Assembly: GCF_022808715.1 (NCBI RefSeq)
Contig: NZ_JAKZKX010000016.1
Location: 1-64,000, forward strand
DNA: 64,000 nucleotides
Origin: Fundidesulfovibrio agrisoli
Lineage (GTDB): Bacteria > Desulfobacterota > Desulfovibrionia > Desulfovibrionales > Desulfovibrionaceae
Direction of reading: 5' to 3'
The stretch's first letter is position 1, and each line of letters begins with the position of its first letter. Under the pieces are notes generated by a model. It was not told where the DNA came from. It ran no database searches and worked only from the letters and a program-made list of their open reading frames with translations. The translations under genes and the position numbers were made by a program. Below are positions 1-64,000 of this stretch, one piece after another.

Positions 1-55
1 CGGCTTGCTTCAGGATGCTCAGGATCTGACTGTCGGAGTAGCGGGACGTCTTCAT
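1..55 (-). CDS. IS3-family transposase OrfA, N-terminal fragment cut by window edge
   Basis: Reading leftwards from 55 gives an ATG followed by 18 codons beginning MKTSRYSDSQILSILKQA. This is the characteristic start of the IS3-family OrfA helix-turn-helix protein (residues like KTSR-S--QI--ILK-A). The rest lies outside the window. The GGAG upstream of the start (in the minus sense, near 65-70) fits a ribosome site. The inferred insertion-sequence end would lie somewhere between 60 and about 125, where an AT-rich stretch ends in a run of G, but I cannot define the terminal inverted repeat because the other end is missing. Confidence 0.75.
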   Translation of the reverse strand, partial: MKTSRYSDSQILSILKQA

Positions 56-640
56 GTAAAATCTCCTCGCCTGGGTTTACGAGAAAATTCTACTTTTCAG
101 AACAACCTTTTATTGGGGGGATTACCGGCCCTGCCCTGTGCGCCGCCTAAGCCCTGGCTGAATCCGCTTCGGGAAGCGTCGTCTTGAGCGTGGTCCCGTT
201 GGATGGCCGCTTCTGGGCTGAAACAAGAACGTTTCCTTCATGGCGGGTAAGAAATACCCGTGTTTCGAGGATGGCCCGGACGCTCCGGGTCGCAGGGCAG
301 CCGTGGCGTACGTCGTCACACTTCGTGGGTGGTGTTAATGATCTGCTTTTGTGTGAAGAAGGATTTCGAATCAGAAAAAACTGTCATTATTGCTATTTAG
401 AGCGGCGTGTTGAAAAAACTTAGAGAGAATGGGCGTGAGCGATAGAAAAAAGTTGTAACCTTTCCTTCGGGGTGTATATTTGAAGGGAAGTACGTCCCAG
501 GCCCAATTGCCGAGCGACGCGAGACGATGCCCCCATCCGGGGTCCCGTTATTTTTACCATCCGAATGTGTAATCGGTGTAGATGATTATCAAATACAATA
601 AGCAAGTTTCTGCATTTAACTGTTAATCGGAGGTGGGGCA
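56..640. other. Gene-free stretch between IS end and multicopper oxidase
   Basis: I see no convincing gene in these 585 bases. Short open frames on both strands lack ribosome sites and protein-like composition. The last 100 bases (about 540-640) become AT-rich and end in a clear GGAGG 8 bases before the oxidase start, so they probably hold its promoter. A TACAAT at 594-599 is a possible -10 element, but no good -35 element lies upstream. Confidence 0.5.
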
Positions 641-2995
641 ATGGTATTGCGTCGTAAATTGAACTTGTCACGGCTAGCATTGGGGTTGACAATCTGCTGT
701 ATGGTGTTGTCTCCCTTGAAGTACTCCACAGAGATTGGGGTTACATCCTCTGATGCCTACGGATATGCGTTCAGCCCCATCCTCAATAAATTTGTTGATT
801 CGTTGACGCCTATTTGCAAGCAAGACAATAGCGCCTACAGCACCCTGGGTTATTGCATCCCCATTGCAAAGCCGGTCAATTATCCTGCCGACCCCAATAG
901 TGATTATTATCAGATAGGAATCCGTCAATACTCTCAGCAGATGCATTCCGGGTTGCCCAACCAGACCATGTTGCGCGGCTATTATGACCTGAGCCCCAAC
1001 GCAACGGTCACGAAGCAGGGCACAGCCGAGACGCAGTCCTACCTTGGCCCCATCATCGTGGCCCAGACCAACAGGCCGGTGAGGGTGACCTTCCGCAACG
1101 AGCTGCCGCTGGGCAACGCCTTCCTCCCGGTGGACACCACCATCATGGGAGCGGACAGCTTCCAGAACCGCACGGCCGTCCACCTGCACGGCGGGTTCAC
1201 CCCCTGGATCAGCGACGGCACCCCCTTCCAGTGGTTCACTCCGCCCAGCGTCGGCCAGCATGGCGTGAGCTACATCAACGTGCCCGACATGGCGACCCCG
1301 GCGGCCAACGAATGGAACGCCTACTTCACCAACCTGCAGAGCGCGCGCATGCTCTGGTACCATGACCATGCCGTGGGAATCACCCGCACCAACGTCTACG
1401 CCGGGCTGGTCGCGGGCTATCTCATCACCGATGCGACCGAGGATCAGCTCGTGACCAACGGCATACTGCCAGCCGACAACGACGGCCTCGGCATCCCGCT
1501 GATCATACAGGACAAGAGCTTCGTTGACGCCGCCACCATCGGCACGCAGGACCCCTCCTGGGCCGCCAATGCGGACTGGGGCCAGTTCACCGGCGCGCTG
1601 TGGTACCCCCACGTGTACGAACCCAACCAGAACCTGGCCGACGGCTCCTTGAACCCCACCGGCCGCTGGGACTTCGGCGGCTGGGTCTACCCGCCCGTGC
1701 AGAACGTCCAAAACCCGCCCGCGGTCTCCGCCGTGGCCGAAGCCTTCCAGGACACCTCCCTGGTCAACGGCGTGGCCTACCCCTATATGGAGGTCGAGCA
1801 GCGTAAGTATCGTTTCCGCATCCTCAACGGTGCTGGCGCCCGGGCCTTCAACCTGCAGCTGTATATGGAGGCGCAGTCGGGCCAGAACTACACCGGCGAG
1901 GCCGACCTGGCCCAGCCCGGTCCCGCCATGCTCCAGATAGCCAACGAGGGCGGCGTGCTGCCCGCGGCGGTGGAGATGAACAACCCGCCGACCCAGTGGG
2001 GCGCGGTGTCCACGTCGCCGACCATGCCCACCACGTATACCCTGCTGGTGGCCCCGGCCGAACGCGCCGACATCATCGTGGACTTCTCGGCCCTGCCCGT
2101 GGGCGCCAGGCTGATTCTCTACAACGACGCGCCCGCGCCCGCCCCGGACGGCGACCCCCGCGACGACTACTTCACCGGCGACCCCGACCAGACCGCCAGC
2201 GGCGGCGCGCCCACCACGCTGCAGGGCAAAGGGCCCAACACCCGCACGTTGATGGAGTTCCGCGTGGTTGACGGCGGCACCCCCGACACCGTGAATTACG
2301 CCGCCACCAAGGCATACCTGCAGGACGCCAACACCGGCCTGCCGGCCATCTTCGCCCAGACCCAGCCCAAGCCCATCGTGCCCCCGGGGACCCCCGTTAC
2401 CGTTCGGTCCACCTCGGTCAACGGCATTCCGGTCAAGATCAAGACACTCAACGAGAACTTCGACATCCATGGCCGCCTGAACACCCAGATCGGCACCAAC
2501 TCCTTCTACATGGGCAACCAGGGCACCGCGGTTTACGGCACCGGCTACGAGGAGATGCCCACGGAGCCCGTGTTTAACCGCCAGCCGCAGATATGGACCG
2601 TGGTCAACAACACCGGCGACGTCCACCCCATCCACATCCACCTGGAGAACGTGCAGCTCGTGGCCCGCATGGACTGGGCGGGCAACGTCCTGCCCCCGGA
2701 CCCCAACGAGTTGGGATGGAAGGAGACCATCAGGATGCTGCCGGGCACCAACGCCATCGTGGCCGTGAAGTTCTCGCCGCCGCGCCTGCCGTTCGGGGTT
2801 CCCTACAGCGTCCGCCCGCTCAACGGGACGATGCCGTTCGACCCTGTGACGAACCCGCTGCACAACTTCGGTTTCGAGTACATCTGGCACTGCCACATGC
2901 TTGAACACGAAGAGCACGATATGATGCACGTCATCCAGGTGTTCAGCCCGTACGCGCCGCCGGCGGTGGATTGGCTGCTGATGAACGGCGGTTGA
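641..2995 (+). CDS. Exported multicopper oxidase (CotA/bilirubin-oxidase-like)
   Basis: This 784-residue protein has all four copper ligand motifs of multicopper oxidases: HLHGG near residue 180, WYHDHA near 240, HPIHIH near 665 and the type 1/trinuclear motif HCHMLEHEEHDMM near 755. The last motif includes the axial Met. These enzymes oxidise phenols, bilirubin or metal ions (Cu+, Mn2+) and reduce O2 to water. The N-terminus has basic residues and a hydrophobic stretch (about 10-30) consistent with export, although no clear cleavage site is visible. The start is ATG with GGAGG 8 bases upstream. It stands alone on its strand before a small secreted protein. In a presumed anaerobe a role in oxygen or copper defence is plausible, but the substrate is unknown. 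Confidence 0.93.
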   Translation: MVLRRKLNLSRLALGLTICCMVLSPLKYSTEIGVTSSDAYGYAFSPILNKFVDSLTPICKQDNSAYSTLGYCIPIAKPVNYPADPNSDYYQIGIRQYSQQMHSGLPNQTMLRGYYDLSPNATVTKQGTAETQSYLGPIIVAQTNRPVRVTFRNELPLGNAFLPVDTTIMGADSFQNRTAVHLHGGFTPWISDGTPFQWFTPPSVGQHGVSYINVPDMATPAANEWNAYFTNLQSARMLWYHDHAVGITRTNVYAGLVAGYLITDATEDQLVTNGILPADNDGLGIPLIIQDKSFVDAATIGTQDPSWAANADWGQFTGALWYPHVYEPNQNLADGSLNPTGRWDFGGWVYPPVQNVQNPPAVSAVAEAFQDTSLVNGVAYPYMEVEQRKYRFRILNGAGARAFNLQLYMEAQSGQNYTGEADLAQPGPAMLQIANEGGVLPAAVEMNNPPTQWGAVSTSPTMPTTYTLLVAPAERADIIVDFSALPVGARLILYNDAPAPAPDGDPRDDYFTGDPDQTASGGAPTTLQGKGPNTRTLMEFRVVDGGTPDTVNYAATKAYLQDANTGLPAIFAQTQPKPIVPPGTPVTVRSTSVNGIPVKIKTLNENFDIHGRLNTQIGTNSFYMGNQGTAVYGTGYEEMPTEPVFNRQPQIWTVVNNTGDVHPIHIHLENVQLVARMDWAGNVLPPDPNELGWKETIRMLPGTNAIVAVKFSPPRLPFGVPYSVRPLNGTMPFDPVTNPLHNFGFEYIWHCHMLEHEEHDMMHVIQVFSPYAPPAVDWLLMNGG

Positions 2996-3105
2996 TGCTT
3001 GAAGACGCAGACGCATGTTCCGACAGGAGATGTGGTTCAGAACTGCTCTTCAATCTGTAGTCAGGCAGCCGGAAGCTCCAGCGCTGTCGAAACGGAGGAT
3101 TCAAA

Positions 3106-3375
3106 ATGAACACTACCAGAACAATCGCCATCGGTGTTGTTCTTGCCACGTGCCTGCTGCTTCCGGGCTCCGCCATGTCCCAGAGCCTGCAAAAGGCGGC
3201 AGCCTGCAAAAGGACCTACGTCCAGTGCGTGAACTCCAAGGAGATCACTGACGAAGCGGGCAAGTACCAGTGCGTGAAGCAATACCAGGCCTGCTACAAG
3301 GCCAACTACGGCAAGGAGGCCACGGTGATGCCCAGCGGCACCCCGACCGTGAACAAGTCGGTCAAACAGCCCTGA
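3106..3375 (+). CDS. Small exported protein with twin CX6C motif
   Basis: This 89-residue protein starts with a clear Sec signal peptide (hydrophobic core about 7-22, likely cleavage after ...GSAMSQ). The mature part holds exactly four cysteines, at 34, 41, 56 and 63, forming CX6C-X14-CX6C. That pattern suggests an antiparallel helical hairpin tied by two disulfides. AGGAGG-like bases sit about 8 bases before the ATG, and a strong hairpin follows the stop. It is 110 bases downstream of the multicopper oxidase on the same strand. I do not recognise the family, and the fold is inferred from cysteine spacing only. The divergently oriented neighbour at 3479-3802 has a similar mirror-symmetric cysteine layout. 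Confidence 0.8.
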   Translation: MNTTRTIAIGVVLATCLLLPGSAMSQSLQKAAACKRTYVQCVNSKEITDEAGKYQCVKQYQACYKANYGKEATVMPSGTPTVNKSVKQP

Positions 3376-3400
3376 CGGGCCAGCAAAGCCACCACCTCAC

Positions 3401-3430
3401 TGCCGGGGTGCGGTTCGCCGCACCCCGGCA
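3401..3430 (+). terminator. Rho-independent terminator after small secreted protein
   Basis: A perfect 13-bp stem (TGCCGGGGTGCGG at 3401-3413 with its complement at 3418-3430) is closed by the very stable TTCG tetraloop and followed by GTTGTCTTTG. The U-run is weak. The stem sits between two convergent genes, so it may act on both strands. Confidence 0.75.
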
Positions 3431-3478
3431 GTTGTCTTTGATGGGGGGATGTTCAGGAGGGCAGGGCAGCGCGCCGCG

Positions 3479-3802
3479 CTACCGCCTGCACTGATTGAGG
3501 GCGTTGTTGCAGTTGGCCACGCAGACCGCACGCTGGTTGGCGTCACGCATGGAGTTGCAGTTGTTGACGCAGTTCGCCCAGGCCACGTTGCAGGCGTTCT
3601 CCTGGTTGCGGCGGCGGCGTTCGGCCGCCTCCTCGTCGTAGTAGGGGTCGTGGCGTCCGCCCCTGTAGCCGGACCCGTAGCCCTGATTGTAATAGCCCCC
3701 CCGGCCGTAGTAGGGGTCTTCATAGTAGCCGCCCCGCTGGGCGGATTCCACGCAGCCTGCCAGCGCGAGGAGCGTGAGCAGCAGCACGAAACGGATGTTC
3801 AT
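3479..3802 (-). CDS. Small Cys-rich lipoprotein with mirror-symmetric cysteine pattern
   Basis: This 107-residue protein has a lipoprotein signal peptide with lipobox LALAGC (Cys17). A Tyr/Gly/Arg-rich linker (about 22-58) with repeated YY and GGYY follows, then a charged segment EEAAERRRRNQEN. The C-terminal domain has six cysteines at 71, 78, 82, 94, 98 and 105, giving CX6CX3C-X11-CX3CX6C, a palindromic spacing that predicts a helical hairpin with three stacked disulfides. The ATG at 3802 is chosen because AGGAGG sits just upstream and the lipobox falls at the right distance. It converges on the preceding twin-CX6C gene. No function can be assigned; outer-membrane or periplasmic anchoring is expected from the lipobox. 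Confidence 0.8.
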   Translation of the reverse strand: MNIRFVLLLTLLALAGCVESAQRGGYYEDPYYGRGGYYNQGYGSGYRGGRHDPYYDEEAAERRRRNQENACNVAWANCVNNCNSMRDANQRAVCVANCNNALNQCRR

Positions 3803-3965
3803 GGGGCCTCCTGGTTTGTGCCAGTATGCACCACAAAGCGCGTGGCAAGTCAACGCGGCGCGACCCTCTCCGGCGCGGTTCCCGCCCGGGAATGTTGACC
3901 CGGCAACGCTTGGCCTGTAAGACCTTCCCCGGCGCGCGCGCCAGTTCATCCAGGAGCCTCCCGAC

Positions 3966-5396
3966 ATGGCAGAATATGAGGCGGTAATCGGCCTTGAAGT
4001 CCACGCCCAGTTGCTGACCGAAAGCAAGATCTTCTGTTCCTGCTCCACCCGTTTCGGCAACGACCCCAACGAGAACGTCTGCCCCGTGTGCTCGGGCATG
4101 CCCGGCGTGCTGCCCGTGCTCAACGAGCGCGCGGTGGAATACGCCGCCAAGATGGGCATGGCCATCGACTGCGCGCTCAACCCCGTCTCGGTGTTCGCGC
4201 GCAAGAACTATTTCTACCCCGACCTGCCCAAAGGCTACCAGATCTCCCAGTTCGAGCTGCCCATCGCCGAGCACGGCAAGGTGGACATCCTCGTGGACGG
4301 TGTGGCCAAGACCATCGGCGTCACGCGCATCCACATGGAGGAGGACGCGGGCAAGAACATCCACTCCGCCACGGACAACGCCAGCTACGTGGACCTGAAC
4401 CGCGCCTGCGTGCCGCTCATCGAGATCGTCTCCGAGCCGGACATGCGCTCCGCCGACGAGGCCGTGGCCTACTTGAAGGAGCTGCGCTCCATCCTGGTGT
4501 ACCTGGGCATCTGCGACGGCAACATGGAGGAGGGCTCCTTCCGCTGCGACGCCAACGTCTCCATCCGCCCCAAGGGGCAAGAGGAGTTCGGCACCCGGGC
4601 GGAGATCAAGAACGTCAACTCCTTCCGCAACGTGCACAAGGCCATCGAATACGAAATCCAGCGCCAGAAGGACTGCCTGGAGGACGGCGAGGCCATCGTG
4701 CAGGAGACGCGCCTCTACAACCCGGACAAGAACGTCACCGCCAGCATGCGCGGCAAGGAAGAGGCCCACGACTACCGCTATTTCCCCGACCCGGATCTGG
4801 TGCCCCTGAAGCTCGACCCCGCCAAGCTGGAACAGTGGAAGGCCCAGCTGCCCGAGCTGCCCCGGGTGCGCCGCCAGCGCTTCGAGAACGATTTCGGGCT
4901 CTCAGCAAACGACGCCGCCACCATCACCGCCGAGCGCGACCTGGCCGACTACTTCGAGGCCGCCTGCGCCGCCTACGCCCAGCCCAAGAAGATCGCCAAC
5001 TGGATCATGAGCGAGCTGCTGCGCGAGATGGGCGAGGCCAAGCTGGCCGCCGCGCAGCTCAAGCTGGCCCCGTCCGACCTGGCCAAGCTGGTGAAGCTGG
5101 TGGACGAGGGCGTTATCTCCGGCAAGATCGGCAAGCAGATCTTCCCCGACCTCTTCGCCCAGGGGGGCGACCCCGAGGCCCTGGTCAAGGCCAAGGGCCT
5201 GGTGCAGATTTCCGACTCCTCCGCTTTGGAGGAGGCCATCGACGCCGTGCTGGCCGCCAGCCCGGCCGAGGTGGAGGCCTACAAGGGCGGCAAGACCAAG
5301 CTCATGGGCTTCTTCGTGGGCCAGGTCATGAAAGCCACCAAGGGGCAGGCCAACCCCGGGCTGCTCAACCAGCTTCTGGCCAAAAAACTCAGCTAG
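3966..5396 (+). CDS. gatB: Asp-tRNA(Asn)/Glu-tRNA(Gln) amidotransferase subunit B
   Basis: This 476-residue protein begins [16 protein letters not shown], the classic GatB opening, and has the two zinc cysteine pairs at 24/26 and 39/42. The central part holds the conserved [17 protein letters not shown] and [10 protein letters not shown] motifs of the kinase-like catalytic core. The C-terminal third (about 295-476) is the helical GatB/YqeY domain that binds the tRNA. GatB phosphorylates the mischarged Glu/Asp and, with GatA and GatC, amidates it to give Gln-tRNA(Gln) or Asn-tRNA(Asn). Neither gatA nor gatC lies here, so the subunits are encoded apart. The start has AGGAG 10 bases upstream, and the gene ends 8 bases before mtnA, so the two are probably cotranscribed. 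Confidence 0.98.
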
Positions 5397-5404
5397 GAAC
5401 CACA

Positions 5405-6448
5405 ATGACCGACCATATCCAGTTCTCCCCCGAGCAGGACGCCCTCGTCCTCCTGGACCAGCGCATCCTGCCCTGCCGCGAGGAATACTTCGTCTGCAAG
5501 CACAACTCCGACACCATCTACGCCCTGCAGACCATGGTGGTGCGCGGCGCGCCCGCCATCGGCGTCACCGCCGCCTACGGCTGCTACCTGGCCGCAGGCG
5601 AGGTCGACGGCGCGGACTCCGGCTGGAAGGCCAAGCTGGAAGGCCTGCTGAAGGACCTGGAGGACGCCCGGCCCACCGCCGTGAACCTGCGCTGGGCCGT
5701 GGAGCTCATGCGCAAGGCCTGGAAGGCCCTGCCCGAGCTCTCCCTGGCCCAGCTGCGCGCCAAATGGCTGGAGATGGCCAAGGAGATCCACGCCCAGGAC
5801 ATCGAGATCAACAAGGCCATGGGCCGCTACGGGGCCGAGCTCATCGACGACGGCGATACCGTGATGACCCACTGCAACGCCGGGGCCCTGGCCACCGCCG
5901 GATACGGCACCGCCCTGGGCGTGATCCGCGGCGCCTGGGAGCAGGGCAAGAAGATCCAGGTGATCGCCAACGAGACCCGCCCCTTCCTGCAGGGCGCGCG
6001 CCTCACCGCCTACGAGCTGGCCAAGGACGACATCCCCGTGAAGGTGGCCTGCGACAACGCCTGCGCCCTGCTGATGCAGCGCGGCATGGTCCAGAAGGTG
6101 GTGGTCGGCGCGGACCGCATCGCGGCCAACGGCGACGCCGCCAACAAGATCGGCACCTACGGGGTGGCCCTGCTGGCCAAGCATTTCGGCATCCCGTTCT
6201 ACGTGGCGGCCCCTGCCTCCACCTTCGACCTGGACACCCCCACTGGCGCGGGCATCCCCATCGAGGACCGCACCCCCAAGGAGGTGACCCACGTGGGCGA
6301 GCACCAGATCACCCCGGACAACGTGGGCGTGTTCAACTACGCCTTCGACGTGACACCCTCGGAGCTCATCGCGGGCATCGTCACCGAGCGCGGCGTGATC
6401 CGCGCCCCCTACGTGGAGAACATCCGCCGGATCATCGGCGGCGAATAA
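5405..6448 (+). CDS. mtnA: S-methyl-5-thioribose-1-phosphate isomerase
   Basis: This 347-residue protein of the eIF2B-like aldose-ketose isomerase family converts methylthioribose-1-P to methylthioribulose-1-P in methionine salvage. Visible family motifs are [14 protein letters not shown] (46-59), THCNAG with catalytic Cys157, [17 protein letters not shown] and [11 protein letters not shown] with catalytic Asp237. The usual length is about 340-370. The ATG at 5405 lies 8 bases after the gatB stop. The same open frame runs far upstream through gatB, but that part is only a shadow. In anaerobes lacking the full salvage cycle the enzyme may serve a shunt acting on 5-methylthioribose or 5-deoxyribose phosphates, which cannot be decided from this sequence. 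Confidence 0.95.
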
Positions 6449-6458
6449 CAACGACGCG

Positions 6459-6486
6459 GGGGCGGGGCGCACAGCCGTCCCGCCCC
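6459..6486 (+). terminator. GC hairpin between mtnA and thiS (weak terminator or attenuator)
   Basis: GGGGCGGG at 6459-6466 pairs perfectly with CCCGCCCC at 6479-6486 across a 12-base loop. Only TCTT follows, so termination would be partial at best. No thiamine pyrophosphate riboswitch motif is seen in this leader. Confidence 0.35.
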
Positions 6487-6535
6487 TCTTCCCCCCGCCC
6501 CCGGCGCTCCCGCGCCCCGCAGGAAGGACCACCCC

Positions 6536-6736
6536 GTGCGCCTTGTCATCAACGGAAAAGAATCGACCCTGGAACCCGGCCAGACCGTGGCCGGATGGCT
6601 CGCCGCGCGCGGGCTGGACCCCCAGGCCGTCATCGTGGAAATAAACGAGGCCATCGTTCCCCGCGAACTCTGGCCCGACACTGCCCTCAAGGAGGGCGAC
6701 CGCGTGGAGGTCGTCTCCTTCGTTGGCGGAGGCTGA
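6536..6736 (+). CDS. thiS: Sulfur carrier protein ThiS
   Basis: This 66-residue beta-grasp protein ends in the Gly-Gly tail (…SFVGGG) that ThiF adenylates and that becomes the thiocarboxylate sulfur donor for the thiazole ring. The residues NG near the start, [11 protein letters not shown] and [10 protein letters not shown] follow the usual ThiS pattern. The start is GTG at 6536, with GGAAGG 10 bases upstream (6521-6526). The stop lies 4 bases before the thiG start, and its ribosome site for thiG (GGCGGAGG) overlaps the ThiS Gly-Gly codons, indicating translational coupling. Confidence 0.93.
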
Positions 6737-6740
6737 CACC

Positions 6741-7523
6741 ATGTCCGACACGCTGACCATCGGCGGCCGTGAGCTCACGAGCCGCCTGTTCATAGGCTCC
6801 GGCAAATACTCCTCCAACACCCTGATCCCGGCCGTGATGGAGGCCAGCGGCGCGCAGGTCATCACCGTGGCGGTGCGCCGGGTGGACCCCGAGGCCGGGC
6901 AGGAGAACATCCTGGCCCACGTGCCCAAAAGCGCCATCCTCATGCCCAACACCTCCGGCGCAAGAACCGCCCAGGAGGCCGTGCGGATCGCCCGCCTGGC
7001 CCGCGCCGCCGGTTGCGGGGACTGGGTCAAGATCGAGGTCATAAACGACAACCGCTACCTGCTCCCCGACAACTTCGAGACCGTGAAGGCCACCGAGATA
7101 CTGGCGGCCGAGGGCTTCACCGTGCTCTGCTACATGAGCCCGGACCTTGCCGCCGGGCGGCGCATGGTCGAGGCCGGAGCCGCCGCCGTGATGCCGCTTG
7201 GCGCGCCCATAGGCACCAACCGGGGCCTCAAGACCCGTGAGATGGTGCGCATCATGATCGAGGAATTGGACGTGCCGATCGTGGTGGACGCGGGCATCGG
7301 CCGCCCCTCCGAGGCCTGCGAGGCCATGGAGATGGGCGCGGCCGCCGTGCTGGTGAACACCGCCGTGGCCTCCGCCGCCGACCCCGTTGGCATGGCCCGC
7401 GCCTTCGGCCGCGCCGTGGCCGCCGGGCGCGAGGCCTGGCTCGCCGGGCCGGGCGCGGTGAGCGAGCTGGCCCGGGCCTCCTCGCCGCTCACGGGCTTCC
7501 TCGGCGGGATTTCGGGGGAGTAG
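6741..7523 (+). CDS. thiG: Thiazole synthase
   Basis: This 260-residue TIM-barrel enzyme joins 1-deoxyxylulose-5-P, dehydroglycine and ThiS-thiocarboxylate into the thiazole phosphate of thiamine. Hallmarks are [10 protein letters not shown] near residue 15, [19 protein letters not shown] with the Schiff-base lysine near residue 96, and the phosphate-binding [11 protein letters not shown] and GIGRPSEA loops. I chose ATG 6741 rather than an upstream in-frame start because the GGAGG at 6728-6732 is correctly placed and the protein then begins like its relatives. thiH follows after 7 bases. Confidence 0.96.
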
Positions 7524-7530
7524 GGCGGCC

Positions 7531-8625
7531 ATGAGCTTTTACGACGTTCTGAAATCAACGGACATGGCCGCCGCCGCATCCGCCTTCGAGGCGGCCACCG
7601 AGGCCGACGTGCTGAGGGCCCTGGCCAGCGAGCGCCCCAACCGGGCGGACTTCCTGGCGCTGCTCTCCCCGGCGGGGGCACGGCAGCTCGAAGCCATGGC
7701 CCGGCGCGCGCACGAGCTCACGGTGCAACACTTCGGCCGGGCCATCCACCTGTTCACGCCGCTCTACCTGGCCAACCACTGCGTCAACCGCTGCGTGTAC
7801 TGCGGCTTCAACACCCACCACGACATCTACCGCCGCCAGCTCAGCCTGGAGGAGGTCGAGGCCGAGGCCCGCTGCATCGCGTCCACCGGGCTCAAGCACA
7901 TCCTGCTGCTCACGGGGGAAGCCCCCAAGACCAGCTCCGTGGAGTACATGGCCGACTGCGCCCGCGTGCTGGCCAAATACTTCGCCTCAATCTCCGTGGA
8001 GGTCTACCCGCTGGATCAGGCGGGCTACGCCAGGCTCCTGGAGGCCGGAATCGACGGCATGACCATGTTCCAGGAGGTCTACGACGAGGCGGCCTACCTG
8101 CCCCTGCATCCGGGCGGCCCCAAGCGGGACTACCGCTTCCGCCTGGAGGCCCCGGACAGGGCCTGCGCCGCAGGGTTCCGCCAGGTGGGCGTGGGCGCGC
8201 TCTTGGGCCTGCACGACTGGCGCCTGGAGGCCTTCAGCACCGGCCTGCACGCGGACTATTTGCAGAGCGCGTACCCCTCGGTGGAGGTGAGCGTCTCGGT
8301 GCCGCGCATCAGGCCCCAGACCGGCGGCTTCCAGCCCAAGGTGGAGGTCACGGACCGCGACCTGGTGCAGTACATCGCGGCCCTGCGCATCTTCATGCCC
8401 CGCGCGGGCGTCACCCTCTCCTCGCGGGAGAGGCCCGGCCTGCGCGACAACCTGCTGCGCCTGGGCGTGACGCGCATGTCCGCCGGGGTGAGCACCTCGG
8501 TTGGCGGCCGCGCCTCGGGGCAGAGCGACCCGGGGCAGTTCGAGATATCCGACGACCGCAGCGTGGCGGAGATGGCCGCCATGTTCACATCCCAGGGCTA
8601 TCAGCCCGTATACAAGGACTGGTAG
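7531..8625 (+). CDS. thiH: 2-iminoacetate synthase (radical SAM)
   Basis: This 364-residue radical SAM enzyme cleaves tyrosine to dehydroglycine and p-cresol for thiazole formation. The CX3CX2C cluster motif is at Cys84, Cys88 and Cys91 (CVNRCVYC), preceded by [10 protein letters not shown]. The C-terminal BATS domain region (about 215-364) includes [11 protein letters not shown] and [11 protein letters not shown], and ends in the iron-binding tail typical of ThiH. Use of ThiH instead of the oxygen-dependent ThiO glycine oxidase fits an anaerobe. It is tightly linked to thiG. The run is then interrupted by an acyltransferase before thiF and thiE. Confidence 0.96.
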
Positions 8626-8681
8626 CAGGTCCGGGCGGACACTCTCAGCCGCCCGGCCACAGCCGGATCGGAAGGCGGTGA

Positions 8682-10304
8682 ATGGGCGTACTCAGACTGC
8701 TTCTCGCTCTTTCCGTCCTGATTGGCCATTCGGACCATTCGGGCGGGTTGGTTGCGTTCGACACAACCGTGGCGGTACGCGCCTTCTACATGATTTCGGG
8801 CTTCTATATGGCGCTGGTGCTGAGCACCAAGTACCAGGGCAAACCCTATTACGTGTTCATCCGCAGCCGCTATTTGCGTCTGTTCCCAGCCTATTTCGCC
8901 ACCATCATGCTCACCTGCCTCTACGGCTGGGCGGTTTACCATATTCGAGGCACGGTGGAATGGCCTTTCCAGGCCTGGCTGAGGACGCTTAAGGATCTGG
9001 AATTCGGGACCCTCGCCACCCTGGCTCTCTCCAATGTGTTCATCCTCGGGCAGGACCTGCTCTCCTTCTGCGGTGTGACCGCCTCAGGCGCCCTGTCTGG
9101 CCTGCTTCCAAAGGGCGCGCCCGCCAACCCAGCGGGGGCGTACATGCTCATCCCCCAAGCCTGGACCCTGGGCATCGAGCTGTGCTTCTATCTGGTGGCG
9201 CCATTCCTTGCGCGGCGGAGCGCGATGTTCTTGGGCGGGCTTGCGCTGGTATCGTTGGGATGCCGCCTGTACTTTGACTTCCCTTCCCCGCTGGATGGTG
9301 CGGCAAATGCGTTCGGCTATAGATTTTTCCCTTTCGAACTAACCTTCTTCTGCCTAGGCATGCTTGCATACAAGGGGTATGCACTGCTCAAACGCCACAG
9401 CGTCCCGCAATGGTTGGGCGTGTCCATGGTTCTGGCCGGAGGGGCCACATTCGCCTGGGCCCAGGCTCGGCCTCAGGCCTGGCCCGCTTATATGCTGCTG
9501 GCCGTGACCGTCCCCTTCCTGTTCCTGGTCAGTAAGGAATGGAAACTTGACAGAATGGTGGGCGAGCTCTCCTACCCGGTATACATCATACACATGCTGG
9601 CGCTCAAAGCCCTAGAGCAGTTCACGTCCTGGGGCACGGAGCTGCCCAGCATCGCCGTGACGCTCCTTTTGTCAGCCTTGCTGCTCCTGCTGGTGGACAG
9701 GCCACTGGACCGTTGGAGGGAAACCCTGACGCGCTCCGACCTCAGGCGCCTGCCCAGAGGCCGCTGGCTGTCCGCGGCTGCCGTAGCTTTCAGTTTGGTG
9801 GTGGCGGTCCCCTGGTACCTGGGGGCCGGGCTGCAGGCGAAACACCTTGAGAGGTCCATCCCGCTGGAGGCCGTGGACCTTATGCGCGGGCAACCGGAAC
9901 GGATGGTCGTGGAAGGGCTGGACCCGGCCGAACATTCGGCAGGTGCCACTTGGCGTTGGGGCCTGGGGCCAAAGACGGAGCTGCTGTTCTCGCTGCCTTC
10001 CAACGCCAACATCGTCCTGACCCTGGAGTACACGCAGCTGCCCGCCGAGCAGAACGTCATCGTCTCCTTCAACGGCCAGGTGCTGGAAACGCTGCAGTGT
10101 GAAGGGACATGCTCCGTTTACCGGCAGTACACCCTGCCAGGCGGCAGGGAGGACAACGTGATCCGCTTCGAATACGGCGAGTGGAACGGGCTGGCCGCCC
10201 AGATACTCCCCGAGGACTCCAGGCCCCTGGCGGTGTCCTTCACGAAGCTCTCGCTGGATTTCTACGACCCCAGGAAGGGCGCCCTCCCGGCGCGGAAGAA
10301 CTGA
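8682..10304 (+). CDS. Membrane acyltransferase (acyltransferase-3, OafA/YrhL type) with C-terminal extracytoplasmic domain
   Basis: This 540-residue protein opens with MGVLRLLLALSVLIGHS, the acyltransferase-3 start carrying the conserved active-site His, followed by the Arg-rich motif YYVFIRSRYLRLFPAY. About ten hydrophobic segments span residues 1-390. The last 150 residues are soluble and beta-rich (NIVLTLEYTQL, NVIVSFNGQVLETLQC), a likely periplasmic domain. Such enzymes transfer O-acetyl or other acyl groups to surface polysaccharides or lipids. The start has GGAAGGCGG 8 bases upstream. It sits between thiH and thiF with a separate codon texture, so it is probably an insertion into the thiamine run rather than a thiamine gene. 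The acceptor is unknown. Confidence 0.85.
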   Translation: MGVLRLLLALSVLIGHSDHSGGLVAFDTTVAVRAFYMISGFYMALVLSTKYQGKPYYVFIRSRYLRLFPAYFATIMLTCLYGWAVYHIRGTVEWPFQAWLRTLKDLEFGTLATLALSNVFILGQDLLSFCGVTASGALSGLLPKGAPANPAGAYMLIPQAWTLGIELCFYLVAPFLARRSAMFLGGLALVSLGCRLYFDFPSPLDGAANAFGYRFFPFELTFFCLGMLAYKGYALLKRHSVPQWLGVSMVLAGGATFAWAQARPQAWPAYMLLAVTVPFLFLVSKEWKLDRMVGELSYPVYIIHMLALKALEQFTSWGTELPSIAVTLLLSALLLLLVDRPLDRWRETLTRSDLRRLPRGRWLSAAAVAFSLVVAVPWYLGAGLQAKHLERSIPLEAVDLMRGQPERMVVEGLDPAEHSAGATWRWGLGPKTELLFSLPSNANIVLTLEYTQLPAEQNVIVSFNGQVLETLQCEGTCSVYRQYTLPGGREDNVIRFEYGEWNGLAAQILPEDSRPLAVSFTKLSLDFYDPRKGALPARKN

Positions 10305-10396
10305 GCCGGGCCGGCCTTGCAATCGGCGGCTGAAGCGCTACACTGCAGACGGACGCCCGGGCCTTCTCCCTCGTGGCCCATCTTCTGGAATGCCGC

Positions 10397-11011
10397 ATGA
10401 ACCACCTCCGCTCCGGCCTGGACAGGTACCTCAGCCCGACCGACCTCTCCCGCATCCGCGCCCTGCGCGTGGGCATCGCGGGCGCGGGCGGCCTGGGCTC
10501 CAACTGCGCCTGGATGCTTGTGCGCTCCGGCTTCGCCGACCTGACCGTGGTGGACCACGACGTGGTGGAGCCGAGCAACCTGAACCGCCAGTTCTTCTTC
10601 GCCCGGCAGGTGGGCATGCCCAAGGTCCAGGCCCTGCGCGAGAACCTGCTGGACATCGACCCCGAAGCGCGCGTAACCGCCATCCAGGCCGAGGTGACCG
10701 CCGATAACGCCGTCTCGCTGTTCGAGGGCTGCCACGTCGTCGTGGAGGCCTTCGACAAGGCCTCGGCCAAGAGGATGCTCGCGGAGGCCCACATGGGCCG
10801 CGACGTGCTCCTGGTGGCGGCCTCGGGGCTTGCCGGGTGCGGCGATTCGGACGCCGTCGTCACTCGGCGCGTCGGGAAATCATTCTATATCGTGGGCGAT
10901 TTCGCCAGCGAGGCCGGCCCCGAAAACCCGCCCCTGGCCCCCAAGGTCACGCTGGCCGCCGCCAAGCAGGCGGACATCGTCCTGGCCTTCGCCCTGGGAA
11001 GACTGCCATGA
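10397..11011 (+). CDS. thiF: ThiS adenylyltransferase, short ThiF form
   Basis: This 204-residue E1-like protein shows the ATP-binding GIAGAGGLGSN near residue 25, VVDHDVVEPSNLNRQFF near 50-65 (with the adenylation Asn/Arg residues) and a C-terminal LAAAKQADIVLAFALG. It activates the ThiS C-terminus with ATP. Compared with E. coli ThiF (about 250 residues) it lacks the C-terminal CXXC zinc pairs, matching the shorter ThiF subfamily found in Clostridia and Desulfovibrio. ATG 10397 is preferred over an in-frame GTG at 10373; neither has a strong ribosome site, so the start is uncertain by 8 codons. Its TGA overlaps the thiE ATG (ATGA). Confidence 0.9.
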   Translation: MNHLRSGLDRYLSPTDLSRIRALRVGIAGAGGLGSNCAWMLVRSGFADLTVVDHDVVEPSNLNRQFFFARQVGMPKVQALRENLLDIDPEARVTAIQAEVTADNAVSLFEGCHVVVEAFDKASAKRMLAEAHMGRDVLLVAASGLAGCGDSDAVVTRRVGKSFYIVGDFASEAGPENPPLAPKVTLAAAKQADIVLAFALGRLP

Positions 11012-11655
11012 AATCAGCCATGAAGCCGCTCGTCGAAGGCGGCATATACGCCATCACCAGCCACGAACATTCCCTGGGCCGCAGCAATCTGGAGGTGGCC
11101 AAGGCCATCCTGGACGCAGGCGTGCGCGTGCTGCAGTACCGCGAGAAGGACATGAAGCCCGGCCTGATGTACCGGGAGTGCCTGGCCATCCGCGAACTGA
11201 CCCGCGAGGCCGGGGCCACCTTCCTGGTCAACGACCACGTGGACATCGCCGTGATGGTGGACGCCGACGGCGTGCACATCGGCCAGGAGGACCTGCCCCC
11301 CGAGGCCGTGCGCAAGTTCATCGGGCCGGACAAGATCCTCGGCCTCTCCACCCACCGCCCCGAGGAGGCCCTCGCCGCCCAGGAGTCCGGCCTGGTGGAC
11401 TACATCGGGGTGGGGCCCATCTTCGCCACCAAGACCAAGAAGGACGTCTGCGCCCCGGTGGGATTCGAATACCTGAACCACGTCATCAAGAATATCGAAT
11501 TGCCCTTCGTGGCGATCGGCGGCATCAAGGAACACAACATCGCCCAGGTGCGCGCGGCCGGGGCCCGGAACATCTGCCTGGTCACGGAGATCGTGGCCGC
11601 CAGGGACATCGGGGCCAGGGTGCAAGGGCTGATGGCGGCAATGCGTACTGAATAA
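11008..11655 (+). CDS. thiE: Thiamine-phosphate synthase
   Basis: This 215-residue TIM-barrel protein couples hydroxymethylpyrimidine diphosphate to thiazole phosphate. Motifs include VRVLQYREKDM near residue 40, FLVNDHVDIAVMVDADGVHIGQEDL near 75-95, GLSTHRPEEA, the phosphate loop YIGVGPIFATKTKKD and VAIGGI. The ATG at 11008 overlaps the thiF stop by four bases, indicating coupled translation. thiC and thiD for the pyrimidine branch are not in the window. Confidence 0.95.
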   Translation: MKSAMKPLVEGGIYAITSHEHSLGRSNLEVAKAILDAGVRVLQYREKDMKPGLMYRECLAIRELTREAGATFLVNDHVDIAVMVDADGVHIGQEDLPPEAVRKFIGPDKILGLSTHRPEEALAAQESGLVDYIGVGPIFATKTKKDVCAPVGFEYLNHVIKNIELPFVAIGGIKEHNIAQVRAAGARNICLVTEIVAARDIGARVQGLMAAMRTE

Positions 11656-11664
11656 GGAGTTGTC

Positions 11665-12015
11665 ATGAAGATCATGGAGTACACGGCTGCGGAGCCCACG
11701 CACTTCGACAACGAGGTGGCCAAGGGCGTTGCGGGCAGGATTCTGGTGGGCAAGGCCGATGGCGCGGAGAATTTCTGCATGAGGGCCTTCGAGATCGCCC
11801 CCGGCGGGCACACCCCCCGCCATGCCCACGCCTGGGAGCACGAGATGTTCTTCCACGCCGGTGAGGGCGAGGTGTACGGCAACGGGCAGTGGAACCCGGT
11901 GGGCGCGGGCTGCGTGGCCTTCGTTCCCGGCAACTCGGAGCACCAGATCAGGAACACGGGCGAGAAGCCGCTCACGGTTGTGTGCCTCGTGCCTTCGGGC
12001 GCGCCCGAACTCTAG
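11665..12015 (+). CDS. Single-domain cupin protein
   Basis: This 116-residue protein has a typical cupin metal site: HTPRHAHAWEHEMFFHAGEGEVY supplies the first motif (two His, one Glu) and PGNSEHQIRNTG the second (His). Metal-binding small cupins of this kind act as dioxygenases, isomerases or storage proteins, and the substrate cannot be read from the sequence. AAGGAG lies 6 bases before the ATG. The gene is 9 bases after thiE and 12 before the cysteine hydrolase, so the three are probably cotranscribed. There is no known need for a cupin in thiamine synthesis. Confidence 0.88.
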   Translation: MKIMEYTAAEPTHFDNEVAKGVAGRILVGKADGAENFCMRAFEIAPGGHTPRHAHAWEHEMFFHAGEGEVYGNGQWNPVGAGCVAFVPGNSEHQIRNTGEKPLTVVCLVPSGAPEL

Positions 12016-12027
12016 GAGACCCCTTCG

Positions 12028-12579
12028 ATGAAGACCGCCCTGCTGCTCATCGACATTCAGAAAGATTACTTCCCCGGCGGGGCAATGGAGCTCGTGGGCG
12101 CTGAAGCCGCCGCCGCCAAGGCGGCCCGCGCCCTGGAGCACTTCCGCGCCCAGGGGATGCCCGTGTTCCACATCCGGCACGTGTCCCTGCGGCCCGGCGC
12201 GGGCTTCTTCCTGCCCGGCACCCCGGGGGTGGAGTTCCACCCCTACGTGGCCCCGGCCGAGGGCGAGGCCGTGATCGAGAAGCACTTCCCCAACTCCTTC
12301 CGGGAGACGGACCTGGAGGCCCGGCTGCGCGACGCCAAGGTGGAGCGCCTGGTGATCGCTGGCATGATGAGCCACATGTGCGTGGACGCCACCACACGCC
12401 AGGCTTTCGACATGGGCTTCGCCTGCATCGTGCTGGCCGACGCCTGCGCCACCCGTGACCTGGACTTCGGCCACGTGAGCGTGCCCGCATCCCACGTGCA
12501 CGGCGCGTTCATGGCCGCCCTGGGGGCCGTGTACGCCGAGCTGGCGGGCGTGAAGGATCTGGCCGCGGCCCTGCGCTAA
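12028..12579 (+). CDS. Isochorismatase-family cysteine hydrolase
   Basis: This 183-residue protein has the catalytic triad of the cysteine hydrolase/isochorismatase family: Asp9 (LLLIDIQKDYF), Lys85 (VIEKHFPNSF) and Cys118 (MMSHMCVDATTR). Relatives hydrolyse nicotinamide, N-carbamoyl compounds, ureidoacrylate or isochorismate. The segment MCVDATTRQAFDMGF resembles the general YcaC/PncA-like hydrolases but does not fix the substrate. AGGAG is 11 bases upstream. Together with the preceding cupin it forms a small two-gene unit behind the thiamine genes. Confidence 0.88.
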   Translation: MKTALLLIDIQKDYFPGGAMELVGAEAAAAKAARALEHFRAQGMPVFHIRHVSLRPGAGFFLPGTPGVEFHPYVAPAEGEAVIEKHFPNSFRETDLEARLRDAKVERLVIAGMMSHMCVDATTRQAFDMGFACIVLADACATRDLDFGHVSVPASHVHGAFMAALGAVYAELAGVKDLAAALR

Positions 12580-12720
12580 GGCCTGTTGTCCAGGCGGGAA
12601 GAGGATTTGCGGGTTGACGCCGCCCCGCCTATAAGGCAAAGAACCCGTCCCCGGCATTTTCGCGGGCCTGCATTCCGCAGGTCCGCCCCGCCGGAGGCCC
12701 AACCAGGGACAGACCACCCC

Positions 12721-14052
12721 ATGCCAGCCACAGTAGCCATCATCGGCCGCCCCAACGTGGGCAAGTCCTCGCTTTTCAACCGCCTTTTGCGCAAGCGCAA
12801 GGCCATCACGCACGACCGCCCCGGCGTCACCCGCGACCGCCTGGAAGGCCAGGCCGTGCTCGCGGGCGTGCCCGTGAACCTGGTGGACACCGGCGGCCTC
12901 ACCCTGGAGGACCCCCAGGGCCTCGAACTCGACGTGCTGGAGCAAGCCCGCCGCGCGGTCACGGCCGCCAACCTGGTGCTCCTGGTGGTGGACGGCCGCG
13001 AGGGCCTCACCTCGGAGGACCAGCGCGTGGCCATGCTGCTGCGCCAGTCCGGCAAGCCGGTGCTGGTGGCCGTGAACAAGGTGGACGGCGGCGAAAAGGA
13101 AGACCTCTTCATGGCGGACTTCCACGTGCTGGGCCTGGACCTGGCCCCGGTCTCCGCCGAGCACGGCTACGGGGTGCGCAGCCTGGTGGACGAGATCGTC
13201 TCCCGCCTGCCCGAGACGGACGAGCGGGGCAGGCAGAACCCCGAGACGGCCCTGACCCTCTCCCTGCTGGGCAGGCCCAACGCGGGCAAGAGCTCGCTGG
13301 TCAACGCCCTGGTGGGCGACGACAGGCTCATCGTCAGCGACGTGGCCGGAACAACCCGCGACGCCGTGGACGTGGCCTTCGAGCGCGGCGGCAAGCGCTA
13401 CGTGTTCGTGGACACGGCGGGCGTGCGCCGCAAGGCCAAGATCGACGACTCCCTTGAGCGCATCGCCTCGCTCACGGCCCTGGGCAGCGGCAAGCGCGCC
13501 GAGGTGACCATCCTGGTCATCGACGGCCCAGGCGGCCTGGCCATGCAGGACAAACGCCTCATCGCCTACCTGGACAAGGAGAAGATCCCCTTCCTGATCG
13601 TCATCAACAAGGTGGACCTGCTCGACGCCAAGGGGCTGGCCGAACTCAAGCAGGACGTCAGCGAGGAGCTGCGCATCTGCCACCACGTGCCCGTGATCTA
13701 CATTTCCGCGCTCACCGGCCGGAACCTGCGCGACATCCTGCCCACGGCCCAGGCCATCCGCGAGGAGTGCGACATCCGCGTGGGCACCGGCGCGCTCAAC
13801 CGCCTGCTGCGCGACGCCCTGGGCAAGCACCAGCCGCCGCTGGTCAAGGGCAGGCGGCCCAAGTTCTACTACCTGACGCAGACGGACACCGCGCCGCCCA
13901 CCTTCGTGTTCTTCGTCAACGATCCCGAGCGCATCAAGGACAGCTACTCCCGCTTCCTGGAGAACCAGCTGCGCAAGATCTTCGGCATCCGCCGCGCGCC
14001 CGTGAAGCTCTATTTCCGGGGCAGCCACGAAGGCCGTGAAGAGGTGAAGTAG
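12721..14052 (+). CDS. der: Ribosome-assembly GTPase Der (EngA)
   Basis: This 443-residue protein has two tandem GTPase domains. The first has GRPNVGKSS (9-17), DTGG and NKVD; the second has GRPNAGKSS near 183, DTAGVRRKAKI and NKVD. A C-terminal KH-like domain (about 350-443) ends with PTFVFFVNDPERIKDSYSRF. Der acts in 50S subunit maturation. The ATG at 12721 gives the standard start MPATVAIIGRPNVGKS; the frame stays open upstream but is not protein-like. A strong terminator follows. Confidence 0.98.
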   Translation: MPATVAIIGRPNVGKSSLFNRLLRKRKAITHDRPGVTRDRLEGQAVLAGVPVNLVDTGGLTLEDPQGLELDVLEQARRAVTAANLVLLVVDGREGLTSEDQRVAMLLRQSGKPVLVAVNKVDGGEKEDLFMADFHVLGLDLAPVSAEHGYGVRSLVDEIVSRLPETDERGRQNPETALTLSLLGRPNAGKSSLVNALVGDDRLIVSDVAGTTRDAVDVAFERGGKRYVFVDTAGVRRKAKIDDSLERIASLTALGSGKRAEVTILVIDGPGGLAMQDKRLIAYLDKEKIPFLIVINKVDLLDAKGLAELKQDVSEELRICHHVPVIYISALTGRNLRDILPTAQAIREECDIRVGTGALNRLLRDALGKHQPPLVKGRRPKFYYLTQTDTAPPTFVFFVNDPERIKDSYSRFLENQLRKIFGIRRAPVKLYFRGSHEGREEVK

Positions 14053-14093
14053 CAGCCTGCCGGAAGATTCCGCTGGCCGCGTTGCCGCAAATA

Positions 14094-14136
14094 GCCAAGC
14101 CCCCGCGTATCAGGCATACGCGGGGGCTTGGCTTTT
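14094..14136 (+). terminator. Rho-independent terminator after der
   Basis: A perfect 17-bp stem (GCCAAGCCCCCGCGTAT at 14094-14110 with 14116-14132) has a 5-base loop and runs directly into TTTT. Confidence 0.92.
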
Positions 14137-14220
14137 CTGCGTCTTGGCGCGCGAAATGTGAACGGGCGGTTGGCCGGTTGTTCGTGGCGGGCGGTGATGC
14201 TGACTCACTCGACCGCGTCA

Positions 14221-14269
14221 GGGAGGCTCCGCCTCCCCGAACCCCACCGGCAAGGGCATGACGCCCTTG
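14221..14269. repeat. Pair of short intergenic palindromes (REP-like)
   Basis: Two perfect 7-bp hairpins follow each other: GGGAGGC/GCCTCCC at 14221-14237 with a 3-base loop, and CAAGGGC/GCCCTTG at 14251-14269 with a 5-base loop. Neither is followed by a U-run. The arrangement resembles the paired hairpins at 16253-16398, and both sit in non-coding gaps around the MFS gene. Confidence 0.55.
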
Positions 14270-14335
14270 CATCCCCGATTATATTCGGTGGTCGGCCCGA
14301 AACCTCGTGGTTTCCGGCTCTGTTATGCGGCCCGG

Positions 14336-14647
14336 TCAACGTTCGAATTCGGCCCCGTCCGTGCTCATTAGGTAGAGCCAGCGGCTGTAGGGGAGCGTCA
14401 GCAGCACCGGGCCGTTCCCCTGGTCGAGGATTCCCCCGAGCGCGGCCGCCCGGCATTCCGGGCTCACGCCGCCGCGCTCCCGCACGCAAAAGGCGTCAGG
14501 GCTGTCGATGAAGCGCGTCTTTTCCCGCTTGAGGATCACGAGCGTTCTGCCATCGGGGAGCCCGCCGATGGGCGGTATCACGAAGATCGTCAGGCTGAAT
14601 GAGGCCAAAAGGGCGGCGACAGGAAGCAGGAGCAGGTACTTTTTCAT
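14336..14647 (-). CDS. Small exported or membrane-anchored hypothetical protein
   Basis: This 103-residue protein starts MKKYLLLLPVAALLASFSLTIF, a signal peptide or single membrane anchor, and continues with a polar domain containing two cysteines (CVRERGG, ECRAAAL). ATG 14647 is preferred over upstream in-frame starts because it puts the signal sequence at the N-terminus and has GGAGA upstream. I do not recognise the family. It lies 99 bases downstream of the MFS gene on the same strand. Confidence 0.65.
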   Translation of the reverse strand: MKKYLLLLPVAALLASFSLTIFVIPPIGGLPDGRTLVILKREKTRFIDSPDAFCVRERGGVSPECRAAALGGILDQGNGPVLLTLPYSRWLYLMSTDGAEFER

Positions 14648-14746
14648 TTCAGGGCGTCTCCGGGCGGGGGCGGTGCGCAGCCGGCGTACGCACACGCGCT
14701 GTCTCCCGAGCGGGCTTTCCTCGGTTGGGGGCTACGTGGCCGGAGG

Positions 14747-16120
14747 TCACGCTATTTTGTCCCTTCCGCCCCGGAAAGAGATCCAGGCCGCGAGCATGGC
14801 GAAGCAGCCGAACAGCGCGAAGGCGGCCCGCACGGCGGGCAGGGCCTCCGTGCCCACGCGCCCGGCCGCGCCGTCGCCGGAGAACACCGCCAGTATCACA
14901 CCCGTGAGCGCCATGGAGAGGCTCATGCCCGAGGTGCGCATGGTGGCCAGCAGCCCGGAGGCGATGCCGCGCCGGGTGGTGTCCACCGAGCCCATGAGCG
15001 CGTGGATGTTGGGGGAGGCGAAGAAGGCGAACCCCGCCCCCAGCACGATCTGGAATCCGGCGACGCCGCCCGTGGTCAGCGCCCCGCCCCAGGCTGCCAG
15101 GGTCCAGAGCCCAAGGCCCAGCACGCCGAGCCCCAGGCCGCTGAGCCGGGTGGGGGCGATCCTGTCCGAGAGCGTCCCGGCCAGGGGGGAGAGCAGGGCC
15201 TGCGTGGCGGGCTGGATGAGCAGGAACACACCCGCCGCGCCAGGGCTCAAACCCAGAACGCCCTGCAAGGTGATGCTCAACAGCAGGCTGGTGGAGAAGG
15301 CGGCGGTGTAGCCGAACGCGCCCGCGAACGCGGCGTGGCTGAAGCGGCGGTTGTCCGTGAAGAGCTGCGGCGCGATCAACGGGGACTCGCGCCGGGCCTG
15401 CATGCGCACGAAGCGCGCGCCCAGCAGCGCGCCCACACCCATGATCCCCAAGCCCATCCAAGATGGCTGCGTGGCCAAGCCGCCTATCAGGGCCAGCATG
15501 GCCGGGACGTAGGTTGCCGCGCCGGTCCAGTCGAACCCGGCCATGTGGCCGGGCGCGTCGGGCGGGCGGTTGCGGGCGATGAGCGTGCAGGCCCCGGCTC
15601 CGATCAGTGCGCAAAGTACGAAGATCCCCCTCCAGGAGACGGCCGCCGTCAGGAAGCCCCCCACCAGCGGCCCCAGGGCCAGCCCCACGTAGACGAACAT
15701 CAGGTTCAGGCCCAGTGCGCGCCCCCTGCGTTCGGACGCTGCGGAATCCATGAGGATCGCCGCGCCCACGCCGAAGGTCATGGAGTCCGCCAGCCCCTGC
15801 ATGGAGCGCGCGGCCAGGAGTGTCGCCAGGTTCGGGGCCACTGTGGCCGTGATGGAGGCGCAGATGAACAGCGCGCTGCCGCAGAGGAAGATGCGCTTGT
15901 TGCCCAGGTGGTCCGAGAGGCGGCCGAAGATGGCCATGAACGCGGCGGCCGGGACGAGGTGCGCCAGCACCACCAGCGGCAATTGGTGCGGGTAGAGGGA
16001 AAATTCGCGCCCGATGGAGGGCATGGCCACGGCCAGAGCGCCATTCAGGAAGGGCGTCAGGAAGGAGGCCAGGCCCACGGCGGCCTGGGACCAGTACTGG
16101 CGGCGTTCGAGCTGATCCAT
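14747..16120 (-). CDS. MFS drug/multidrug exporter, 14-TM DHA2-like
   Basis: This 457-residue, very hydrophobic protein shows MFS signatures: FGRLSDHLGNKRIF between TM2 and TM3, ARSMQGLADSMTFGVGAAIL in TM4 and VYVGLALGPLVGGFLTAAVSWRGIF (the antiporter motif C) in TM5. About 13-14 hydrophobic segments can be counted, suggesting the DHA2 (H+-coupled multidrug) group. The ATG at 16120 (MDQLERRQYWSQ) follows AGGAAG 6 bases upstream; longer upstream frames are Arg/Pro-rich and unlikely to be coding. No regulator is adjacent. Confidence 0.9.
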   Translation of the reverse strand: MDQLERRQYWSQAAVGLASFLTPFLNGALAVAMPSIGREFSLYPHQLPLVVLAHLVPAAAFMAIFGRLSDHLGNKRIFLCGSALFICASITATVAPNLATLLAARSMQGLADSMTFGVGAAILMDSAASERRGRALGLNLMFVYVGLALGPLVGGFLTAAVSWRGIFVLCALIGAGACTLIARNRPPDAPGHMAGFDWTGAATYVPAMLALIGGLATQPSWMGLGIMGVGALLGARFVRMQARRESPLIAPQLFTDNRRFSHAAFAGAFGYTAAFSTSLLLSITLQGVLGLSPGAAGVFLLIQPATQALLSPLAGTLSDRIAPTRLSGLGLGVLGLGLWTLAAWGGALTTGGVAGFQIVLGAGFAFFASPNIHALMGSVDTTRRGIASGLLATMRTSGMSLSMALTGVILAVFSGDGAAGRVGTEALPAVRAAFALFGCFAMLAAWISFRGGRDKIA

Positions 16121-16252
16121 GCGCTTCCTGTTGGGACGAGCGGGGCGCCGTTCGGAACCTGGACGGGGCTCCGCCCCGGACCCCGGCGATGGGGCCGTGG
16201 TTGTACGTCGATATGCGCGCCTCGTGGTGGCCGCAGCGCCGTCGGGGCCGAT

Positions 16253-16398
16253 CAAGCTGCCGGGGCTGACGCCCCTCTGGCGAAGCGCCAGCGCGAGATC
16301 GCCCCCGCCCGCGCTACGGCCACCCCGAGGCGCGCCTGTGAGCTCATTTCAAGCTTCCGGGGCTGACGCCCCTCTGGCGAAGCGCCAGCGCGAGATCG
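16253..16398. repeat. Two 49-bp direct repeats each folding into a double hairpin
   Basis: Bases 16253-16301 and 16350-16398 are identical except for one position (G at 16259, T at 16356) and lie 97 bases apart. Each copy contains GGGGC-TGAC-GCCCC followed two bases later by TGGCG-AAG-CGCCA, i.e. two small hairpins in a row. This looks like a REP-type intergenic element present in two copies. Its surroundings (16121-16570) contain no gene. Confidence 0.75.
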
Positions 16399-16484
16399 GC
16401 TCCGGCGGCGCGGCCCGCAGCCCGCCAGGGCAGGACGCCACGGGACTTGCTCGCGAGTTTCGGCGCGAAGCTCTATTGGGTGTC

Positions 16485-16540
16485 GAGAGGGAGGAACTCC
16501 CTCTCGCGGGAGAGTCCAGAGAGGGCAGCGCCCTCTCTGG
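16485..16540 (-). terminator. Tandem hairpins downstream of metG
   Basis: Two perfect hairpins lie 30-85 bases beyond the metG stop: GAGAGGGAG/CTCCCTCTC (16485-16505, 3-base loop) and CCAGAGAGGGC/GCCCTCTCTGG (16516-16540, 3-base loop). No U-run follows on either strand, so they could be termination-assisting, mRNA-protecting or REP-like structures. Confidence 0.45.
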
Positions 16541-16570
16541 CCGCCGGAGGCGTCTGCTCCCTGTGATTTC

Positions 16571-18526
16571 CTACGAAACCGAGCTGCCGGGGATCACCCG
16601 GGCCGAGGGGGCCAGCAGCTCCAGCCCGCCTTCGCGCTTCACGGCCAGGATCATACCCTGCGAGACCACGCCGCGCAGCTTGCGGGGCTTCAAGTTGGCC
16701 ACGATGACCACCTGCCTGCCCACCAGATCCTCCGGCTTCCAGAATTCGGCGATGCCCGCCACCACCTGGCGGGGTTCGGGCTCCCCGGCGTCCACGGTGA
16801 CCAGCAGGAGCTTGTCCGCCTTGGGCACGGGTTCGGCCTTGACCACGGTGGCCACGCGCAGGTCCAGCTTCTGGAAGTCCTCGAAGTCGATGGGCTCCTT
16901 GGCGGGAGCTTCACAGGCGGCTTTGGGGGCGTCCTTGGGCGCATCCTTGGGGGCAGGCGCGGCGGCGGGAGCGGCGGCCGGTTCCGGCGCGGGCGGCTCC
17001 ACACGGGGGAACATGTTGGAGGTTTTGGCCACCGGGGTGCCCGCGCTCAGATTGCCCCAACCCTCTGCCTCCATCGGCAGGTTCATCTGGCTGGCCGGGG
17101 TCGCCACGCCGAGCTGGGCCAGCATGGCCTCGGACGCCTCGGGCATCACGGGCCAGAGGTGCACGGCCACCTTCCTCATGCACTCCAGCACGGAATACAT
17201 CACCGTGGCCAGGCGGGAGGGATTCTTCTCCTTGAAGAGGGTCCAGGGGGCCTGGGTGTCGATGTACTTGTTCAGACCGCGCACCAGTTCCCACAGGGAA
17301 TCCAGGGCCTTGGCGGTCTGGAAGCGCTCGAACAGGCGCTGGTAGTTCAGGCAGCAGTCCTTGGCCAGGAGCATCAGCTCCTCCTCGTCCGGTCCGCCCA
17401 GTCCGGCCTGGGGGATGGCCCCGCCGAAGTACTTGTGGGTCATGGCCAGGGTGCGGCTGAAGAGGTTGCCCAGGTCGTTGGCGAGGTCGGCGTTGAAGCG
17501 CCCGCAGAAGGCCTCCTCCGAGAAGGAGGAGTCGTGCCCGAGGCTCATCTCGCGCAGCAGGAAGTAACGGAAGCCCGCGAGGCCGTACTTCTGCACCATG
17601 GAGAGCGGGTCCACCACGTTGCCCAGGGACTTGGACATCTTGGTGTCCTTGATGAGCCAGTAGCCGTGCACGTTCAGGTGCTGGAAGGGCTCAAGGCCCA
17701 TGGCCTTGAGCATGGTGGGCCAGAACACGGCGTGGGGCTTGAGGATGTCCTTGGCGATCAGGTGGTTGGCGGCGGGCCAGTAGGCCTTCATGTCCTGGCC
17801 GTCGGGCCAGCCCAGGGCGGTGAGGTAGTTGAGCAGGGCGTCGAACCAGACGTAGGCCACGTAATCGGTGTCGAAGGGCAGCTCCACGCCCCATTCCAGG
17901 CGGCTCTTGGGCCGGGAGATGCACAGGTCTTCCAGGGCGCCGCTCTCCAGCAGGGCAACGACCTCGTTGCGGTACTGCTCGGGGCGGATGAAGTCCGGGT
18001 TGGCCTTGATGTGGTTCAGGAGCCAGTCCTGGTATTTGCCCATCTTGAAGAAGTAGTTCTTCTCCGCGATGTATTCCGGTTTGGTCTTGTGGTCGGGGCA
18101 GAGGCCGTCCACAAGCTCTTTTTCTGTGTAGAAGCGTTCGCAGCCGAAGCAGTAGTGGCCGCCGTACTCGCCGAAATAGATGTCGCCGGAGTCGAAAACC
18201 TGCTGCAAGGCCTTCTGCACCGTGGCCTTGTGCACGGGGTCCGTGGTGCGGATGAAGCGGGTGTAGTCGATGCCGAGGTGGGGCCAGAGATCCTTGAAGA
18301 GCTGGCTGATCTCGTCGCAGTAGGCCTGGGGGGTCTTGCCAGCGGCCTCGGCGGCCTTGACGATCTTGTCGCCGTGTTCGTCGGTGCCGGTGAGCATCAT
18401 CACCTGGCGGCCCATGAGCCGGTTGAAGCGGGTCATGGCGTCGGCCAGGATGGTGGTGTGCGCGTGCCCCAGGTGCGGGCGCGCGTTGACGTAGTAAATG
18501 GGCGTGGTGAGGTAGAAGCGCTCCAC
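16571..18526 (-). CDS. metG: Methionyl-tRNA synthetase with C-terminal tRNA-binding domain
   Basis: This 651-residue enzyme charges tRNA-Met. The class I signature HLGH is near residue 18, the zinc-knuckle cysteines are in CFGCERF and CPDH near 125-145, and KMSKS is near residue 296. After the anticodon-binding helical domain comes an Ala/Pro-rich linker (about 500-535), then an EMAP/Trbp111-type tRNA-binding OB fold (about 545-651) starting IDFEDFQKLDLRVATV. I choose GTG 18526, giving MERFYLTTPIYYV, because GGAG lies 7 bases upstream. TTG 18532 overlaps the ricT stop and would be too close to that site. It is cotranscribed behind ricT. Confidence 0.96.
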   Translation of the reverse strand: MERFYLTTPIYYVNARPHLGHAHTTILADAMTRFNRLMGRQVMMLTGTDEHGDKIVKAAEAAGKTPQAYCDEISQLFKDLWPHLGIDYTRFIRTTDPVHKATVQKALQQVFDSGDIYFGEYGGHYCFGCERFYTEKELVDGLCPDHKTKPEYIAEKNYFFKMGKYQDWLLNHIKANPDFIRPEQYRNEVVALLESGALEDLCISRPKSRLEWGVELPFDTDYVAYVWFDALLNYLTALGWPDGQDMKAYWPAANHLIAKDILKPHAVFWPTMLKAMGLEPFQHLNVHGYWLIKDTKMSKSLGNVVDPLSMVQKYGLAGFRYFLLREMSLGHDSSFSEEAFCGRFNADLANDLGNLFSRTLAMTHKYFGGAIPQAGLGGPDEEELMLLAKDCCLNYQRLFERFQTAKALDSLWELVRGLNKYIDTQAPWTLFKEKNPSRLATVMYSVLECMRKVAVHLWPVMPEASEAMLAQLGVATPASQMNLPMEAEGWGNLSAGTPVAKTSNMFPRVEPPAPEPAAAPAAAPAPKDAPKDAPKAACEAPAKEPIDFEDFQKLDLRVATVVKAEPVPKADKLLLVTVDAGEPEPRQVVAGIAEFWKPEDLVGRQVVIVANLKPRKLRGVVSQGMILAVKREGGLELLAPSARVIPGSSVS

Positions 18527-18528
18527 GA

Positions 18529-19782
18529 TCAATCTCCGGATTCAGGCGCGGGGGCCTGGCCGCCTTCGGGGCGTTTGTTCTTGGGTTTGCGCTTGCGCTT
18601 ACGCTTGGCCTTGGCCGGGGCGCCCTCTGCGGGCAGGGCCTCGGAGGGCAGACCAAGGGCCACGATTTCGCCGTCGTCCCCGTCGGTGGAGGGCGCGGCG
18701 TTCTCGAGGGCGCGGCTTTCGCCTTCAGCCGGAGCGAGCCTGGGCTCGGGCTGGCCCGAGGGCTGCTCGCCGGGTTGCGGGGCGGAGCCGGGCAGTCCGG
18801 CATCCTGGGCGCGGGCGTCCTGAGCCCGTGCGTCTTGGGCGCGAGCGTCTTGGGGGCGCGGGGGCCTTGGCTGCTGGGGCCTGCCTTGCTGCGGCCTGCC
18901 CTGCTGGGGCCGCTCGTTGGCCTGCGGGGCGGGGCGTCCGCCCGGCGGCTGCTGCGGGGCCACGTAGGGCACCCAGGTGTCCCCGGCGATGGTGTTCCAC
19001 TCCTCCAGGGTGAGCTCGCGCTCCTCCCCGGCCTCGGTGTACACGGAGATGCACTCCCGGAAGATGTTGGAGCGCAGCACCTTCATGGGGCCCTGCTCGG
19101 TCTGGTATTTCTTGCCGATCTTTGGGCAGCGCCGCTGGAACTCCTCATAGGTGCCCTGCTCGTAGGCCAGGCAGCACAGGAGCCTGCCGCACATGCCCGA
19201 AATCTTGGCCGGGTTGAGGAACAGGTTCTGCTCCTTGGCCATCTTGATGGTCACGGGCTGGAATTTGCGGATGAAGCGCGCGCAGCAGCACATCTGGCCG
19301 CAGTTGCCGATGGCCCCGAGCATCTGCGTCTCGTGGCGCACGCCGATTTGGCGCAGCTCGATGCGCGTGCGGTAGGCTTTCACCAGATCCTTCACCAGCT
19401 CCCGGAAGTCGATGCGCCCGGGCGCGGTGAAGTAGAAGACCATCTTGGAGCGGTCCTGCAGGATCTCCACGTCGACGAGCTTCATGTCCAGGTTGCGCTC
19501 GTTGATGCAGCGGCGGCAATGGCGGATGGCGTCGCGCGCGAGGTCGCGGTTCTCGCGGTAGACGTCCATGTCCTCCGGGGCGGCGATGCGGACGATGGGC
19601 TTGAGCTCTTCCTGCTCCTGGCCCGCGGGTAACTGCTCCAGCACGCTGGCGACGCCGGCCATGGCCAGCCCCTGGTCTGTCTTTACGAGCACGTGCTGGC
19701 CGGGGCGGACCTCGAAGGAGGCGGCGTCGAAATAGTATATCTGGCCGTTTTCCCGGAACCTCAGTCCCAGAATGTGAGTCAT
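18529..19782 (-). CDS. ricT: PSP1-domain protein RicT (YaaT-like) with Pro/Gln-rich tail
   Basis: This 417-residue protein contains the PSP1 domain (about 1-260). Conserved cysteine clusters CGQMCCCARF and CGRLLCCLAYE are seen; in Bacillus the Ric complex uses such cysteines for iron-sulfur clusters and acts in RNase Y-dependent RNA processing. The N-terminus from ATG 19782 (MTHILGLRFRENGQIYYF) matches relatives; an upstream extension in the same frame has no ribosome site. The C-terminal 120 residues are low complexity, with PQQGR and AQDAR repeats and a Lys/Arg-rich stretch KAKRKRKRKPKNKR that could bind nucleic acid. It overlaps the metG start region, so the two are translated from one mRNA. 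Confidence 0.9.
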   Translation of the reverse strand: MTHILGLRFRENGQIYYFDAASFEVRPGQHVLVKTDQGLAMAGVASVLEQLPAGQEQEELKPIVRIAAPEDMDVYRENRDLARDAIRHCRRCINERNLDMKLVDVEILQDRSKMVFYFTAPGRIDFRELVKDLVKAYRTRIELRQIGVRHETQMLGAIGNCGQMCCCARFIRKFQPVTIKMAKEQNLFLNPAKISGMCGRLLCCLAYEQGTYEEFQRRCPKIGKKYQTEQGPMKVLRSNIFRECISVYTEAGEERELTLEEWNTIAGDTWVPYVAPQQPPGGRPAPQANERPQQGRPQQGRPQQPRPPRPQDARAQDARAQDARAQDAGLPGSAPQPGEQPSGQPEPRLAPAEGESRALENAAPSTDGDDGEIVALGLPSEALPAEGAPAKAKRKRKRKPKNKRPEGGQAPAPESGD

Positions 19783-20127
19783 GGTGTATCCGAAACACCC
19801 TGTCGGGTGGTTGAAGATGGATGAACAACCCTTGATAGCCCATGATGGCGGGAACTTCAAACCCCAAGGGGCTCGCAATCCCGGCGGAGTGGGCTCACCG
19901 GGCAGGAAGGGCGCGCCGGTCAGAAAGCGGTGCCCGCAAACCAGACCGTTCAAGAGTGGCTAAGAGGCCGGTAAACAAGAAAATCCAGTCAGATAGAGCA
20001 CTCACGGTAAATGGGCCTGGGGCGGTGAAAAGTTTTTCAAAAAAATTGCGACTGTTTGTTGACAACATGGGGTCACCCGCGTAATTACCGCCTTCCGCGA
20101 CGGGGGGAACGTCCCGAAGCGCTGAAC
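19783..20127. other. Gene-free gap between ricT and tRNA-Lys
   Basis: These 345 bases separate the minus-strand ricT from the plus-strand tRNA. They hold the tRNA promoter candidate listed separately and presumably the ricT promoter. I see no protein-like frame. Confidence 0.5.
20059..20087 (+). promoter_or_regulatory. Candidate sigma-70 promoter for tRNA-Lys
   Basis: A consensus -35 TTGACA at 20059-20064 is followed after 17 bases by TAATTA at 20082-20087, a poor match to the -10. The predicted start about 7 bases later would leave a leader of some 30 bases before the tRNA. Confidence 0.45.
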
Positions 20128-20211
<84 letters not shown>

Positions 20212-20215
<4 letters not shown>

Positions 20216-20244
20216 ACTTAGGTGAATAACCTAAGTCCCTTTTT
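20212..20244 (+). terminator. tRNA-Lys terminator
   Basis: A perfect 12-bp stem, AGGGACTTAGGT at 20212-20223 with 20229-20240, has a 5-base loop and is followed by TTTTT C TTTTT. A sequence-variant copy with compensatory changes lies at 39187-39226. Confidence 0.9.
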
Positions 20245-20397
20245 CTTTTTCTGTAGTATTTTGCCCCGCCATTGCCCCGCGTTTCGAAATCGCGCCGACT
20301 CCCACGTGTGATAATCTTCGTGTCTCCCTACCTTGTTCCAGGCCCGCTTTCAGATGACTAAAGCCATTACATAGGGCTGCATAAATCGGAGGCGGTC

Positions 20398-20643
20398 ATG
20401 TTCGCACACTTCACCCTGGTTCGCCCTGCCTAGCTATCCCTCTGCCTCACCCTGGGCGTCATGCTGGCAGCCATTGTTGCCCCAGCCCAGGCCCCAACCG
20501 TTTTTCATGGCAACGTCCAATCCCATATTTACCACCGGCAGAGTTGTAGATTTTTTGACTGCAGGGCCTGCACGTCCGTCTGCAAATCCCGGGAAGAGGC
20601 CGAAAAGTCGGGCTTCCGTCCCTGCAAGGTGTGTAAGCCTTGA
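20398..20643 (+). pseudogene. Small exported Cys-rich protein, broken by a nonsense codon
   Basis: AATCGGAGGCGGTC places a good ribosome site before ATG 20398. The frame reads a signal peptide but meets TAG at 20431 (codon 12). Beyond it the same frame continues to 20643, with a mature part containing FHGNVQSHIYH, CRFFDCRACTSVC and FRPCKVCKP, a small domain with Cys pairs that may bind zinc. An internal ATG at 20461 could give a 60-residue remnant, but no ribosome site precedes it. The stop overlaps the start of the phospholipase D-like pseudogene (TTGA), so the pair was once an operon. The mature domain is intact, so the loss may be recent. Confidence 0.65.
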
Positions 20644-20960
20644 AGAAAACCCTTCTCCTTCTGGTTCTCCTGGCTCTGGCCAACTCCGCCCACGCCGCTG
20701 ACCTCATTCTTTAAGACGCCCCGGCGCAGGCCTACTTCTCCTTGAAGGGCGGCGGGAAGGATGCCATCGTTCAGGCCATCGGCGCGGCTAAGTCCACGAT
20801 CCTGGTGCAGGCCTACAGTTTCACATCCCCCCTATCGCAGAGGCGCTGAAGATAGCTCACAACCGGGGCGTGAAGGTCTAGGCATTCTGGACGGCTCAGC
20901 GCAAGCCTGTCGCTGCGGCGGCGATTGCCAGCCCAGCCAGGACCATCTGCCGATCACGCC
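20640..20960 (+). pseudogene. Phospholipase D-family nuclease, pseudogene
   Basis: From TTG 20640 the frame gives LKKTLLLLVLLALANSAHA, a signal peptide, then TAA at 20712 where relatives have a Tyr or similar codon. Reading on gives APAQAYFS, KGGGKDAIVQAIGAAKSTI and LVQAYSFTSP, typical of single-domain PLD nucleases. One base then appears lost in the C-run near 20826-20832, since PIAEALKIAHNRGVKV continues in the next frame and meets TAG at 20879. The HKD catalytic half is not recoverable. At least two nonsense codons and a frameshift make this clearly non-functional. Confidence 0.75.
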
Positions 20961-21090
20961 CGTAGAACTGAGCGCTGGCTTGTTCAACTGGAGCGTGGTA
21001 GCATTAGGGTGACCTCAGTCAGGCGATCAGCCAGCACGCGATATGCATGCTGAAACCATGCCGCGATGGACAGCACACGGAGCAGCAGTC

Positions 21091-23820
21091 ATGGCGAAGA
21101 GCACTGTCCCGGTGAAAGATAAGACAGCACATAAAACAGCCGGGTTGGTGAAGAAACCCGAATCCTCCTCAAAACAGGCCGCAGCACCATCAATCCCCGT
21201 CGTGGGCATCGGCGCCTCCGCAGGCGGCCTCGCGGCTTTCGAGGCCTTCTTCTCCGGCATGCCGACGGACAAGGATCCGGGCATGGCCTTTGTTCTGGTC
21301 CAGCACCTGGACCCCAACCACAAGAGCATCCTCACCGAACTCATCCGCCGCTACACCCGCATGCAGGTTTTCGAGGTCGAGGACGGCATGCGGGTTCAGC
21401 CCAACTGCGCCTACATCATCCCCCCCAACCACGACATGGCCTTCCTGAACGGCAGGCTCCAGCTCATGGAGCCCGCGGCCCCGCGCGGCCAGCGCCTCCC
21501 GATCGACTTCTTCTTCCGCTCCCTGGCCCAGGACCAGCGGGAGCGGGCCATCGGCATCGTGCTTTCGGGCACCGGCAGCGACGGCAGCCAGGGGGTGCGG
21601 GCGATCAAGGGCGAGGGCGGGATGGTCATGGCCCAGACCCCCGCATCCACGGAGTACGACGGGATGCCGCGCAGCGCCCTCGCGACGGGCCTTGTCGATT
21701 TCGAGCTGCCCCCGGCGGAGATGCCGTCCCAGCTTATCGCCTATGTGGTCCATGCGTTCGGCAGGCCGCCAAGTGTCGCCCTAGCCGAGCCGCAGGCTGG
21801 GGACAACGCCCTCAAGAAAATCTGCATCCTGCTGCGCGCCCAGACCGGCCACGATTTTTCCCAGTACAAGCCGAGCACGATCCGCCGCCGCATCGAGCGG
21901 CGCATGGCCGTCCACCAGACCGAAACCATGGGCGAGTACGTCAAGTATCTGCAACAGACGCCCCTGGAAGTGGAGGCGCTCTTCCGCGACCTCCTGATCG
22001 GGGTCACCAGCTTCTTCCGCGACCCCGCCGCTTTCGCCGCGCTGGAGGAGTTGGTCATCCCCAAGCTCTTCGCTGACAAGCCCGTCGGCTCCACCATCCG
22101 GGTATGGGCCACGGGATGTTCCACCGGCGAGGAGGCCTACTCCATAGCCATCCTCCTCAAAGAGCACTTGGAAAATCTGAAACAGCTCTACCAGGTGCAG
22201 CTCTTCGCAACGGATATCGACAGCCAGGCCATCGCCACCGCACGGGCGGGCCTGTACCCGGCCAGCATCGCGGTGGACGTATCCCCTGAGCGCCTCGCGC
22301 GCTTCTTCACGAGCGAGTCCGACGGCGGTGCGTACCGGATTCACAAGAGCATCCGCGACATGCTTGTGTTTTCCGAGCTGGACGTCATCAAGGACCCGCC
22401 CTTTTCCAAGCTCGACCTCATCAGCTGCCGCAACCTGCTCATCTATCTCAGCGCGGACCTGCAGAAGAGGCTCATCCCGCTCTTCCACTATGCCCTGAAC
22501 CCCGGGGGCTTCATCTTCCTGGGCACCTCGGAGACGGTTGGCGAATTCAGCGACCTCTTCGCCACGCGGGACCGGAAGATGAAGATTTTCCAGCGCAAGG
22601 AAGACGTGCGCGGCGCGCAACGCCTGGCCATGGGCAGATACATCCCCCCCCTGGCGCCCTCGGAACCGTTGGCCACAAAGACAGCGGAGAAGATGGCCAC
22701 GCCGAAGAAACTGCCCTTGCGCGAACTGACGGAACAGGTGCTGTTGCAACACAGCGCCCTGGTGGGGGCGCTGGTCGATGAACGGGGCGTGATCCTGTAT
22801 CTGCACGGGAGGTCCGGCCTGTACCTTGAGCCCGCTCCAGGCGAAGCCGGCGTCAACAACATCCTGAAGATGGCCCGGGAAGGGCTGCGCCGGGAGCTGA
22901 CCATAGCGCTGCACAAGGCCGCGGTCAGCAAGGAGGAGGTCAGCTTTCCGGGCCTGCGCGTGAAAACCAACGGAGACTACACACCCACCAACCTTGTCGT
23001 CCGCCCGGTTACCGCCGGGGCAGGGGTGAAACTGGACGAGCCGCTCTATGCCGTTATCCTTGAGGCCTCCACGCTGGCAGGCCCACGGCATGGCCACGGC
23101 GGCCCGCAATCCGGCAACGGCAAAGCGCATGACGGCTGCACCAATCCGGACACCGACGCACATATCGCATCACTCCGGCAGGAATTGCGGGCAAAGGAAG
23201 AATTTCTCCAGACCACCAACGAGGAGCTGGAGACGTCCAACGAGGAGCTCAAATCCTCAAACGAGGAGATGCAGTCCGTCAACGAAGAGCTGCAGTCTAC
23301 GAACGAAGAACTTGAGACCTCAAAAGAAGAATTGCAGTCTGTGAATGAAGAGCTGGCCACGGTCAACGCGGAGTTGCAAACCAAAGTCGCGGACCTGTCC
23401 AGGGCCAACAACGACATGAACAACCTGTTGGCCGGGACGGGCATAGCCACCATCTTTGTGGACCATCAGTTGCGCATCCTGCGCTTCACCCCGGCGGCCA
23501 CCCGGATGATCAACCTGATCCAGAGCGACGTGGGGCGGCCCGTGCGCCACATCGTCTCCAATCTGGTGGGCTACGACAGCCTGACGAAGGATGCGCAGGC
23601 CGTGCTGGACACCCTGGCCCCCAAGGAAATCGACGTGCAGACGACGGACGGCAGATGGTACACGATGCGCATCCTGCCTTACCGCACGCTTGACAACGTG
23701 ATTGAGGGCGCCGTGGTCACGTTTTTCGACATCAGCGAGATGAAGCACGCCCAGGAGCTGCTGCGCCAGGCCAACGAGCAGCTCCGGGCGGCGTCCGGCC
23801 TCCAGGGAGATCCCAGCTGA
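21091..23820 (+). CDS. CheB-CheR fusion with PAS domain (chemotaxis-type methylesterase/methyltransferase)
   Basis: This protein is about 909 residues long. Residues 30-210 form a CheB methylesterase domain with the catalytic GASAGG Ser, VQHLDPNHKS His and SGTGSDGSQG Asp, but no receiver domain. Residues 225-490 form a CheR methyltransferase with the SAM-binding WATGCSTGEEAYSI. A linker follows, then a long heptad-like coiled coil (about 690-770) made of repeated NEEL and SNEE units, and a C-terminal PAS domain. ATG 21091 has GGAG 10 bases upstream; ATG 21043 in frame lacks one. Such fusions methylate and demethylate unknown sensory targets. It lies inside the integrated element and is followed by a PAS histidine kinase, a likely signalling partner. 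Confidence 0.92.
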   Translation: MAKSTVPVKDKTAHKTAGLVKKPESSSKQAAAPSIPVVGIGASAGGLAAFEAFFSGMPTDKDPGMAFVLVQHLDPNHKSILTELIRRYTRMQVFEVEDGMRVQPNCAYIIPPNHDMAFLNGRLQLMEPAAPRGQRLPIDFFFRSLAQDQRERAIGIVLSGTGSDGSQGVRAIKGEGGMVMAQTPASTEYDGMPRSALATGLVDFELPPAEMPSQLIAYVVHAFGRPPSVALAEPQAGDNALKKICILLRAQTGHDFSQYKPSTIRRRIERRMAVHQTETMGEYVKYLQQTPLEVEALFRDLLIGVTSFFRDPAAFAALEELVIPKLFADKPVGSTIRVWATGCSTGEEAYSIAILLKEHLENLKQLYQVQLFATDIDSQAIATARAGLYPASIAVDVSPERLARFFTSESDGGAYRIHKSIRDMLVFSELDVIKDPPFSKLDLISCRNLLIYLSADLQKRLIPLFHYALNPGGFIFLGTSETVGEFSDLFATRDRKMKIFQRKEDVRGAQRLAMGRYIPPLAPSEPLATKTAEKMATPKKLPLRELTEQVLLQHSALVGALVDERGVILYLHGRSGLYLEPAPGEAGVNNILKMAREGLRRELTIALHKAAVSKEEVSFPGLRVKTNGDYTPTNLVVRPVTAGAGVKLDEPLYAVILEASTLAGPRHGHGGPQSGNGKAHDGCTNPDTDAHIASLRQELRAKEEFLQTTNEELETSNEELKSSNEEMQSVNEELQSTNEELETSKEELQSVNEELATVNAELQTKVADLSRANNDMNNLLAGTGIATIFVDHQLRILRFTPAATRMINLIQSDVGRPVRHIVSNLVGYDSLTKDAQAVLDTLAPKEIDVQTTDGRWYTMRILPYRTLDNVIEGAVVTFFDISEMKHAQELLRQANEQLRAASGLQGDPS

Positions 23821-23993
23821 ACCGCCGGGCGGGCACGAGCATGAAGGGCCGGACGGGTCAATACTGCCGGCAGGGGACATAGCGGCACGCCGCCGGGTTC
23901 CCCAAGACACACAAACGAGGTTTCGCGGATGGAGAGTTGAGATCAGGGCCGCAGTGTGCTGCGGACATTTGGAACATGCAGTAGCAGGAACCA

Positions 23994-25277
23994 GTGAGCA
24001 CCATGAAGGACACCTTGCGCAGCAGGGCGGAGAAGCTTGCCGCAACGGACGAGGCCAACGCCGGACGCGTGCTGACCCCGGAAGAGACAAGCCGGACGCT
24101 CCACGAATTGCGGGTCCACCAGATCGAACTGGAGATGCAGAACGAGGAGCTGCGGCGCGCGCTTGCGGAACTGGAAATCTCGCGGGAGCGCTATTTCGAC
24201 CTCTATGACATGGCGCCTGTGGGGTATTTGACCCTCAGCGAACAGGGCCTGATTCTCGAAGCCAACTTCACCCTGGCCGCGATGCTTGGCCAATCCCGGA
24301 GTACTCTCACCCGTCAGCCCATCAGCCGGTTCATCCTCAAAGAGGATCAGGACGTCTACTACCGCCACCGCAGACGCCTCATCGTGCCGGGCGAGAGCCA
24401 GGCTTGCGAACTGCGGATGGTGAGGAGCGACGCCAGCCCGGTCTGGGTGCGCATCGAAGCCGTCTTGGTCCAGGATGCGGACGGCGCCCTCGTGCAGCGC
24501 GCCACGATCAATGACATCACAGAGCGCAAGTGCCATGACGAGCTGCGTGAACAAATCGAAGGCATCATCCGGCACGATCTGCGCTCTCCGGCCTGCAACG
24601 CCATGAATCTGGCCCAGCTTCTCAAATTGTCCCACAATCTTACACCGGAGGAGCATCATCTGGTCGATTTGTTGTTGTCTGAGGGCAAGCAGATGCTGGA
24701 CACGCTGAACAGCTCCCTCGACCTTTACAAGATCGAGGTGGGCCAATACCACGGCGAGGCCATGAGCTTCGACTGCCTGCCGCTGGTCGTATCGGTGTCG
24801 GATACTCTGCTCCGCGTCCCCAGGCACCAGGTCATGCGCCTGGTGATCAGATCGAACGGCTTGCCTCCCGTCGCAGGATCCAGACACCCCTGCCTTGGCC
24901 AATACAATCTTCTGCGGGCGGCACTGCACAATTTGATTCAAAATGCGTTGGAGGCTTCGCCGCAGGACGCGACTGTATTTGTCAACCTGACGTCCGGCCC
25001 TGACTGCCGCATCGAAATACGCAACAAGGGCCTGATACCTCTAGACATCCGGGAAAGGTTTTTCGAGAAGTACGCCACATCCGGCAAAAGGTCCGGCACA
25101 GGCCTTGGGGCTTACTCGGCGAAGAAGATGATCGAGGCGCAGGGCGGCAGCATCGAGATGTTTACCCTGGACGAGAATGAAGAAACCAGCATCACGATCC
25201 ATTTGCCCCGTGGCGCTGGCGAGCACGAAGAGCACCGGAGAAATCCGCCGCAACCTCCTGGATGCGTTGAATCGTGA
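23994..25277 (+). CDS. PAS-domain sensor histidine kinase
   Basis: This 427-residue soluble kinase has an N-terminal coiled segment (about 25-65), a PAS domain (about 65-185), an H-box IRHDLRSP with the phospho-acceptor His near 194, an N-box NLIQNALEAS near 320 and a G-box GTGLGAY near 370. No membrane segment is present, so it senses an internal signal. The start is either GTG 23994 (AGGAA 3 bases upstream) or ATG 24003; the shorter one is equally possible. No receiver-domain protein is adjacent, so its output is unclear; it may act with the preceding CheB-CheR-PAS protein. Its stop overlaps a GTG of the following disrupted frame. Confidence 0.88.
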   Translation: MSTMKDTLRSRAEKLAATDEANAGRVLTPEETSRTLHELRVHQIELEMQNEELRRALAELEISRERYFDLYDMAPVGYLTLSEQGLILEANFTLAAMLGQSRSTLTRQPISRFILKEDQDVYYRHRRRLIVPGESQACELRMVRSDASPVWVRIEAVLVQDADGALVQRATINDITERKCHDELREQIEGIIRHDLRSPACNAMNLAQLLKLSHNLTPEEHHLVDLLLSEGKQMLDTLNSSLDLYKIEVGQYHGEAMSFDCLPLVVSVSDTLLRVPRHQVMRLVIRSNGLPPVAGSRHPCLGQYNLLRAALHNLIQNALEASPQDATVFVNLTSGPDCRIEIRNKGLIPLDIRERFFEKYATSGKRSGTGLGAYSAKKMIEAQGGSIEMFTLDENEETSITIHLPRGAGEHEEHRRNPPQPPGCVES

Positions 25278-25650
25278 GCAGAAAGACATCGAAGCCCGAA
25301 TCCGGGAGGACCACCTTGCTGGAAGCCGGGGCGCAGCCGCTGTTCGATCCGAAGGAGTACCCGGAGACGGCCAAGTTGCCGAGAGCGCAGCAGGAGCGGT
25401 TCAAGGCCCTGGACGAACTGTTTCTTCGCAAGCACAAGATTCTGCAAAGGCGCGCTTTGTTGAAGCGTATGGGCGAGGAAACGCCCGGGAATTCATTAAA
25501 GAGCGCGAAGCCCTCCTTGCCGAAGGTATAGACCCAGCCGTAGTTGAACGCGTAAACGGCCCACCCTCAGAAGAGAGTGGGCCGCTGGTGCTGGCCGGTG
25601 ATCCTTTCGTGTTGCCGCCTACTGGCATTGCTTCCCCCCCTCCATATTGA
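25274..25650 (+). pseudogene. Frameshifted remnant, probably a phage-protein tail
   Basis: Protein-like sequence alternates between two frames. In one (starting GTG 25274, overlapping the kinase stop as GTGA) lies LLEAGAQPLFDPKEYPET followed by RAQQERFKALDELFLRKHKIL. In the other, from about 25430 to the stop at 25650, lies KARFVEAYGRGNAREF then EREALLAEGIDPAVVERVNG. Each stretch looks coding where the other does not, which suggests an original reading frame interrupted by a frameshift near 25430. A hairpin (GGCCCAC/GTGGGCC type, 25559-25585) follows in the 3' part. I do not recognise the family. Confidence 0.5.
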
Positions 25651-25674
25651 GCTCGGAACCCTCCACTATTGCCT

Positions 25675-25791
25675 TTAGTCCGTTACACACAGCATCGAGG
25701 CCCGAACTGGCTGCATCATGCCGTCGCGGATAATGCGATAGGCCGTGTGAACGCTGGTACCTGGCCGGGTGAAGTCAGCAGGCTTGTTCAT
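25675..25791 (-). CDS. Possible 38-residue small protein
   Basis: A GGAGG at 25797-25801 (minus sense) precedes ATG 25791, which opens a 38-codon frame (MNKPADFTRPGTSVHTAYRI start) ending at 25675. It overlaps the end of the upstream gene by 17 bases, as is usual in the phage operon. No family is recognised, and the call rests on the ribosome site, spacing and position only. Confidence 0.4.
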   Translation of the reverse strand: MNKPADFTRPGTSVHTAYRIIRDGMMQPVRASMLCVTD

Positions 25792-26107
25792 AGAGTGCCT
25801 CCTTCACTGAGAGTTCAGGTGCAGTTCCATGGAACAGGCCTTTTACGAGCCTGTTTGTTTGGAAGCCTTGGTCAACCAAGACCGCCGCTAAGTTCTTGCC
25901 TGTTTCCTCTACCCCTTCGCGGGTTGCGGGGTAAACCTCAAGGATGGCTTCCACGACGTCTAAAGCCTCCCTCGTTTCATTCAGTCGGCGCAGTAGGGCG
26001 TCTCGTTGTGCTGCGCAATCACCCCCAGACCGCTGCACAAGTTTGCCTCGACGGAATTTTGCTTTCTGCTCACCTGCAACACGAGCCGAACCCTGATTCT
26101 CTGCCAT
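25775..26107 (-). CDS. Hypothetical phage protein, 110 residues
   Basis: This predicted cytoplasmic protein is mostly helical, with a basic N-terminus (VAGEQKAKFRRGKLVQR) and a coiled segment RDALLRRLNETREALDVVEAILEV (about 37-60). GGGGGC lies 4 bases before the ATG. It is transcribed divergently from the XRE repressor, the position where phages often encode early regulators or host-modulating proteins. I cannot assign a function. Confidence 0.6.
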   Translation of the reverse strand: MAENQGSARVAGEQKAKFRRGKLVQRSGGDCAAQRDALLRRLNETREALDVVEAILEVYPATREGVEETGKNLAAVLVDQGFQTNRLVKGLFHGTAPELSVKEALYEQAC

Positions 26108-26219
26108 GATGCCCCCTTTGTGCGGTTGTGGTCGACCCTTTGACCGTTTAGACTTGATGAATTAAGGCATACACAGCCGCAGAACGTGAGTCAATATATT
26201 AAGTCAATCGGAGGTGGGT
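26108..26219. promoter_or_regulatory. Divergent promoter/operator region of the element's repressor
   Basis: This 112-base AT-rich gap separates two diverging genes. It contains GGTC-N8-GACC (with the internal palindrome GGTCGACC) around 26134-26149 and a direct repeat AGTCAAT at 26189-26195 and 26202-26208, 13 bases apart. A TTGACC near 26144 could be a plus-strand -35 element. These are candidate operators for the XRE protein encoded immediately downstream. Confidence 0.4.
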
Positions 26220-26417
26220 ATGCTTACAGGGAAGGTCAAAGAGGCGATGGAACTAAGGGGGGTCACCATTCGCCAACTAGTTGCGCAGACGGGACTTTCG
26301 TCGGGAACTCTCCATCGTGCGCGAGGGGAGCAATTCACAAAATGCACCCTGGAAACCCTGGCGACCATCGCGGGGGCGCTTGGGGTGAAGGTTAAGACGC
26401 TGTTCGAGGAAGGGTGA
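26220..26417 (+). CDS. XRE/Cro-CI-type helix-turn-helix repressor
   Basis: This 65-residue protein is essentially one HTH domain: VKEAMELRGVTIRQLVAQTG, LSSGTLHRARGEQ and LETLATIAGALGVKVKTLFE give the five-helix XRE fold. The ATG at 26220 is preceded by GGAGG at a spacing of 5. It is the only rightward regulatory gene of the element and faces away from the lytic-side operon, which suggests a lysogeny or copy-control repressor. It lacks the cleavage domain of CI-type repressors, so induction would have to differ from RecA-triggered autocleavage. Confidence 0.88.
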   Translation: MLTGKVKEAMELRGVTIRQLVAQTGLSSGTLHRARGEQFTKCTLETLATIAGALGVKVKTLFEEG

Positions 26418-26511
26418 GAACCTTGGGCTAGGGGCGGGTCAAAAACGGTTCACTTTTGAGGCGCGCCTAAGTATAGCGCGGTCATTGAACCCGAAGATAT
26501 TGAGGCTCCCT

Positions 26512-26961
26512 ATGCCCCCAAAGAAGAAACGCCAGCGTGACCCACTTAAGACTAATGTGTGTTATGCAATCGACGCGGTAGACAACTTGAGCTGGGGTGG
26601 GGAAGTGTCGTATTCAATCGCAAATGACTACTCTTCAAGCGCAAGTATTGAAATGAAATCAACAATTGTCTTTGCAAACACAAAGAAAGTCCCCATCGGC
26701 ATCGATACAAAGGTTAGAATATTCATAGCTGAAGTAAATAAGAATTCCGAGTGGGTTGGATTCATAGAGAGGCGCAAGGGGTATGTTTCGATCGTTGCCT
26801 ATGTTCCATGGAATGTTGGAAGCCACATTCACATGATTCTTTTGTCAGGTAAGGCAAGGAGTATATATTTTGACGGAACGGAAATGTTTAATAAGCGCGG
26901 ATTTATCAGTTCCGTAGGCATGTCACAGAGCATCGAAGACACGTGGGGATCAATCGGCTGA
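26512..26961 (+). CDS. AT-rich accessory gene of unknown function
   Basis: This protein is about 149 residues (158 if TTG 26485 is used). The N-terminus is very basic (MPPKKKRQRDPLK); the rest is beta-rich, with GGEVSYSIANDYSSSASIE, FIERRKGYVSIVAYVPW and SGKARSIYFDGTEMF. Its base composition is strikingly lower in GC than the neighbours (AAT, ATA and AAA codons are common), a sign of separate acquisition. It follows the XRE repressor in the same direction, the usual place for lysogenic-conversion or superinfection-exclusion cargo. No family is recognised. Confidence 0.65.
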   Translation: MPPKKKRQRDPLKTNVCYAIDAVDNLSWGGEVSYSIANDYSSSASIEMKSTIVFANTKKVPIGIDTKVRIFIAEVNKNSEWVGFIERRKGYVSIVAYVPWNVGSHIHMILLSGKARSIYFDGTEMFNKRGFISSVGMSQSIEDTWGSIG

Positions 26962-27106
26962 GCGCGCCTCCGGCCTTTTCCGTGCGCCCTACACGCAAGG
27001 TACGCTCACGGGCGGGACAGATCATCGGACGCCCCTAGTTGTGCGCAATAGCGGCCCATCCGCACAGAGGACGGGCCGCCACGGATTTTCACTATCGCTC
27101 GCCGCA

Positions 27107-29389
27107 TCACTTCCCGGCGGGCATACCCTCCCCAAACAGCCCTCCCAATACCCCCTTGGGCAGTGCAAGCATACCTTGATATGCTGTCATGTTGGCCGGG
27201 TTCCTGGGTATGAGCGATTGCCAGTTCTGAGGCGGGTTGAACAAAAGGTCCGCCAGGGGGCCAGCATTCTTGTTGAAGAGATAGTCCCGGTACATATCCG
27301 CCCACCTGCTAGGGCTGAACGCCTTGCCCAAGCCCAAGGCTGACAGCACGGCGCTATCCACTGGCCCCTGCGTGGCGTTCTGCATGGCCTCCACAGCGGG
27401 GCCACCCGCGAATGTCCAGGACTGCCCACCAGTGCCTTGAGATGCCTTATGCAGCGCATCCAGGAGCCCCGTGAACTCCTGGTGTTGCTCTGGGGTCATA
27501 GCTTCACGCCACATACCCCGCGCATTGTCAGACCCTCCAAGAGCCTTTCCAATCTGTCCGGGGTAGTTGCCCATGCCGCCGTTGGCGCTCTGCTTGAATC
27601 CCTGCGAGGTCTGGAGGAGGCGACCAAACACGGTATCATTCCAGGCTTGCGGAGTGAGTGAAAGCGCCTCGCGGGCATTGGCCGCCATTGCTGGCGTGGT
27701 GGTGTTGGGGTTGAGAAGGAGGCCGGGAGCTTTCCAGGCGTTGTCAGGCGTAAGCTGCGCAACCTTACCTATCAGGCCATCCGTCAGAGCATTCACGGGC
27801 TCCGACATTTCCCGGAACCTCTGGTTCGCAGTCGAGAAACCCGGCACGTTCTGATCCATGAAGCCCATGAGGTCATTCTTTACGCTCATGAGCGCGGCCC
27901 GGCCTTGATTCTCCGACGGTTGCAAGCCCTCTATCAAAGCGTCAATGCCTTGCTTCGCCCCTTGGAGGGCTTCGGGAGTGTTCTTGGGCTGACCGTTGAA
28001 CATGATCTGCGCCTTGGCCCTCTCCAGCAAACCACGAACGGCTTCAGGCGTGTTCTGGCTATTGGTCCTGGCATCAAGCCCCTGGATGATCGGCGACACG
28101 TCCAGCGTGGTTGTCGGGGGCGCGATGGACTGCGCACCGGCCTGGATCGGTCCGGGGTTAGCGGCCAGCGGCAACGTTTTGGGGTCCGCCCACCTGTTGC
28201 CATCCCAAACCCATTCGGCAGCGTTCGGGGTAGGGGTTTGCCGCGCTTCGGGCTTGAGAAATGCGAGGTCATACAACGGGCCAGCGGTGCGCTCCCTGGC
28301 GTTTCTGGCTTCCTGTATGGCCGTCTGCGCCCCGTTGACGGTGTTCTGCCCCAGCATGGAAACGTCAGACCCGGAGGCATTGCGGCCCGCGAAGTCCTCC
28401 AGGGCATTTTTGGCCGCCGCGTTCTGAGCCTCCCCGGCTCGCTTGGCGATTCCTAGCGACTGCGGGAGCATCCGCAGCCGGGATTCAGCCGACAAAAGCC
28501 CCGGATCGCCTGTTGCCTGCCCAAGACTCAGCGGAATGGGAGATTCCTTGAGGGCTGAAGCGCCAGCTTGCGCAGCTTCGGGCGTGATTCCCTCCAGGAT
28601 GCGTTGCGGCATGATGTTGCGTAGCCCATTGGGGAACCTGTTGGCAGCAGCATCAACAAAGTTTGAAACCGCGTTCATAGCCCCTGGCAGACGGTTTAAG
28701 CCGTAGGTTGCTACGCCTGCGCCTGCACCGACCGCCCCGGCCCGTGCCGCGTCCATGAGATCAAAGGATTGCTTGGGAGCGCCCACAGTGTCAGGCAGGA
28801 CGCGCTTTGCGATATAGCTGCGAATCAAGTCATCGAGCGTTGCCGCCCCGCCCTGCGCAAGGGGGTTGGCTGTCACGGCCAGGGAAGATCCCCCAGTGAA
28901 GGGGGCTGTCGCTAATGCCCCTACGTTCAAGGCTGTTGAAACGGGGTTGGCTGCAAACTCGGCTACGGAGGACTTGCCAAAGTTCGCCGCTGCATCCACC
29001 GGGTTTGTGCCGCCCAGCCCGCCAACGCGGACAAGCTCCCCGCCGTCCTTCATGTACACGCTTCCATCCTTGATGGTGAAATCCGTGGTCGGGCGGTCCA
29101 GGGCCTTGGCAGCGATGCCGATACGCTGGGCATCGTCTCCGGCGTAGCGCAGGGCAACTAGGCTTTTGAAGTCCAAGGGCTGCACGCGAGTAGGCTTCAG
29201 GCTCTCAGCGGTCTTGCTGTCAACGGGCGGTCGGTAAAAGTTGGCCTCGCCACCAAGCCGAGAGGCCATGTCATCGGGAAGGGCAGCTTGCCCGGCATCC
29301 AGGGGGGCCGGGGCGTTGACTCCCAAAAATCCTAAGGCGGTTTGCGCTTTCGGCGTGGCGGTGATGAGGAAATCGAGTGCCTTTGTCAT
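27107..29389 (-). CDS. Podovirus-type DNA ejection / internal virion protein
   Basis: This 760-residue, Ala/Gly-rich protein has long predicted helices and amphipathic or hydrophobic glycine stretches (VGALATAPFTGGSSLAVTA, ARAGAVGAGAGVATYGLN), as in P22-like ejection proteins and T7-like internal core proteins that form the channel through the cell envelope. The region 190-560 is dominated by Ala/Gln-rich helices. It starts 2 bases after the stop of the upstream gene, with GGGATGGAAT as ribosome site. I base the family on composition, length and its place next to a peptidoglycan-hydrolase-like virion protein, so the exact homologue is uncertain. It is the last gene of the phage operon. Confidence 0.65.
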   Translation of the reverse strand: MTKALDFLITATPKAQTALGFLGVNAPAPLDAGQAALPDDMASRLGGEANFYRPPVDSKTAESLKPTRVQPLDFKSLVALRYAGDDAQRIGIAAKALDRPTTDFTIKDGSVYMKDGGELVRVGGLGGTNPVDAAANFGKSSVAEFAANPVSTALNVGALATAPFTGGSSLAVTANPLAQGGAATLDDLIRSYIAKRVLPDTVGAPKQSFDLMDAARAGAVGAGAGVATYGLNRLPGAMNAVSNFVDAAANRFPNGLRNIMPQRILEGITPEAAQAGASALKESPIPLSLGQATGDPGLLSAESRLRMLPQSLGIAKRAGEAQNAAAKNALEDFAGRNASGSDVSMLGQNTVNGAQTAIQEARNARERTAGPLYDLAFLKPEARQTPTPNAAEWVWDGNRWADPKTLPLAANPGPIQAGAQSIAPPTTTLDVSPIIQGLDARTNSQNTPEAVRGLLERAKAQIMFNGQPKNTPEALQGAKQGIDALIEGLQPSENQGRAALMSVKNDLMGFMDQNVPGFSTANQRFREMSEPVNALTDGLIGKVAQLTPDNAWKAPGLLLNPNTTTPAMAANAREALSLTPQAWNDTVFGRLLQTSQGFKQSANGGMGNYPGQIGKALGGSDNARGMWREAMTPEQHQEFTGLLDALHKASQGTGGQSWTFAGGPAVEAMQNATQGPVDSAVLSALGLGKAFSPSRWADMYRDYLFNKNAGPLADLLFNPPQNWQSLIPRNPANMTAYQGMLALPKGVLGGLFGEGMPAGK

Positions 29390-29390
29390 G

Positions 29391-31163
29391 TTATTCCATC
29401 CCGAATTGGTTGCGCAGGATGCTCGCGGCCTGATCCTGCGACAGTTGACCAGACTGGAAGGCCGCCTTCACGTCGTCAGGGGTCTTGAAGGAAGGTGATG
29501 CTGGGGCTGGTCCCGCACCGATGTCAGACGGGGTTGCCTGCTTCCTGCCTGGGCGTTCGTCCTCCAGTCGCTTCGCCTGCGCCTGATTCCAGCCAGCCAG
29601 ACGGCCTTCATAGTCGGCGTAGTCCTTGAGGCCGGTGAAGTGCTGCTGTTTTTGAAGCGCCAGCCCTGATTCGGTGCGGGCTATCTCCATGAGGCGGCGG
29701 TTGACCTCTGGCAGGTTCTGGGGGCTGATGTTCATGCTCTCGATCGACCGGCGGTCGGCATCCGAGAAGTTGGTGTGGAAGGCCGTGGTGTTCTGCACGA
29801 TAGGCAAGAGCATACGGGCAGAGAGCGCCTGTAACGTGTTGATGTCGTTAGCGGACTCAATGAGTCCTCCGAGTTGTCCGCCGAGCCCGAGCGCCTGCGC
29901 CAGGCCACCCACCGTCTTCTTAATGTTGGATAGCGAACCCGAGGCGTCCAGCAGCGGTTCGGCATGGTTCAAGATCGTCAATGTCTTGAGCGCCCCGTCT
30001 GCATCCTTGGCGATCTGCACACGTGCGTCATTGAAAATCTTGGCTTGCTCCTTGGCGGAAGCTTCCTGTTCAGGGGGCATGTTTACGTTGACGCTTTGGG
30101 TCGAGTTGGCCTGGTTGTATTCTTTCACAAGCGCAGATTCAGTTCGGTTGCCGGGGTCGAAGTCGCGCCCAAACTTGATCTTGAACCACTGCGCCCCGTC
30201 GAGCTTCTCCGGGATGTCGCGCTTGGTGATATCCTGAATGAGCTTAGCGGAGTTCAGGGCGTCTATGGCGGGCTTATAGCCCATCCCGGCCAGCGTACTG
30301 ATCTGATCGCGCCTATTAGGGTCCGTGAACCACGCCGGGAGATGCGCAGATGGCTGGTATGGCTGCTGGGGCCTTGGTGCCCCGGTCGCGTCCGTAGCTG
30401 TCCCGGTGTTGTTGGCAGCGTATTGCGCTCCCTGGGCTGATTGCATGGGCTGCGCGGGGAACCAACCCATAGGGACTTCCCCGAGGCCGGTAGCCTTCGC
30501 CAGCACGGAAGGATTGACCCCCCCGGCGCTGCCTTCCTGCTGCATCATGGCCCGCGTCACGCCAAAGCGCGTCATGGGGTCATTCCAGTCAAGTGGCTGG
30601 TGAACGTCCAGCCCGGTCATCTGCGCTACATTGGCCGAATATGCTTCCGGGTTGTTGTTGCCGTCTCCAGCAGGGGCGTAACGGCTAACTATCTTCCAGA
30701 TGGTGTTGTGCCCGCCCTGGTTGTATCTGCCCAAGAGGTCCACCATCGCTTGCGTTCCAGCCTCCATGCTGGGGAAAGCCTGGAAAGCATTTTGCCCAGG
30801 AACCCTGATATTTCCAGGGTTGTTGTTTCGCTGCCAGATGGGCGCGCTTCCGCCCGTGCTGGGAGATGTCCAACTCAGGGGAGCGCTCTGCTGGGTGGAG
30901 AAGGGCGGCGAAGGCTGCGAATACACTGGGCTGTTTTCACCTGTGATGATGGACATGAAGTAGCGGTTCTTCTTGAGTTCTTCCGCCAGCTTTTGCGTCT
31001 CCATATCCTTGAGCGCGGAGGTAATCTCCATGCCCTTGTCTTCGCGGTCAGCAGCACGACGCATAAGACCAAGCTTTTCGTTTTGGAACTGGCGATCCAG
31101 GCCCCTGTCCAGGCCCTGCGAGAATCCCATGAGGCCCATGCCGATATCGTTTAGGATGCTCAT
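29391..31163 (-). CDS. Internal virion protein with lysozyme-like domain
   Basis: This is a 590-residue protein. Residues about 100-215 contain NNNPGNIRVPGQ, MEAGTQAMVDLLGRY and TIWKIVSRYAPAGDGNNNPE, the hallmark of phage virion-associated peptidoglycan hydrolases. The flanks are helical (ADREDKGMEITSALKDMETQ; EQEASAKEQAKIFNDARVQI), as in podovirus internal core proteins. Together with the 760-residue protein downstream it would form the ejection apparatus. ATG 31163 is chosen because GGAGG is 7 bases upstream. An in-frame GTG at 31169 would be too close. Confidence 0.8.
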   Translation of the reverse strand: MSILNDIGMGLMGFSQGLDRGLDRQFQNEKLGLMRRAADREDKGMEITSALKDMETQKLAEELKKNRYFMSIITGENSPVYSQPSPPFSTQQSAPLSWTSPSTGGSAPIWQRNNNPGNIRVPGQNAFQAFPSMEAGTQAMVDLLGRYNQGGHNTIWKIVSRYAPAGDGNNNPEAYSANVAQMTGLDVHQPLDWNDPMTRFGVTRAMMQQEGSAGGVNPSVLAKATGLGEVPMGWFPAQPMQSAQGAQYAANNTGTATDATGAPRPQQPYQPSAHLPAWFTDPNRRDQISTLAGMGYKPAIDALNSAKLIQDITKRDIPEKLDGAQWFKIKFGRDFDPGNRTESALVKEYNQANSTQSVNVNMPPEQEASAKEQAKIFNDARVQIAKDADGALKTLTILNHAEPLLDASGSLSNIKKTVGGLAQALGLGGQLGGLIESANDINTLQALSARMLLPIVQNTTAFHTNFSDADRRSIESMNISPQNLPEVNRRLMEIARTESGLALQKQQHFTGLKDYADYEGRLAGWNQAQAKRLEDERPGRKQATPSDIGAGPAPASPSFKTPDDVKAAFQSGQLSQDQAASILRNQFGME

Positions 31164-31396
31164 TAGCACGCCTCCATTGTAAGAAATTCGAGGTGCTGTC
31201 GCTGCAAGTGCTCCTTGTAGGAGTCGTAGTTGTGGAATTGTCGGGCGATGGCCTCAGCCCGCGCCGCCTCTTCATGGAGTTCGATAAGGCCCAGCCCCAT
31301 TTCCTGCTGGGCGCTCGCCACGCACCACGCAGGCACCTCCCCGGCACACGCGCACGGGCCTTCCAACCGCCTCAACCGTTTAGCCATATTGTTCAT
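31163..31396 (-). CDS. Small phage protein, 77 residues, unknown
   Basis: MNNMAKRLRRLEGPCACAGE opens a helical protein with a Glu/Ala/His-rich middle (LIELHEEAARAEAIARQFHN). The ATG overlaps the upstream stop (ATGA) and its TAA overlaps the next ATG, a tight phage-operon pattern. The CACAG cysteine motif and size do not identify a family. Confidence 0.7.
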   Translation of the reverse strand: MNNMAKRLRRLEGPCACAGEVPAWCVASAQQEMGLGLIELHEEAARAEAIARQFHNYDSYKEHLQRQHLEFLTMEAC

Positions 31397-31845
31397 CTGA
31401 TGTTCTCCCGCGCCTCAAGGGCGCTCAAACGTTGTTCGATTTCCGCCGTCTCAAGTGTCTTGCGGTGGCTCTCCAGCAACCCGGCTAGGGCCTGACCTTC
31501 GTTGGGGGTGATGTCGCCTCTGGCCACAGCCTCCAGAATGGCGCAGGTGGCTTTCGGTAGGTCCGCCGCGCACTCGATTTTCGGCAAGCCCGCCAGGGTG
31601 ACGGGCGAGTCCTTGCGGGGCGGGGCTAGCCTCTCCAGACAAAGGCGCATGGCTACAGAATCGCCCGCTAAGGCCATCTCAACGGCTTTCCTGGTCAACG
31701 TCTCGGCCTCGCCATCAAGAAGCGCCAGGACGGCTAAGGTAGCCTTGTGGCGGCTCCCGGTGGGGCAGCCTGCCGGGTTTCCCGACTGGCCGGGCTTCCA
31801 GGGGCGGCCTGGCCCCCGCTGTTTTTTCTGTGTCTTATCTGTCAT
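31393..31845 (-). CDS. DUF5681-domain protein
   Basis: This 150-residue protein starts MTDKTQKKQRGPGRPWKPGQ and has the GRPxxPGQSGNPAGxPxGSR motif of DUF5681, a basic segment found at the N-terminus of small phage proteins often next to terminase genes. The rest is helical (LARLDGEAE-like segments, ESHRKTLETAEIEQRLSALE). A role as a small-terminase-like DNA-binding protein is possible, but no large terminase follows. The start overlaps the ERCC4 gene by 11 bases. Confidence 0.8.
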   Translation of the reverse strand: MTDKTQKKQRGPGRPWKPGQSGNPAGCPTGSRHKATLAVLALLDGEAETLTRKAVEMALAGDSVAMRLCLERLAPPRKDSPVTLAGLPKIECAADLPKATCAILEAVARGDITPNEGQALAGLLESHRKTLETAEIEQRLSALEARENIR

Positions 31846-32413
31846 GTACGGATCTCTTTTGCGTGAACACTTTGCCTGCTGATTTCGATTTGCCGCGCCG
31901 CTTTCCAATGGCTTCCAGTTCAACCAAGGCTGCTTGCTCAAGAAGCGCCTCTTTCTTTTCCCGCTGGAATTTCTCTAGGGTCCAATAGGTCGCGTATTCC
32001 GCGCCCGATCGGCTCCCAGCCCACACGAACGGGCAGCGGTAGCGCACCTGAAATGCAAGGATGCTCTGTAAGGCCGCGTGCGGGTCCATCCGTGAGGTGT
32101 AGCGGTGCCGGGCTACGTCCTCCACACTCGCCTCGATCACCACGGCGAAGCACTCCAGAAACCGGGAACGCTCAAGCTCACGTTCAAAGCGCTCCCGGCC
32201 CACAGTCAGGCAACCGATAAGGTCATCCAGGGATTTGCGCTCAACCGAAACGCAATGCTCAAGCCCGGCAAGGCTGTAATCTCCAGTTGTCAGTGTCCCT
32301 CGTGTGAGGTGAGCGGGGTATTTGTCAGGAGCAAAGGGGAAGGGGAGCTGTTCGCGTGTGTCGATGATGATTGGAAGCAAGGGAGTCTTCGGGGGGTTAC
32401 CCTTCACCGGCAT
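31835..32413 (-). CDS. ERCC4-type (XPF/Mus81 fold) nuclease
   Basis: This 192-residue protein has the ERCC4 nuclease residues in order: IIIDTREQLPF (near 15-25), GDYSLAGL near 44-51, and the diagnostic VERKSLDDL followed by GRERFERELER. These coordinate two metals for cleavage of branched or structured DNA. Stand-alone ERCC4 proteins occur in phages as recombination or replication nucleases. No helix-hairpin-helix or helicase domain is attached. It lies downstream of the primase-helicase in the same operon, overlapping the 85-residue gene before it by 17 bases. Confidence 0.88.
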   Translation of the reverse strand: MPVKGNPPKTPLLPIIIDTREQLPFPFAPDKYPAHLTRGTLTTGDYSLAGLEHCVSVERKSLDDLIGCLTVGRERFERELERSRFLECFAVVIEASVEDVARHRYTSRMDPHAALQSILAFQVRYRCPFVWAGSRSGAEYATYWTLEKFQREKKEALLEQAALVELEAIGKRRGKSKSAGKVFTQKRSVHDR

Positions 32414-32654
32414 CCCCCCTGTTGTCGTATATGCCCAACAAGTGGGCGTAAGCCACGCGGTACGCCTCGCCAGACCTTACCGCTGCGTGCGGGTGGCGGC
32501 TCGCGAAGCCCACCAGGGTTTTGAAGGCGGGCTTGATGACGTGAAACCATAGGCGGTCGCTATCTTCCCCCGCGTGCTGGCGGGCCAGGGCCTCCGCTTC
32601 CTTCAAGCGCGGCTCCAACTCAACCAGGGCGGAATATGTCAGTGTCGTTTTCAT
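32397..32654 (-). CDS. Small phage protein, 85 residues, unknown
   Basis: MKTTLTYSALVELEPRLKEA opens a helical, acidic and His-containing protein (RLWFHVIKPAFKTLVGFASR). ATG 32654 has GGGGCTGAG upstream; a longer in-frame start has none. It lies just downstream of the G-rich inverted repeat and overlaps the ERCC4 gene. No family is recognised. Confidence 0.65.
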   Translation of the reverse strand: MKTTLTYSALVELEPRLKEAEALARQHAGEDSDRLWFHVIKPAFKTLVGFASRHPHAAVRSGEAYRVAYAHLLGIYDNRGDAGEG

Positions 32655-32694
32655 ATGCTCAGCCCCTTGGCAGTTGATAGCCTGTATCAATTAC

Positions 32695-32811
32695 GGGGGT
32701 TTCAGGGGTTTCGGGGGTTTGTTCCGGTCCTTTCAGGAAAACTGTCAAAGTAACTGTCTGACACTTTTTCCGCGTTGGGTTGTAGAAACCCCTAAAACCC
32801 CTGAAACCCCT
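32695..32811. repeat. Inverted G4T3-type repeats flanking a 65-base spacer
   Basis: Three units of GGGG(G)TTT at 32695-32720 are matched by three units of AAA(A)CCCC in opposite orientation at 32786-32811. The arms are nearly complementary and could form a stem. Each strand alone also carries a three-run G tract. The block starts exactly at the primase-helicase stop codon and precedes the small gene on the same strand. It could be a terminator, a replication origin or a protein-binding array. Confidence 0.75.
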
Positions 32812-35188
32812 AATTCTGAACATTCAGAACCTGCCACTGTGCGCTGCCGTTCAGAGTTTGGGCGAATTTTCCAATCTTCATCCCATCCACAACCCGCCCG
32901 GAATTGCGCTTGAGCCACTTTCCGAACTTACGGGTGTTGATGTCCCCTCGTTCACCGGCAATCGTGTCCAAGACCTCGGCAAGGGGGCTGTCCTCACTGT
33001 TGGCAGCCGTTTGGGCTACTTCCTTGATACTGCGGGGAGTCCGCCCGAACAGTTCCCACCACGCGTTCAGCAGCTCCCGCAGGGCAGAGGCTTCCGGGTC
33101 ATCGTCAATGATGGCCGCCCGGCTCTCGCAGGGGTCAGGCTCACCGGCCCAAACCAGTGCGTTGCGCACCAGCCCGGCCCACATGGAGAAACTGCCGAAC
33201 GGGGTTAGGGGCTGCTCTGGTTTGCCCGCCGCTAGGTAGCCCCGAATTATGACCAGCGCGGCAGATACGTACTGCTCGCGGTTCTTCATGGCCTCCACAA
33301 CGGGGTCGAAGTCGAACACGCGTTCTTCTGGCCTCTCCATGCACGGATCAAGGCGACACAGCAGCGCCCGCCTCGACAGGTCGCCCGCCAGGGTCAGGTT
33401 GTTGCCGTTGGCAGAGAACAGCGCCGTGTTTGGAATCTCAACATGACCACTAGTGCCAAGGGGGCGGACCTTGACCGTTTCCGACGTAATGGCCTGGCAG
33501 AGAAGGTCAGAGCCCAGCACGCCGTTGATGTTGTCCAGGTTGATGATTGGATCACCGCCCAGGAGACAGCCAGCAAGGCGCTTGTCCAGTTCGTCGGCAT
33601 CAGACGTGGCGGATAAGACCGCACTACGCCTGCCAGTTGCGAGGACAGCGGCAATATCCATCAGCGTAGACTTGCCAGAGCCGCGCACAGGGGCCGTAAT
33701 GGAGAAGAGCGGCACGAAATCCAGGGCCGGGCGTGCAATCGCCGTCAGGATGAGGGACAGAGCTACGCTCCGGTCAACGTTATTCACGAAGGAGAACCCG
33801 GCCAGGAGTTCCCGTAGGAGTGAGAGGGCAAAGGCCGCATCCTCGATCGTAGGCTTGTCAGGGATGTTTACGGTTAGGTTGTGAGCCACATAGTAGCCCG
33901 TGCCCGCATCGTGGCCCTGAGCCAGTACCAGGGAGCCGTCGGGCCGGATGGTCGGGCAGGCGACCACGCCCCGGAGAGCGGGAAAGGGCCAGAGCCCGGA
34001 ACGGGCAAGGATCGCATCGGCCACGGCAGCCGGTGGGTTGACCTGCCGCCAGTCATTGCTGCGCCCGTCGTAACGATCAAAACGGGCGTGCTTGGCTAGA
34101 ACCACCTGAATGAACGGCTTTTGCACGTCCCGAAGCACAACCGCGCCCTGAGGCCTCGCAATGCCGTGTTGTGAGGAGGCAGCCGGGAGGTTTCCAACGC
34201 GCCACAATTGGCCGCCGCGCTGGAATATGCGGTGCTCAGTGGGTAGGTCGGGCTGAGAAAGAACCCCCTCGCAGGCGTCCACCAGATCGGCAAGGTGGCC
34301 GTCCCGAATCAGGATCACCGGGAGTTGTTCGCTTGCCTGGGGGCTCGTCTGGGGTTCCCATTCCGATGCGGCTTTTGCGAGGGCAAGAAGCCCTTCACGT
34401 GTGCCGCCATTCGCCAGCCAGTCGGACACATCGCCCTTAGGCGGAAGTCCGGGTAGTTCCACAACCTTAACCAGGGCAGCGACACCGTGAAGGGCCTGAG
34501 CAACTGCCTGCGCGTGCTTTCTGCCCGGATCATCATTATCCGGCAGGATGCAGACACGCTTTCCTATGAAATGTGAACTGTATTCAGGTCGCCACTTGCC
34601 CGCGCCCTGTGCGTTGCACGTACCCACCAACCCTACCGCCTTCAGGGCGTCTGCGTCCTTCTCGCCTTCGACAATGAACACTGCGTCAGCCTTGAGCACT
34701 TCCGGTAGGTGGTAAGGGACAAGCTCGATGCCTTTGACGCTGTTTATCCAACCGCCGCGCCCGTCGGGCCTGCGCTGAGTGAAGTTCTTGGGCTCCCAGC
34801 GTGTGACTTGGAAGACAAGTCCCCCGTCCGCCCCGTGGTAGTCATAACTTGCCACCACCCTCCGACGTGGGACGACCGTTGGTTTCGCATGTTTGGTAGC
34901 GTCCACGCCTAGTTCGCAGGCGAGAGCCTCGGCGGCCTCAACCTGTCCAACGCCACGAACCGCAGCATACAGGCTTATGATGTCGCCCCCGCCTTCACCC
35001 GTGGCAAAATCCTTCCAGACCCCGGTACTTCTGTTCACACTGAAGGACCGTCCATCCCCACCCGCCAGTTCTGCGGCGGCGTACTGACCGCCAACAAAAC
35101 GGCCTCCGGGGACTAGGCGGGGAAGCAATGCGTCAGCGTTGGCTAGAGCGGCTTCCTTAACGCGGGGAAAATCTACGCGATGGCCCAT
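32810..35188 (-). CDS. Phage/satellite primase-helicase (Toprim + P-loop ATPase)
   Basis: This 792-residue protein has an N-terminal primase-like region (FSVNRSTGVWKDFATGEGGG DIISL) without the usual zinc cysteines. A Toprim domain follows, with FIVEGEKDADAL near 170 and ILPDNDDPGRKHA near 213, then an ATPase domain with Walker A ITAPVRGSGKSTLMD near 495 and Walker B-like GDPIINLDNIN near 550. The C-terminal 120 residues are helical. It should prime and unwind DNA for element replication. GTG 35191 and ATG 35188 are both possible; ATG overlaps the upstream stop as TGATG. This is the main replication gene of the element. Confidence 0.9.
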   Translation of the reverse strand: MGHRVDFPRVKEAALANADALLPRLVPGGRFVGGQYAAAELAGGDGRSFSVNRSTGVWKDFATGEGGGDIISLYAAVRGVGQVEAAEALACELGVDATKHAKPTVVPRRRVVASYDYHGADGGLVFQVTRWEPKNFTQRRPDGRGGWINSVKGIELVPYHLPEVLKADAVFIVEGEKDADALKAVGLVGTCNAQGAGKWRPEYSSHFIGKRVCILPDNDDPGRKHAQAVAQALHGVAALVKVVELPGLPPKGDVSDWLANGGTREGLLALAKAASEWEPQTSPQASEQLPVILIRDGHLADLVDACEGVLSQPDLPTEHRIFQRGGQLWRVGNLPAASSQHGIARPQGAVVLRDVQKPFIQVVLAKHARFDRYDGRSNDWRQVNPPAAVADAILARSGLWPFPALRGVVACPTIRPDGSLVLAQGHDAGTGYYVAHNLTVNIPDKPTIEDAAFALSLLRELLAGFSFVNNVDRSVALSLILTAIARPALDFVPLFSITAPVRGSGKSTLMDIAAVLATGRRSAVLSATSDADELDKRLAGCLLGGDPIINLDNINGVLGSDLLCQAITSETVKVRPLGTSGHVEIPNTALFSANGNNLTLAGDLSRRALLCRLDPCMERPEERVFDFDPVVEAMKNREQYVSAALVIIRGYLAAGKPEQPLTPFGSFSMWAGLVRNALVWAGEPDPCESRAAIIDDDPEASALRELLNAWWELFGRTPRSIKEVAQTAANSEDSPLAEVLDTIAGERGDINTRKFGKWLKRNSGRVVDGMKIGKFAQTLNGSAQWQVLNVQN

Positions 35189-35484
35189 CACTGTACGTCC
35201 CTACCCAGCACGTCAAATACCTGCTTGTACTCTAACCAATCATGATTTGGCGCGTGCCGCGCAAGCACGTTCAAGGTGTCGTTCATCACCCCCCAGAGAT
35301 AATCCTTGCACGCCTCGGACTTGAACGCGCTAACATGGTCTCCCTGTAAGGTCTTGTGGCTGGCAATCGCACTCAGCAGAACGCTGATGGTGGCTGCTTC
35401 GCCTATAGCCAGGACGAGGATGTCACCAGCTCTCTTGATGACGGCAGGGTCAAGTACAACCTGTTCAATCTCGCCGCTGCTCAT
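35188..35484 (-). CDS. Small phage protein A of a paralogous-looking pair
   Basis: This 98-residue acidic helical protein (MSSGEIEQVVLDPAVIKRAG start) contains KDYLWGVMNDTLNVLARHAP. It resembles the upstream protein (YFFMILRDLVGVMAKYAPE at the same relative place), suggesting the two are diverged duplicates. The ATG overlaps the upstream stop (ATGA), and its TGA overlaps the primase start. Function unknown. Confidence 0.65.
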   Translation of the reverse strand: MSSGEIEQVVLDPAVIKRAGDILVLAIGEAATISVLLSAIASHKTLQGDHVSAFKSEACKDYLWGVMNDTLNVLARHAPNHDWLEYKQVFDVLGRDVQ

Positions 35485-35801
35485 TGCTGCACCACCAGGC
35501 TGCCGCACAGGATGTCGTGAATCTCCCCGTAACCGCTCTCGGGGGCATATTTCGCCATAACACCGACAAGGTCGCGGAGGATCATGAAGAAATATTCCGA
35601 TTCAAGACCATACATGGCTGCAGCAGATTCATTGCCACTGGCCCGACTGCTCCGCATCATATCCGTTGAATGCACCGACATTTGAGCTATTGTGCGGATG
35701 TGGGGGATCAAAACAGAGGAAACGATCTTCTGTGCTTCTTCTCTAACGTGGGCACAGGTGGGGTCATCATGCGCCCGGTCTGGGCCTGGATTGAATGACA
35801 T
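35481..35801 (-). CDS. Small phage protein B of a paralogous-looking pair
   Basis: This 106-residue helical protein (MSFNPGPDRAHDDPTCAHVR start) contains SEYFFMILRDLVGVMAKYAP and GYGEIHDIL. It shares the pattern of aromatic, hydrophobic and AKYAP/ARHAP residues with its downstream neighbour. GGAGA is 7 bases before the ATG. Function unknown. It is the first gene of the primase operon, and the intergenic region upstream holds a rightward small-RNA candidate. Confidence 0.65.
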   Translation of the reverse strand: MSFNPGPDRAHDDPTCAHVREEAQKIVSSVLIPHIRTIAQMSVHSTDMMRSSRASGNESAAAMYGLESEYFFMILRDLVGVMAKYAPESGYGEIHDILCGSLVVQQ

Positions 35802-35830
35802 GTGATTTTCTCCGGCCAACGTCAAAATAC

Positions 35831-35944
35831 TTGACGCCAGGGCAGGGCATGGCTAGAAGGAAGCCGTTGCCCTGTAAAAGGGTTTACGATTTGACCAACA
35901 CGCCCGAACTGCCGCCAAGCATAGATCGGGCGTTTTGGTTTTTT
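35831..35944 (+). ncRNA. Candidate small RNA (promoter plus terminator cassette) opposite the phage operon
   Basis: TTGACG (35831-35836), a 17-base spacer and TAGAAG (35854-35859) form a fair sigma-70 promoter on the plus strand. About 35 bases after the predicted start comes a stem of 12 pairs with one mismatch (35895-35907 with 35926-35938) followed by TTTTTT, a good terminator. The predicted RNA is about 80 bases and contains no open frame. It runs against the flanking minus-strand genes without overlapping either coding region. All of this is prediction from sequence. Confidence 0.5.
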
Positions 35945-35985
35945 GACTTCTGCCGATTTCCTCAGTCTTCACCTCCCGACAGTCC

Positions 35986-36186
35986 CTAACTAGCCTTGCG
36001 ACTAGCAAGGATGCCCTCTCTTATGCGTTGAAACTCTCGCACCACATGAGACGGTATCGGACGGTATTCGTTGAGATACTGACCCACTGAAGGAACAGAG
36101 TAGCCGACCTGTTGTGCAACCCGGTGTTGCGTCATGCCGTTCTCAGTGAAAAATTGCTTCCATTCGACTCCGCGTGTTGGGCTCAT
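35986..36186 (-). CDS. Small HTH DNA-binding protein (Cro-like)
   Basis: This 66-residue protein contains MTQHRVAQQVGYSVPSVGQY then LNEYRPIPSHVVREFQRI, an XRE-type helix-turn-helix. GGGGGAGG stands directly before the ATG, with a rather short spacing. As the leftward-facing small repressor next to the replication operon it is a plausible Cro/anti-repressor counterpart of the XRE gene at 26220. A tentative longer frame upstream (36183-36410) overlaps this start but looks spurious. Confidence 0.75.
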   Translation of the reverse strand: MSPTRGVEWKQFFTENGMTQHRVAQQVGYSVPSVGQYLNEYRPIPSHVVREFQRIREGILASRKAS

Positions 36187-36361
36187 GCCTCCCCCTTTGA
36201 CTGGATTCTTCTTCTGGTTCTTCTCGTGCTTAGCAATAAAAAAACACCAACGAGAATCAAGTCACCTGTGATTGGAAAGTGACATATGATTTTAAGCGCC
36301 TGCGTTGTCCCTTCCCTGTGACGGATTGTAAGCAGGCGGGGACGAAGTTTTTTATGCCTTT

Positions 36362-36589
36362 CTAGTTCACCTGCTGGCTTACTGCGGATTGCACCCACCT
36401 CATCGAGCACCCGAGGATAGCGCGTATCTCGCCGTTGCTATGCCCCTTGAGGTGCAGAGCGACGATCCTGTCCCGCAGGCACGGCCCCTCGCCCGGGGGC
36501 TCCGGGATGCGCTGGCCTCCACAGGAGCGCATAAGCTCCAGGGCCTTGTCCTTGCCCAACATGGTAATCAGGAGTTCACGCGACGGCAT
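36362..36589 (-). CDS. HTH protein (Mor/resolvase-like helix-turn-helix)
   Basis: This protein is about 75 residues. From ATG 36589 it runs MPSRELLITMLGKDKALELM and ends LRDRIVALHLKGHSNGEIRA then ILGCSMRWVQSAVSQQVN, a trihelical DNA-binding motif like the C-termini of Mor activators or Hin-type resolvases. GGGGGG is 7-12 bases upstream. It overlaps the end of the excisionase-like gene by 14 bases, so the two are coupled. The exact family is uncertain. Confidence 0.65.
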   Translation of the reverse strand: MPSRELLITMLGKDKALELMRSCGGQRIPEPPGEGPCLRDRIVALHLKGHSNGEIRAILGCSMRWVQSAVSQQVN

Positions 36590-36866
36590 CTGCACGCCCC
36601 CCACCGGCACGTGAAGATGCGCGGTGTTTTACCTCAAGCTGGTTTAGCCAGCGAATAAGAGCTTCGCGGGTGTAGGCGACCTTGCCGCCGATGACGAGTG
36701 ATTCAGGCCCTAGCCCGGCTGCGTCACGGTTCTGGAGGGTGCCGCGAGAGAAAGGCAAGCCGGGGTTTGTGTTGTACTGCGTCCAGCGGTGCCGCCAATA
36801 AAGGGCCGGTCCCACCGGGGGTTCGGGGAGGACTTCCCCCCAGTCGAAGCCGATACTGTTTACCAT
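36576..36866 (-). CDS. Excisionase/AlpA-like winged-helix protein
   Basis: This 96-residue protein has a MerR-like winged helix near its C-terminus: LPFSRGTLQNRDAAGLGPES and VIGGKVAYTREALIRWLNQL, the usual AlpA/Xis architecture. GGGAG is 8 bases before the ATG. It lies between the integrase side and the replication genes, which fits a recombination directionality factor or an AlpA-type activator. The Ala/Gly/Arg-rich tail after residue 80 looks disordered. Confidence 0.75.
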   Translation of the reverse strand: MVNSIGFDWGEVLPEPPVGPALYWRHRWTQYNTNPGLPFSRGTLQNRDAAGLGPESLVIGGKVAYTREALIRWLNQLEVKHRASSRAGGGRADAVA

Positions 36867-36953
36867 TCAAACACTCCCAGTTGAGGTTCAACAACAGAGC
36901 GCACCGATCCTGTGGCGCGTGCCCGCACCATGTCTGTGGCTCCAGCCTAGTTG

Positions 36954-37063
36954 TTGACTCGGGGAAGGGAGGGAAGTTAAGAGGTATGTGTGACTCTTGG
37001 CTCGCTCCCTGTAGCGGCCATCCGTTTCTAGCCCGTGGGTCTGGTACACCCACGGGCTTTTTC
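36954..37063 (+). ncRNA. Second candidate small RNA with terminator
   Basis: TTGACT at 36954-36959 with a weak TAAGAG at 36978-36983 could start a transcript near 36990. An 11-bp perfect stem AGCCCGTGGGT (37030-37040) with 37048-37058 is followed by TTTTT. The terminator only works rightwards, although both neighbouring genes are leftward, so a rightward transcript must exist or have existed. It contains no open frame of note. The -10 match is poor, so the start is uncertain. Confidence 0.4.
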
Positions 37064-37087
37064 GTTGGCCGCTCCCCAGCTATCAAA

Positions 37088-37489
37088 TCATTGTTCGCTC
37101 TTCTTCGACCTCTTCGCGTCTATGCCATCGTTAAGGTTGGCAACAAAGAGCCCGCTGTCTGTGTCCTCTTCAAGAGGATAGCGCATCGTCTTGCCCTCGA
37201 AGTCCACGGAAAACTTGTCCAGTGTTCCGCGCGCAGAGACAATAATGCCCTTCTGTCGTTCAGTGGCGGGGAGCGCTCCTTGTTCTGATTGCTCGTCCAG
37301 GAATTTGAAGACCAGCAACTTCCGCTCTCTGATGTACCCAAGTTTTACGAAAGGCTTCTTCTTAAGCTCGAATCGGTTGACGGCATCCGCCGAGAAGTTG
37401 ATTAAGCCACGCGGCCAAATGGTGATTGTGTAGCTGCTTCCGGTCGGCGGAGAGTTGTCCCACTCGATGGCGTCCAGGCTTATTTTCAT
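37088..37489 (-). CDS. Hypothetical accessory protein, 133 residues
   Basis: MKISLDAIEWDNSPPTGSSY opens a beta-rich protein (LINFSADAVNRFELKKKPFV, GIIVSARGTLDKFSVDFEGK) with a charged C-terminal tail KRSKKSEQ. AGGAG is 8 bases before the ATG. It lies alone between the excisionase-like gene and the integrase, a usual spot for cargo genes. Lower GC than the chromosome. No family recognised. The 282 bases between this gene and the integrase (37490-37771) hold nothing I can support. Confidence 0.7.
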   Translation of the reverse strand: MKISLDAIEWDNSPPTGSSYTITIWPRGLINFSADAVNRFELKKKPFVKLGYIRERKLLVFKFLDEQSEQGALPATERQKGIIVSARGTLDKFSVDFEGKTMRYPLEEDTDSGLFVANLNDGIDAKRSKKSEQ

Positions 37490-37771
37490 TTGTGGCTCCT
37501 GTGCTAATGGATGTACACAGAATTTTCCTGAAAGTCAAATTGCTGTCCAAGGCGTCGCTGTGTGCGCCTGATTAGTCCAGATTAAAGAGTCCTTGCTGTA
37601 CCCTCATGTGTGGGGCTAAAATATCAAAAAAAAACCAAAGCACAATGCCCTTGTGGATCAAGCAATGGTGCGGGTTCACGGGCAACCTGTCCCGTCCAGT
37701 TCGGGGGGCCGCCCCTGTTCGGGAAGGATATTTGCCCCGGTTGTATGCGCGGCGTCGAAGAGGGGGGAGGG

Positions 37772-38986
37772 TCAACCTTGCACGAGTTGGCCGGGCTTCT
37801 TTGTGGCTTGTTTTTTATGGGATTCCAGGGTGTCCAGGGCTTGTTTGAAGTGGTCGGGGGCGAGGTGGCTGTAGCGCTCGGTCATGGCGGTGGTTGAGTG
37901 TCCAAGCAAGCGTCCGACGGTGATAAGCGGAACGCCATTTTGTACAAGCCATGATGCGAACGTGTGGCGAAGGGTGTGGAAGACAACCTTCTGACGGGAG
38001 TCCACGATCTCATCATTCAAACCAAGGTCGCTGACAACCTTGGTGAAGGTTTGGCTTATCTGTCCGACCTTTACGCCCGTTTCGGATGGAAACACCAGGG
38101 GGTTACCGTTTGCCGCAGGCTTTCGCTCTGAGAGCATGGCGCGCACAGCGTCGGTCATTGGAACTTGCCTAGTCTTGCCGCTCTTGGTGTCGCGCAGGGT
38201 CAAAACACCGCAATCAAAATCAACGTCCGGCCAGGCGAGGGAGAACACCTCCCCCGCGCGAAGTCCAGCATACAGGGAGAGTAGGGCCATGTCGTGGACG
38301 CCGAGGGAACGTTTCTTGAGTGCCGTCAAGAGCTGTTCGGCTTCCTCAGCTGTGAGAAAACGGGTGCGGCGGTTGTCAGCTTTCGGCGCGGAGACTTTGG
38401 CGGCGGGGCTGGTTCCACTGAATAAGTCGTGGTCACGGGCGAAGTTGAACAGCTGACGGATCACCGCCAGCACGTATGCTGCGCTCCTGGGGGCTCGCCC
38501 AGCATCTAGAACATTGCGCTTAATGCGCTCCAGGTGGATAGGGGCTACATCCTTGAGGGGCTTCGCGCCAATGACGGGAGAAATCCATAAGCGCCATACT
38601 TGCTCCTCTTTGGCGCACGTCCTAGCGGCCTTGTTCGTCTTGGTGAGTGGGTAGTAGCGCTCCCACGCCTGGGCGACAGTTACTCCAGCCCTTGCGGCCT
38701 CAATTTCCTCTTCTTGGCGTGCGGCTCTTGCCGCATCCGCCTCGGCGCGCTGTTCAGCCAGGGTGACAGCGCCCTTGCCGGTGCGCTTGGCCTCTTTGAG
38801 TTCCGCCAGTCGGGCCGATGCCTTGGCCTCGGTCATGCCCTCGGAAGCCCAGCCCAGCGCCTCTTCCTTGTCTTTTCCGTTCAGCTTGTACCTGATGAAG
38901 AAATACCGGTCAGGCTTCACGCCGTGCTTGCGGGTGGGGTGTTCGCGGTAACGTACTCCAGGGAATTTGCTTTTGATGTAGCCCAT
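37772..38986 (-). CDS. int: Tyrosine-type site-specific integrase
   Basis: This 404-residue recombinase has an N-terminal arm-binding domain (MGYIKSKFPGVRYREHPTRK), a SAM-like core-binding domain (about 110-200) and a catalytic domain with the full R-H-R-H-Y set: GLRAGE (Arg near 246), HTLRHTFASWL (His, Arg near 345), LGH and the nucleophile in TERYSHL near 377. Its start is 145 bases from the right attachment repeat and it reads into the element, the standard arrangement for tRNA-targeting integrases. An ATG at 38986 follows upstream bases without a strong ribosome site, so the start could vary. Confidence 0.96.
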   Translation of the reverse strand: MGYIKSKFPGVRYREHPTRKHGVKPDRYFFIRYKLNGKDKEEALGWASEGMTEAKASARLAELKEAKRTGKGAVTLAEQRAEADAARAARQEEEIEAARAGVTVAQAWERYYPLTKTNKAARTCAKEEQVWRLWISPVIGAKPLKDVAPIHLERIKRNVLDAGRAPRSAAYVLAVIRQLFNFARDHDLFSGTSPAAKVSAPKADNRRTRFLTAEEAEQLLTALKKRSLGVHDMALLSLYAGLRAGEVFSLAWPDVDFDCGVLTLRDTKSGKTRQVPMTDAVRAMLSERKPAANGNPLVFPSETGVKVGQISQTFTKVVSDLGLNDEIVDSRQKVVFHTLRHTFASWLVQNGVPLITVGRLLGHSTTAMTERYSHLAPDHFKQALDTLESHKKQATKKPGQLVQG

Positions 38987-39131
38987 TGGCTTGCCCCGCT
39001 TTTGCCCCGCGTTTTCTTGTGAACATGGGTAAATTTTGGTGAAGGCGTGTGAAGATATTTATTGCATAACAGCTTGTATGTCAACGGATTGTGTATGTGT
39101 GGGTGAAGGGAGGTGAAGCCTGGGCTAAAGA

Positions 39132-39186
<55 letters not shown>

Positions 39187-39189
<3 letters not shown>

Positions 39190-39226
39190 GTTTAGGTGAA
39201 CAGCCTAAGCCCCTGATTTCGTTTTT
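39187..39226 (+). terminator. Displaced copy of the tRNA-Lys terminator
   Basis: GGGGTTTAGG (39187-39196) pairs with CCTAAGCCCC (39204-39213), including one G-U pair, followed by TGATTTCGTTTTTT. Compared with the left copy the stem keeps pairing through an A-T to G-C double change. Probably the original chromosomal terminator, now orphaned. Confidence 0.75.
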
Positions 39227-39347
39227 TGGGTTATTATTCATTTCATCACGGGACGCTCCGCCATAGGCGGTGTCGAATCCTCCGTGCGTCCGCCGGTGCC
39301 CGCAAGTCTGGCGCTGTGCGGGGCAACAGCACCCACCCCCTCCCCGA

Positions 39348-40460
39348 TTACTCCAGCCCGCGCCGGAAGAACCACCCCGCCAGGGCCAACGTGGCCACGG
39401 CGATGACCGCCAGCGGCCATACCGCCTCCGCGGCCATGTCGAAAGGCATGCCCTTGAGCATGACCCCGCGCACGACCGGCAGGAAGTGGCGCATGGGGTT
39501 GGCGTAGGCGGCCGCCTGCAGCACCTGGGGCATGGTCTCGAGGGGCGTGGCGAAGCCCGAGAGCAGGGTGGCCGGGATCATGAAGGTGAACGTGCCCAGG
39601 ATTGCCTGCTGCTGGGTGTTGCACAGCGAGGAGATGAACAGGCCGAAGCCCACCACGGAGAAGAGATAGAGCGCCAGGCATACGGCCAGGGTCCAAAGCG
39701 AGCCCACGCACGGCACGCGGAACAGCAGGATGGCCGCGGCGACGATGAAAACGCTCTCCGCGCATCCCAGGATCATGGCCGGCAGGGTCTTGCCCGCCAG
39801 GATCTCCCACGGGGAGAGGGGCGAGACCAGCAACTGGTCGAAGGTGCCCAGCTCGCGTTCGCGGGCAACGGAGAGCGACGTGACCACCAGCCCCACCACC
39901 ATGCTCAGCATGCCGATGAGGTTCGGCACCGTGAACCAGAGGTAATCCAGGTTCGGGTTGAACCAGTTGCGGGCCGCCAGGACCGTCCGCGCGCCCGGCT
40001 GCCCGGCCAGCCTGGCCAGGTCTTCGTTGTAGCGGGTCACGATGAGCTCCGAGTATCCCTCCACGATCTGGGCCGCGTTGCTGCGCCTGCCGTCGAGGAT
40101 GAGCTGGGCGGTCGCCTGCCGTCCGGCGGCCACCCCGCGCGAGAAACCCTCGTCGATGACCAGGACGGCCATGGCCCGGCTGCTCTCCAGGGCCGGGGCC
40201 ACGTCCGCCTGGGCGTGCAGCGCGAAGACCCTGGTGAAGTAGGGCGAACCGGCGAAGCGCTGGGCCAGCTCCACCGCGTCCTTGCCGCCGTCCTTGTCCA
40301 GCACGGCCAGGTCGACGTTCTTCACCTCCAGCGTTGCCGCGAACGAGAACACGGCCAGCAGCAGCAGAGGCGGCAGGATGAGGGCCATGCGGCTCTTCCT
40401 GTCGCGCAGCACGGCCAGCAGCTCCTTGATTACAAGCGCGCGGATGCGTGGGCCGTTCAT
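39348..40460 (-). CDS. ybhR: ABC-2 type exporter permease (YbhR-like)
   Basis: This 370-residue ABC-2 permease has an N-terminal TM (about 23-42), a large extracytoplasmic region (about 45-180) and five further TMs after TVPNLIGMLSMVVGLVVTSL. The motif ARERELGTFDQLLVSPLSPW is typical of the YadH/YbhS/YbhR group. Length and order match E. coli YbhR (368 residues). The ATG overlaps the ybhS stop (ATGA). The YbhFSR transporter exports cationic drugs and affects Na+/Li+ and tetracycline-type resistance in E. coli; the substrate here is unknown. Confidence 0.9.
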   Translation of the reverse strand: MNGPRIRALVIKELLAVLRDRKSRMALILPPLLLLAVFSFAATLEVKNVDLAVLDKDGGKDAVELAQRFAGSPYFTRVFALHAQADVAPALESSRAMAVLVIDEGFSRGVAAGRQATAQLILDGRRSNAAQIVEGYSELIVTRYNEDLARLAGQPGARTVLAARNWFNPNLDYLWFTVPNLIGMLSMVVGLVVTSLSVARERELGTFDQLLVSPLSPWEILAGKTLPAMILGCAESVFIVAAAILLFRVPCVGSLWTLAVCLALYLFSVVGFGLFISSLCNTQQQAILGTFTFMIPATLLSGFATPLETMPQVLQAAAYANPMRHFLPVVRGVMLKGMPFDMAAEAVWPLAVIAVATLALAGWFFRRGLE

Positions 40461-41584
40461 GCCAGGGTCCGGCGCGTGTTGCCGAGGGTGAGCGCGAGCG
40501 TGGCCGCGCAGATGACCGCCATGGCCGCCATGTTGGGCAGCAGGACCTCCCAGACGTCTCCGGCCAGGAAGAGGGTCTTCAGGCAGGAGACGTAGTACCG
40601 GGCCGCGATGCAGCGCGAGAGCAGCTCGATGGGGTAGGGCATGCTGGAGGGCTCGAACACGTAGCCGGAGAGGAAATACGCGGGCAGAAACGCGGCCTGG
40701 ATGGCGGTCTGGGAGGCCACGAACTGGTTGTTGGCCAGTGAGGAGATCAGCAGCCCGAGCCCCAGGGCCGACAGCATGAAGACCGACGACACGGTCACCA
40801 GGGCCGCCAGCGAACCCCGGAACGGCACGCCGAACACGGCCAGCGTGATGCCCAGGCAGAGAAACATGGCCGCCATGCCCAGCAGGAAATAGGGGACCAG
40901 CTTGCCCAGCAGCATTTCGAAGCGCCCCAGCGGAGTGGCCAGCATGGCCTCCATGGTGCCGCGCTCCCACTCCCGGGCAACCACCAGCGCCGTGAGCAGG
41001 GCACCGATCAGGGTCAGGTTGATGGCCATGCCCCCCGGCAGCAGGCTGTTCAGGCTCACCAGCTCCTGGTTGTACCAGGTGCGCGGCACCAGCCGCACGA
41101 GCCCCGTCTGGCCCGCCCGCCTCTCGTCGCCGCGCTGCGCGAGCCAGGTTTGCCAGACGCCCATGGCGTAGTTCTGCAGAAAGGTCGCCGTGTTGGGCAC
41201 CGAGCCGTCGGCGATGACCTGGAAGGGAACCTCACCGTCCATGCGCGCCAGATCCCTGCTGAAGGTCTGGGGGATGACCACAAGCCCGGACAGCCTGCCC
41301 GAGACCATGTCGCCGGTGAACTCGCGGCGGTCGTTGCCCTGGGTGACCTTGAAATATTTCGTGGCCCGGAAGGCGGCGGCCAAGTCCTGTGCGTCGGGCG
41401 AGTGATCCTCCAGGGCCAGGCCTATGGAAATGCCTTCGATGTCCAGGTTGGTGGAGTAACCGGAGAGCAGGGTCAGGAACACGGGCAGGATCAGGCCGAT
41501 CAGGATGGACGACGGGTCCCGCATGATCTGCAGGGACTCCTTGACGATGACCGCCCAAAGCCGCCGCCAGGCCAGGGTGTTCAT
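40457..41584 (-). CDS. ybhS: ABC-2 type exporter permease (YbhS-like)
   Basis: This 375-residue permease starts MNTLAWRRLWAVIVKESLQI, then has one TM, an extracytoplasmic domain and five C-terminal TMs, with AREWERGTMEAMLATPLGRF as the family motif. It is the homologous partner of the downstream permease, and its length matches E. coli YbhS (377). The start codon overlaps the ATPase stop (ATGA). The pair forms the membrane channel for the fused ATPase. Confidence 0.9.
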   Translation of the reverse strand: MNTLAWRRLWAVIVKESLQIMRDPSSILIGLILPVFLTLLSGYSTNLDIEGISIGLALEDHSPDAQDLAAAFRATKYFKVTQGNDRREFTGDMVSGRLSGLVVIPQTFSRDLARMDGEVPFQVIADGSVPNTATFLQNYAMGVWQTWLAQRGDERRAGQTGLVRLVPRTWYNQELVSLNSLLPGGMAINLTLIGALLTALVVAREWERGTMEAMLATPLGRFEMLLGKLVPYFLLGMAAMFLCLGITLAVFGVPFRGSLAALVTVSSVFMLSALGLGLLISSLANNQFVASQTAIQAAFLPAYFLSGYVFEPSSMPYPIELLSRCIAARYYVSCLKTLFLAGDVWEVLLPNMAAMAVICAATLALTLGNTRRTLA

Positions 41585-43323
41585 GCCGCCGTCCTCGCAT
41601 CCCGCTCCGGCCCGCTGCGCTCCACCAGGGCGATGAAGGCCTCCTCCAGGCTGGGGTCGGGCGCGCCGGGGCCGCGAGCCTCGTCCTTGAGCTCGTCGGG
41701 GGAGCCGATGGCGATGGTCCGGCCCCGGTAGACCAGGGCGATGCGGTCGCAGTACTCGGCCTCGTCCATGAAGTGGGTGGTTATCATGATGGTGACGCCG
41801 CGTTCGACCATGCCGTTGATGTGCGTCCAGAACTCGCGCCGGGTGATGGGGTCCACGCCGGAGGTCGGTTCGTCGAGGAACAGCACGGCGGGTTCGTGCA
41901 TCACCGCGCAGGCCAGGGCCAGGCGCTGCTTGAACCCCAGGGGGAGCGTGTCGGCCGATTCGCCCAGGTGCGGCCCGAGCGCGAAGATGTCGACCATGCT
42001 CTGCATGGCCTGCCTGCGGCGCGCGCCGGTCAGGCCGTAGATGCCGGAGAAGAACTCCAGGTTCTGACGGGCCGACAGCGTGCCGTAGAGCGAGAACTTC
42101 TGCGACATGTACCCGATGCGCGCCCTGGCCGCGCCAGGGCACGCGGCCAGGGACAGGCCGTCCACCAGGGCTTGCCCTTCGCTCGGCCTGAGCAGCCCGC
42201 ACATCATCTTGAACGTGGTGGACTTGCCAGCGCCGTTGGGGCCGAGCAGGCCGAATATCTCCCCCTGCCGGATGGCGAAGGTGATGCCGCTGGCCGCCGT
42301 GAACCCGCCGAAGCGCTTGGTCAAGCCCCTGGCCTCCACCACGGCTTCGGGGCCGGGCTGCTTGGGCGCCATGTTGCGCGCCAGCACCGACACGCCCCCG
42401 GGGCCTCCGCCCAGGATGTCCAGGAAGGCGTCCTCGAAGCGCGGCGCGACGGGGTCGAGCGTGGCCCGGGGCCCGGCGTCCAGCGCCTGGAGGTCGAGCC
42501 CGGATGAGCCGTCGGCCAACACGAAGCGCACGTTGCGCCCCTGGATGACGCCGTCGATCACCCCCCGCAGCTCCAGCCCCCGGCGCAGGACCGCCCTGCG
42601 GCCGCCGCCGATGCCGCGCACCTGGAACACCCGGCCCCGCACCCGGCCCGTCAGCTCCGAAGGCTCGCCGGTGAAGAGCATCCGCCCCCGCGCGAAGAGC
42701 AGGACGTGGTCGCAGGCCTCGGCCTCGTCCAGGTAGGAGGTGCTCCAGAGCACCCCGATGCCCTGCGCCGCCAGGGCCTTGACCATGCGCCAGAGCTCGC
42801 GCCGCGAGATCGGGTCCACCCCGACGCTGGGCTCGTCCAGGAGCAGCAGCTCCGGCTTGCGGATCATGGCGCAGGCCAGCCCGAGCTTCTGCTTCATGCC
42901 GCCGGAGAGCCGCCCGGCCAGCCGCCCGGTGAACTGCTCCAGGCCGGTGAAGTCGAGCAGGCGGCGGAACGTCTCGGCCTCCTCGTCCGGGGGCAGGCCG
43001 CGCACCTCGGCGTAGAGCCGCAGGTTTTCGGCCACGCTCAGGTCCTCGTAGAGGCCGAACTTCTGGGGCATGTAGCCGATGCGCGCGTGGATGGCGTCCG
43101 CCCGCGTGACGGGATCGAGGCCCAGCACGGTGAGGCCGCCCTGCGTGGGGTGCAGCAGGCCCGCCAGCAGCCGGATGAAGGTCGTCTTGCCCGCCCCGTC
43201 CGGGCCGACGAGCCCCGTGACCCGCCCGGCCGGGATGTCCGCCGTGATGCCGTCCAGCGCGGGCGGATCCTGACGGGCGAAGCGCATGCTCAGCCCTGTC
43301 GCCACGACAAGGGGGGGAGTCAT
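41581..43323 (-). CDS. ybhF: ABC exporter ATPase with two fused nucleotide-binding domains (YbhF-like)
   Basis: This 580-residue protein contains two complete ABC ATPases in tandem. Domain 1 (about 5-235) has GPDGAGKTT, LSGGMKQK and LLLLDEPSVGVDP. Domain 2 (about 335-560) has GPNGAGKST, a degenerate signature LPLGFKQR and LFLDEPTSGVDP. The linker between them is about 100 residues. E. coli YbhF has the same two-domain form and length (578). The degenerate second signature is normal for this family. ATG 43323 overlaps the adaptor stop (ATGA), so all five genes are translated as one chain. Confidence 0.93.
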   Translation of the reverse strand: MTPPLVVATGLSMRFARQDPPALDGITADIPAGRVTGLVGPDGAGKTTFIRLLAGLLHPTQGGLTVLGLDPVTRADAIHARIGYMPQKFGLYEDLSVAENLRLYAEVRGLPPDEEAETFRRLLDFTGLEQFTGRLAGRLSGGMKQKLGLACAMIRKPELLLLDEPSVGVDPISRRELWRMVKALAAQGIGVLWSTSYLDEAEACDHVLLFARGRMLFTGEPSELTGRVRGRVFQVRGIGGGRRAVLRRGLELRGVIDGVIQGRNVRFVLADGSSGLDLQALDAGPRATLDPVAPRFEDAFLDILGGGPGGVSVLARNMAPKQPGPEAVVEARGLTKRFGGFTAASGITFAIRQGEIFGLLGPNGAGKSTTFKMMCGLLRPSEGQALVDGLSLAACPGAARARIGYMSQKFSLYGTLSARQNLEFFSGIYGLTGARRRQAMQSMVDIFALGPHLGESADTLPLGFKQRLALACAVMHEPAVLFLDEPTSGVDPITRREFWTHINGMVERGVTIMITTHFMDEAEYCDRIALVYRGRTIAIGSPDELKDEARGPGAPDPSLEEAFIALVERSGPERDARTAA

Positions 43324-44321
43324 CGCTTCCGCCCGCCCGCGTCGCCCTCGGCGGGCCTGACGGTGACGGGCATGCCCTGGCGCAGGCCGTCGTCGGGGTT
43401 CTCCACGATAACGCGCAGCCTGTAGACGAGGTCCGTCCGGAGCGCCTGGGTCTCAACGTTCTTGGGCGTGAACTCCGCCGTGGGGGAGATGAAGCCCACG
43501 CTGCCCGCGTAGGGCTTGTCCGGCCTGCTGTCGGTGAAAACCAGCATGGGCATGCCGGGGCGCACCCTGCCCAGGTCCGGCTCGGGAACGTAGGCCCGCA
43601 CCCACACCGGCCTGTCCACGGCCACCACAAGCACCGTGGCCGCGCCAGCCACCACGGCCCCGGGCTCGCGCACCCGCGAGAGCACGCGCCCGTCCGAGGG
43701 GCACACGATCCTGGTGTCGGCGAGGTCCGTTTCGGCCGTCTCCACCGAGGCCTGGGCGGAGCGGTAGGACGCCTCGGCCGCGGCCACGTCCTCCGCGCGG
43801 TAGCCCGCGAGCTGCAGGTCCAGGGCCTTGCGCGCCTTCAGAAGCTGGGCGCGCAGGGCGTCGCGGCTGTAGGCGGCCGATTCGCTCTCCTCCACGGAGA
43901 CGGCGGCGTCCTTGAGCAGGTCCTTGCGGCGGCGCGCCAGGCGGTCGGCGTTCTCCACCTGCGCCTGGAGCTGCGCCACCTCGGCCCTGGCCTGGGCGAT
44001 GTCCTCGGCGCGGAAGCCCGCGCGGTACTTGTTCATGGAGGCCATGGCCGCGTCGCGCTCCGCCTTGGCCTTGGCCAAGGCGTCCTTGTAGGGTTGGGCG
44101 TCGAGTTCGGCCAACACGTCCCCGGCCCTGACCGTGTCGCCCTCGTCCACCAGGACCGTCGCGATCTTGCCGGGCACCCTGAACGCCAGGTCCACCTGCC
44201 GGATGTCCACGTTGCCGTAGAGCCTGAGGCCCTCGCCCTCGCGCCCGTTGCGGGCGGCCCAGAGCCAGACCAGGGCGCAGGCGATCAGCGCCGCCGCCAG
44301 CCAAAGGAATATGCGTTTCAT
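43320..44321 (-). CDS. ybhG: HlyD-type periplasmic adaptor (YbhG-like)
   Basis: This 333-residue membrane fusion protein has an N-terminal anchor (MKRIFLWLAAALIACALVWL), a lipoyl half VDEGDTVRAGDVLAELDAQP, a long alpha-helical hairpin (about 80-190: AEVAQLQAQVENADRLARRR) and the second lipoyl half DTRIVCPSDGRVLSRVREPG, then a beta-barrel domain. Same length as E. coli YbhG (332). It would link the ABC pump to an outer-membrane TolC-type channel, not encoded here. ATG 44321 overlaps the regulator stop. Confidence 0.92.
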   Translation of the reverse strand: MKRIFLWLAAALIACALVWLWAARNGREGEGLRLYGNVDIRQVDLAFRVPGKIATVLVDEGDTVRAGDVLAELDAQPYKDALAKAKAERDAAMASMNKYRAGFRAEDIAQARAEVAQLQAQVENADRLARRRKDLLKDAAVSVEESESAAYSRDALRAQLLKARKALDLQLAGYRAEDVAAAEASYRSAQASVETAETDLADTRIVCPSDGRVLSRVREPGAVVAGAATVLVVAVDRPVWVRAYVPEPDLGRVRPGMPMLVFTDSRPDKPYAGSVGFISPTAEFTPKNVETQALRTDLVYRLRVIVENPDDGLRQGMPVTVRPAEGDAGGRKR

Positions 44322-44983
44322 GCGTTGCCCCCGGAAGGCCCGGCCGCGAGGCCCTCGATCAGTGCCTCGGCCTGCCTGGTGCAGACGTGGACTATGGCCT
44401 GCACGTGCTCCTCCGGCAACCTGTCGCCGCCGACCAGGGCGAGCAGGCTGTGCATCCCCACGCGGAAGATGAACATCTGGCCCATGATGGAGAGGGTGTG
44501 CAGTTGCAGCTCCAGCGAGTCGGCGGGCAGGCGCAGCAGCCGGCCAAGCAGGCACCGGAGCGTCCCATGCACCCGCAGCAGGAATTTTTCGTGGAGTATG
44601 TTGAAGCCGGCCGTGGGCGCTATCTGCTCCTGGAGCATGATCCGCGCGCACAAACGGGATTCCTGGCTTTCCAGCATGGAGACGACCAACTCCCGGATCA
44701 GCTCCCGCAGGGCCAGGACGAGCCCGGCCCGCCCGGTGCCCGGAGCCTCGCAGGCCCGGTGCGCTCTCTCCAGGCAGGGGCCGAGCTCCTGCGTCTTCAT
44801 GCTGACGATGTGCTCCAGGACAGCGTGGTAGAGCCCCTGCTTGCCCCCGAAATGGTACGGGATGGCCGCGAGGTTCACCCCGGCCTCCTGGGCCAGGGAC
44901 CGCGTGGAGGTGGCCTCCATGCCGTGCAGGCCGAAGAGCTTGAGGCCCGCTTCGATGAGCCGCCCCTTCGTGTTGGTCTCCAT
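44318..44983 (-). CDS. cecR: TetR-family regulator (CecR-like)
   Basis: This protein is about 221 residues. The N-terminal TetR helix-turn-helix (GRLIEAGLKLFGLHGMEATS, TRSLAQEAGVNLAAIPYHFG) is followed by a helical ligand domain with the CecR-type C-terminus. I choose ATG 44983 because AAGGCGG is upstream, whereas the longer start at 45028 would lie inside the palindromic operator and lacks a ribosome site. E. coli CecR (223 residues) heads the same operon and represses it. Autoregulation through the adjacent palindrome is likely. Confidence 0.88.
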   Translation of the reverse strand: METNTKGRLIEAGLKLFGLHGMEATSTRSLAQEAGVNLAAIPYHFGGKQGLYHAVLEHIVSMKTQELGPCLERAHRACEAPGTGRAGLVLALRELIRELVVSMLESQESRLCARIMLQEQIAPTAGFNILHEKFLLRVHGTLRCLLGRLLRLPADSLELQLHTLSIMGQMFIFRVGMHSLLALVGGDRLPEEHVQAIVHVCTRQAEALIEGLAAGPSGGNA

Positions 44984-45022
44984 GCGCGCCGCCTTGTCAG
45001 CGTGATTCCTGACGTTGTATTC

Positions 45023-45058
45023 ATTCATTCGAATGAATCAACGTGGAGGGTTTGTCAA
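45023..45058 (-). promoter_or_regulatory. Promoter with palindromic operator for the cecR-ybhGFSR operon
   Basis: A perfect 16-bp palindrome ATTCATTC|GAATGAAT lies at 45023-45038. A consensus TTGACA (minus strand, 45058-45053) sits 14 bases farther upstream, so the palindrome covers the -10 region and transcription start. This is the classical place for a TetR-type repressor to block its own promoter. Confidence 0.75.
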
Positions 45059-45110
45059 GGCGTCGGCGACGGATGCGCCCCTCGCGGGAGCGGCGGGCGC
45101 ATTGTTTGGT

Positions 45111-45803
45111 TCAGAGCGCCCCGAGGCGTTTCAAGACCAGAAAGATCAGCGACGAGGCGCAGCCCAGGATGGTCGAGAGCGCCAGGGCGGTTTCGAACTC
45201 GCCTGTGGACACCGCGTTGTAGATTTCAAGCGACAGGGTGTTGGTGCGCCCCAGGATGTTGCCGCCGAGCATCATGGTGATGCCGACCTCCCCCAGGGAG
45301 CGGCCGAAGGCGAGGATGAGCCCGGCGGCCACCGTGCGCCGCACGTTGGGCAGCACCACCAGGAAGAAGGCCTGGAGCCTGGTCTTGCCCAGCACCAGGG
45401 CCGCCTCCACCGCGCGCTCAGGAAAGGAGCGGATGGCGGACTGCACCGGGCGCACGATCAGCGGCAGTCCGGCGATGAACGAGCCCAGCACCACCCCCCA
45501 GAAGGAGAAGACGATCTCCAGCCCGAAGCCGTGCAGCAGCCAGGAGCCGATCATGCTCTTGCGCCCCAACAGGAGAAGCAGGGCGAAACCGATGGCCACA
45601 GGCGGAAACACCAGGGGCAGCGTCACGGCCATCTCCACCAGGCCCCGCAGCGGGGCTTTGGGGCGCGCGAGGTATGCCCCGAGCCCGAGCCCCGCCGCCA
45701 GGTGCAGGGGGATGGTCAACAGCGCCGCCTTGGCGGTGAGCACCAGCGGGAACAGCACGCGCGGCTGCGCGAGCAGCTCCAGCAGGGCGGAAGGTCCGGT
45801 CAC
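45111..45803 (-). CDS. modB: Molybdate ABC transporter permease
   Basis: This 230-residue inner-membrane protein has five to six TMs and the permease EAA loop EAALVLGKTRLQAFFLVVLP near 140-165, typical of ModB. GTG 45803 overlaps the modA stop (GTGA). It would form the channel for the anion delivered by ModA. Tungstate transport cannot be excluded. Confidence 0.93.
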   Translation of the reverse strand: MTGPSALLELLAQPRVLFPLVLTAKAALLTIPLHLAAGLGLGAYLARPKAPLRGLVEMAVTLPLVFPPVAIGFALLLLLGRKSMIGSWLLHGFGLEIVFSFWGVVLGSFIAGLPLIVRPVQSAIRSFPERAVEAALVLGKTRLQAFFLVVLPNVRRTVAAGLILAFGRSLGEVGITMMLGGNILGRTNTLSLEIYNAVSTGEFETALALSTILGCASSLIFLVLKRLGAL

Positions 45804-46531
45804 AGCCCGTGCTTTTCCGCGATGGCCCTGGCTTCCGGCGTGGCCAGGAACTCGAGGTAGCGGGCCACGTCGCCCTTGGCGGCCGCCTCGGGCATGACCG
45901 CGCCGACGATGAGGATCGGGTCGTACAGGGCCTGATCCACCGGGGCGTATCCGCCGATCTTGTCGCCCGCGCCCATGGCGTCCGTGACGTTGACCAGCCC
46001 GGCCTGCACCTCGCCGCTCATCAGATAGGCCGTGACCTGGGGCACGGTGGCCACCTCGATCAGCTTGGGTTTCACGGCCGCGAGCATGCCGGAGCGCTCC
46101 AGGAACTCCATCCCGGCCTTGCCGTAGATGGCGCTCTTGGCGTCGGGGATGGCGACCCGGTCGACAGCGGGTTTGGCGATGTCCGAGGGGGCCTTGACGG
46201 GCGCGCCCTTGGCCCAGGCCACCACCAGGCGGCCCTTGCCGACCGCCGCGTGCTTGAGCTCCCCGAGGCCCGGCACGGTCTGGAAGAAGGCCAGATCCCC
46301 GAAAATCACGTCGAAGCGCCCGCCCTCCTTGGCCTGGGCTGTAATCTGCCCCAGATGGCCGTAGCTCTCCTCGATCTTGATGCCCGTCTTGGCGCTGAAG
46401 GCCGTGTTGAGCTCCACAAGCAGGCGCTTATAGCCCGCGCCCGCACCGATGGTGACGGGTCCGGCGTGCGCCGCGCCCGAGGCGCAAACCGCCAGTATGA
46501 GCAGCGAGGCCGCGATGAAGCGGGGTCTCAT
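45800..46531 (-). CDS. modA: Molybdate-binding periplasmic protein
   Basis: This 243-residue protein has signal peptide [20 protein letters not shown] with cleavage after AHA. The mature part has ITIGAGAGYKRLL-type, DVIFGDLAFF and VPQVTAYLMSGEVQAGLVN motifs of the ModA/WtpA-type binding proteins for molybdate or tungstate. AGGAGG is 9 bases before the ATG, and the start overlaps the modC stop (ATGA). The common order modABC is changed here to modC-modA-modB. Confidence 0.9.
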   Translation of the reverse strand: MRPRFIAASLLILAVCASGAAHAGPVTIGAGAGYKRLLVELNTAFSAKTGIKIEESYGHLGQITAQAKEGGRFDVIFGDLAFFQTVPGLGELKHAAVGKGRLVVAWAKGAPVKAPSDIAKPAVDRVAIPDAKSAIYGKAGMEFLERSGMLAAVKPKLIEVATVPQVTAYLMSGEVQAGLVNVTDAMGAGDKIGGYAPVDQALYDPILIVGAVMPEAAAKGDVARYLEFLATPEARAIAEKHGL

Positions 46532-47250
46532 TGATGTATCCTCCTGTCTGATTGCATTCGGGATAGGAGCGAGCGGCAGTCCTGCGCGTCGCGCTCCATC
46601 TGCGTCACTGTTTCCTCGATCCAGCCCGTGGCGAAACGCCCGCCGACCAGCGTGAGCACCCGCGAGGAGAGGTGGAACGCCTCCTCGATGGTGTGCGTCA
46701 CGAGAACCATCATAATGCCGAGTTCGTCCGCCCTGCGCGCGAGCTGTTCGCCCACCGCCCTGCGTGTCGGAGGGTCCAGGGCGGAGAAAGGCTCGTCGAG
46801 CAGCAGCAGCTCGGGCTTGCGCGCCAGGGCCTGGCACACGGCGCAACGTTGGGTCTCCCCGCCGGAGACCGTGCCGGGGCGTTTGTCCCGCAGCTCCCAG
46901 ATGTTCATGGAGCGCATGAGGGATTCGGCGTAGGGCCTGTCGCCCGTGGCGAAGAGCACGTTCTCCAGCAGGGTGAGGTGGGGGAAGAGCGCGAAGTCCT
47001 GGAAGAGCATGCCCACGGGCCGCTTCCACGGTTCGAGAAAGACGTCCAGCTGGTAGTCGGCCCAGAGCGCGTCCTGGAAGTGTATGGTGCCCGCGTCGGG
47101 CCTTTCGAGCCCGGCGATCAGGCGCAGGAGGGTGGTCTTGCCAGCGCCGGATGGGCCGACCAGCGCGGTGATGCCCGGGCCTTCCAGGGTCACGTAGGCT
47201 TCCAGGGTGAAGCGGGGGAGAATTTTGCGGCAATCGAGGCGCAACTGCAT
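46528..47250 (-). CDS. modC: Molybdate ABC transporter ATPase, short form
   Basis: This 240-residue ATPase has Walker [10 protein letters not shown] near 33, a Q-loop [12 protein letters not shown], signature VSGGETQR and Walker [16 protein letters not shown]. It ends soon after the ATPase core and lacks the C-terminal TOBE (Di-MoO) regulatory domain of E. coli ModC (352 residues). It is the first gene of the operon. I found no Moco riboswitch or clear ModE palindrome in the 200 bases upstream. Confidence 0.9.
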
Positions 47251-47461
47251 GGTCGGCTCGTGGGTCTGCTATCGGGGCATGCCGCCGTGTTGGGCGGAGT
47301 TTAGCGCCGGAGCCGGTTGGCCGCATGGATCGGGCTGCGGTCCGGTGGTGGGCGGTGCCTTGCGGCCAAGTCCCCTGACGTATGCCGTGTTTCGTACACC
47401 GGGGATAAATATTCAAGTTTATGCCGATTTTTCCGGGAATGGTGATGAAACTCCCCGTCCG

Positions 47462-47680
47462 GGCACCCGGATGATCCACTTCATGCCGCGCGACAACCAG
47501 GTGCAGAAGGCTGAGATCAACCGCGAGACCGTGATCGGCCACACGCCCGAGCACCCGCGGGCGGACGAGTACAGGGCGCTGGCCAAGAAGATTTCGGAGA
47601 ACCAGATGTTCGTCAGCCCCAAGCCGCTCTCCGTGGACGAGTTGGAGAGCCTGCTGGTGGTGGTCGGGCTCATGAACTAG
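47462..47680 (+). pseudogene. nifH: C-terminal fragment of nitrogenase iron protein NifH
   Basis: In frame from GTR at 47462 the DNA encodes [20 protein letters not shown], then [20 protein letters not shown] and [15 protein letters not shown] before TAG at 47680. These 72 residues match the conserved C-terminus of NifH (MIHF-PRDN-VQ-AE, ADEYR-LA-K). The upstream 200 residues with the P-loop and the cluster cysteines are absent, and the sequence before 47462 is unrelated. It is a non-functional remnant, facing away from the molybdate operon, which is a usual partner of nif genes. Confidence 0.85.
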
Positions 47681-47724
47681 ATGAGCAAACGTTTGGCCGG
47701 GTTCATGCGGCCTCACGAAAGGGG

Positions 47725-47759
47725 GGAAGGGCCCGGCGCAAGCCGGGCCCTTCCATTTT
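47725..47759 (+). terminator. Rho-independent terminator after the nifH fragment
   Basis: A perfect 13-bp stem, GGAAGGGCCCGGC at 47725-47737 with 47742-47754, has a GCAA loop and is followed by ATTTTG. It survives next to the nifH fragment and may be the old nif terminator. Confidence 0.8.
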
Positions 47760-47855
47760 GTGCGGCGTTCGCCGCACTTCCCGAGAGTACCGGGCCATCA
47801 ATTCGGTGCCGCCTTTCTTGCTTCAACGAGTCATGAAAAGTATCTTGTGTTTTTC

Positions 47856-47906
47856 TTGACAGAAACAAGCGAATCGATGATACCTCTAAATAGGAATGTA
47901 TTCCTA
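47856..47906 (+). promoter_or_regulatory. Promoter and Fur/PerR-type palindrome of the regulator gene
   Basis: A consensus -35 TTGACA at 47856-47861, 17 bases of spacer and GATACC at 47879-47884 form a promoter. Just after it a 16-bp palindrome TAGGAATGTATTCCTA occupies 47891-47906, covering the expected transcription start. The palindrome (7-bp arms, 2-base centre) has the size and AT-rich symmetry of PerR/Fur boxes, and the gene downstream is of that family. Confidence 0.75.
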
Positions 47907-47922
47907 CCATGCCGGGGGGATT

Positions 47923-48405
47923 ATGGTCCTGGACCCAGTGGAAGCCGAACGCCGGCTGGAGGCGTTCAAGCAGGCCTGCAAGGCCGCCGGGGAGAAGCTG
48001 ACGTCGCAGCGCCTCGAGATATTTAAAGAAATCGCAGCAAGCGAGGAGCACCCGGATGCGGAGTCGGTCTACAGGGGCGTGCGCGCGCGGCTTCCGAACG
48101 TGTCGCTGGATACCGTGTACAGAACGTTGTGGTGGCTTACCAAGATGGGGATCGTGACGACTCTCGGCCCAACCCAGGACCGCACGCGCTTCGACGCCAA
48201 CCTGACGCGCCATCATCATTTCGTCTGCATACGCTGCGGCCTGACGCGCGATTTCTACAGCGAGGAGCTGGACAGGCTTGTGCTCCCCGAATCCGTGGCG
48301 GCCATAGGCTCCATAGAGAGGACGCAGGTCGAAGTGAAGGGCATTTGCCATGCCTGCGCCAGGAAGGAGCAGGCAGATTCGCGGAATCTTGACGGAGGCT
48401 CGTGA
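47923..48405 (+). CDS. perR: Fur-family repressor, PerR-like peroxide regulator
   Basis: This 160-residue protein has a Fur winged helix (KLTSQRLEIFKEIAASEEHP, DTVYRTLWWLTKMGIV) followed by the dimerisation domain with HHHFVCIRCG and ICHACA, the two CXXC zinc pairs of PerR/Fur. Position directly upstream of katG and a palindrome in its own promoter argue for the peroxide-sensing PerR type rather than an iron-sensing Fur. ATG 47923 with GGGGGGA upstream gives the normal start; an in-frame ATG at 47896 lies inside the palindrome. Confidence 0.85.
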   Translation: MVLDPVEAERRLEAFKQACKAAGEKLTSQRLEIFKEIAASEEHPDAESVYRGVRARLPNVSLDTVYRTLWWLTKMGIVTTLGPTQDRTRFDANLTRHHHFVCIRCGLTRDFYSEELDRLVLPESVAAIGSIERTQVEVKGICHACARKEQADSRNLDGGS

Positions 48406-50736
<2,331 letters not shown>

Positions 50737-50747
50737 GCTGACAAAGC

Positions 50748-50817
50748 CCCCCGCCGCGCAAGCGGCGGGGGAACCAAAACAAGCGCGGCGCTCCACACAG
50801 GTGAAGCGCCGCGTTTT
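50748..50817 (+). terminator. Two terminators in tandem after katG
   Basis: First hairpin: CCCCCGCCGC at 50748-50757 with 50762-50771, GCAA loop. Second: CGCGGCGCT at 50784-50792 with 50805-50813, followed by TTTT. Together they close the perR-katG unit. Confidence 0.8.
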
Positions 50818-50845
50818 CGTTTCGTTACTCGGGTATGCCGCTCTG

Positions 50846-50975
50846 GCGGCCCAACTTGTCCCAAGGCGCGCCGTTTAAGCGGCCGATTCCAGCCTGAAAC
50901 ACGCTGCTGCGGCGGCCCAATCCTCCCTAAGGCGCGCTGCGAAGGCGGCCGACTCCACCCAGGGCGCGCCACACG
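50846..50975. repeat. Degenerate tandem repeat of about 65 bp between katG and the RND pump
   Basis: Unit 1 starts GGCGGCCCAA at 50846 and unit 2 starts with the same ten bases at 50911. Both continue with a CC(C/T)AAGGCGCGC core and end GCGGCCGA-TCCA. A partial third unit (GGGCGCGCC at 50962) follows. The units are rich in GGCGCGCC and CGGCCG palindromes. They occupy a gap between convergent genes, and no protein is likely. Confidence 0.65.
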
Positions 50976-50980
50976 GAGCC

Positions 50981-53900
50981 TCAATCCTCCGCTTCGGGCG
51001 AGTCCCGCTGCGCCAGCCTCCTCTCCTGCATCCAGCACCACAGCACCGGGACCACGAACATGGTCACCAGCACGAAGACCATGCCCCCGAAGGGCGGGAT
51101 GGCCATGGGCACCACCAGGTCCGCGCCGCGCCCGCGCGAGGTCAGCACCGGGATCAGCGCCAGGATGGTGGTGGCGGTGGTCATCAGGCAGGGGCGCACG
51201 CGCTTGAGGCCCGCTTCGATGGTGGCGGCCCGGATGGCGGCCACGTCCTGCGGCGCGTGCTCCAGGAAGCGGTCGCGCAGGTAGGTGGCCATGACCACGC
51301 CGTCGTTGGTGGCCACCCCGAACAGCGCCAGGAAGCCGACCCACACCGGCAGGGAGAGCGACAGCTCGTGCATCTGGAAGAGCTGGCGCATGTTCACGCC
51401 GAAGATGCTCACGTCCATGAACCAGGGCAGGCCGTAGAACCAGATCATGACGAAGCCGCCCGCCCAGGCCACGGGGATGGCCGAGAACACGATGAGCGAG
51501 GTGCTCACCGAGGAGAAGTGCATGTAGATCACCAGGAAGATCAGCGCCATGGTCAGCGGCAGGATGAAGGCCAGCCGCTTTTCGGCCCGGGCGTGGTTCT
51601 CGAAGGTGCCGGTGAAGTCGTAGGAGACGCCCGGCGGGAGCTCCAGCAGCCCGGCCTCGCGCATGGAGTCCAGGTAGGCCTTGGCGGACTCCACGGCGTG
51701 GATGGGCGTCACCCCGGCCTTGCCGTCGAAGATCACGTAGGCGGCGGTGAAGGTGTCCTCCCCGCGGATCATATTCGGGCCGGGGCTGTAGCGCACCTCC
51801 GCCACCTGGCCCAGGGGTATCTGCGCGCCCTCGGGGGTGGTCACCAGCAGCGCGCCGATGGCCTTGGGGTCGTCGCGCAGCTCGCGCTGGTAGCGCAGGC
51901 GCACGGGGTAGCGCTCCCGGCCTTCCACCGTGGTGGTGACCACGCGCCCGCCCAGGCCCGTCTCGATGGCGTCCTGCACGGCCTGGACCGTGAGGCCGTA
52001 CATCCCGGCCCTGCCCCGGTCGATGGCGATTTCCAGGTAGGGCTTGGCCGTGATGCGGTCCGCCAGCACGGAGGACGGCTCGATGACCTTGATGTCGCGC
52101 AGGAAACGCTCGATGAGCTCGGCGGACTTCTCCACGCTGGGCACGTCCGGGCCCTTGACCCGCACCGCCACGGAGGCCCGGATGCCGCTCTGGAGCATGA
52201 CCAGGCGGGCCGAGATGGGCTGCAGCTTGGGCGCGGTGGTCACGCCGGGCATGCGCGCGGCGGCGGCCACGGCGGCCCAGATGTCCTCCGGGCCGCGCAC
52301 GCCGGGCCAGGCCGCGCGGCCGGGGTTGAGGGCGGGGTCCAGGGCGCGCCGCCAGAAGCGGAAGGGCTGTCCGGAGGGGTCCGGCACGAGGCGGCGCTCC
52401 TCGTCGCGGGCGTAGACCCCGCGCACGAAGTACCCGATCCCGTCCGGGGCGGCCACGGGCACCCCCTCGCGGTTCTCGGCGTACCCAACGGCGTCCGGGT
52501 CGTACCTGAAGCGCAGCACTGCGCCGTCCTCGTCGGCCAGGAACTCGGGGTGGTAGTTGACCACCGTCTCGATCATGTTGAGCGGCGCGGGGTCCAGGGG
52601 GGATTCGGCCCTGCCGAGCTTGCCCACCACGGAGGCCACCTCGGGCACGCGGCGCAGGGCCTCGTCCTGGCGCTGCACGATGTCCAGCACTTCGGCCGTG
52701 GAGGCGTGGGGCATGGTGGTGGGCATGTACAGGAAGGAACCCTCGTCCAGCGGGGGCATGAACTCCTTCTGCAGGCCCGGGAAGGCGCGCTCCATGGCGG
52801 CCAGGGGCGCGGAGGCGCGCATGAACTCGGGCAGCCAGCCGAACATGCCGCCGAAGCCCAGCCACACCAGCCCGCCCAGCAGCACCAGGGCGGCGGGCAT
52901 GGCCAGGAAGGCGGCCTTGTGCTCCAGGCACCAGGCCAGCACGCGGGCGTAGCGGCGATGGAACAGGTGGAACAGGCCCAGCCAGGCCCCGAGGACAAGG
53001 CCCACGAACACCAGGTTGCGCATGACGCCGCGCTCCGGCCCCAGGGGCAGCCAGTGGCGGGCAAGCAGCAGGGCCACCCCGGCGATGGCCGTCCACACGG
53101 CCGCGCGGGTGAGAAGCGCCCTGCGCTCTGGCGATACGAACCGCCGGGCCAGGTACAGCCCGCCCACGGCGGTCATGGCCAGGCCCGCGGCGGCGTCCAG
53201 GAAGATGGCCAGCAGCGCTCCGCCGTAGACCGCCAGCTCGTAGGGGGAGAAATCCCTCGAGCGGTCCAGGCCCCTGCGCTTGAAGATCAGCTCGGCCGCC
53301 GGGGGGATGAGCCCAAGGGCCACCACCAGGGAGGCCGTCAGGGCGAAGGTCTTGGTGAAGGCCAGCGGGCGGAACAGCTTGCCCTCGGCCCCGGTCATGA
53401 AGAAGACGGGCAGGAAGCCGATGATGGTGGTGGCGATGGAGGCCAGCACCGCTCCGCCCACCTCGCGCGAGGCCAGGAAGACCGTGCGGGGCAGGGGTTC
53501 GCCGGGCGGGGCCTCGCCCAGCCTGCGCAGGATGTTCTCGGTGAGGATGATGCCCATGTCCACCATGGTGCCAATGGCGATGGCTATGCCCGCCAGGGCC
53601 ACGATGTTGGCCTCCACCCCGAAGGCCTTCATGGCCAGGAAGGTCAGCAGCACGGCCAGGGGCAGCAGGGCCGAGATGAGCGCGGAGGCCCCCAGGTTCA
53701 TCACCATGGCCAGGACCACGAGCACCGTGACCAGGATCTCGGAGACCAGGGCCTCGTCCAGGGTGTGCAGGGTCTCCTTGATGAGGCCGGAGCGGTCGTA
53801 GAAGGGCACAACCTTCACCTGGCTCACGGTGCCGTCCGGCAGGGTGCGCTTGGGCAGGGAGGGCTCGATGCGGGCGATGGCCGCCTTGACCCCGGCGATG

Positions 53901-54922
53901 ACCTCCATGGGGTTGGCCCCGAAGCGCGTCACCACCACGCCGCCCACGGCCTCGTGGCCGTTCTTGTCCAGGGCGCCCTGGCGCAGGGCCGGGCCGAAGC
54001 TCAACGCGCCGAGCTCCTTGAGGAACACGGGCCGCCCGTCCCGGGTGGCCACCAGGGTCTTGCCCAGGTCGTCCAGGCTCTTGATGAAGCCCAGGCCGCG
54101 CACCAGGTATTCCACGCGGTTGATCTCGAGGGTGCGCGCGCCCACATCCAGGTTGGACTTCTGCACGGCGGCCGCCACTTCCTCCAGGGAGACGCCGTAG
54201 GCCTTGAGCAGTTGCGGGTCCAGCTCGGCCTGGTATTCGCGCACGAAGCCGCCGATGGAGGCCGCCTCGGCCACGCCGGGCACGGCCAGCAGGGCGTAGC
54301 GCAGGTAGTAGTCCTGCAGGGTGCGCAGCTCGCTGGTCTCGAAGCCGCCCACGAAGCGGCCGGCCGTATCCAGCCCGTCCAGGGTGTACCAGAACACCTG
54401 GCCCAGGGCCGTGGCGTCCGGGCCCAGGCGCGGGGCCACCCCCGTGGGCAACAGGCCGGGCGGCAGGCTGGCCAGCTTCTCCAGGATGCGGGCGCGGGCG
54501 AAGTAGAAATCCACCCCTTCCTCGAAGACCACATAGACTTCCGAGAACCCGAACGAGGAGTTTGAGCGCACCGTCTTGACCCCGGCCACCCCGAGCAGTG
54601 CCGTGGTCAACGGATAGGTCACCTGCTCCTCCACGTCGCGCGGGGAGCGGCCCGACCACTCTGAGAAGACGATCTGCTGGTTTTCGCCGATGTTGGGGAT
54701 GGCGTCCACGGCCACGGGGGAGCGCAAGAGCCAGGGCAGGTTCCAGTCGAACGGGGCCACGGCCAGGCCGCCCACAATGGTCAGGGCGGTCAGCAGGGCG
54801 ACCACGAGCTTCTGGCGCTGGCAGAAGGACAGCACGCGCCCCAGCGGCCCGGTCCCTTGGGCCGGGCCGGAGAGGGGTTCCACGGGCAGGCCGGGCTTGT
54901 CGGGTGATTGCTTGCTCACCAT
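50981..54922 (-). CDS. cusA: Heavy-metal RND efflux pump, CusA/CzcA-like, enlarged
   Basis: This 1313-residue inner-membrane pump begins with the RND signature region RSPVAVDAIPNIGENQQIVF and EWSGRSPRDVEEQVTYPLTT of heavy-metal RND proteins. The first porter domain, TM2-6 with GIAIAIGTMVDMGIILTENI and the second half with YMHFSSVSTSLIVFSAIPVA are visible. It is about 270 residues longer than E. coli CusA (1047). Extra material sits around 540-680 (additional hydrophobic segments YELAVYGGALLAIFLDAAAG onward) and around 780-860 in the second porter loop. It is the last gene of the operon, 13 bases after cusB. It exports Cu+/Ag+ or similar ions. Confidence 0.9.
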   Translation of the reverse strand: MVSKQSPDKPGLPVEPLSGPAQGTGPLGRVLSFCQRQKLVVALLTALTIVGGLAVAPFDWNLPWLLRSPVAVDAIPNIGENQQIVFSEWSGRSPRDVEEQVTYPLTTALLGVAGVKTVRSNSSFGFSEVYVVFEEGVDFYFARARILEKLASLPPGLLPTGVAPRLGPDATALGQVFWYTLDGLDTAGRFVGGFETSELRTLQDYYLRYALLAVPGVAEAASIGGFVREYQAELDPQLLKAYGVSLEEVAAAVQKSNLDVGARTLEINRVEYLVRGLGFIKSLDDLGKTLVATRDGRPVFLKELGALSFGPALRQGALDKNGHEAVGGVVVTRFGANPMEVIAGVKAAIARIEPSLPKRTLPDGTVSQVKVVPFYDRSGLIKETLHTLDEALVSEILVTVLVVLAMVMNLGASALISALLPLAVLLTFLAMKAFGVEANIVALAGIAIAIGTMVDMGIILTENILRRLGEAPPGEPLPRTVFLASREVGGAVLASIATTIIGFLPVFFMTGAEGKLFRPLAFTKTFALTASLVVALGLIPPAAELIFKRRGLDRSRDFSPYELAVYGGALLAIFLDAAAGLAMTAVGGLYLARRFVSPERRALLTRAAVWTAIAGVALLLARHWLPLGPERGVMRNLVFVGLVLGAWLGLFHLFHRRYARVLAWCLEHKAAFLAMPAALVLLGGLVWLGFGGMFGWLPEFMRASAPLAAMERAFPGLQKEFMPPLDEGSFLYMPTTMPHASTAEVLDIVQRQDEALRRVPEVASVVGKLGRAESPLDPAPLNMIETVVNYHPEFLADEDGAVLRFRYDPDAVGYAENREGVPVAAPDGIGYFVRGVYARDEERRLVPDPSGQPFRFWRRALDPALNPGRAAWPGVRGPEDIWAAVAAAARMPGVTTAPKLQPISARLVMLQSGIRASVAVRVKGPDVPSVEKSAELIERFLRDIKVIEPSSVLADRITAKPYLEIAIDRGRAGMYGLTVQAVQDAIETGLGGRVVTTTVEGRERYPVRLRYQRELRDDPKAIGALLVTTPEGAQIPLGQVAEVRYSPGPNMIRGEDTFTAAYVIFDGKAGVTPIHAVESAKAYLDSMREAGLLELPPGVSYDFTGTFENHARAEKRLAFILPLTMALIFLVIYMHFSSVSTSLIVFSAIPVAWAGGFVMIWFYGLPWFMDVSIFGVNMRQLFQMHELSLSLPVWVGFLALFGVATNDGVVMATYLRDRFLEHAPQDVAAIRAATIEAGLKRVRPCLMTTATTILALIPVLTSRGRGADLVVPMAIPPFGGMVFVLVTMFVVPVLWCWMQERRLAQRDSPEAED

Positions 54923-54935
54923 GCGCCTCGCCTGC

Positions 54936-56813
54936 TCACTCGCCCGCCTGGGCCGGCGGGGCCGCCGGGGCGGGTGGGGTTGCCAGGACCGGCGGGGCCG
55001 CCGGGGCCAGGGGCCTGGGCTGCGGCGCGGTCCTTGGTGCGCTCTGTGGCGCGCTCTGTGGCGCGGCCTGTGGTGCGCCCTGGGGTGCGGCCTGGGGTGC
55101 GGCCTGTGGTGCGGCCTGGGGTGCGGCCTGTGGTGCGGCCTGGGTCTGTCCGCCCTGTCCGGGCGGGGGGCGGTGGCCCTTGTAGCGCAGGATGAACTTG
55201 TAGTCCTCGTCCAACTGCGGTTCGGCCGTACTGGGCCGGGTATCCTCCGGAACCACGGCGCCCTCGGCCCCGTATATCCCGGCGGGCGGGAACGCCGGAA
55301 CCGGGGAGGGCCCCTTGGGGCGTTCGCTGGCCGGCAGTTCGATGGTGGCGGGGGGCGGCACGTTGATGCCGAAATCCTGCAGGCGAACGAGCCCCTCGGG
55401 CTGGAGCATGCTCGGCTTGGCCATGATCTGGCGCTCGCTGTCGAGCTTGAAGGCCCCGTTGGTGACCACCTCTTCGCCCTCCGCCAGGCCGGACTGCACC
55501 ACGTAGACTCCGTCCGCCTTGGGGCCGAGCACGATCTCGCGGCCTTCGAACACTCCGGGCTTGCCGGGCACCGCCACGTAGACCACGGCGCGTCCGCCCG
55601 TGACCAGGGGGGCCGTATCGGGGATGACCAAGGGTGCGCGCTCGGGGGCCATGCCCGGGCTGGTGGGCCTGCCTTCCCTGTCCAGCAGGGCCTTGACCTT
55701 GCCGCGCAGGCTCATGCCGGGGCGCAGCAGGGCCTTGATGTCGTTGTAGCCCACCAGCACCCGGAAGGTCTTGTTCTTCTCGCTGAAGGTCGGCTCGATG
55801 ATGATGACCTTGCCCCAGAAGGATTCGCCGGGGCGCGCCGGGGAGGAGAACTCCACCTCCTGGCCGATGCGCAGCCAGGGGAAGTCCTGCTCGAAGGCGT
55901 CGAAACTGGCCAGCACGAAGTTGGGGTCCGCGATCCTGACCAGGCGGGTGCCCTTGTTGACGTATGCGCCCTGGACGGTGTTGTTCTCGATGATGACGCC
56001 GCCCACGTTGGAGGTCAGGTTGGGCATGCGGATGGGGACGACGCCGGGGGGCCGCTCCAGGCGCAGCACCTGCGTGATGTCCTTGTCGGGCAGGCCGAAG
56101 CCCTTCAGGCGGGAGCGCAGCATGGCGAATTTGCGCTGGGCGTCCTGGATGGCCTTCTCGTCGGGCGGGGCCGCCGACGATGAGCGCAGCGCCTGGTTGA
56201 CCGGCTGGCCCAGCAGCCGCGAGACGATGTCCGGGATTATGCGCACCTGCTCCAGCATCTGGATTTCCACGTCCTGGATGTCGGCGGAGTAGAAGTCGAA
56301 GAGGCGTTGGTCCGTGCGGATGTACTCGCCGCTGCGGCGGATGTAGACCCTGTCCACAATGCCGTTCACGGGGGCGTTGATGTCCGTGATGAAGGCGTCG
56401 TCGTATTCGATCTGCCCGTAGAGGTCCACCGAGGCGTTCACGTAGCGGCTTTCCACGCGCGAGGTGCTGATGCCCGCCAGGCGCATCTGCGCCGGGTCCA
56501 GATGGTTGTGGGCGGCGGCCCCGGGCTCCATGTCGCCCGTGACCACCGGGACCAGCTCCATGCCGCAGACCGGGCACTTGCCGGGCGCGGGCAGGGGAGG
56601 GATGTCGTTCATGGGGCAGGCGTAGAGCACCAGCTTGCCCTCGGTGGTTTCGCTCCCGGCGGCCTTGGGCGCGGTCTGCCCGTTGCCGCTCGCGGGGGCT
56701 TTCTCGGGGCTCTGGGAGCAAGCGGCCGCGAGGGCCAGAATCCAGACGGCCGCCACGAGGGCTATGAGCCGGGCCAGGGGGAATGCGTTGGATCGGGGGG
56801 CGGATACGTTCAT
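54936..56813 (-). CDS. cusB: RND periplasmic adaptor, CusB-like, with metal-binding domain
   Basis: This 625-residue protein has a membrane or lipoprotein signal (LALAAAC near 26-32) and then a heavy-metal-binding domain YACPMNDIPPLPAPGKCPVC with GMELVPV, which would bind Cu or Zn. Next come a barrel-sandwich/lipoyl and helical hairpin adaptor region (about 100-400). The C-terminal 110 residues are Pro/Gln/Ala-rich with AAPQ repeats, encoded by a 12-bp minisatellite. Partner of the CusA-like pump 13 bases downstream. The repetitive tail is not part of the normal adaptor. Confidence 0.9.
   Translation of the reverse strand: MNVSAPRSNAFPLARLIALVAAVWILALAAACSQSPEKAPASGNGQTAPKAAGSETTEGKLVLYACPMNDIPPLPAPGKCPVCGMELVPVVTGDMEPGAAAHNHLDPAQMRLAGISTSRVESRYVNASVDLYGQIEYDDAFITDINAPVNGIVDRVYIRRSGEYIRTDQRLFDFYSADIQDVEIQMLEQVRIIPDIVSRLLGQPVNQALRSSSAAPPDEKAIQDAQRKFAMLRSRLKGFGLPDKDITQVLRLERPPGVVPIRMPNLTSNVGGVIIENNTVQGAYVNKGTRLVRIADPNFVLASFDAFEQDFPWLRIGQEVEFSSPARPGESFWGKVIIIEPTFSEKNKTFRVLVGYNDIKALLRPGMSLRGKVKALLDREGRPTSPGMAPERAPLVIPDTAPLVTGGRAVVYVAVPGKPGVFEGREIVLGPKADGVYVVQSGLAEGEEVVTNGAFKLDSERQIMAKPSMLQPEGLVRLQDFGINVPPPATIELPASERPKGPSPVPAFPPAGIYGAEGAVVPEDTRPSTAEPQLDEDYKFILRYKGHRPPPGQGGQTQAAPQAAPQAAPQAAPQAAPQGAPQAAPQSAPQSAPRTAPQPRPLAPAAPPVLATPPAPAAPPAQAGE
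55035..55142. repeat. 12-bp minisatellite inside cusB (nine units)
   Basis: Nine units of 12 bases with consensus (T/G)GGTGCGGCCTG run without interruption. On the coding strand they encode the repeated tetrapeptide Ala-Ala-Pro-Gln or variants. Units 5, 6 and 8 are identical, as are 7 and 9; the outer ones are more diverged. Such arrays change copy number by slippage. Confidence 0.9.
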
Positions 56814-56819
56814 GGTTTC

Positions 56820-57815
56820 CTATCCCAGTGTGAAGTCGGAGACGAGCATGGGCCAGACGGCGATGGCGGCCAGCGCCCCGGCCCCGGCCAGCGCGGCCAT
56901 GCAGAGGCGGCGCTGCAGGCGCGGCAGGGCCTGGGCCAGGGAGGGGATGCCCCGCGCCCGCTCCACCGCGCCGACCCCGGCCCCGCAGACGCCCAGCAGC
57001 AGCAGGGACGCGTAGAGCGGGTAGCCGATCCAGTGGAACTCCGCCTTGAGCAGGCAAAAGGGGCAGTGGTGCGTGGGCAGCTCGTACCAGTAGACCGAAA
57101 TGAAGGAGAGCAGGGCCAGGATGCCAATGAGGAACATGGCCCCGGACAGCCAGGCGAAGAGCCGCGCGCCCCGCCCCGTGGCCAGGAAGTGCGCGCCGCT
57201 GCGGGCCAGGGCCACCAGCCCGCCCCAGAAGAGGATCTGGGCCAGGGTGGGCGGCAGGTGGGCCAGGGAGGCCGACAGGCCCGTGGATTCCTCGCTGAAC
57301 ACGGCCCCGCAGCAGGAGGTGATGAGGTTCGGGGACAGGTGCGAGAAGTAGCCGAACTGCACGTAGGCCTCGAAGAGCACCAGCCCCGTCAGCGGCAGGA
57401 GCATGGCGTACTTGGGCTTGATGAGGGGGTAGTCGTAGCCCTGGTTGTCCAGGTGGTTGACGATGAGCCAGACCCCGCAGCCCAGGGCGGAGGCGATCTT
57501 GAGCAGCAGCGCGGTGTAGCCGTAGCTGTTGACGTTGAAGGTGCCCACCGCGCACATGGCGCCCACGAACAGGGTGTGCAAATCCTCCCCGGCGTAGATG
57601 AACAGGAACAGCGAGAGCAGCTCGAAGGCCATCACATAGGAGAGTATCGTGGAGATCAGGTAGGTCTTGCGCTCCAGGGCCAGCTGGCGCGGGTCGCCGC
57701 TGGAGAGGTCGAAGTGGCGCAGGATGGCCACGCCCTGCCACGCGGCGTAGGCCATGACCGCCCCGATGAGCCCCGAGGCCAGCAGCAGCGCGAGGACGAC
57801 GGGCTTAACAATCAT
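56820..57815 (-). CDS. Polytopic membrane protein with CPFC motif
   Basis: This 331-residue protein has about nine hydrophobic segments. A loop near 250 reads ELPTHHCPFCLLKAEFHWIG, with a Cys pair and His that could be redox active or metal binding, somewhat like the CXXC of VKOR-type proteins. SCCGAVFSEE near 165 supplies two more cysteines. Its start overlaps the ATPase gene by 11 bases and it precedes cusB, so it belongs to the same operon. I do not recognise an established family. A role in copper delivery or thiol chemistry at the membrane is only inference. Confidence 0.75.
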   Translation of the reverse strand: MIVKPVVLALLLASGLIGAVMAYAAWQGVAILRHFDLSSGDPRQLALERKTYLISTILSYVMAFELLSLFLFIYAGEDLHTLFVGAMCAVGTFNVNSYGYTALLLKIASALGCGVWLIVNHLDNQGYDYPLIKPKYAMLLPLTGLVLFEAYVQFGYFSHLSPNLITSCCGAVFSEESTGLSASLAHLPPTLAQILFWGGLVALARSGAHFLATGRGARLFAWLSGAMFLIGILALLSFISVYWYELPTHHCPFCLLKAEFHWIGYPLYASLLLLGVCGAGVGAVERARGIPSLAQALPRLQRRLCMAALAGAGALAAIAVWPMLVSDFTLG

Positions 57816-58494
57816 GGGGGCCCGCGGGCACGACCATGCCGTCGCGCAGGCTGATCACCTGGTCCACCACCTGCGCCTCGTGCACGATGGCGTCGTGGCT
57901 GGCGATGATGAACGTCTTGCCCTCCGCGCGCAGCTGGCCCACGATCTCCAGGAATTCCAGTGAGAGGGCGGTGTCCAGGTTGGCGGTGGGCTCGTCGGCG
58001 ATGATGGTGGGCGGGTCGTTTATCAGGGCGCGGGCGATGGCCGTGCGCTGCTTCTCGCCGCCGGAGAGGCTCTCCACCGTCTGCCCGATCTTCCCGCCCA
58101 GGCGGAACTTCTCCAGCAGGGCGGCGGCCCGGTCGCGCACCTGGTGGCGGGGCTGGCCCAGGGGGCAGGCCGGGACCATCACGTTCTCCAGAGTGGTCAG
58201 CCCGGGCACCAGGTTGAAGCTCTGGAAGATGAAGCCGAAGGCCGTGCGCCTGAGCTCCGCCAGGAAGCGCTCCGGCAGGGAGGATATCTCCCGCTCGCCC
58301 AGGTGGATGCGCCCCGAGGTGGGGCGGGCCATGCAGCCCAGCAGCGAGAGCAGGGTGGTCTTGCCGGAGCCGCTGGGGCCGGTGAGCACCACCACCTTGT
58401 TCTCGGGCACGGCCGCGCTCACCCCGCGCAGGGCCACGTATTCGCTGGGCCTGCCGGGATTGAAGACCTTGGTGACGTTTTCAACACGGATCAT
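57805..58494 (-). CDS. ABC ATPase, LolD/MacB type
   Basis: This 229-residue ATPase has Walker A GPSGSGKTT near 38, LSGGEKQR near 142 and IIADEPTANLD, the LolD/MacB/FtsE subgroup pattern. It pairs with the FtsX-type permease encoded just upstream (3 bases between the stop and this ATG). Such pairs work as mechanotransmission devices that move lipoproteins or periplasmic substrates, not as classic pumps. In NosL-containing operons a similar ABC (NosDFY) helps copper-site assembly; kinship to that system is inference only. Confidence 0.9.
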   Translation of the reverse strand: MIRVENVTKVFNPGRPSEYVALRGVSAAVPENKVVVLTGPSGSGKTTLLSLLGCMARPTSGRIHLGEREISSLPERFLAELRRTAFGFIFQSFNLVPGLTTLENVMVPACPLGQPRHQVRDRAAALLEKFRLGGKIGQTVESLSGGEKQRTAIARALINDPPTIIADEPTANLDTALSLEFLEIVGQLRAEGKTFIIASHDAIVHEAQVVDQVISLRDGMVVPAGPHDC

Positions 58495-58497
58495 GGT

Positions 58498-59634
58498 TCA
58501 ACTCGCGCGCATGACCGTGTCCGGGTCGGTGATGGCCGCCCGCCAGGCCGGTATGACGGTTATGAAGGTGTAGGGCGCCACGGAGAGGAAGAACAGGGCC
58601 AGCAGCTCCGTGGGGCTGACCACGGGGCTCAGGGGGAAGTCCACGTAGAGCACGCTCCAGCCCTTGAGGGCCTGGGCGAACAGGCCCGCGTCCGCCAGGA
58701 ACACGTGCGCGTAGGCGGCGATGGTGCCCAGCAGGAAGGAGGTGAGCGAGATGGCCAGCCCCTCCCAGAACTTCATCACCAGCACGTCGGCGGTGTCCCA
58801 GCCCAGGGCCTTGAGGATGCCGATCTCGTGGCGCTCCTCCGCGGAGAGGCCGGTGGCCTTGTCCCAGGCGAAGATGAAGAAGGCCAGGGCCGCCCCCGCG
58901 AAGACCACGATGACCATGCCTCCGCGCCACTCGAACACGGACTCGTAGGTCCGCAGGATCTCCTCGCGCTGGATGGGCCGGGTGTCGGGGTGTTCGCGTT
59001 GGATCTTCTCCGTGACGGTCTGCATTTCCTGGGGGTTGCGCACCGTGACCGCCAGGTCGGTGTACTGGCCCTCGGGCAGGCCGAACACCTGGCGGAAGGC
59101 CGTTTCGGACATGATGAGCAGGTCGGCGGAGACGAGGCGCGTCTCCTCGGGCAGCACCTGCACCGGTTTGAACCCGGTGGAGTCGCCCTTGAAGGTGCGG
59201 AAGAGGTAGCGTCCGTCCTGGAGGTTGGTCCAGGCCTTGGCGGCAGCCGGGCCGGCCACGATCTCGTCGTCGGCGTGGGCGAAGTCCGGCAGGCCGAGCA
59301 CCGTGAAGGTCGCCCCCACGGCCCGGTTGAAATAGTAGCCCCACAGCCTGGGCTCCACCTCGCTCACGCCCCGAATCCTGCGGATGGAGTCGGCGTAGGA
59401 GGCGGGGATCGTGTCGAAGCGCCCGGCCAGCATCCGCTGCACCACCAGCTCCGGGGCCCCGGCCAGCACGGCCTGCCCTTCGGTGCGCAAGGCGCGGGAG
59501 AAGAACATCACCGAGGCGATCAGGAACACCACCAGGGCATACGCCAGCACCAGCGCGCCGTTCTTGGCCTTGCGCCGCACCAGGCTGGCCAGGGTGTAGT
59601 CGAGGAATGCGCGCTGGCGTTCGAGGGAGCTCAT
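58498..59634 (-). CDS. FtsX/MacB-type ABC permease
   Basis: This 378-residue protein has one N-terminal TM (about 28-48), a large periplasmic domain (about 50-240) and three C-terminal TMs with LSAEERHEIGILKALGWDTA, the FtsX-family signature loop. It forms a type VII ABC transporter with the neighbouring ATPase. ATG 59634 overlaps the upstream stop by four bases (ATGG/TGA region), showing tight coupling in the operon. The substrate is unknown. Confidence 0.9.
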   Translation of the reverse strand: MSSLERQRAFLDYTLASLVRRKAKNGALVLAYALVVFLIASVMFFSRALRTEGQAVLAGAPELVVQRMLAGRFDTIPASYADSIRRIRGVSEVEPRLWGYYFNRAVGATFTVLGLPDFAHADDEIVAGPAAAKAWTNLQDGRYLFRTFKGDSTGFKPVQVLPEETRLVSADLLIMSETAFRQVFGLPEGQYTDLAVTVRNPQEMQTVTEKIQREHPDTRPIQREEILRTYESVFEWRGGMVIVVFAGAALAFFIFAWDKATGLSAEERHEIGILKALGWDTADVLVMKFWEGLAISLTSFLLGTIAAYAHVFLADAGLFAQALKGWSVLYVDFPLSPVVSPTELLALFFLSVAPYTFITVIPAWRAAITDPDTVMRAS

Positions 59635-59969
59635 GGCCTGTCCTCCCCCACATCGGACCCGCCGACGGGCCCGCCGAGCGCGGTCAAAATGGCTGGCGGA
59701 GGCAGCAGCGCGCCGCTGGGGAAGTGCTCCAGGCTGCGCGGATGGTCCTGAAAGGCCGAGAACAGGTCCGCCTGGGAGAGGTGCCTGGTGTAGCGGGCCT
59801 CGGTGGAGAGGCAGAGGTCGGTCAGGCCCAGCTCGGCCACCAGTTGCGACTCCAGGGCCAGGCGGGCGTCGCGGCGGCCGGCGTCAGCCAGGGGGTAGCC
59901 GGCCAGCAGCCCCGCCAGGATGAACCCCAGGCCGCCCGTCACGGCCAGGAAGGCGTCGGAGGGGCGCAT
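59631..59969 (-). CDS. Small single-TM protein in the NosL operon
   Basis: This 112-residue protein has one N-terminal TM (FLAVTGGLGFILAGLLAGYP) and a soluble C-terminal part with LTDLCLSTEARYTRHLSQAD and FQDHPRSLEHFPSGALLPPP. The ATG overlaps the upstream stop as TGATG. The single Cys plus several His in the soluble part may bind metal, but there is no recognised family. Confidence 0.7.
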   Translation of the reverse strand: MRPSDAFLAVTGGLGFILAGLLAGYPLADAGRRDARLALESQLVAELGLTDLCLSTEARYTRHLSQADLFSAFQDHPRSLEHFPSGALLPPPAILTALGGPVGGSDVGEDRP

Positions 59970-60457
59970 CAGTCCAGGGCCTTGAGCAGGGCCGGGGTGA
60001 TGTCGCCGTAGCGCAGCACGCGCTTGCCCTTGTGGTCCTTGCGGAAGGCCTCGGCGTCGGCCTGGGTGGCCAGGGGGACAAGCTCGTGCCCCATGGGGCC
60101 GTAGGCGTCGCTGCCCGCCACGTAGAAGGCGTCCTGCGCCAGGATGGGCTTCAGCGAATAGAACTCGCTCACGTACAGCTCCGCGATCTGTTCCTTCTTG
60201 AAACCGGACAGGTAATGGCCCGGGTCGGCCACGAAGCGGAACATGTCCTTGGGGCCGTCGAAATAGAGGAGTTTGCCGTCGGTGAGTACGGCGTAGGCCA
60301 GCCAGTCCTTGTATTTGGCAACGAACATGCCGCAGACGGGGCACTTGTCTGTCTTGCCCGGCGGGGGGAGTTTCAGGGCGGCGGGCTGGGCGAGGGCGGC
60401 GGAGGCCAGGAGCAGCAGGCCAAGGACCAGAGGCGCGAGGCGAAGGGCTTTCTTCAT
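59969..60457 (-). CDS. nosL: NosL-family copper-binding protein
   Basis: This 162-residue protein has signal peptide MKKALRLAPLVLGLLLLASA (cleaved after ALA), then KCPVCGMFVAKYKDWLAYAV, the NosL Cu(I)-binding motif (CxxCGM), with YFDGPKDMFRF and a C-terminal PLATQADAEAFRKDHKGKRV. Unlike classic NosL it has no lipobox Cys. NosL delivers copper to N2O reductase, and relatives accompany other copper or ABC systems. GGAAG is 6 bases before the ATG. It is the first gene of the seven-gene operon that ends with cusA. No nosZ is in the window. Confidence 0.88.
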   Translation of the reverse strand: MKKALRLAPLVLGLLLLASAALAQPAALKLPPPGKTDKCPVCGMFVAKYKDWLAYAVLTDGKLLYFDGPKDMFRFVADPGHYLSGFKKEQIAELYVSEFYSLKPILAQDAFYVAGSDAYGPMGHELVPLATQADAEAFRKDHKGKRVLRYGDITPALLKALD

Positions 60458-60655
60458 GAAACTTCCTTTACGTAGCGGGCGTGCGCAGATGTGGAAGGAC
60501 TCCGGTCGCGGCCGCGACACCCGGCCCCTGCGTCCGGGAAGGCGGCGCATACGTTTCAGGGCGGCTGTCGCGGGTCTCAGCGACGCCCTCCCCAACATCA
60601 GAAATGCGGCGATCAGCACGCGATTCCTGACGCTGCAAGGAACCGCGACGGTCCA
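60458..60655 (-). other. 5' leader of the nosL-cusA operon
   Basis: About 200 bases between the predicted promoter and nosL hold no gene. The GC-rich leader could be a long 5' UTR. I see no recognisable riboswitch. Confidence 0.4.
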
Positions 60656-60683
60656 AATATACGTACTTAATAACTAATGTACA
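60656..60683 (-). promoter_or_regulatory. Candidate promoter of the nosL-cusA operon
   Basis: On the minus strand TGTACA (60683-60678), a 16-base spacer and TATATT (60661-60656) make a good -10 and fair -35. The surrounding 35 bases are sharply AT-rich compared with the flanks. The palindrome AATGTACATT (60676-60685) lies on the -35 element and may be an operator. Confidence 0.6.
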
Positions 60684-60763
60684 TTATGCCCGGAGAATGT
60701 AAAGCCCCGGCGGCATAAAAAACGTCTCCGCCGGGCCGGAGCGCATGGGCCAGGGCCGGGGGG

Positions 60764-60792
60764 AAACGGCCGCCCGTCCAGGGCGGCCGTTT
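60764..60792 (-). terminator. Terminator downstream of the octaheme cytochrome gene
   Basis: A perfect 12-bp stem, AAACGGCCGCCC at 60764-60775 with 60781-60792, has a 5-base loop. Because the stem ends in A3/T3 it carries a short U-run in both directions. It lies 45 bases beyond the cytochrome stop. Confidence 0.75.
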
Positions 60793-60837
60793 TGCACGAG
60801 GGAGGGCCAGGCGCTGCATCCGCGCCCTGGCGGTCGG

Positions 60838-62400
60838 TTACTTCACGGCCCGCAACAACTGGAGGGCCTTCTGCGGGTTGTGGGCGCCCAGGGACCCGTC
60901 CATCAGCACCAGGTTCGCTTTCTCTCCAGCCGGTGAGGCGGCCTTGCCGCCCGCCGGAGTGGACTGGAGTTTCTGGACCTGCGTGAGCACGGCCTGCCTC
61001 GACTCCATCAGCGCCGCCCCCTTCGCGGCCCGGTCCGCGTCCTTGTGGCACTTGTCGCAGCTGGAGCGCATCCTGAACACGTCGGCCTCCTCGGGCGTCA
61101 CGACCCGCATGGTGTGGGCCGAGACGTCCCACGGGTCCTTCGGGGTCTTCTGCGTTGCCCCGGCCCGGTTGCCCATCTTGGACATGTGGCAGTCCACGCA
61201 GACGACCCCTTTGGACGCGTGGACGCTGCCCTCGTACAGGGCCTTCTGGGCGGTGTGGCAGCCCACGCACTGCAGTTCCCTGGGGAGTTTGAGGCTGGAG
61301 GTCAGGTGCTTGGTGGCGTGGTCCAAGTGACAGGTGGAGCAGGTCACCCCGGCGGCCATGTGCCCGGAACGCATGGTGTCGTGGTATTGCTGGCGGTTCT
61401 TCCTGGAGTCCTCGTTGCCCCAGAAGTTGGCGGGCCTGGTGGAGTAGCTCCAGAACTCGACCTTGTCCTGGAGGTCGGTTTGGCCGCTCCTGAAGCCCAG
61501 GGGGAAGGCGAAGTCCTTGTCCTGCTTGCTGCTCACGCGGATGTGGCACTGCCCGCAGAGCTGCTCCTGCTGCCAGGTGCCCAGCTTGCGGGGGTTGAGG
61601 ATGCCGCCCTGGCCCTGCGCGGCCACGTGCCTGGAGCCGGGGCCGTGGCACTGCTCGCAACCGATGCCGCCTTCCAGGCGGGAGAAGGCGTATTTGCCCT
61701 GCTCGTCCTTCTTGGCGCTGAAGGCGGTGGTGTGGCACCCGTTGCACTGGTAGTCCACGGTCTGCTTGGCGGGCATCTCCTCCGGCTTCCTGGGCCTGCC
61801 GTCGGGGGTGCCGTCGGCGGCCCACCAGAAGGGCGCGAAGGCGTTCTTGCGCCACTGCTTGTCGTTCTCCACCCAGCGGACCGGGCTGGGGTACACCTTG
61901 TCCCCGACCTTGAGGTAATATTGCTGCTCCCAAAGGGAGCCGAGCACCTCGACCACCTCGTAGCTCTGGGCGTTGGCCGGGGAATCGGCGTCCAGCAGCG
62001 TGACGTAGCGCTTATCGTCCCTGGTTTCGACCTTCACCTTGGGTGCGATCTTGACCTTGTTCTTGTCGGCGTCCTCGACCTCGACCCCCTCGAAGACCAG
62101 CTCCAGGCCGGAAAAATCGCCTTTGACGATGCCAACATCGTAAGGGCGCAGCATGTTGGCGTGGCCGGATGCGGACCACTCCTTGAACTCCTTGGCGTGG
62201 CAGGCCTTGCAGGCCTGGGAGCCCGCAAAAGTCGCCCCTTCTACGGCCGCCGTGGAGACCGACGGCCTGACCATGCCGGTTGGGGCCGTCATTCTGGGAG
62301 GCGTCTGGACGGCCTTCTCCCTGGCCTGGAGGGCGCCAGCCCCGCAAATTCCCAGCACCGCCAGGACCGCCGCCGCGGCGAACATCCGGTTTCCGCGCAT
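60838..62400 (-). CDS. Exported octaheme c-type cytochrome
   Basis: This is a 520-residue protein. A signal peptide (RMFAAAAVLAVLGICGAGAL) precedes eight CXXCH haem sites: CKACH, CNGCH, CEQCH, CGQCH, CSTCH, CVGCH, CVDCH and CDKCH. They are arranged as one N-terminal, then three closely spaced, then four, similar to the cytochrome c554/hydroxylamine-oxidoreductase superfamily. ATG 62400 has AAGGAG 7-8 bases upstream; an in-frame GTG at 62406 is too close. No membrane quinol partner is adjacent. Periplasmic electron transfer is certain; the acceptor is unknown. Confidence 0.92.
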   Translation of the reverse strand: MRGNRMFAAAAVLAVLGICGAGALQAREKAVQTPPRMTAPTGMVRPSVSTAAVEGATFAGSQACKACHAKEFKEWSASGHANMLRPYDVGIVKGDFSGLELVFEGVEVEDADKNKVKIAPKVKVETRDDKRYVTLLDADSPANAQSYEVVEVLGSLWEQQYYLKVGDKVYPSPVRWVENDKQWRKNAFAPFWWAADGTPDGRPRKPEEMPAKQTVDYQCNGCHTTAFSAKKDEQGKYAFSRLEGGIGCEQCHGPGSRHVAAQGQGGILNPRKLGTWQQEQLCGQCHIRVSSKQDKDFAFPLGFRSGQTDLQDKVEFWSYSTRPANFWGNEDSRKNRQQYHDTMRSGHMAAGVTCSTCHLDHATKHLTSSLKLPRELQCVGCHTAQKALYEGSVHASKGVVCVDCHMSKMGNRAGATQKTPKDPWDVSAHTMRVVTPEEADVFRMRSSCDKCHKDADRAAKGAALMESRQAVLTQVQKLQSTPAGGKAASPAGEKANLVLMDGSLGAHNPQKALQLLRAVK

Positions 62401-62416
62401 TGTCACTCTCCTTGGG

Positions 62417-63709
62417 TTATCGGATCAATTGCCACAAGAGGCCCGCCGCGCCGCTCAATCCGACGAGAACGTGCATGGAGACTTTCCAGCGCACGAGCGC
62501 GGCCAGGGCCGCCACGGCCACGGCCATGGCGAAAACGTCGGCTCCGCCTGCGGGGAAGAACGTGTGCCAGGCGAAATAGACGCCGATCTTGAACACGACC
62601 CCCACCACCGCGCCCGATATGCCCGTCAGGGCCGCGCCGAGCCTGCGGTCGGCGGTGATGGCCTCGATGTAGGGCGCGCCCGCGAACACGAACATGAAGC
62701 TCGGCAGGAACATGGTGAAGGTGGTGAGCAGGCCCCCGGCGATCCCGGCGGCCAGAGGGGTCAGGTTCCCCGGTTGGTTCCAGGCCGCCAGGAAGCCCAC
62801 GAACTGCGTGACCATGATGAGGGGGCCCGGAGTGGTCTCGGCCAGGCCCAGGCCGAGCAGCATCTCGCTCTGGGTCAGCCAGTCCAGCCGGACCGCATGG
62901 TCCACGATGTAGGCCAGGACGGCGTAGGCCCCGCCGAAGGTTACGAAGGGGGCCTTGCTGAAAAAGAGGGCGATCTGGGAGAGCGTGTCCGAGGCGCCCC
63001 GCCAGGCCAGCACCGGCAGCACCACGGCCGCCCAGATGGCCGCGAAGAGGCCCACGGTCTTGGCGACGTGCGTCAGCGGGGGCAGCGGCGCGGTGTCGCC
63101 GGGTTCATCCGGGATGCACTCCCGGGCGCCGGGGCGGGTACGGCAGAAAATGTCCGGGCGAACCCGCGCCAGGGCCATGCCCCCGAGCCCCGCCAGCAGC
63201 ACGATCATGGGGAAGGACACCCCGAAGAACTGCCCCAGGACGAAGGAGCCGCCCGCGAAGGCGTAGAGCGCCGGGTGCCGCAGGGACTTCTTCGAGAGCC
63301 GGTAGAGCGCCTCCACCACGATGGCCACCACGGCGGCCGCGATGCCGTGGAAGACGCCCGCCACGGCGGGCACATGCCCCTTCGCGGCGGCCAGCCAGGA
63401 GAGGAACAGCATAAGCGCCACGGAGGGCAGCAGGAAGCACAACCCGGCCACGGCCCCGCCCGGGCGGCCGTTGAGCCGCCAGCCGATGTACACGGCCAGC
63501 TGGTGCGCCTCCGGCCCGGGCAAAAGCATGCAGAAGTTGAGCGCCCGCAGGAAGGCCTGCTCGCTGATCCAGCCCCGCTCATCCACCAGATTCCTGTGCA
63601 TCATGGCGATCTGGCCCGCCGGGCCGCCGAAGTTGATGAACCCGAGCTGGAACCAGTAGCGGAAGGCCTCCTTCAGAGTGACCCGGGGGACGGCGCTGCC
63701 TGCATTCAT
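62417..63709 (-). CDS. chrA: Chromate-transporter family protein, two-domain ChrA
   Basis: This 430-residue protein consists of two homologous CHR halves. The first has FRYWFQLGFINFGGPAGQIA and LNFCMLLPGPEAHQLAVYIG; the second has FFSKAPFVTFGGAYAVLAYI and LGLGLAETTPGPLIMVTQFV. The FGGP/FGGA and PGPxxxQ motifs are the family hallmark. Each half has about five TMs. ChrA exports chromate. It lies 16 bases upstream of the octaheme cytochrome on the same strand, so the two may be cotranscribed. Confidence 0.93.
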   Translation of the reverse strand: MNAGSAVPRVTLKEAFRYWFQLGFINFGGPAGQIAMMHRNLVDERGWISEQAFLRALNFCMLLPGPEAHQLAVYIGWRLNGRPGGAVAGLCFLLPSVALMLFLSWLAAAKGHVPAVAGVFHGIAAAVVAIVVEALYRLSKKSLRHPALYAFAGGSFVLGQFFGVSFPMIVLLAGLGGMALARVRPDIFCRTRPGARECIPDEPGDTAPLPPLTHVAKTVGLFAAIWAAVVLPVLAWRGASDTLSQIALFFSKAPFVTFGGAYAVLAYIVDHAVRLDWLTQSEMLLGLGLAETTPGPLIMVTQFVGFLAAWNQPGNLTPLAAGIAGGLLTTFTMFLPSFMFVFAGAPYIEAITADRRLGAALTGISGAVVGVVFKIGVYFAWHTFFPAGGADVFAMAVAVAALAALVRWKVSMHVLVGLSGAAGLLWQLIR

Positions 63710-63755
63710 CGTGTGGGCCTCGGTTGTCTCGTGAACCGTAAACTGGCTGCGCGGG

Positions 63756-64000
63756 TCACTGCTTCGCGGATGTGACGTTGAAATCCTTGAAGACCGTCAC
63801 GCTGTCGTCCTTGGACCACAGGCCGACGCCCCCTGAAACCTCCCGGCCGAGGTCGAAACTGAGCAGTTCCTTGCCGTCCAGGTATCCCCTGAGTTTGCTC
63901 CCGTCGATGACCAGCCGCAATTCATGCCATACACCGGCAGGGGCCGGGGCGTTCGCCACTTCCTTGAGCGGGGTGCGGCGGCCCGACGCATAACGGTACA
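63756..64000 (-). CDS. Partial protein with LamG/DUF1080-like (glycoside hydrolase 16-type) fold
   Basis: The frame is open to the window end, so the N-terminus is missing. The visible 80 residues contain GVWHELRLVIDGSKLRGYLD, GKELLSFDLGREVSGGVGLW and SKDDSVTVFKDFNVTSAKQ, the final beta-strands of a concanavalin-like jelly roll as in 3-keto-disaccharide hydrolase (DUF1080) and LamG domains. A GTG at 63959 is internal, not the true start. Confidence 0.75.
   Translation of the reverse strand, partial: YRYASGRRTPLKEVANAPAPAGVWHELRLVIDGSKLRGYLDGKELLSFDLGREVSGGVGLWSKDDSVTVFKDFNVTSAKQ

Follow-up and report, generated by a model that had tools for sequence, protein, structure and literature searches.

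An integrative element of Fundidesulfovibrio agrisoli without recognised head genes encodes a virion-type peptidoglycan-hydrolase protein: a possible phage satellite with its own DNA-entry cassette

The genome of the sulfate reducer Fundidesulfovibrio agrisoli contains an integrated element of approximately 19 kb, which was analysed within a window of 64,000 nucleotides, the whole stretch of DNA under study. The element extends from position 20216 to 39131, exactly the interval between two 58-bp exact repeats, and these repeats confirmed the span that had been assigned to it in an earlier note on this DNA. The left repeat copy is the 3' end of a tRNA-Lys gene (20128-20203), the sole tRNA detected in the window, and the GC content of the element is 0.592 versus 0.661 and 0.684 in the flanks. 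With att-like repeats, an integrase and a primase, the locus represents a bounded integrative element with its own replication gene, as is expected of a satellite. The features of the element are compiled in Table 1.

Table 1. Features of the F. agrisoli element, in order of position within the window
Feature	Position	Strand	Supporting observation
attL, 58-bp exact repeat	20158..20215	+	overlaps the 3' portion of tRNA-Lys
Cargo: CheB-CheR-PAS fusion, 925 aa	21043..23820	+	PF01339 7e-56, PF01739 2e-52, PF13596 2e-31
Cargo: PAS sensor histidine kinase, 427 aa	23994..25277	+	PF02518 4e-14, PF13426 8e-11
158-aa ORF, no assigned function	26485..26961	+	relative in the G261 element, 31% identity
EjB, 760 aa, putative second ejection protein by position only	27107..29389	-	directly behind EjA
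EjA, 592 aa, virion-type, peptidoglycan-hydrolase domain at about residues 110-235	29391..31169	-	phrog_873 2e-21
77-aa 'RLxxLE' protein (s77)	31163..31396	-	46% identity with G139; typical small gene right behind DUF5681
DUF5681 protein	31393..31941	-	PF18932 2e-11; probable true start near 31845, because most aligned homologs begin near Met33
ERCC4-type nuclease, 192 aa	31835..32413	-	PF02732 2e-9; phrog_3490 4e-21; 76% identity with G139
97-aa protein (s97), start of the block common to G139	32397..32690	-	62% identity with G139
Toprim primase-helicase, 793 aa	32810..35191	-	phrog_29234 2e-127; phrog_239 primase/helicase 1e-29
Two overlapping small genes, 114 and 106 aa	35188..35825	-	ORFs; no family match
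HTH protein, 82 aa	36362..36610	-	phrog_836 late transcriptional activator 7e-5; HTH_23 below cut-off
AlpA/Xis-like small protein, 96 aa, weak label	36576..36866	-	phrog_66 E 0.047
133-aa protein, no assigned function	37088..37489	-	ORF; phrog_18159 only at E 0.011
Tyrosine integrase, 404 aa	37772..38986	-	PF00589 5e-33; phrog_1 2e-69; adjoins attR
attR, other exact copy of the 58-bp repeat	39132..39189	+	exact repeat search

The integrase, the Toprim primase-helicase and a nuclease had been named from the sequence alone and were borne out by the family matches listed in Table 1; a full-length counterpart of the primase-helicase with 62% identity is encoded by another element (G270b). The Pfam scan gave no match for the 96-aa AlpA/Xis-like protein, and homologs of it with E-values of 1e-5 to 3e-24 are located near the related elements G158, G246 and G262. 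The minus-strand genes from s97 through EjB are all open, with neighbouring genes overlapping or lying 1 base apart. The left arm had been described as carrying pseudogenes, which does not apply to the CheB-CheR-PAS fusion and the PAS sensor histidine kinase, both open and equipped with Pfam domains; in three other left-arm ORFs the codon-position GC pattern of the surrounding genes was not seen.

As proposed before, EjA contains a peptidoglycan-hydrolase domain of the virion type. Besides phrog_873, this domain matches records of T7-like phages annotated as 'internal virion protein with endolysin domain' and the solved chain Gp29 (PDB 9vvp; 3e-8), and it is thus homologous to internal virion proteins of T7-like phages. 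Short proteins that stand alone also have it (ORF lengths of about 140-280 aa, with one of 146 aa in prophage region G126), so the domain by itself is not specific to virions. A search of 285 genomes with EjA yielded matches at E <= 0.001 in 23 genomes and at 26 places, most of them covering the hydrolase domain only and many located in short ORFs or stop-containing frames, so that this search by itself gave no further cassettes.

EjB was present in two of the 288 genomes searched, that of F. agrisoli included. It had no match in Pfam, PHROG or phages (tblastn of phages included), and comparison by hhalign with the phrog_5880-type, the G258-type and the giant ejection-type proteins, the three candidate sets used, gave probabilities of at most 0.9%; an alignment with the G258 protein over 103 columns (27% identity, E 0.069) was not significant. 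Scans of viral contigs with EjA, EjB and the EjB alignment likewise revealed no relatives, and the predicted EjB model was unusable (pLDDT 37). Homology to gp15/gp16-type or other known ejection proteins therefore does not back the role in ejection that had been assigned earlier to this 760-aa product, and EjB is regarded as a putative ejection protein on account of its position and its co-conservation with EjA. A third, gp14-like ejection protein was not recognised in the element.

Terminase, portal and capsid families were not found among the element proteins by Pfam and PHROG scans, and searches of the whole host genome with the large terminase family PF03237 and the podovirus portal family PF12236 gave no matches inside the element, in agreement with the earlier note, in which no capsid, portal or large terminase had been recognised. 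Moreover, neither family had a match inside the DUF5681 elements of 20 genomes. In a positive control on 13 other regions, portal queries recovered the portal in 12 and terminase queries succeeded in only two; because of this low sensitivity of the terminase sequence queries, the absence of terminase is carried by PF03237 alone. The virion gene set is thus incomplete in the manner expected of a satellite, with a control that is strong for the portal and weak for the terminase.

A comparable element of 20.4 kb was found in another member of the genus (G139), where it is inserted at a tRNA-Arg gene between 44-bp repeats. Its integrase is 32% identical to that of the F. agrisoli element and its primase-helicase is a different one; the six-gene order s97-ERCC4-DUF5681-s77-EjA-EjB is shared, and no head genes were seen. 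The EjB proteins are 49% identical, and the EjA proteins align at both ends and differ in the middle peptidoglycan-hydrolase domain, which is of the phrog_873 type in F. agrisoli and matches a transglycosylase or 'internal virion protein with endolysin domain' (phrog_342, 8e-21) in G139. The swapping of such a domain between podovirus ejection proteins is described in a passage of a review (PMC8954989). EjA and EjB therefore recur together in a second element without recognised head genes, though with another primase. This recurrence of the head-less block in an independently integrated element argues against the proposal that a prophage had been precisely stripped of its head and tail genes. 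Nor were capsid, portal or terminase genes found between DUF5681 and the ejection genes in any relative, as the deletion proposal would require.

The F. agrisoli element belongs to a widespread head-less and tail-less family that is marked by DUF5681 together with a small RLxxLE protein. From 154 DUF5681 loci 80 were kept, and the RLxxLE motif follows DUF5681 at 58 of 97 loci, compared with 3, 1 and 3 of 97 in the controls. Fourteen members bounded by att-like repeats measure 7.7-22.5 kb. A comparison of these with 470 proteins from 18 phage or prophage regions yielded virion-type matches in five (G042a, G042b, G270b, G139 and the F. agrisoli element), all of the ejection type: EjA homologs or the EjA domain, a giant ejection-type protein and a gene of about 200 aa preceding EjA. 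A podovirus portal or nozzle gene was not matched in any of the 14. For short or regulatory ORFs of four elements (G033, G262, G042b and that of F. agrisoli), further matches with the phage or prophage regions reached E-values of about 5e-4 to 1e-6, and G033 has in addition a minus-strand ORF of 979 aa that is similar to part of the giant protein of G039 (1e-33).

The AlphaFold model of the DUF5681 protein consists of four helices (mean pLDDT 78). A fold search of the PDB gave no match at E <= 0.001, and, the best E-value being 0.47, no resemblance to a solved small terminase was seen; by its position, the protein is a possible packaging or DNA-binding factor. Only eight phage records match DUF5681, one an unannotated faecal scaffold and seven from Citrobacter (partial matches), and none of the eight is a podovirus with the layout of the F. 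agrisoli element. The sole mention of DUF5681 in open-access full texts concerns a Salmonella phage.

Among the 85 unique loci with at least 3 kb downstream of DUF5681, the slot behind this gene holds phage virion or ejection-type proteins in at least 14, a tape measure among them, and several of these cassettes are homologous to podovirus ejection-type proteins. A PHROG scan of 20 slot proteins left six without a match (two of L172, the smaller of L164, the 566-aa protein of G042a, the 358-aa protein of G258 and the G139 EjB). In the Alphaproteobacteria loci L175 and L184 the slot protein matches phrog_21712, labelled 'major head protein', and in L184 also phrog_5880; if the phrog_21712 label is right, these two loci carry a head protein. 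Other slots hold genes that read as restriction- or defence-like (McrBC-like in G107, methylase-like in G164, type I restriction-like in L123), and in most of the 85 loci no virion protein was recognised, for which reasons the slot may be a mere cargo site. Two loci, G214 and G215, were retained in the count despite a weak DUF5681 match; CheB-CheR and kinase genes lie near it, and we think that the match is part of a larger unrelated protein.

The gene order of the element cassettes matches that of complete podoviruses. In phage pCB2047-A a peptidoglycan hydrolase gene is followed by a phrog_5880-type gene, one small gene and the tail fibre, and in three prophage regions (G126, G039, G111) an EjA-type gene precedes that of a giant protein. 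With respect to a helper, the host genome contains no podovirus portal and a single TerL-like match (C52) outside any prophage recognisable in our gene calls, so that no resident helper was identified. EjA and EjB had no match at E 1e-3 in ten regions of element-bearing genomes, nine around portal matches and one around the TerL-like match of the host itself. Inference of a helper from co-residence was rejected, since 190 of 287 genomes of the bacterial family have a podovirus portal, but only nine of the 20 element-bearing genomes do.

These data moderately favour the view that the element is a phage satellite, packaged by a helper, that carries EjA and EjB as its own virion-internal entry cassette. 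Following excision by the integrase and copying by the primase-helicase, the element DNA would be packaged into particles of a helper phage, since the element lacks a terminase, portal and capsid of its own; DUF5681 may take part in this step. EjA and EjB would be made late and loaded along with the satellite DNA into helper-made heads, from which they would be ejected before the DNA, with EjA opening the peptidoglycan, and the satellite would in this way set its own DNA-entry step rather than depend on that of the helper. The slot behind the DUF5681/RLxxLE pair would be exchangeable and, depending on the member, filled by podovirus ejection-type genes, a tail tape measure protein or restriction-type genes. 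A satellite with its own ejection machinery was one of two scenarios of the earlier note; it is favoured by the ejection-type genes and the tape measure in related slots, and the missing ejection homolog of EjB counts against it, while mobilisation by a helper is what we infer from the gene content.

The defence-like genes in the same slot of G107, G164 and L123 would also suit a cassette that spoils the helper, in that surplus or mismatched ejection proteins render helper virions non-infectious, a form of anti-phage defence at the level of assembly. Systems acting on virion assembly have been published, as far as the available parts of two reports indicate (PMC10884400, PMC11364771), but several elements keep two or three cassette genes in phage order, which spoiling alone would not need, and we consider this explanation unlikely. 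It is rather doubtful that the locus is no satellite but an integrative island with virion genes as cargo, moved by general transduction or another route: the sensory cargo speaks for such an island, as do the Pfam/PHROG scans and the fold search, which identified neither a small terminase nor a capsid-remodelling family, whereas the head-less integrase-primase layout at tRNA genes, the conserved DUF5681/RLxxLE pair and the recurrence of one functional class of phage genes speak against it. A decaying podovirus-like prophage precisely deleted of its head and tail genes is very improbable, for although the EjA domain and the slot proteins of several relatives are homologous to podovirus proteins and some left-arm ORFs are not gene-like, the six-gene block is kept without head genes beside another integrase and primase in G139, the genes of the block in F. 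agrisoli are open and tightly spaced, DUF5681 elements with other cassettes also lack recognised head genes, and the phage records with DUF5681 include no podovirus of such layout.

More tentatively, the favoured satellite reading can be extended to the proteobacterial elements with DUF5681 and RLxxLE in general, which might own their DNA-entry step by means of a cassette matched to the type of helper, that is, podovirus ejectosome genes or, for long-tailed helpers, a tail tape measure protein, and might perhaps reach hosts that the helper does not. Known satellites rely on their helpers for capsids, tails and packaging and are noted for genes with which packaging is redirected or the capsid reshaped. 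Among the titles and abstract openings of the open-access papers searched, no satellite carrying ejection proteins was found. If confirmed by experiment, entry proteins of its own would be a new way for a phage parasite to exploit its helper; the DNA-entry step would then be a separately tradable part of the virion, the host range of a satellite would be separable from that of its helper, and a handle on ejection proteins outside phages would be at hand. The DUF5681/RLxxLE pair provides a simple sequence marker for finding such elements.

The phage-inducible chromosomal islands (PICIs) of Gram-negative bacteria combine site-specific integration, an integrase, small regulators and a primase-replication gene with the lack of capsid, portal and large terminase, and their hallmark is a small terminase or another gene that redirects packaging. 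The F. agrisoli element resembles them in all of the former traits and in its satellite size, but it has ejection-type virion proteins and the DUF5681/RLxxLE pair, and no small terminase or capsid-remodelling gene of PICI type was recognised. The capsid-forming cf-PICIs possess their own capsid-forming and packaging module, which the element lacks according to the Pfam/PHROG scans and the PF03237 and PF12236 searches. P4-like satellites carry capsid-size and transactivation genes of the Psu/Delta/Sid type, families not represented among the matches that the element proteins gave in the general Pfam and PHROG scans. The PICMIs of Vibrionaceae, as characterised in the available part of their description (PMC10803314), adjoin fis and have a core of integrase, AlpA-type regulator and primase without capsid-remodelling genes, the prototype comprising six genes; the element shares the integrase, the primase and the absence of recognised capsid-remodelling genes, and its 96-aa protein is a weak AlpA-type candidate, but it is located at tRNA-Lys, spans 19 kb and includes genes of the ejection type. 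Pseudomonas AH14b, a satellite of AH14a, is a 16.8-kb prophage in which head-neck-tail genes were likewise not recognised and which is packed into the helper capsid; in the accessible text (PMC4936722) the only virion-related gene of AH14b encodes tail assembly protein I, and ejection proteins are not mentioned. In T7 the ejection proteins are gp14, gp15 and gp16, as given in the accessible part of the review cited above (PMC8954989). The cassette resembles the ejection genes of T7, pCB2047-A and prophages in the peptidoglycan-hydrolase domain, the large size of the proteins and the order of EjA before EjB; however, the podovirus genes sit behind portal, capsid and nozzle genes, whereas EjA and EjB stand alone in an integrative element.

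The window element of Fundidesulfovibrio agrisoli is bounded by two mismatch-free copies of a 58-base repeat (Table), the left of which starts in the 3' part of a tRNA gene, and the span proposed in the earlier note is exactly the interval separating both copies. The GC content is 0.59 in the element and 0.66-0.68 in the flanks. A minus-strand series of genes runs leftward from the integrase gene and encodes small regulators, a 793-aa Toprim primase-helicase, a 97-aa protein (s97), an ERCC4 nuclease, a DUF5681 protein, a 77-aa protein (s77), the 592-aa protein EjA and the 760-aa protein EjB; from s97 through EjB, adjacent genes overlap or leave a 1-base gap. The left arm had been described as containing pseudogenes, which does not apply to its CheB-CheR-PAS fusion and PAS histidine kinase genes; these look like cargo rather than pseudogenes. 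Related CheB-CheR and kinase genes were also observed near weak DUF5681 matches in the host-family genomes G214 and G215.

Features of the window element and of related loci, with PHROGs assignments of slot proteins
Source	Feature	Position	Strand	Remark
Window	tRNA-Lys	20128-20203		sole tRNA gene found in window
Window	58-base repeat, left copy	20158-20215		
Window	Element	20216-39131		
Window	CheB-CheR-PAS fusion and PAS histidine kinase	21043-25277	plus	left arm; open, with Pfam domains
Window	Integrase	37772-38986		adjoins right repeat copy
Window	58-base repeat, right copy	39132-39189		
L110	Slot protein	10843-13344		tape measure, 8e-48
L109	Slot protein	3561-6038		tape-measure-like
L175	Slot protein	3770-5458		phrog_21712, labelled major head protein
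L184	Slot protein	10932-12893		phrog_21712, labelled major head protein
L147, L150, L161, L164, L184, L190	Slot proteins			phrog_5880, function unknown in PHROGs
L161	Second slot protein			phrog_6126, virion structural
G258	Slot proteins			EjA-type domain; second protein phrog_36512, unknown
G042a	Slot protein, 2204 aa			phrog_9880, unknown; relatives in podoviruses
G139	EjA			PHROG match
L084 (G042)	Stretch of G042, a genome with two elements	7426-15740	minus	
G135 (L069/L070)	Two DUF5681 genes	~172125-173679 (contig)		

Homologs of DUF5681 were detected in 38 of the 287 genomes of the host family, Desulfovibrionaceae, and 24 host-family neighbourhoods were retrieved. A scan of named genomes yielded 154 relatives, the best 80 of which were kept (79 loci) and belong, judged from titles, mainly to Alphaproteobacteria and deltaproteobacteria/Desulfovibrionaceae; viral contigs contributed four loci. 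With the window and the genome G139, the pool comprised 109 loci (102 unique). Upstream of DUF5681, an integrase cluster was present in 60 of the 109 loci, primase-type clusters in 31 and 19 and an ERCC4 cluster in 21, and no terminase, portal or capsid occurred among 16 representatives read by eye from the 61 clusters present in at least four loci. In 58 of the 97 loci with enough sequence (including some of seven duplicate loci), DUF5681 is followed on its strand by the gene of a small protein whose start bears the RLxxLE motif; the three control windows gave 3, 1 and 3 of 97. Att-like direct repeats flank 12 of the 24 host-family neighbourhoods and mostly lie within tRNA genes; those of G033 comprise just 15-16 bases, and that of G042a lies beside its tRNA gene. 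The 14 bounded elements, including those of G139 and the window, measure 7.7-22.5 kb. Two DUF5681 genes about 1.1 kb apart were observed within one 11.9-kb element of G135.

The large terminase domain PF03237 occurs in 14 and the podovirus portal domain PF12236 in nine of the 20 element-bearing genomes, and all matches lie outside the DUF5681 elements, which upholds the earlier claim of an element devoid of both genes. Additionally, 470 proteins from 18 regions were compared with every reading frame in the 14 bounded elements; 15 regions came from the host family (14 around podovirus portals or EjA-type matches, one on the contig with the host genome's only TerL-like match) and the others were parts of pCB2047-A, BPP-1 and RHph_N2. 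The sole virion-type matches were ejection-type proteins in five of the 14 elements (G042a, G042b, G270b, G139 and the window, the latter by the EjA domain only); integrases and histidine kinases made up the remaining matches, along with a few short ORFs and a single ORF of G033. When queries from three podoviruses were compared with 13 other regions as a control, the portal was recovered in 12, a large gene behind the capsid-type genes in ten, the capsid gene by position in six, ejection-type genes in one to five and the terminase in just two. Judged by this control, the portal and nozzle-type genes are easiest to detect yet missing, whereas the ejection-type genes are hard to detect yet present; the absence of the terminase relies on PF03237, since its control was weak. 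We regard it as almost certain that the window element belongs to a recurrent head-less integrative family. As a separate observation, the PF12236 portal occurs in 190 of the 287 host-family genomes but in one of seven of this genus (window genome counted), and this widespread portal is possibly of a prophage or gene-transfer-agent type.

Regarding the two virion or ejection proteins that had been claimed, EjA was supported by its peptidoglycan-hydrolase domain at about positions 110-235 (phrog_873, 2e-21; phrog_2276, 2e-19) and by 333 matching phage records, none spanning more than 80% of EjA; the 20 phage matches listed show 22% coverage and 35-37% identity, with an internal virion protein annotation given for some of them. 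Among solved structures, one chain matched, Gp29 of PDB 9vvp (3e-8). The domain alone is not virion-specific, since it also occurs in short stand-alone host-family proteins, for instance that of a 146-aa gene of G126. EjB had no counterpart in Pfam, in PHROGs or among 50,697 phage records and is a putative ejection protein by its place behind EjA.

The slot behind the DUF5681 and RLxxLE genes, held by EjA and EjB in the window element, was surveyed with 20 proteins of large same-strand genes in or near it, picked by eye; 14 matched PHROGs and six did not. The family phrog_5880 was counted as ejection or virion type because of its position in pCB2047-A, where an annotated peptidoglycan hydrolase gene precedes a relative of the L190 protein, which is followed in turn by a small gene and a tail fibre gene. 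An EjA-type gene followed by a giant gene is found in podovirus regions of G126 and G039 and in a partial region of G111; the cassette order of the elements is that of phages. Phage virion- or ejection-type slot proteins occur in at least 14 of the 85 unique loci having at least 3 kb downstream (phage record L109 left out; window, G270b and G042b added), a lower bound because only chosen proteins were scanned. L175 and L184 would carry a head protein if phrog_21712 is labelled correctly, but the label may be wrong; L184 has a phrog_5880 match as well. The second slot protein of G270b is 95% identical to that of G258, and the giant genes of G042a and G042b share 98.6% DNA identity while neighbouring stretches differ. 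The two G042 elements lie at different tRNA genes and each combine a gene of 566-623 aa with a phage-type protein of 2204-2218 aa. A tape measure (L110) or tape-measure-like protein (L109) was observed in the equivalent slot of elements or scaffolds of other bacteria that likewise have DUF5681 and RLxxLE-type genes; L109 is a phage scaffold from faeces (MT836812.1) in which several RLxxLE-type ORFs accompany DUF5681. Under a less likely interference reading, the cassette or slot would be anti-phage cargo; in other loci, the genes occupying the slot were read by eye as McrBC-like, methylase-like or resembling type I restriction genes.

EjB is present in two of 288 host-family genomes, those of the window and of G139, which belong to the same genus. 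The 20.4-kb G139 element lies at tRNA-Arg, is flanked by 44-bp repeats and encodes an integrase 32% identical to that of the window, a primase-helicase of another type and, in a far arm unlike the window's, a Fic-like protein and a nuclease (sequences read by eye). The order s97-ERCC4-DUF5681-s77-EjA-EjB is conserved between both elements, with tblastn identities of 62%, 76%, 68%, 46%, 28% and 44%, respectively, and the G139 block contains no head or terminase gene. The recurrent head-less gene set that the earlier note had suggested looking for was thus found, with another type of primase, and decay of a prophage by precise deletion is made very unlikely by the same ordered block in an element with another tRNA, integrase and primase. 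Both ends of EjA align between the elements and the middle differs in kind, being of the phrog_873 type in the window and a transglycosylase in G139 (phrog_342, 'internal virion protein with endolysin domain', 8e-21). According to a review on ejection proteins (PMC8954989), the hydrolase domain of T7 gp16 can instead be carried by the gp15 homolog. The apparent retention of function despite this domain exchange suggests that the function matters.

The window element is probably a phage satellite. Its integrase would excise and its primase replicate it, as judged from the protein families involved, and a helper would package it. EjA and EjB would be destined for the particle, from which they would be ejected along with the DNA; the chances that the element uses them for its own entry are about even. 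No gp14-like gene was recognised in the window element, which would therefore still need a helper for this part. DUF5681 could steer packaging; its structure model gave no small-terminase match. Comparison of G258 with G270b (L096 and L076/L077) shows 78-89% identity in the matched flanking DNA, and no DNA match for the larger part of the DUF5681 gene or for some 600 bases that follow it, which suggests that DUF5681 was replaced or is changing fast, as might be expected of a specificity gene. No helper phage was found, nor do co-resident podovirus prophages point to one, the portal occurring in 190 of 287 genomes overall versus 9 of 20 with elements. PICMI and cf-PICI each have a defining feature that the window element does not share, and assignment to a named satellite family is not claimed; in its way of working, the element would resemble PICI-type phage satellites.
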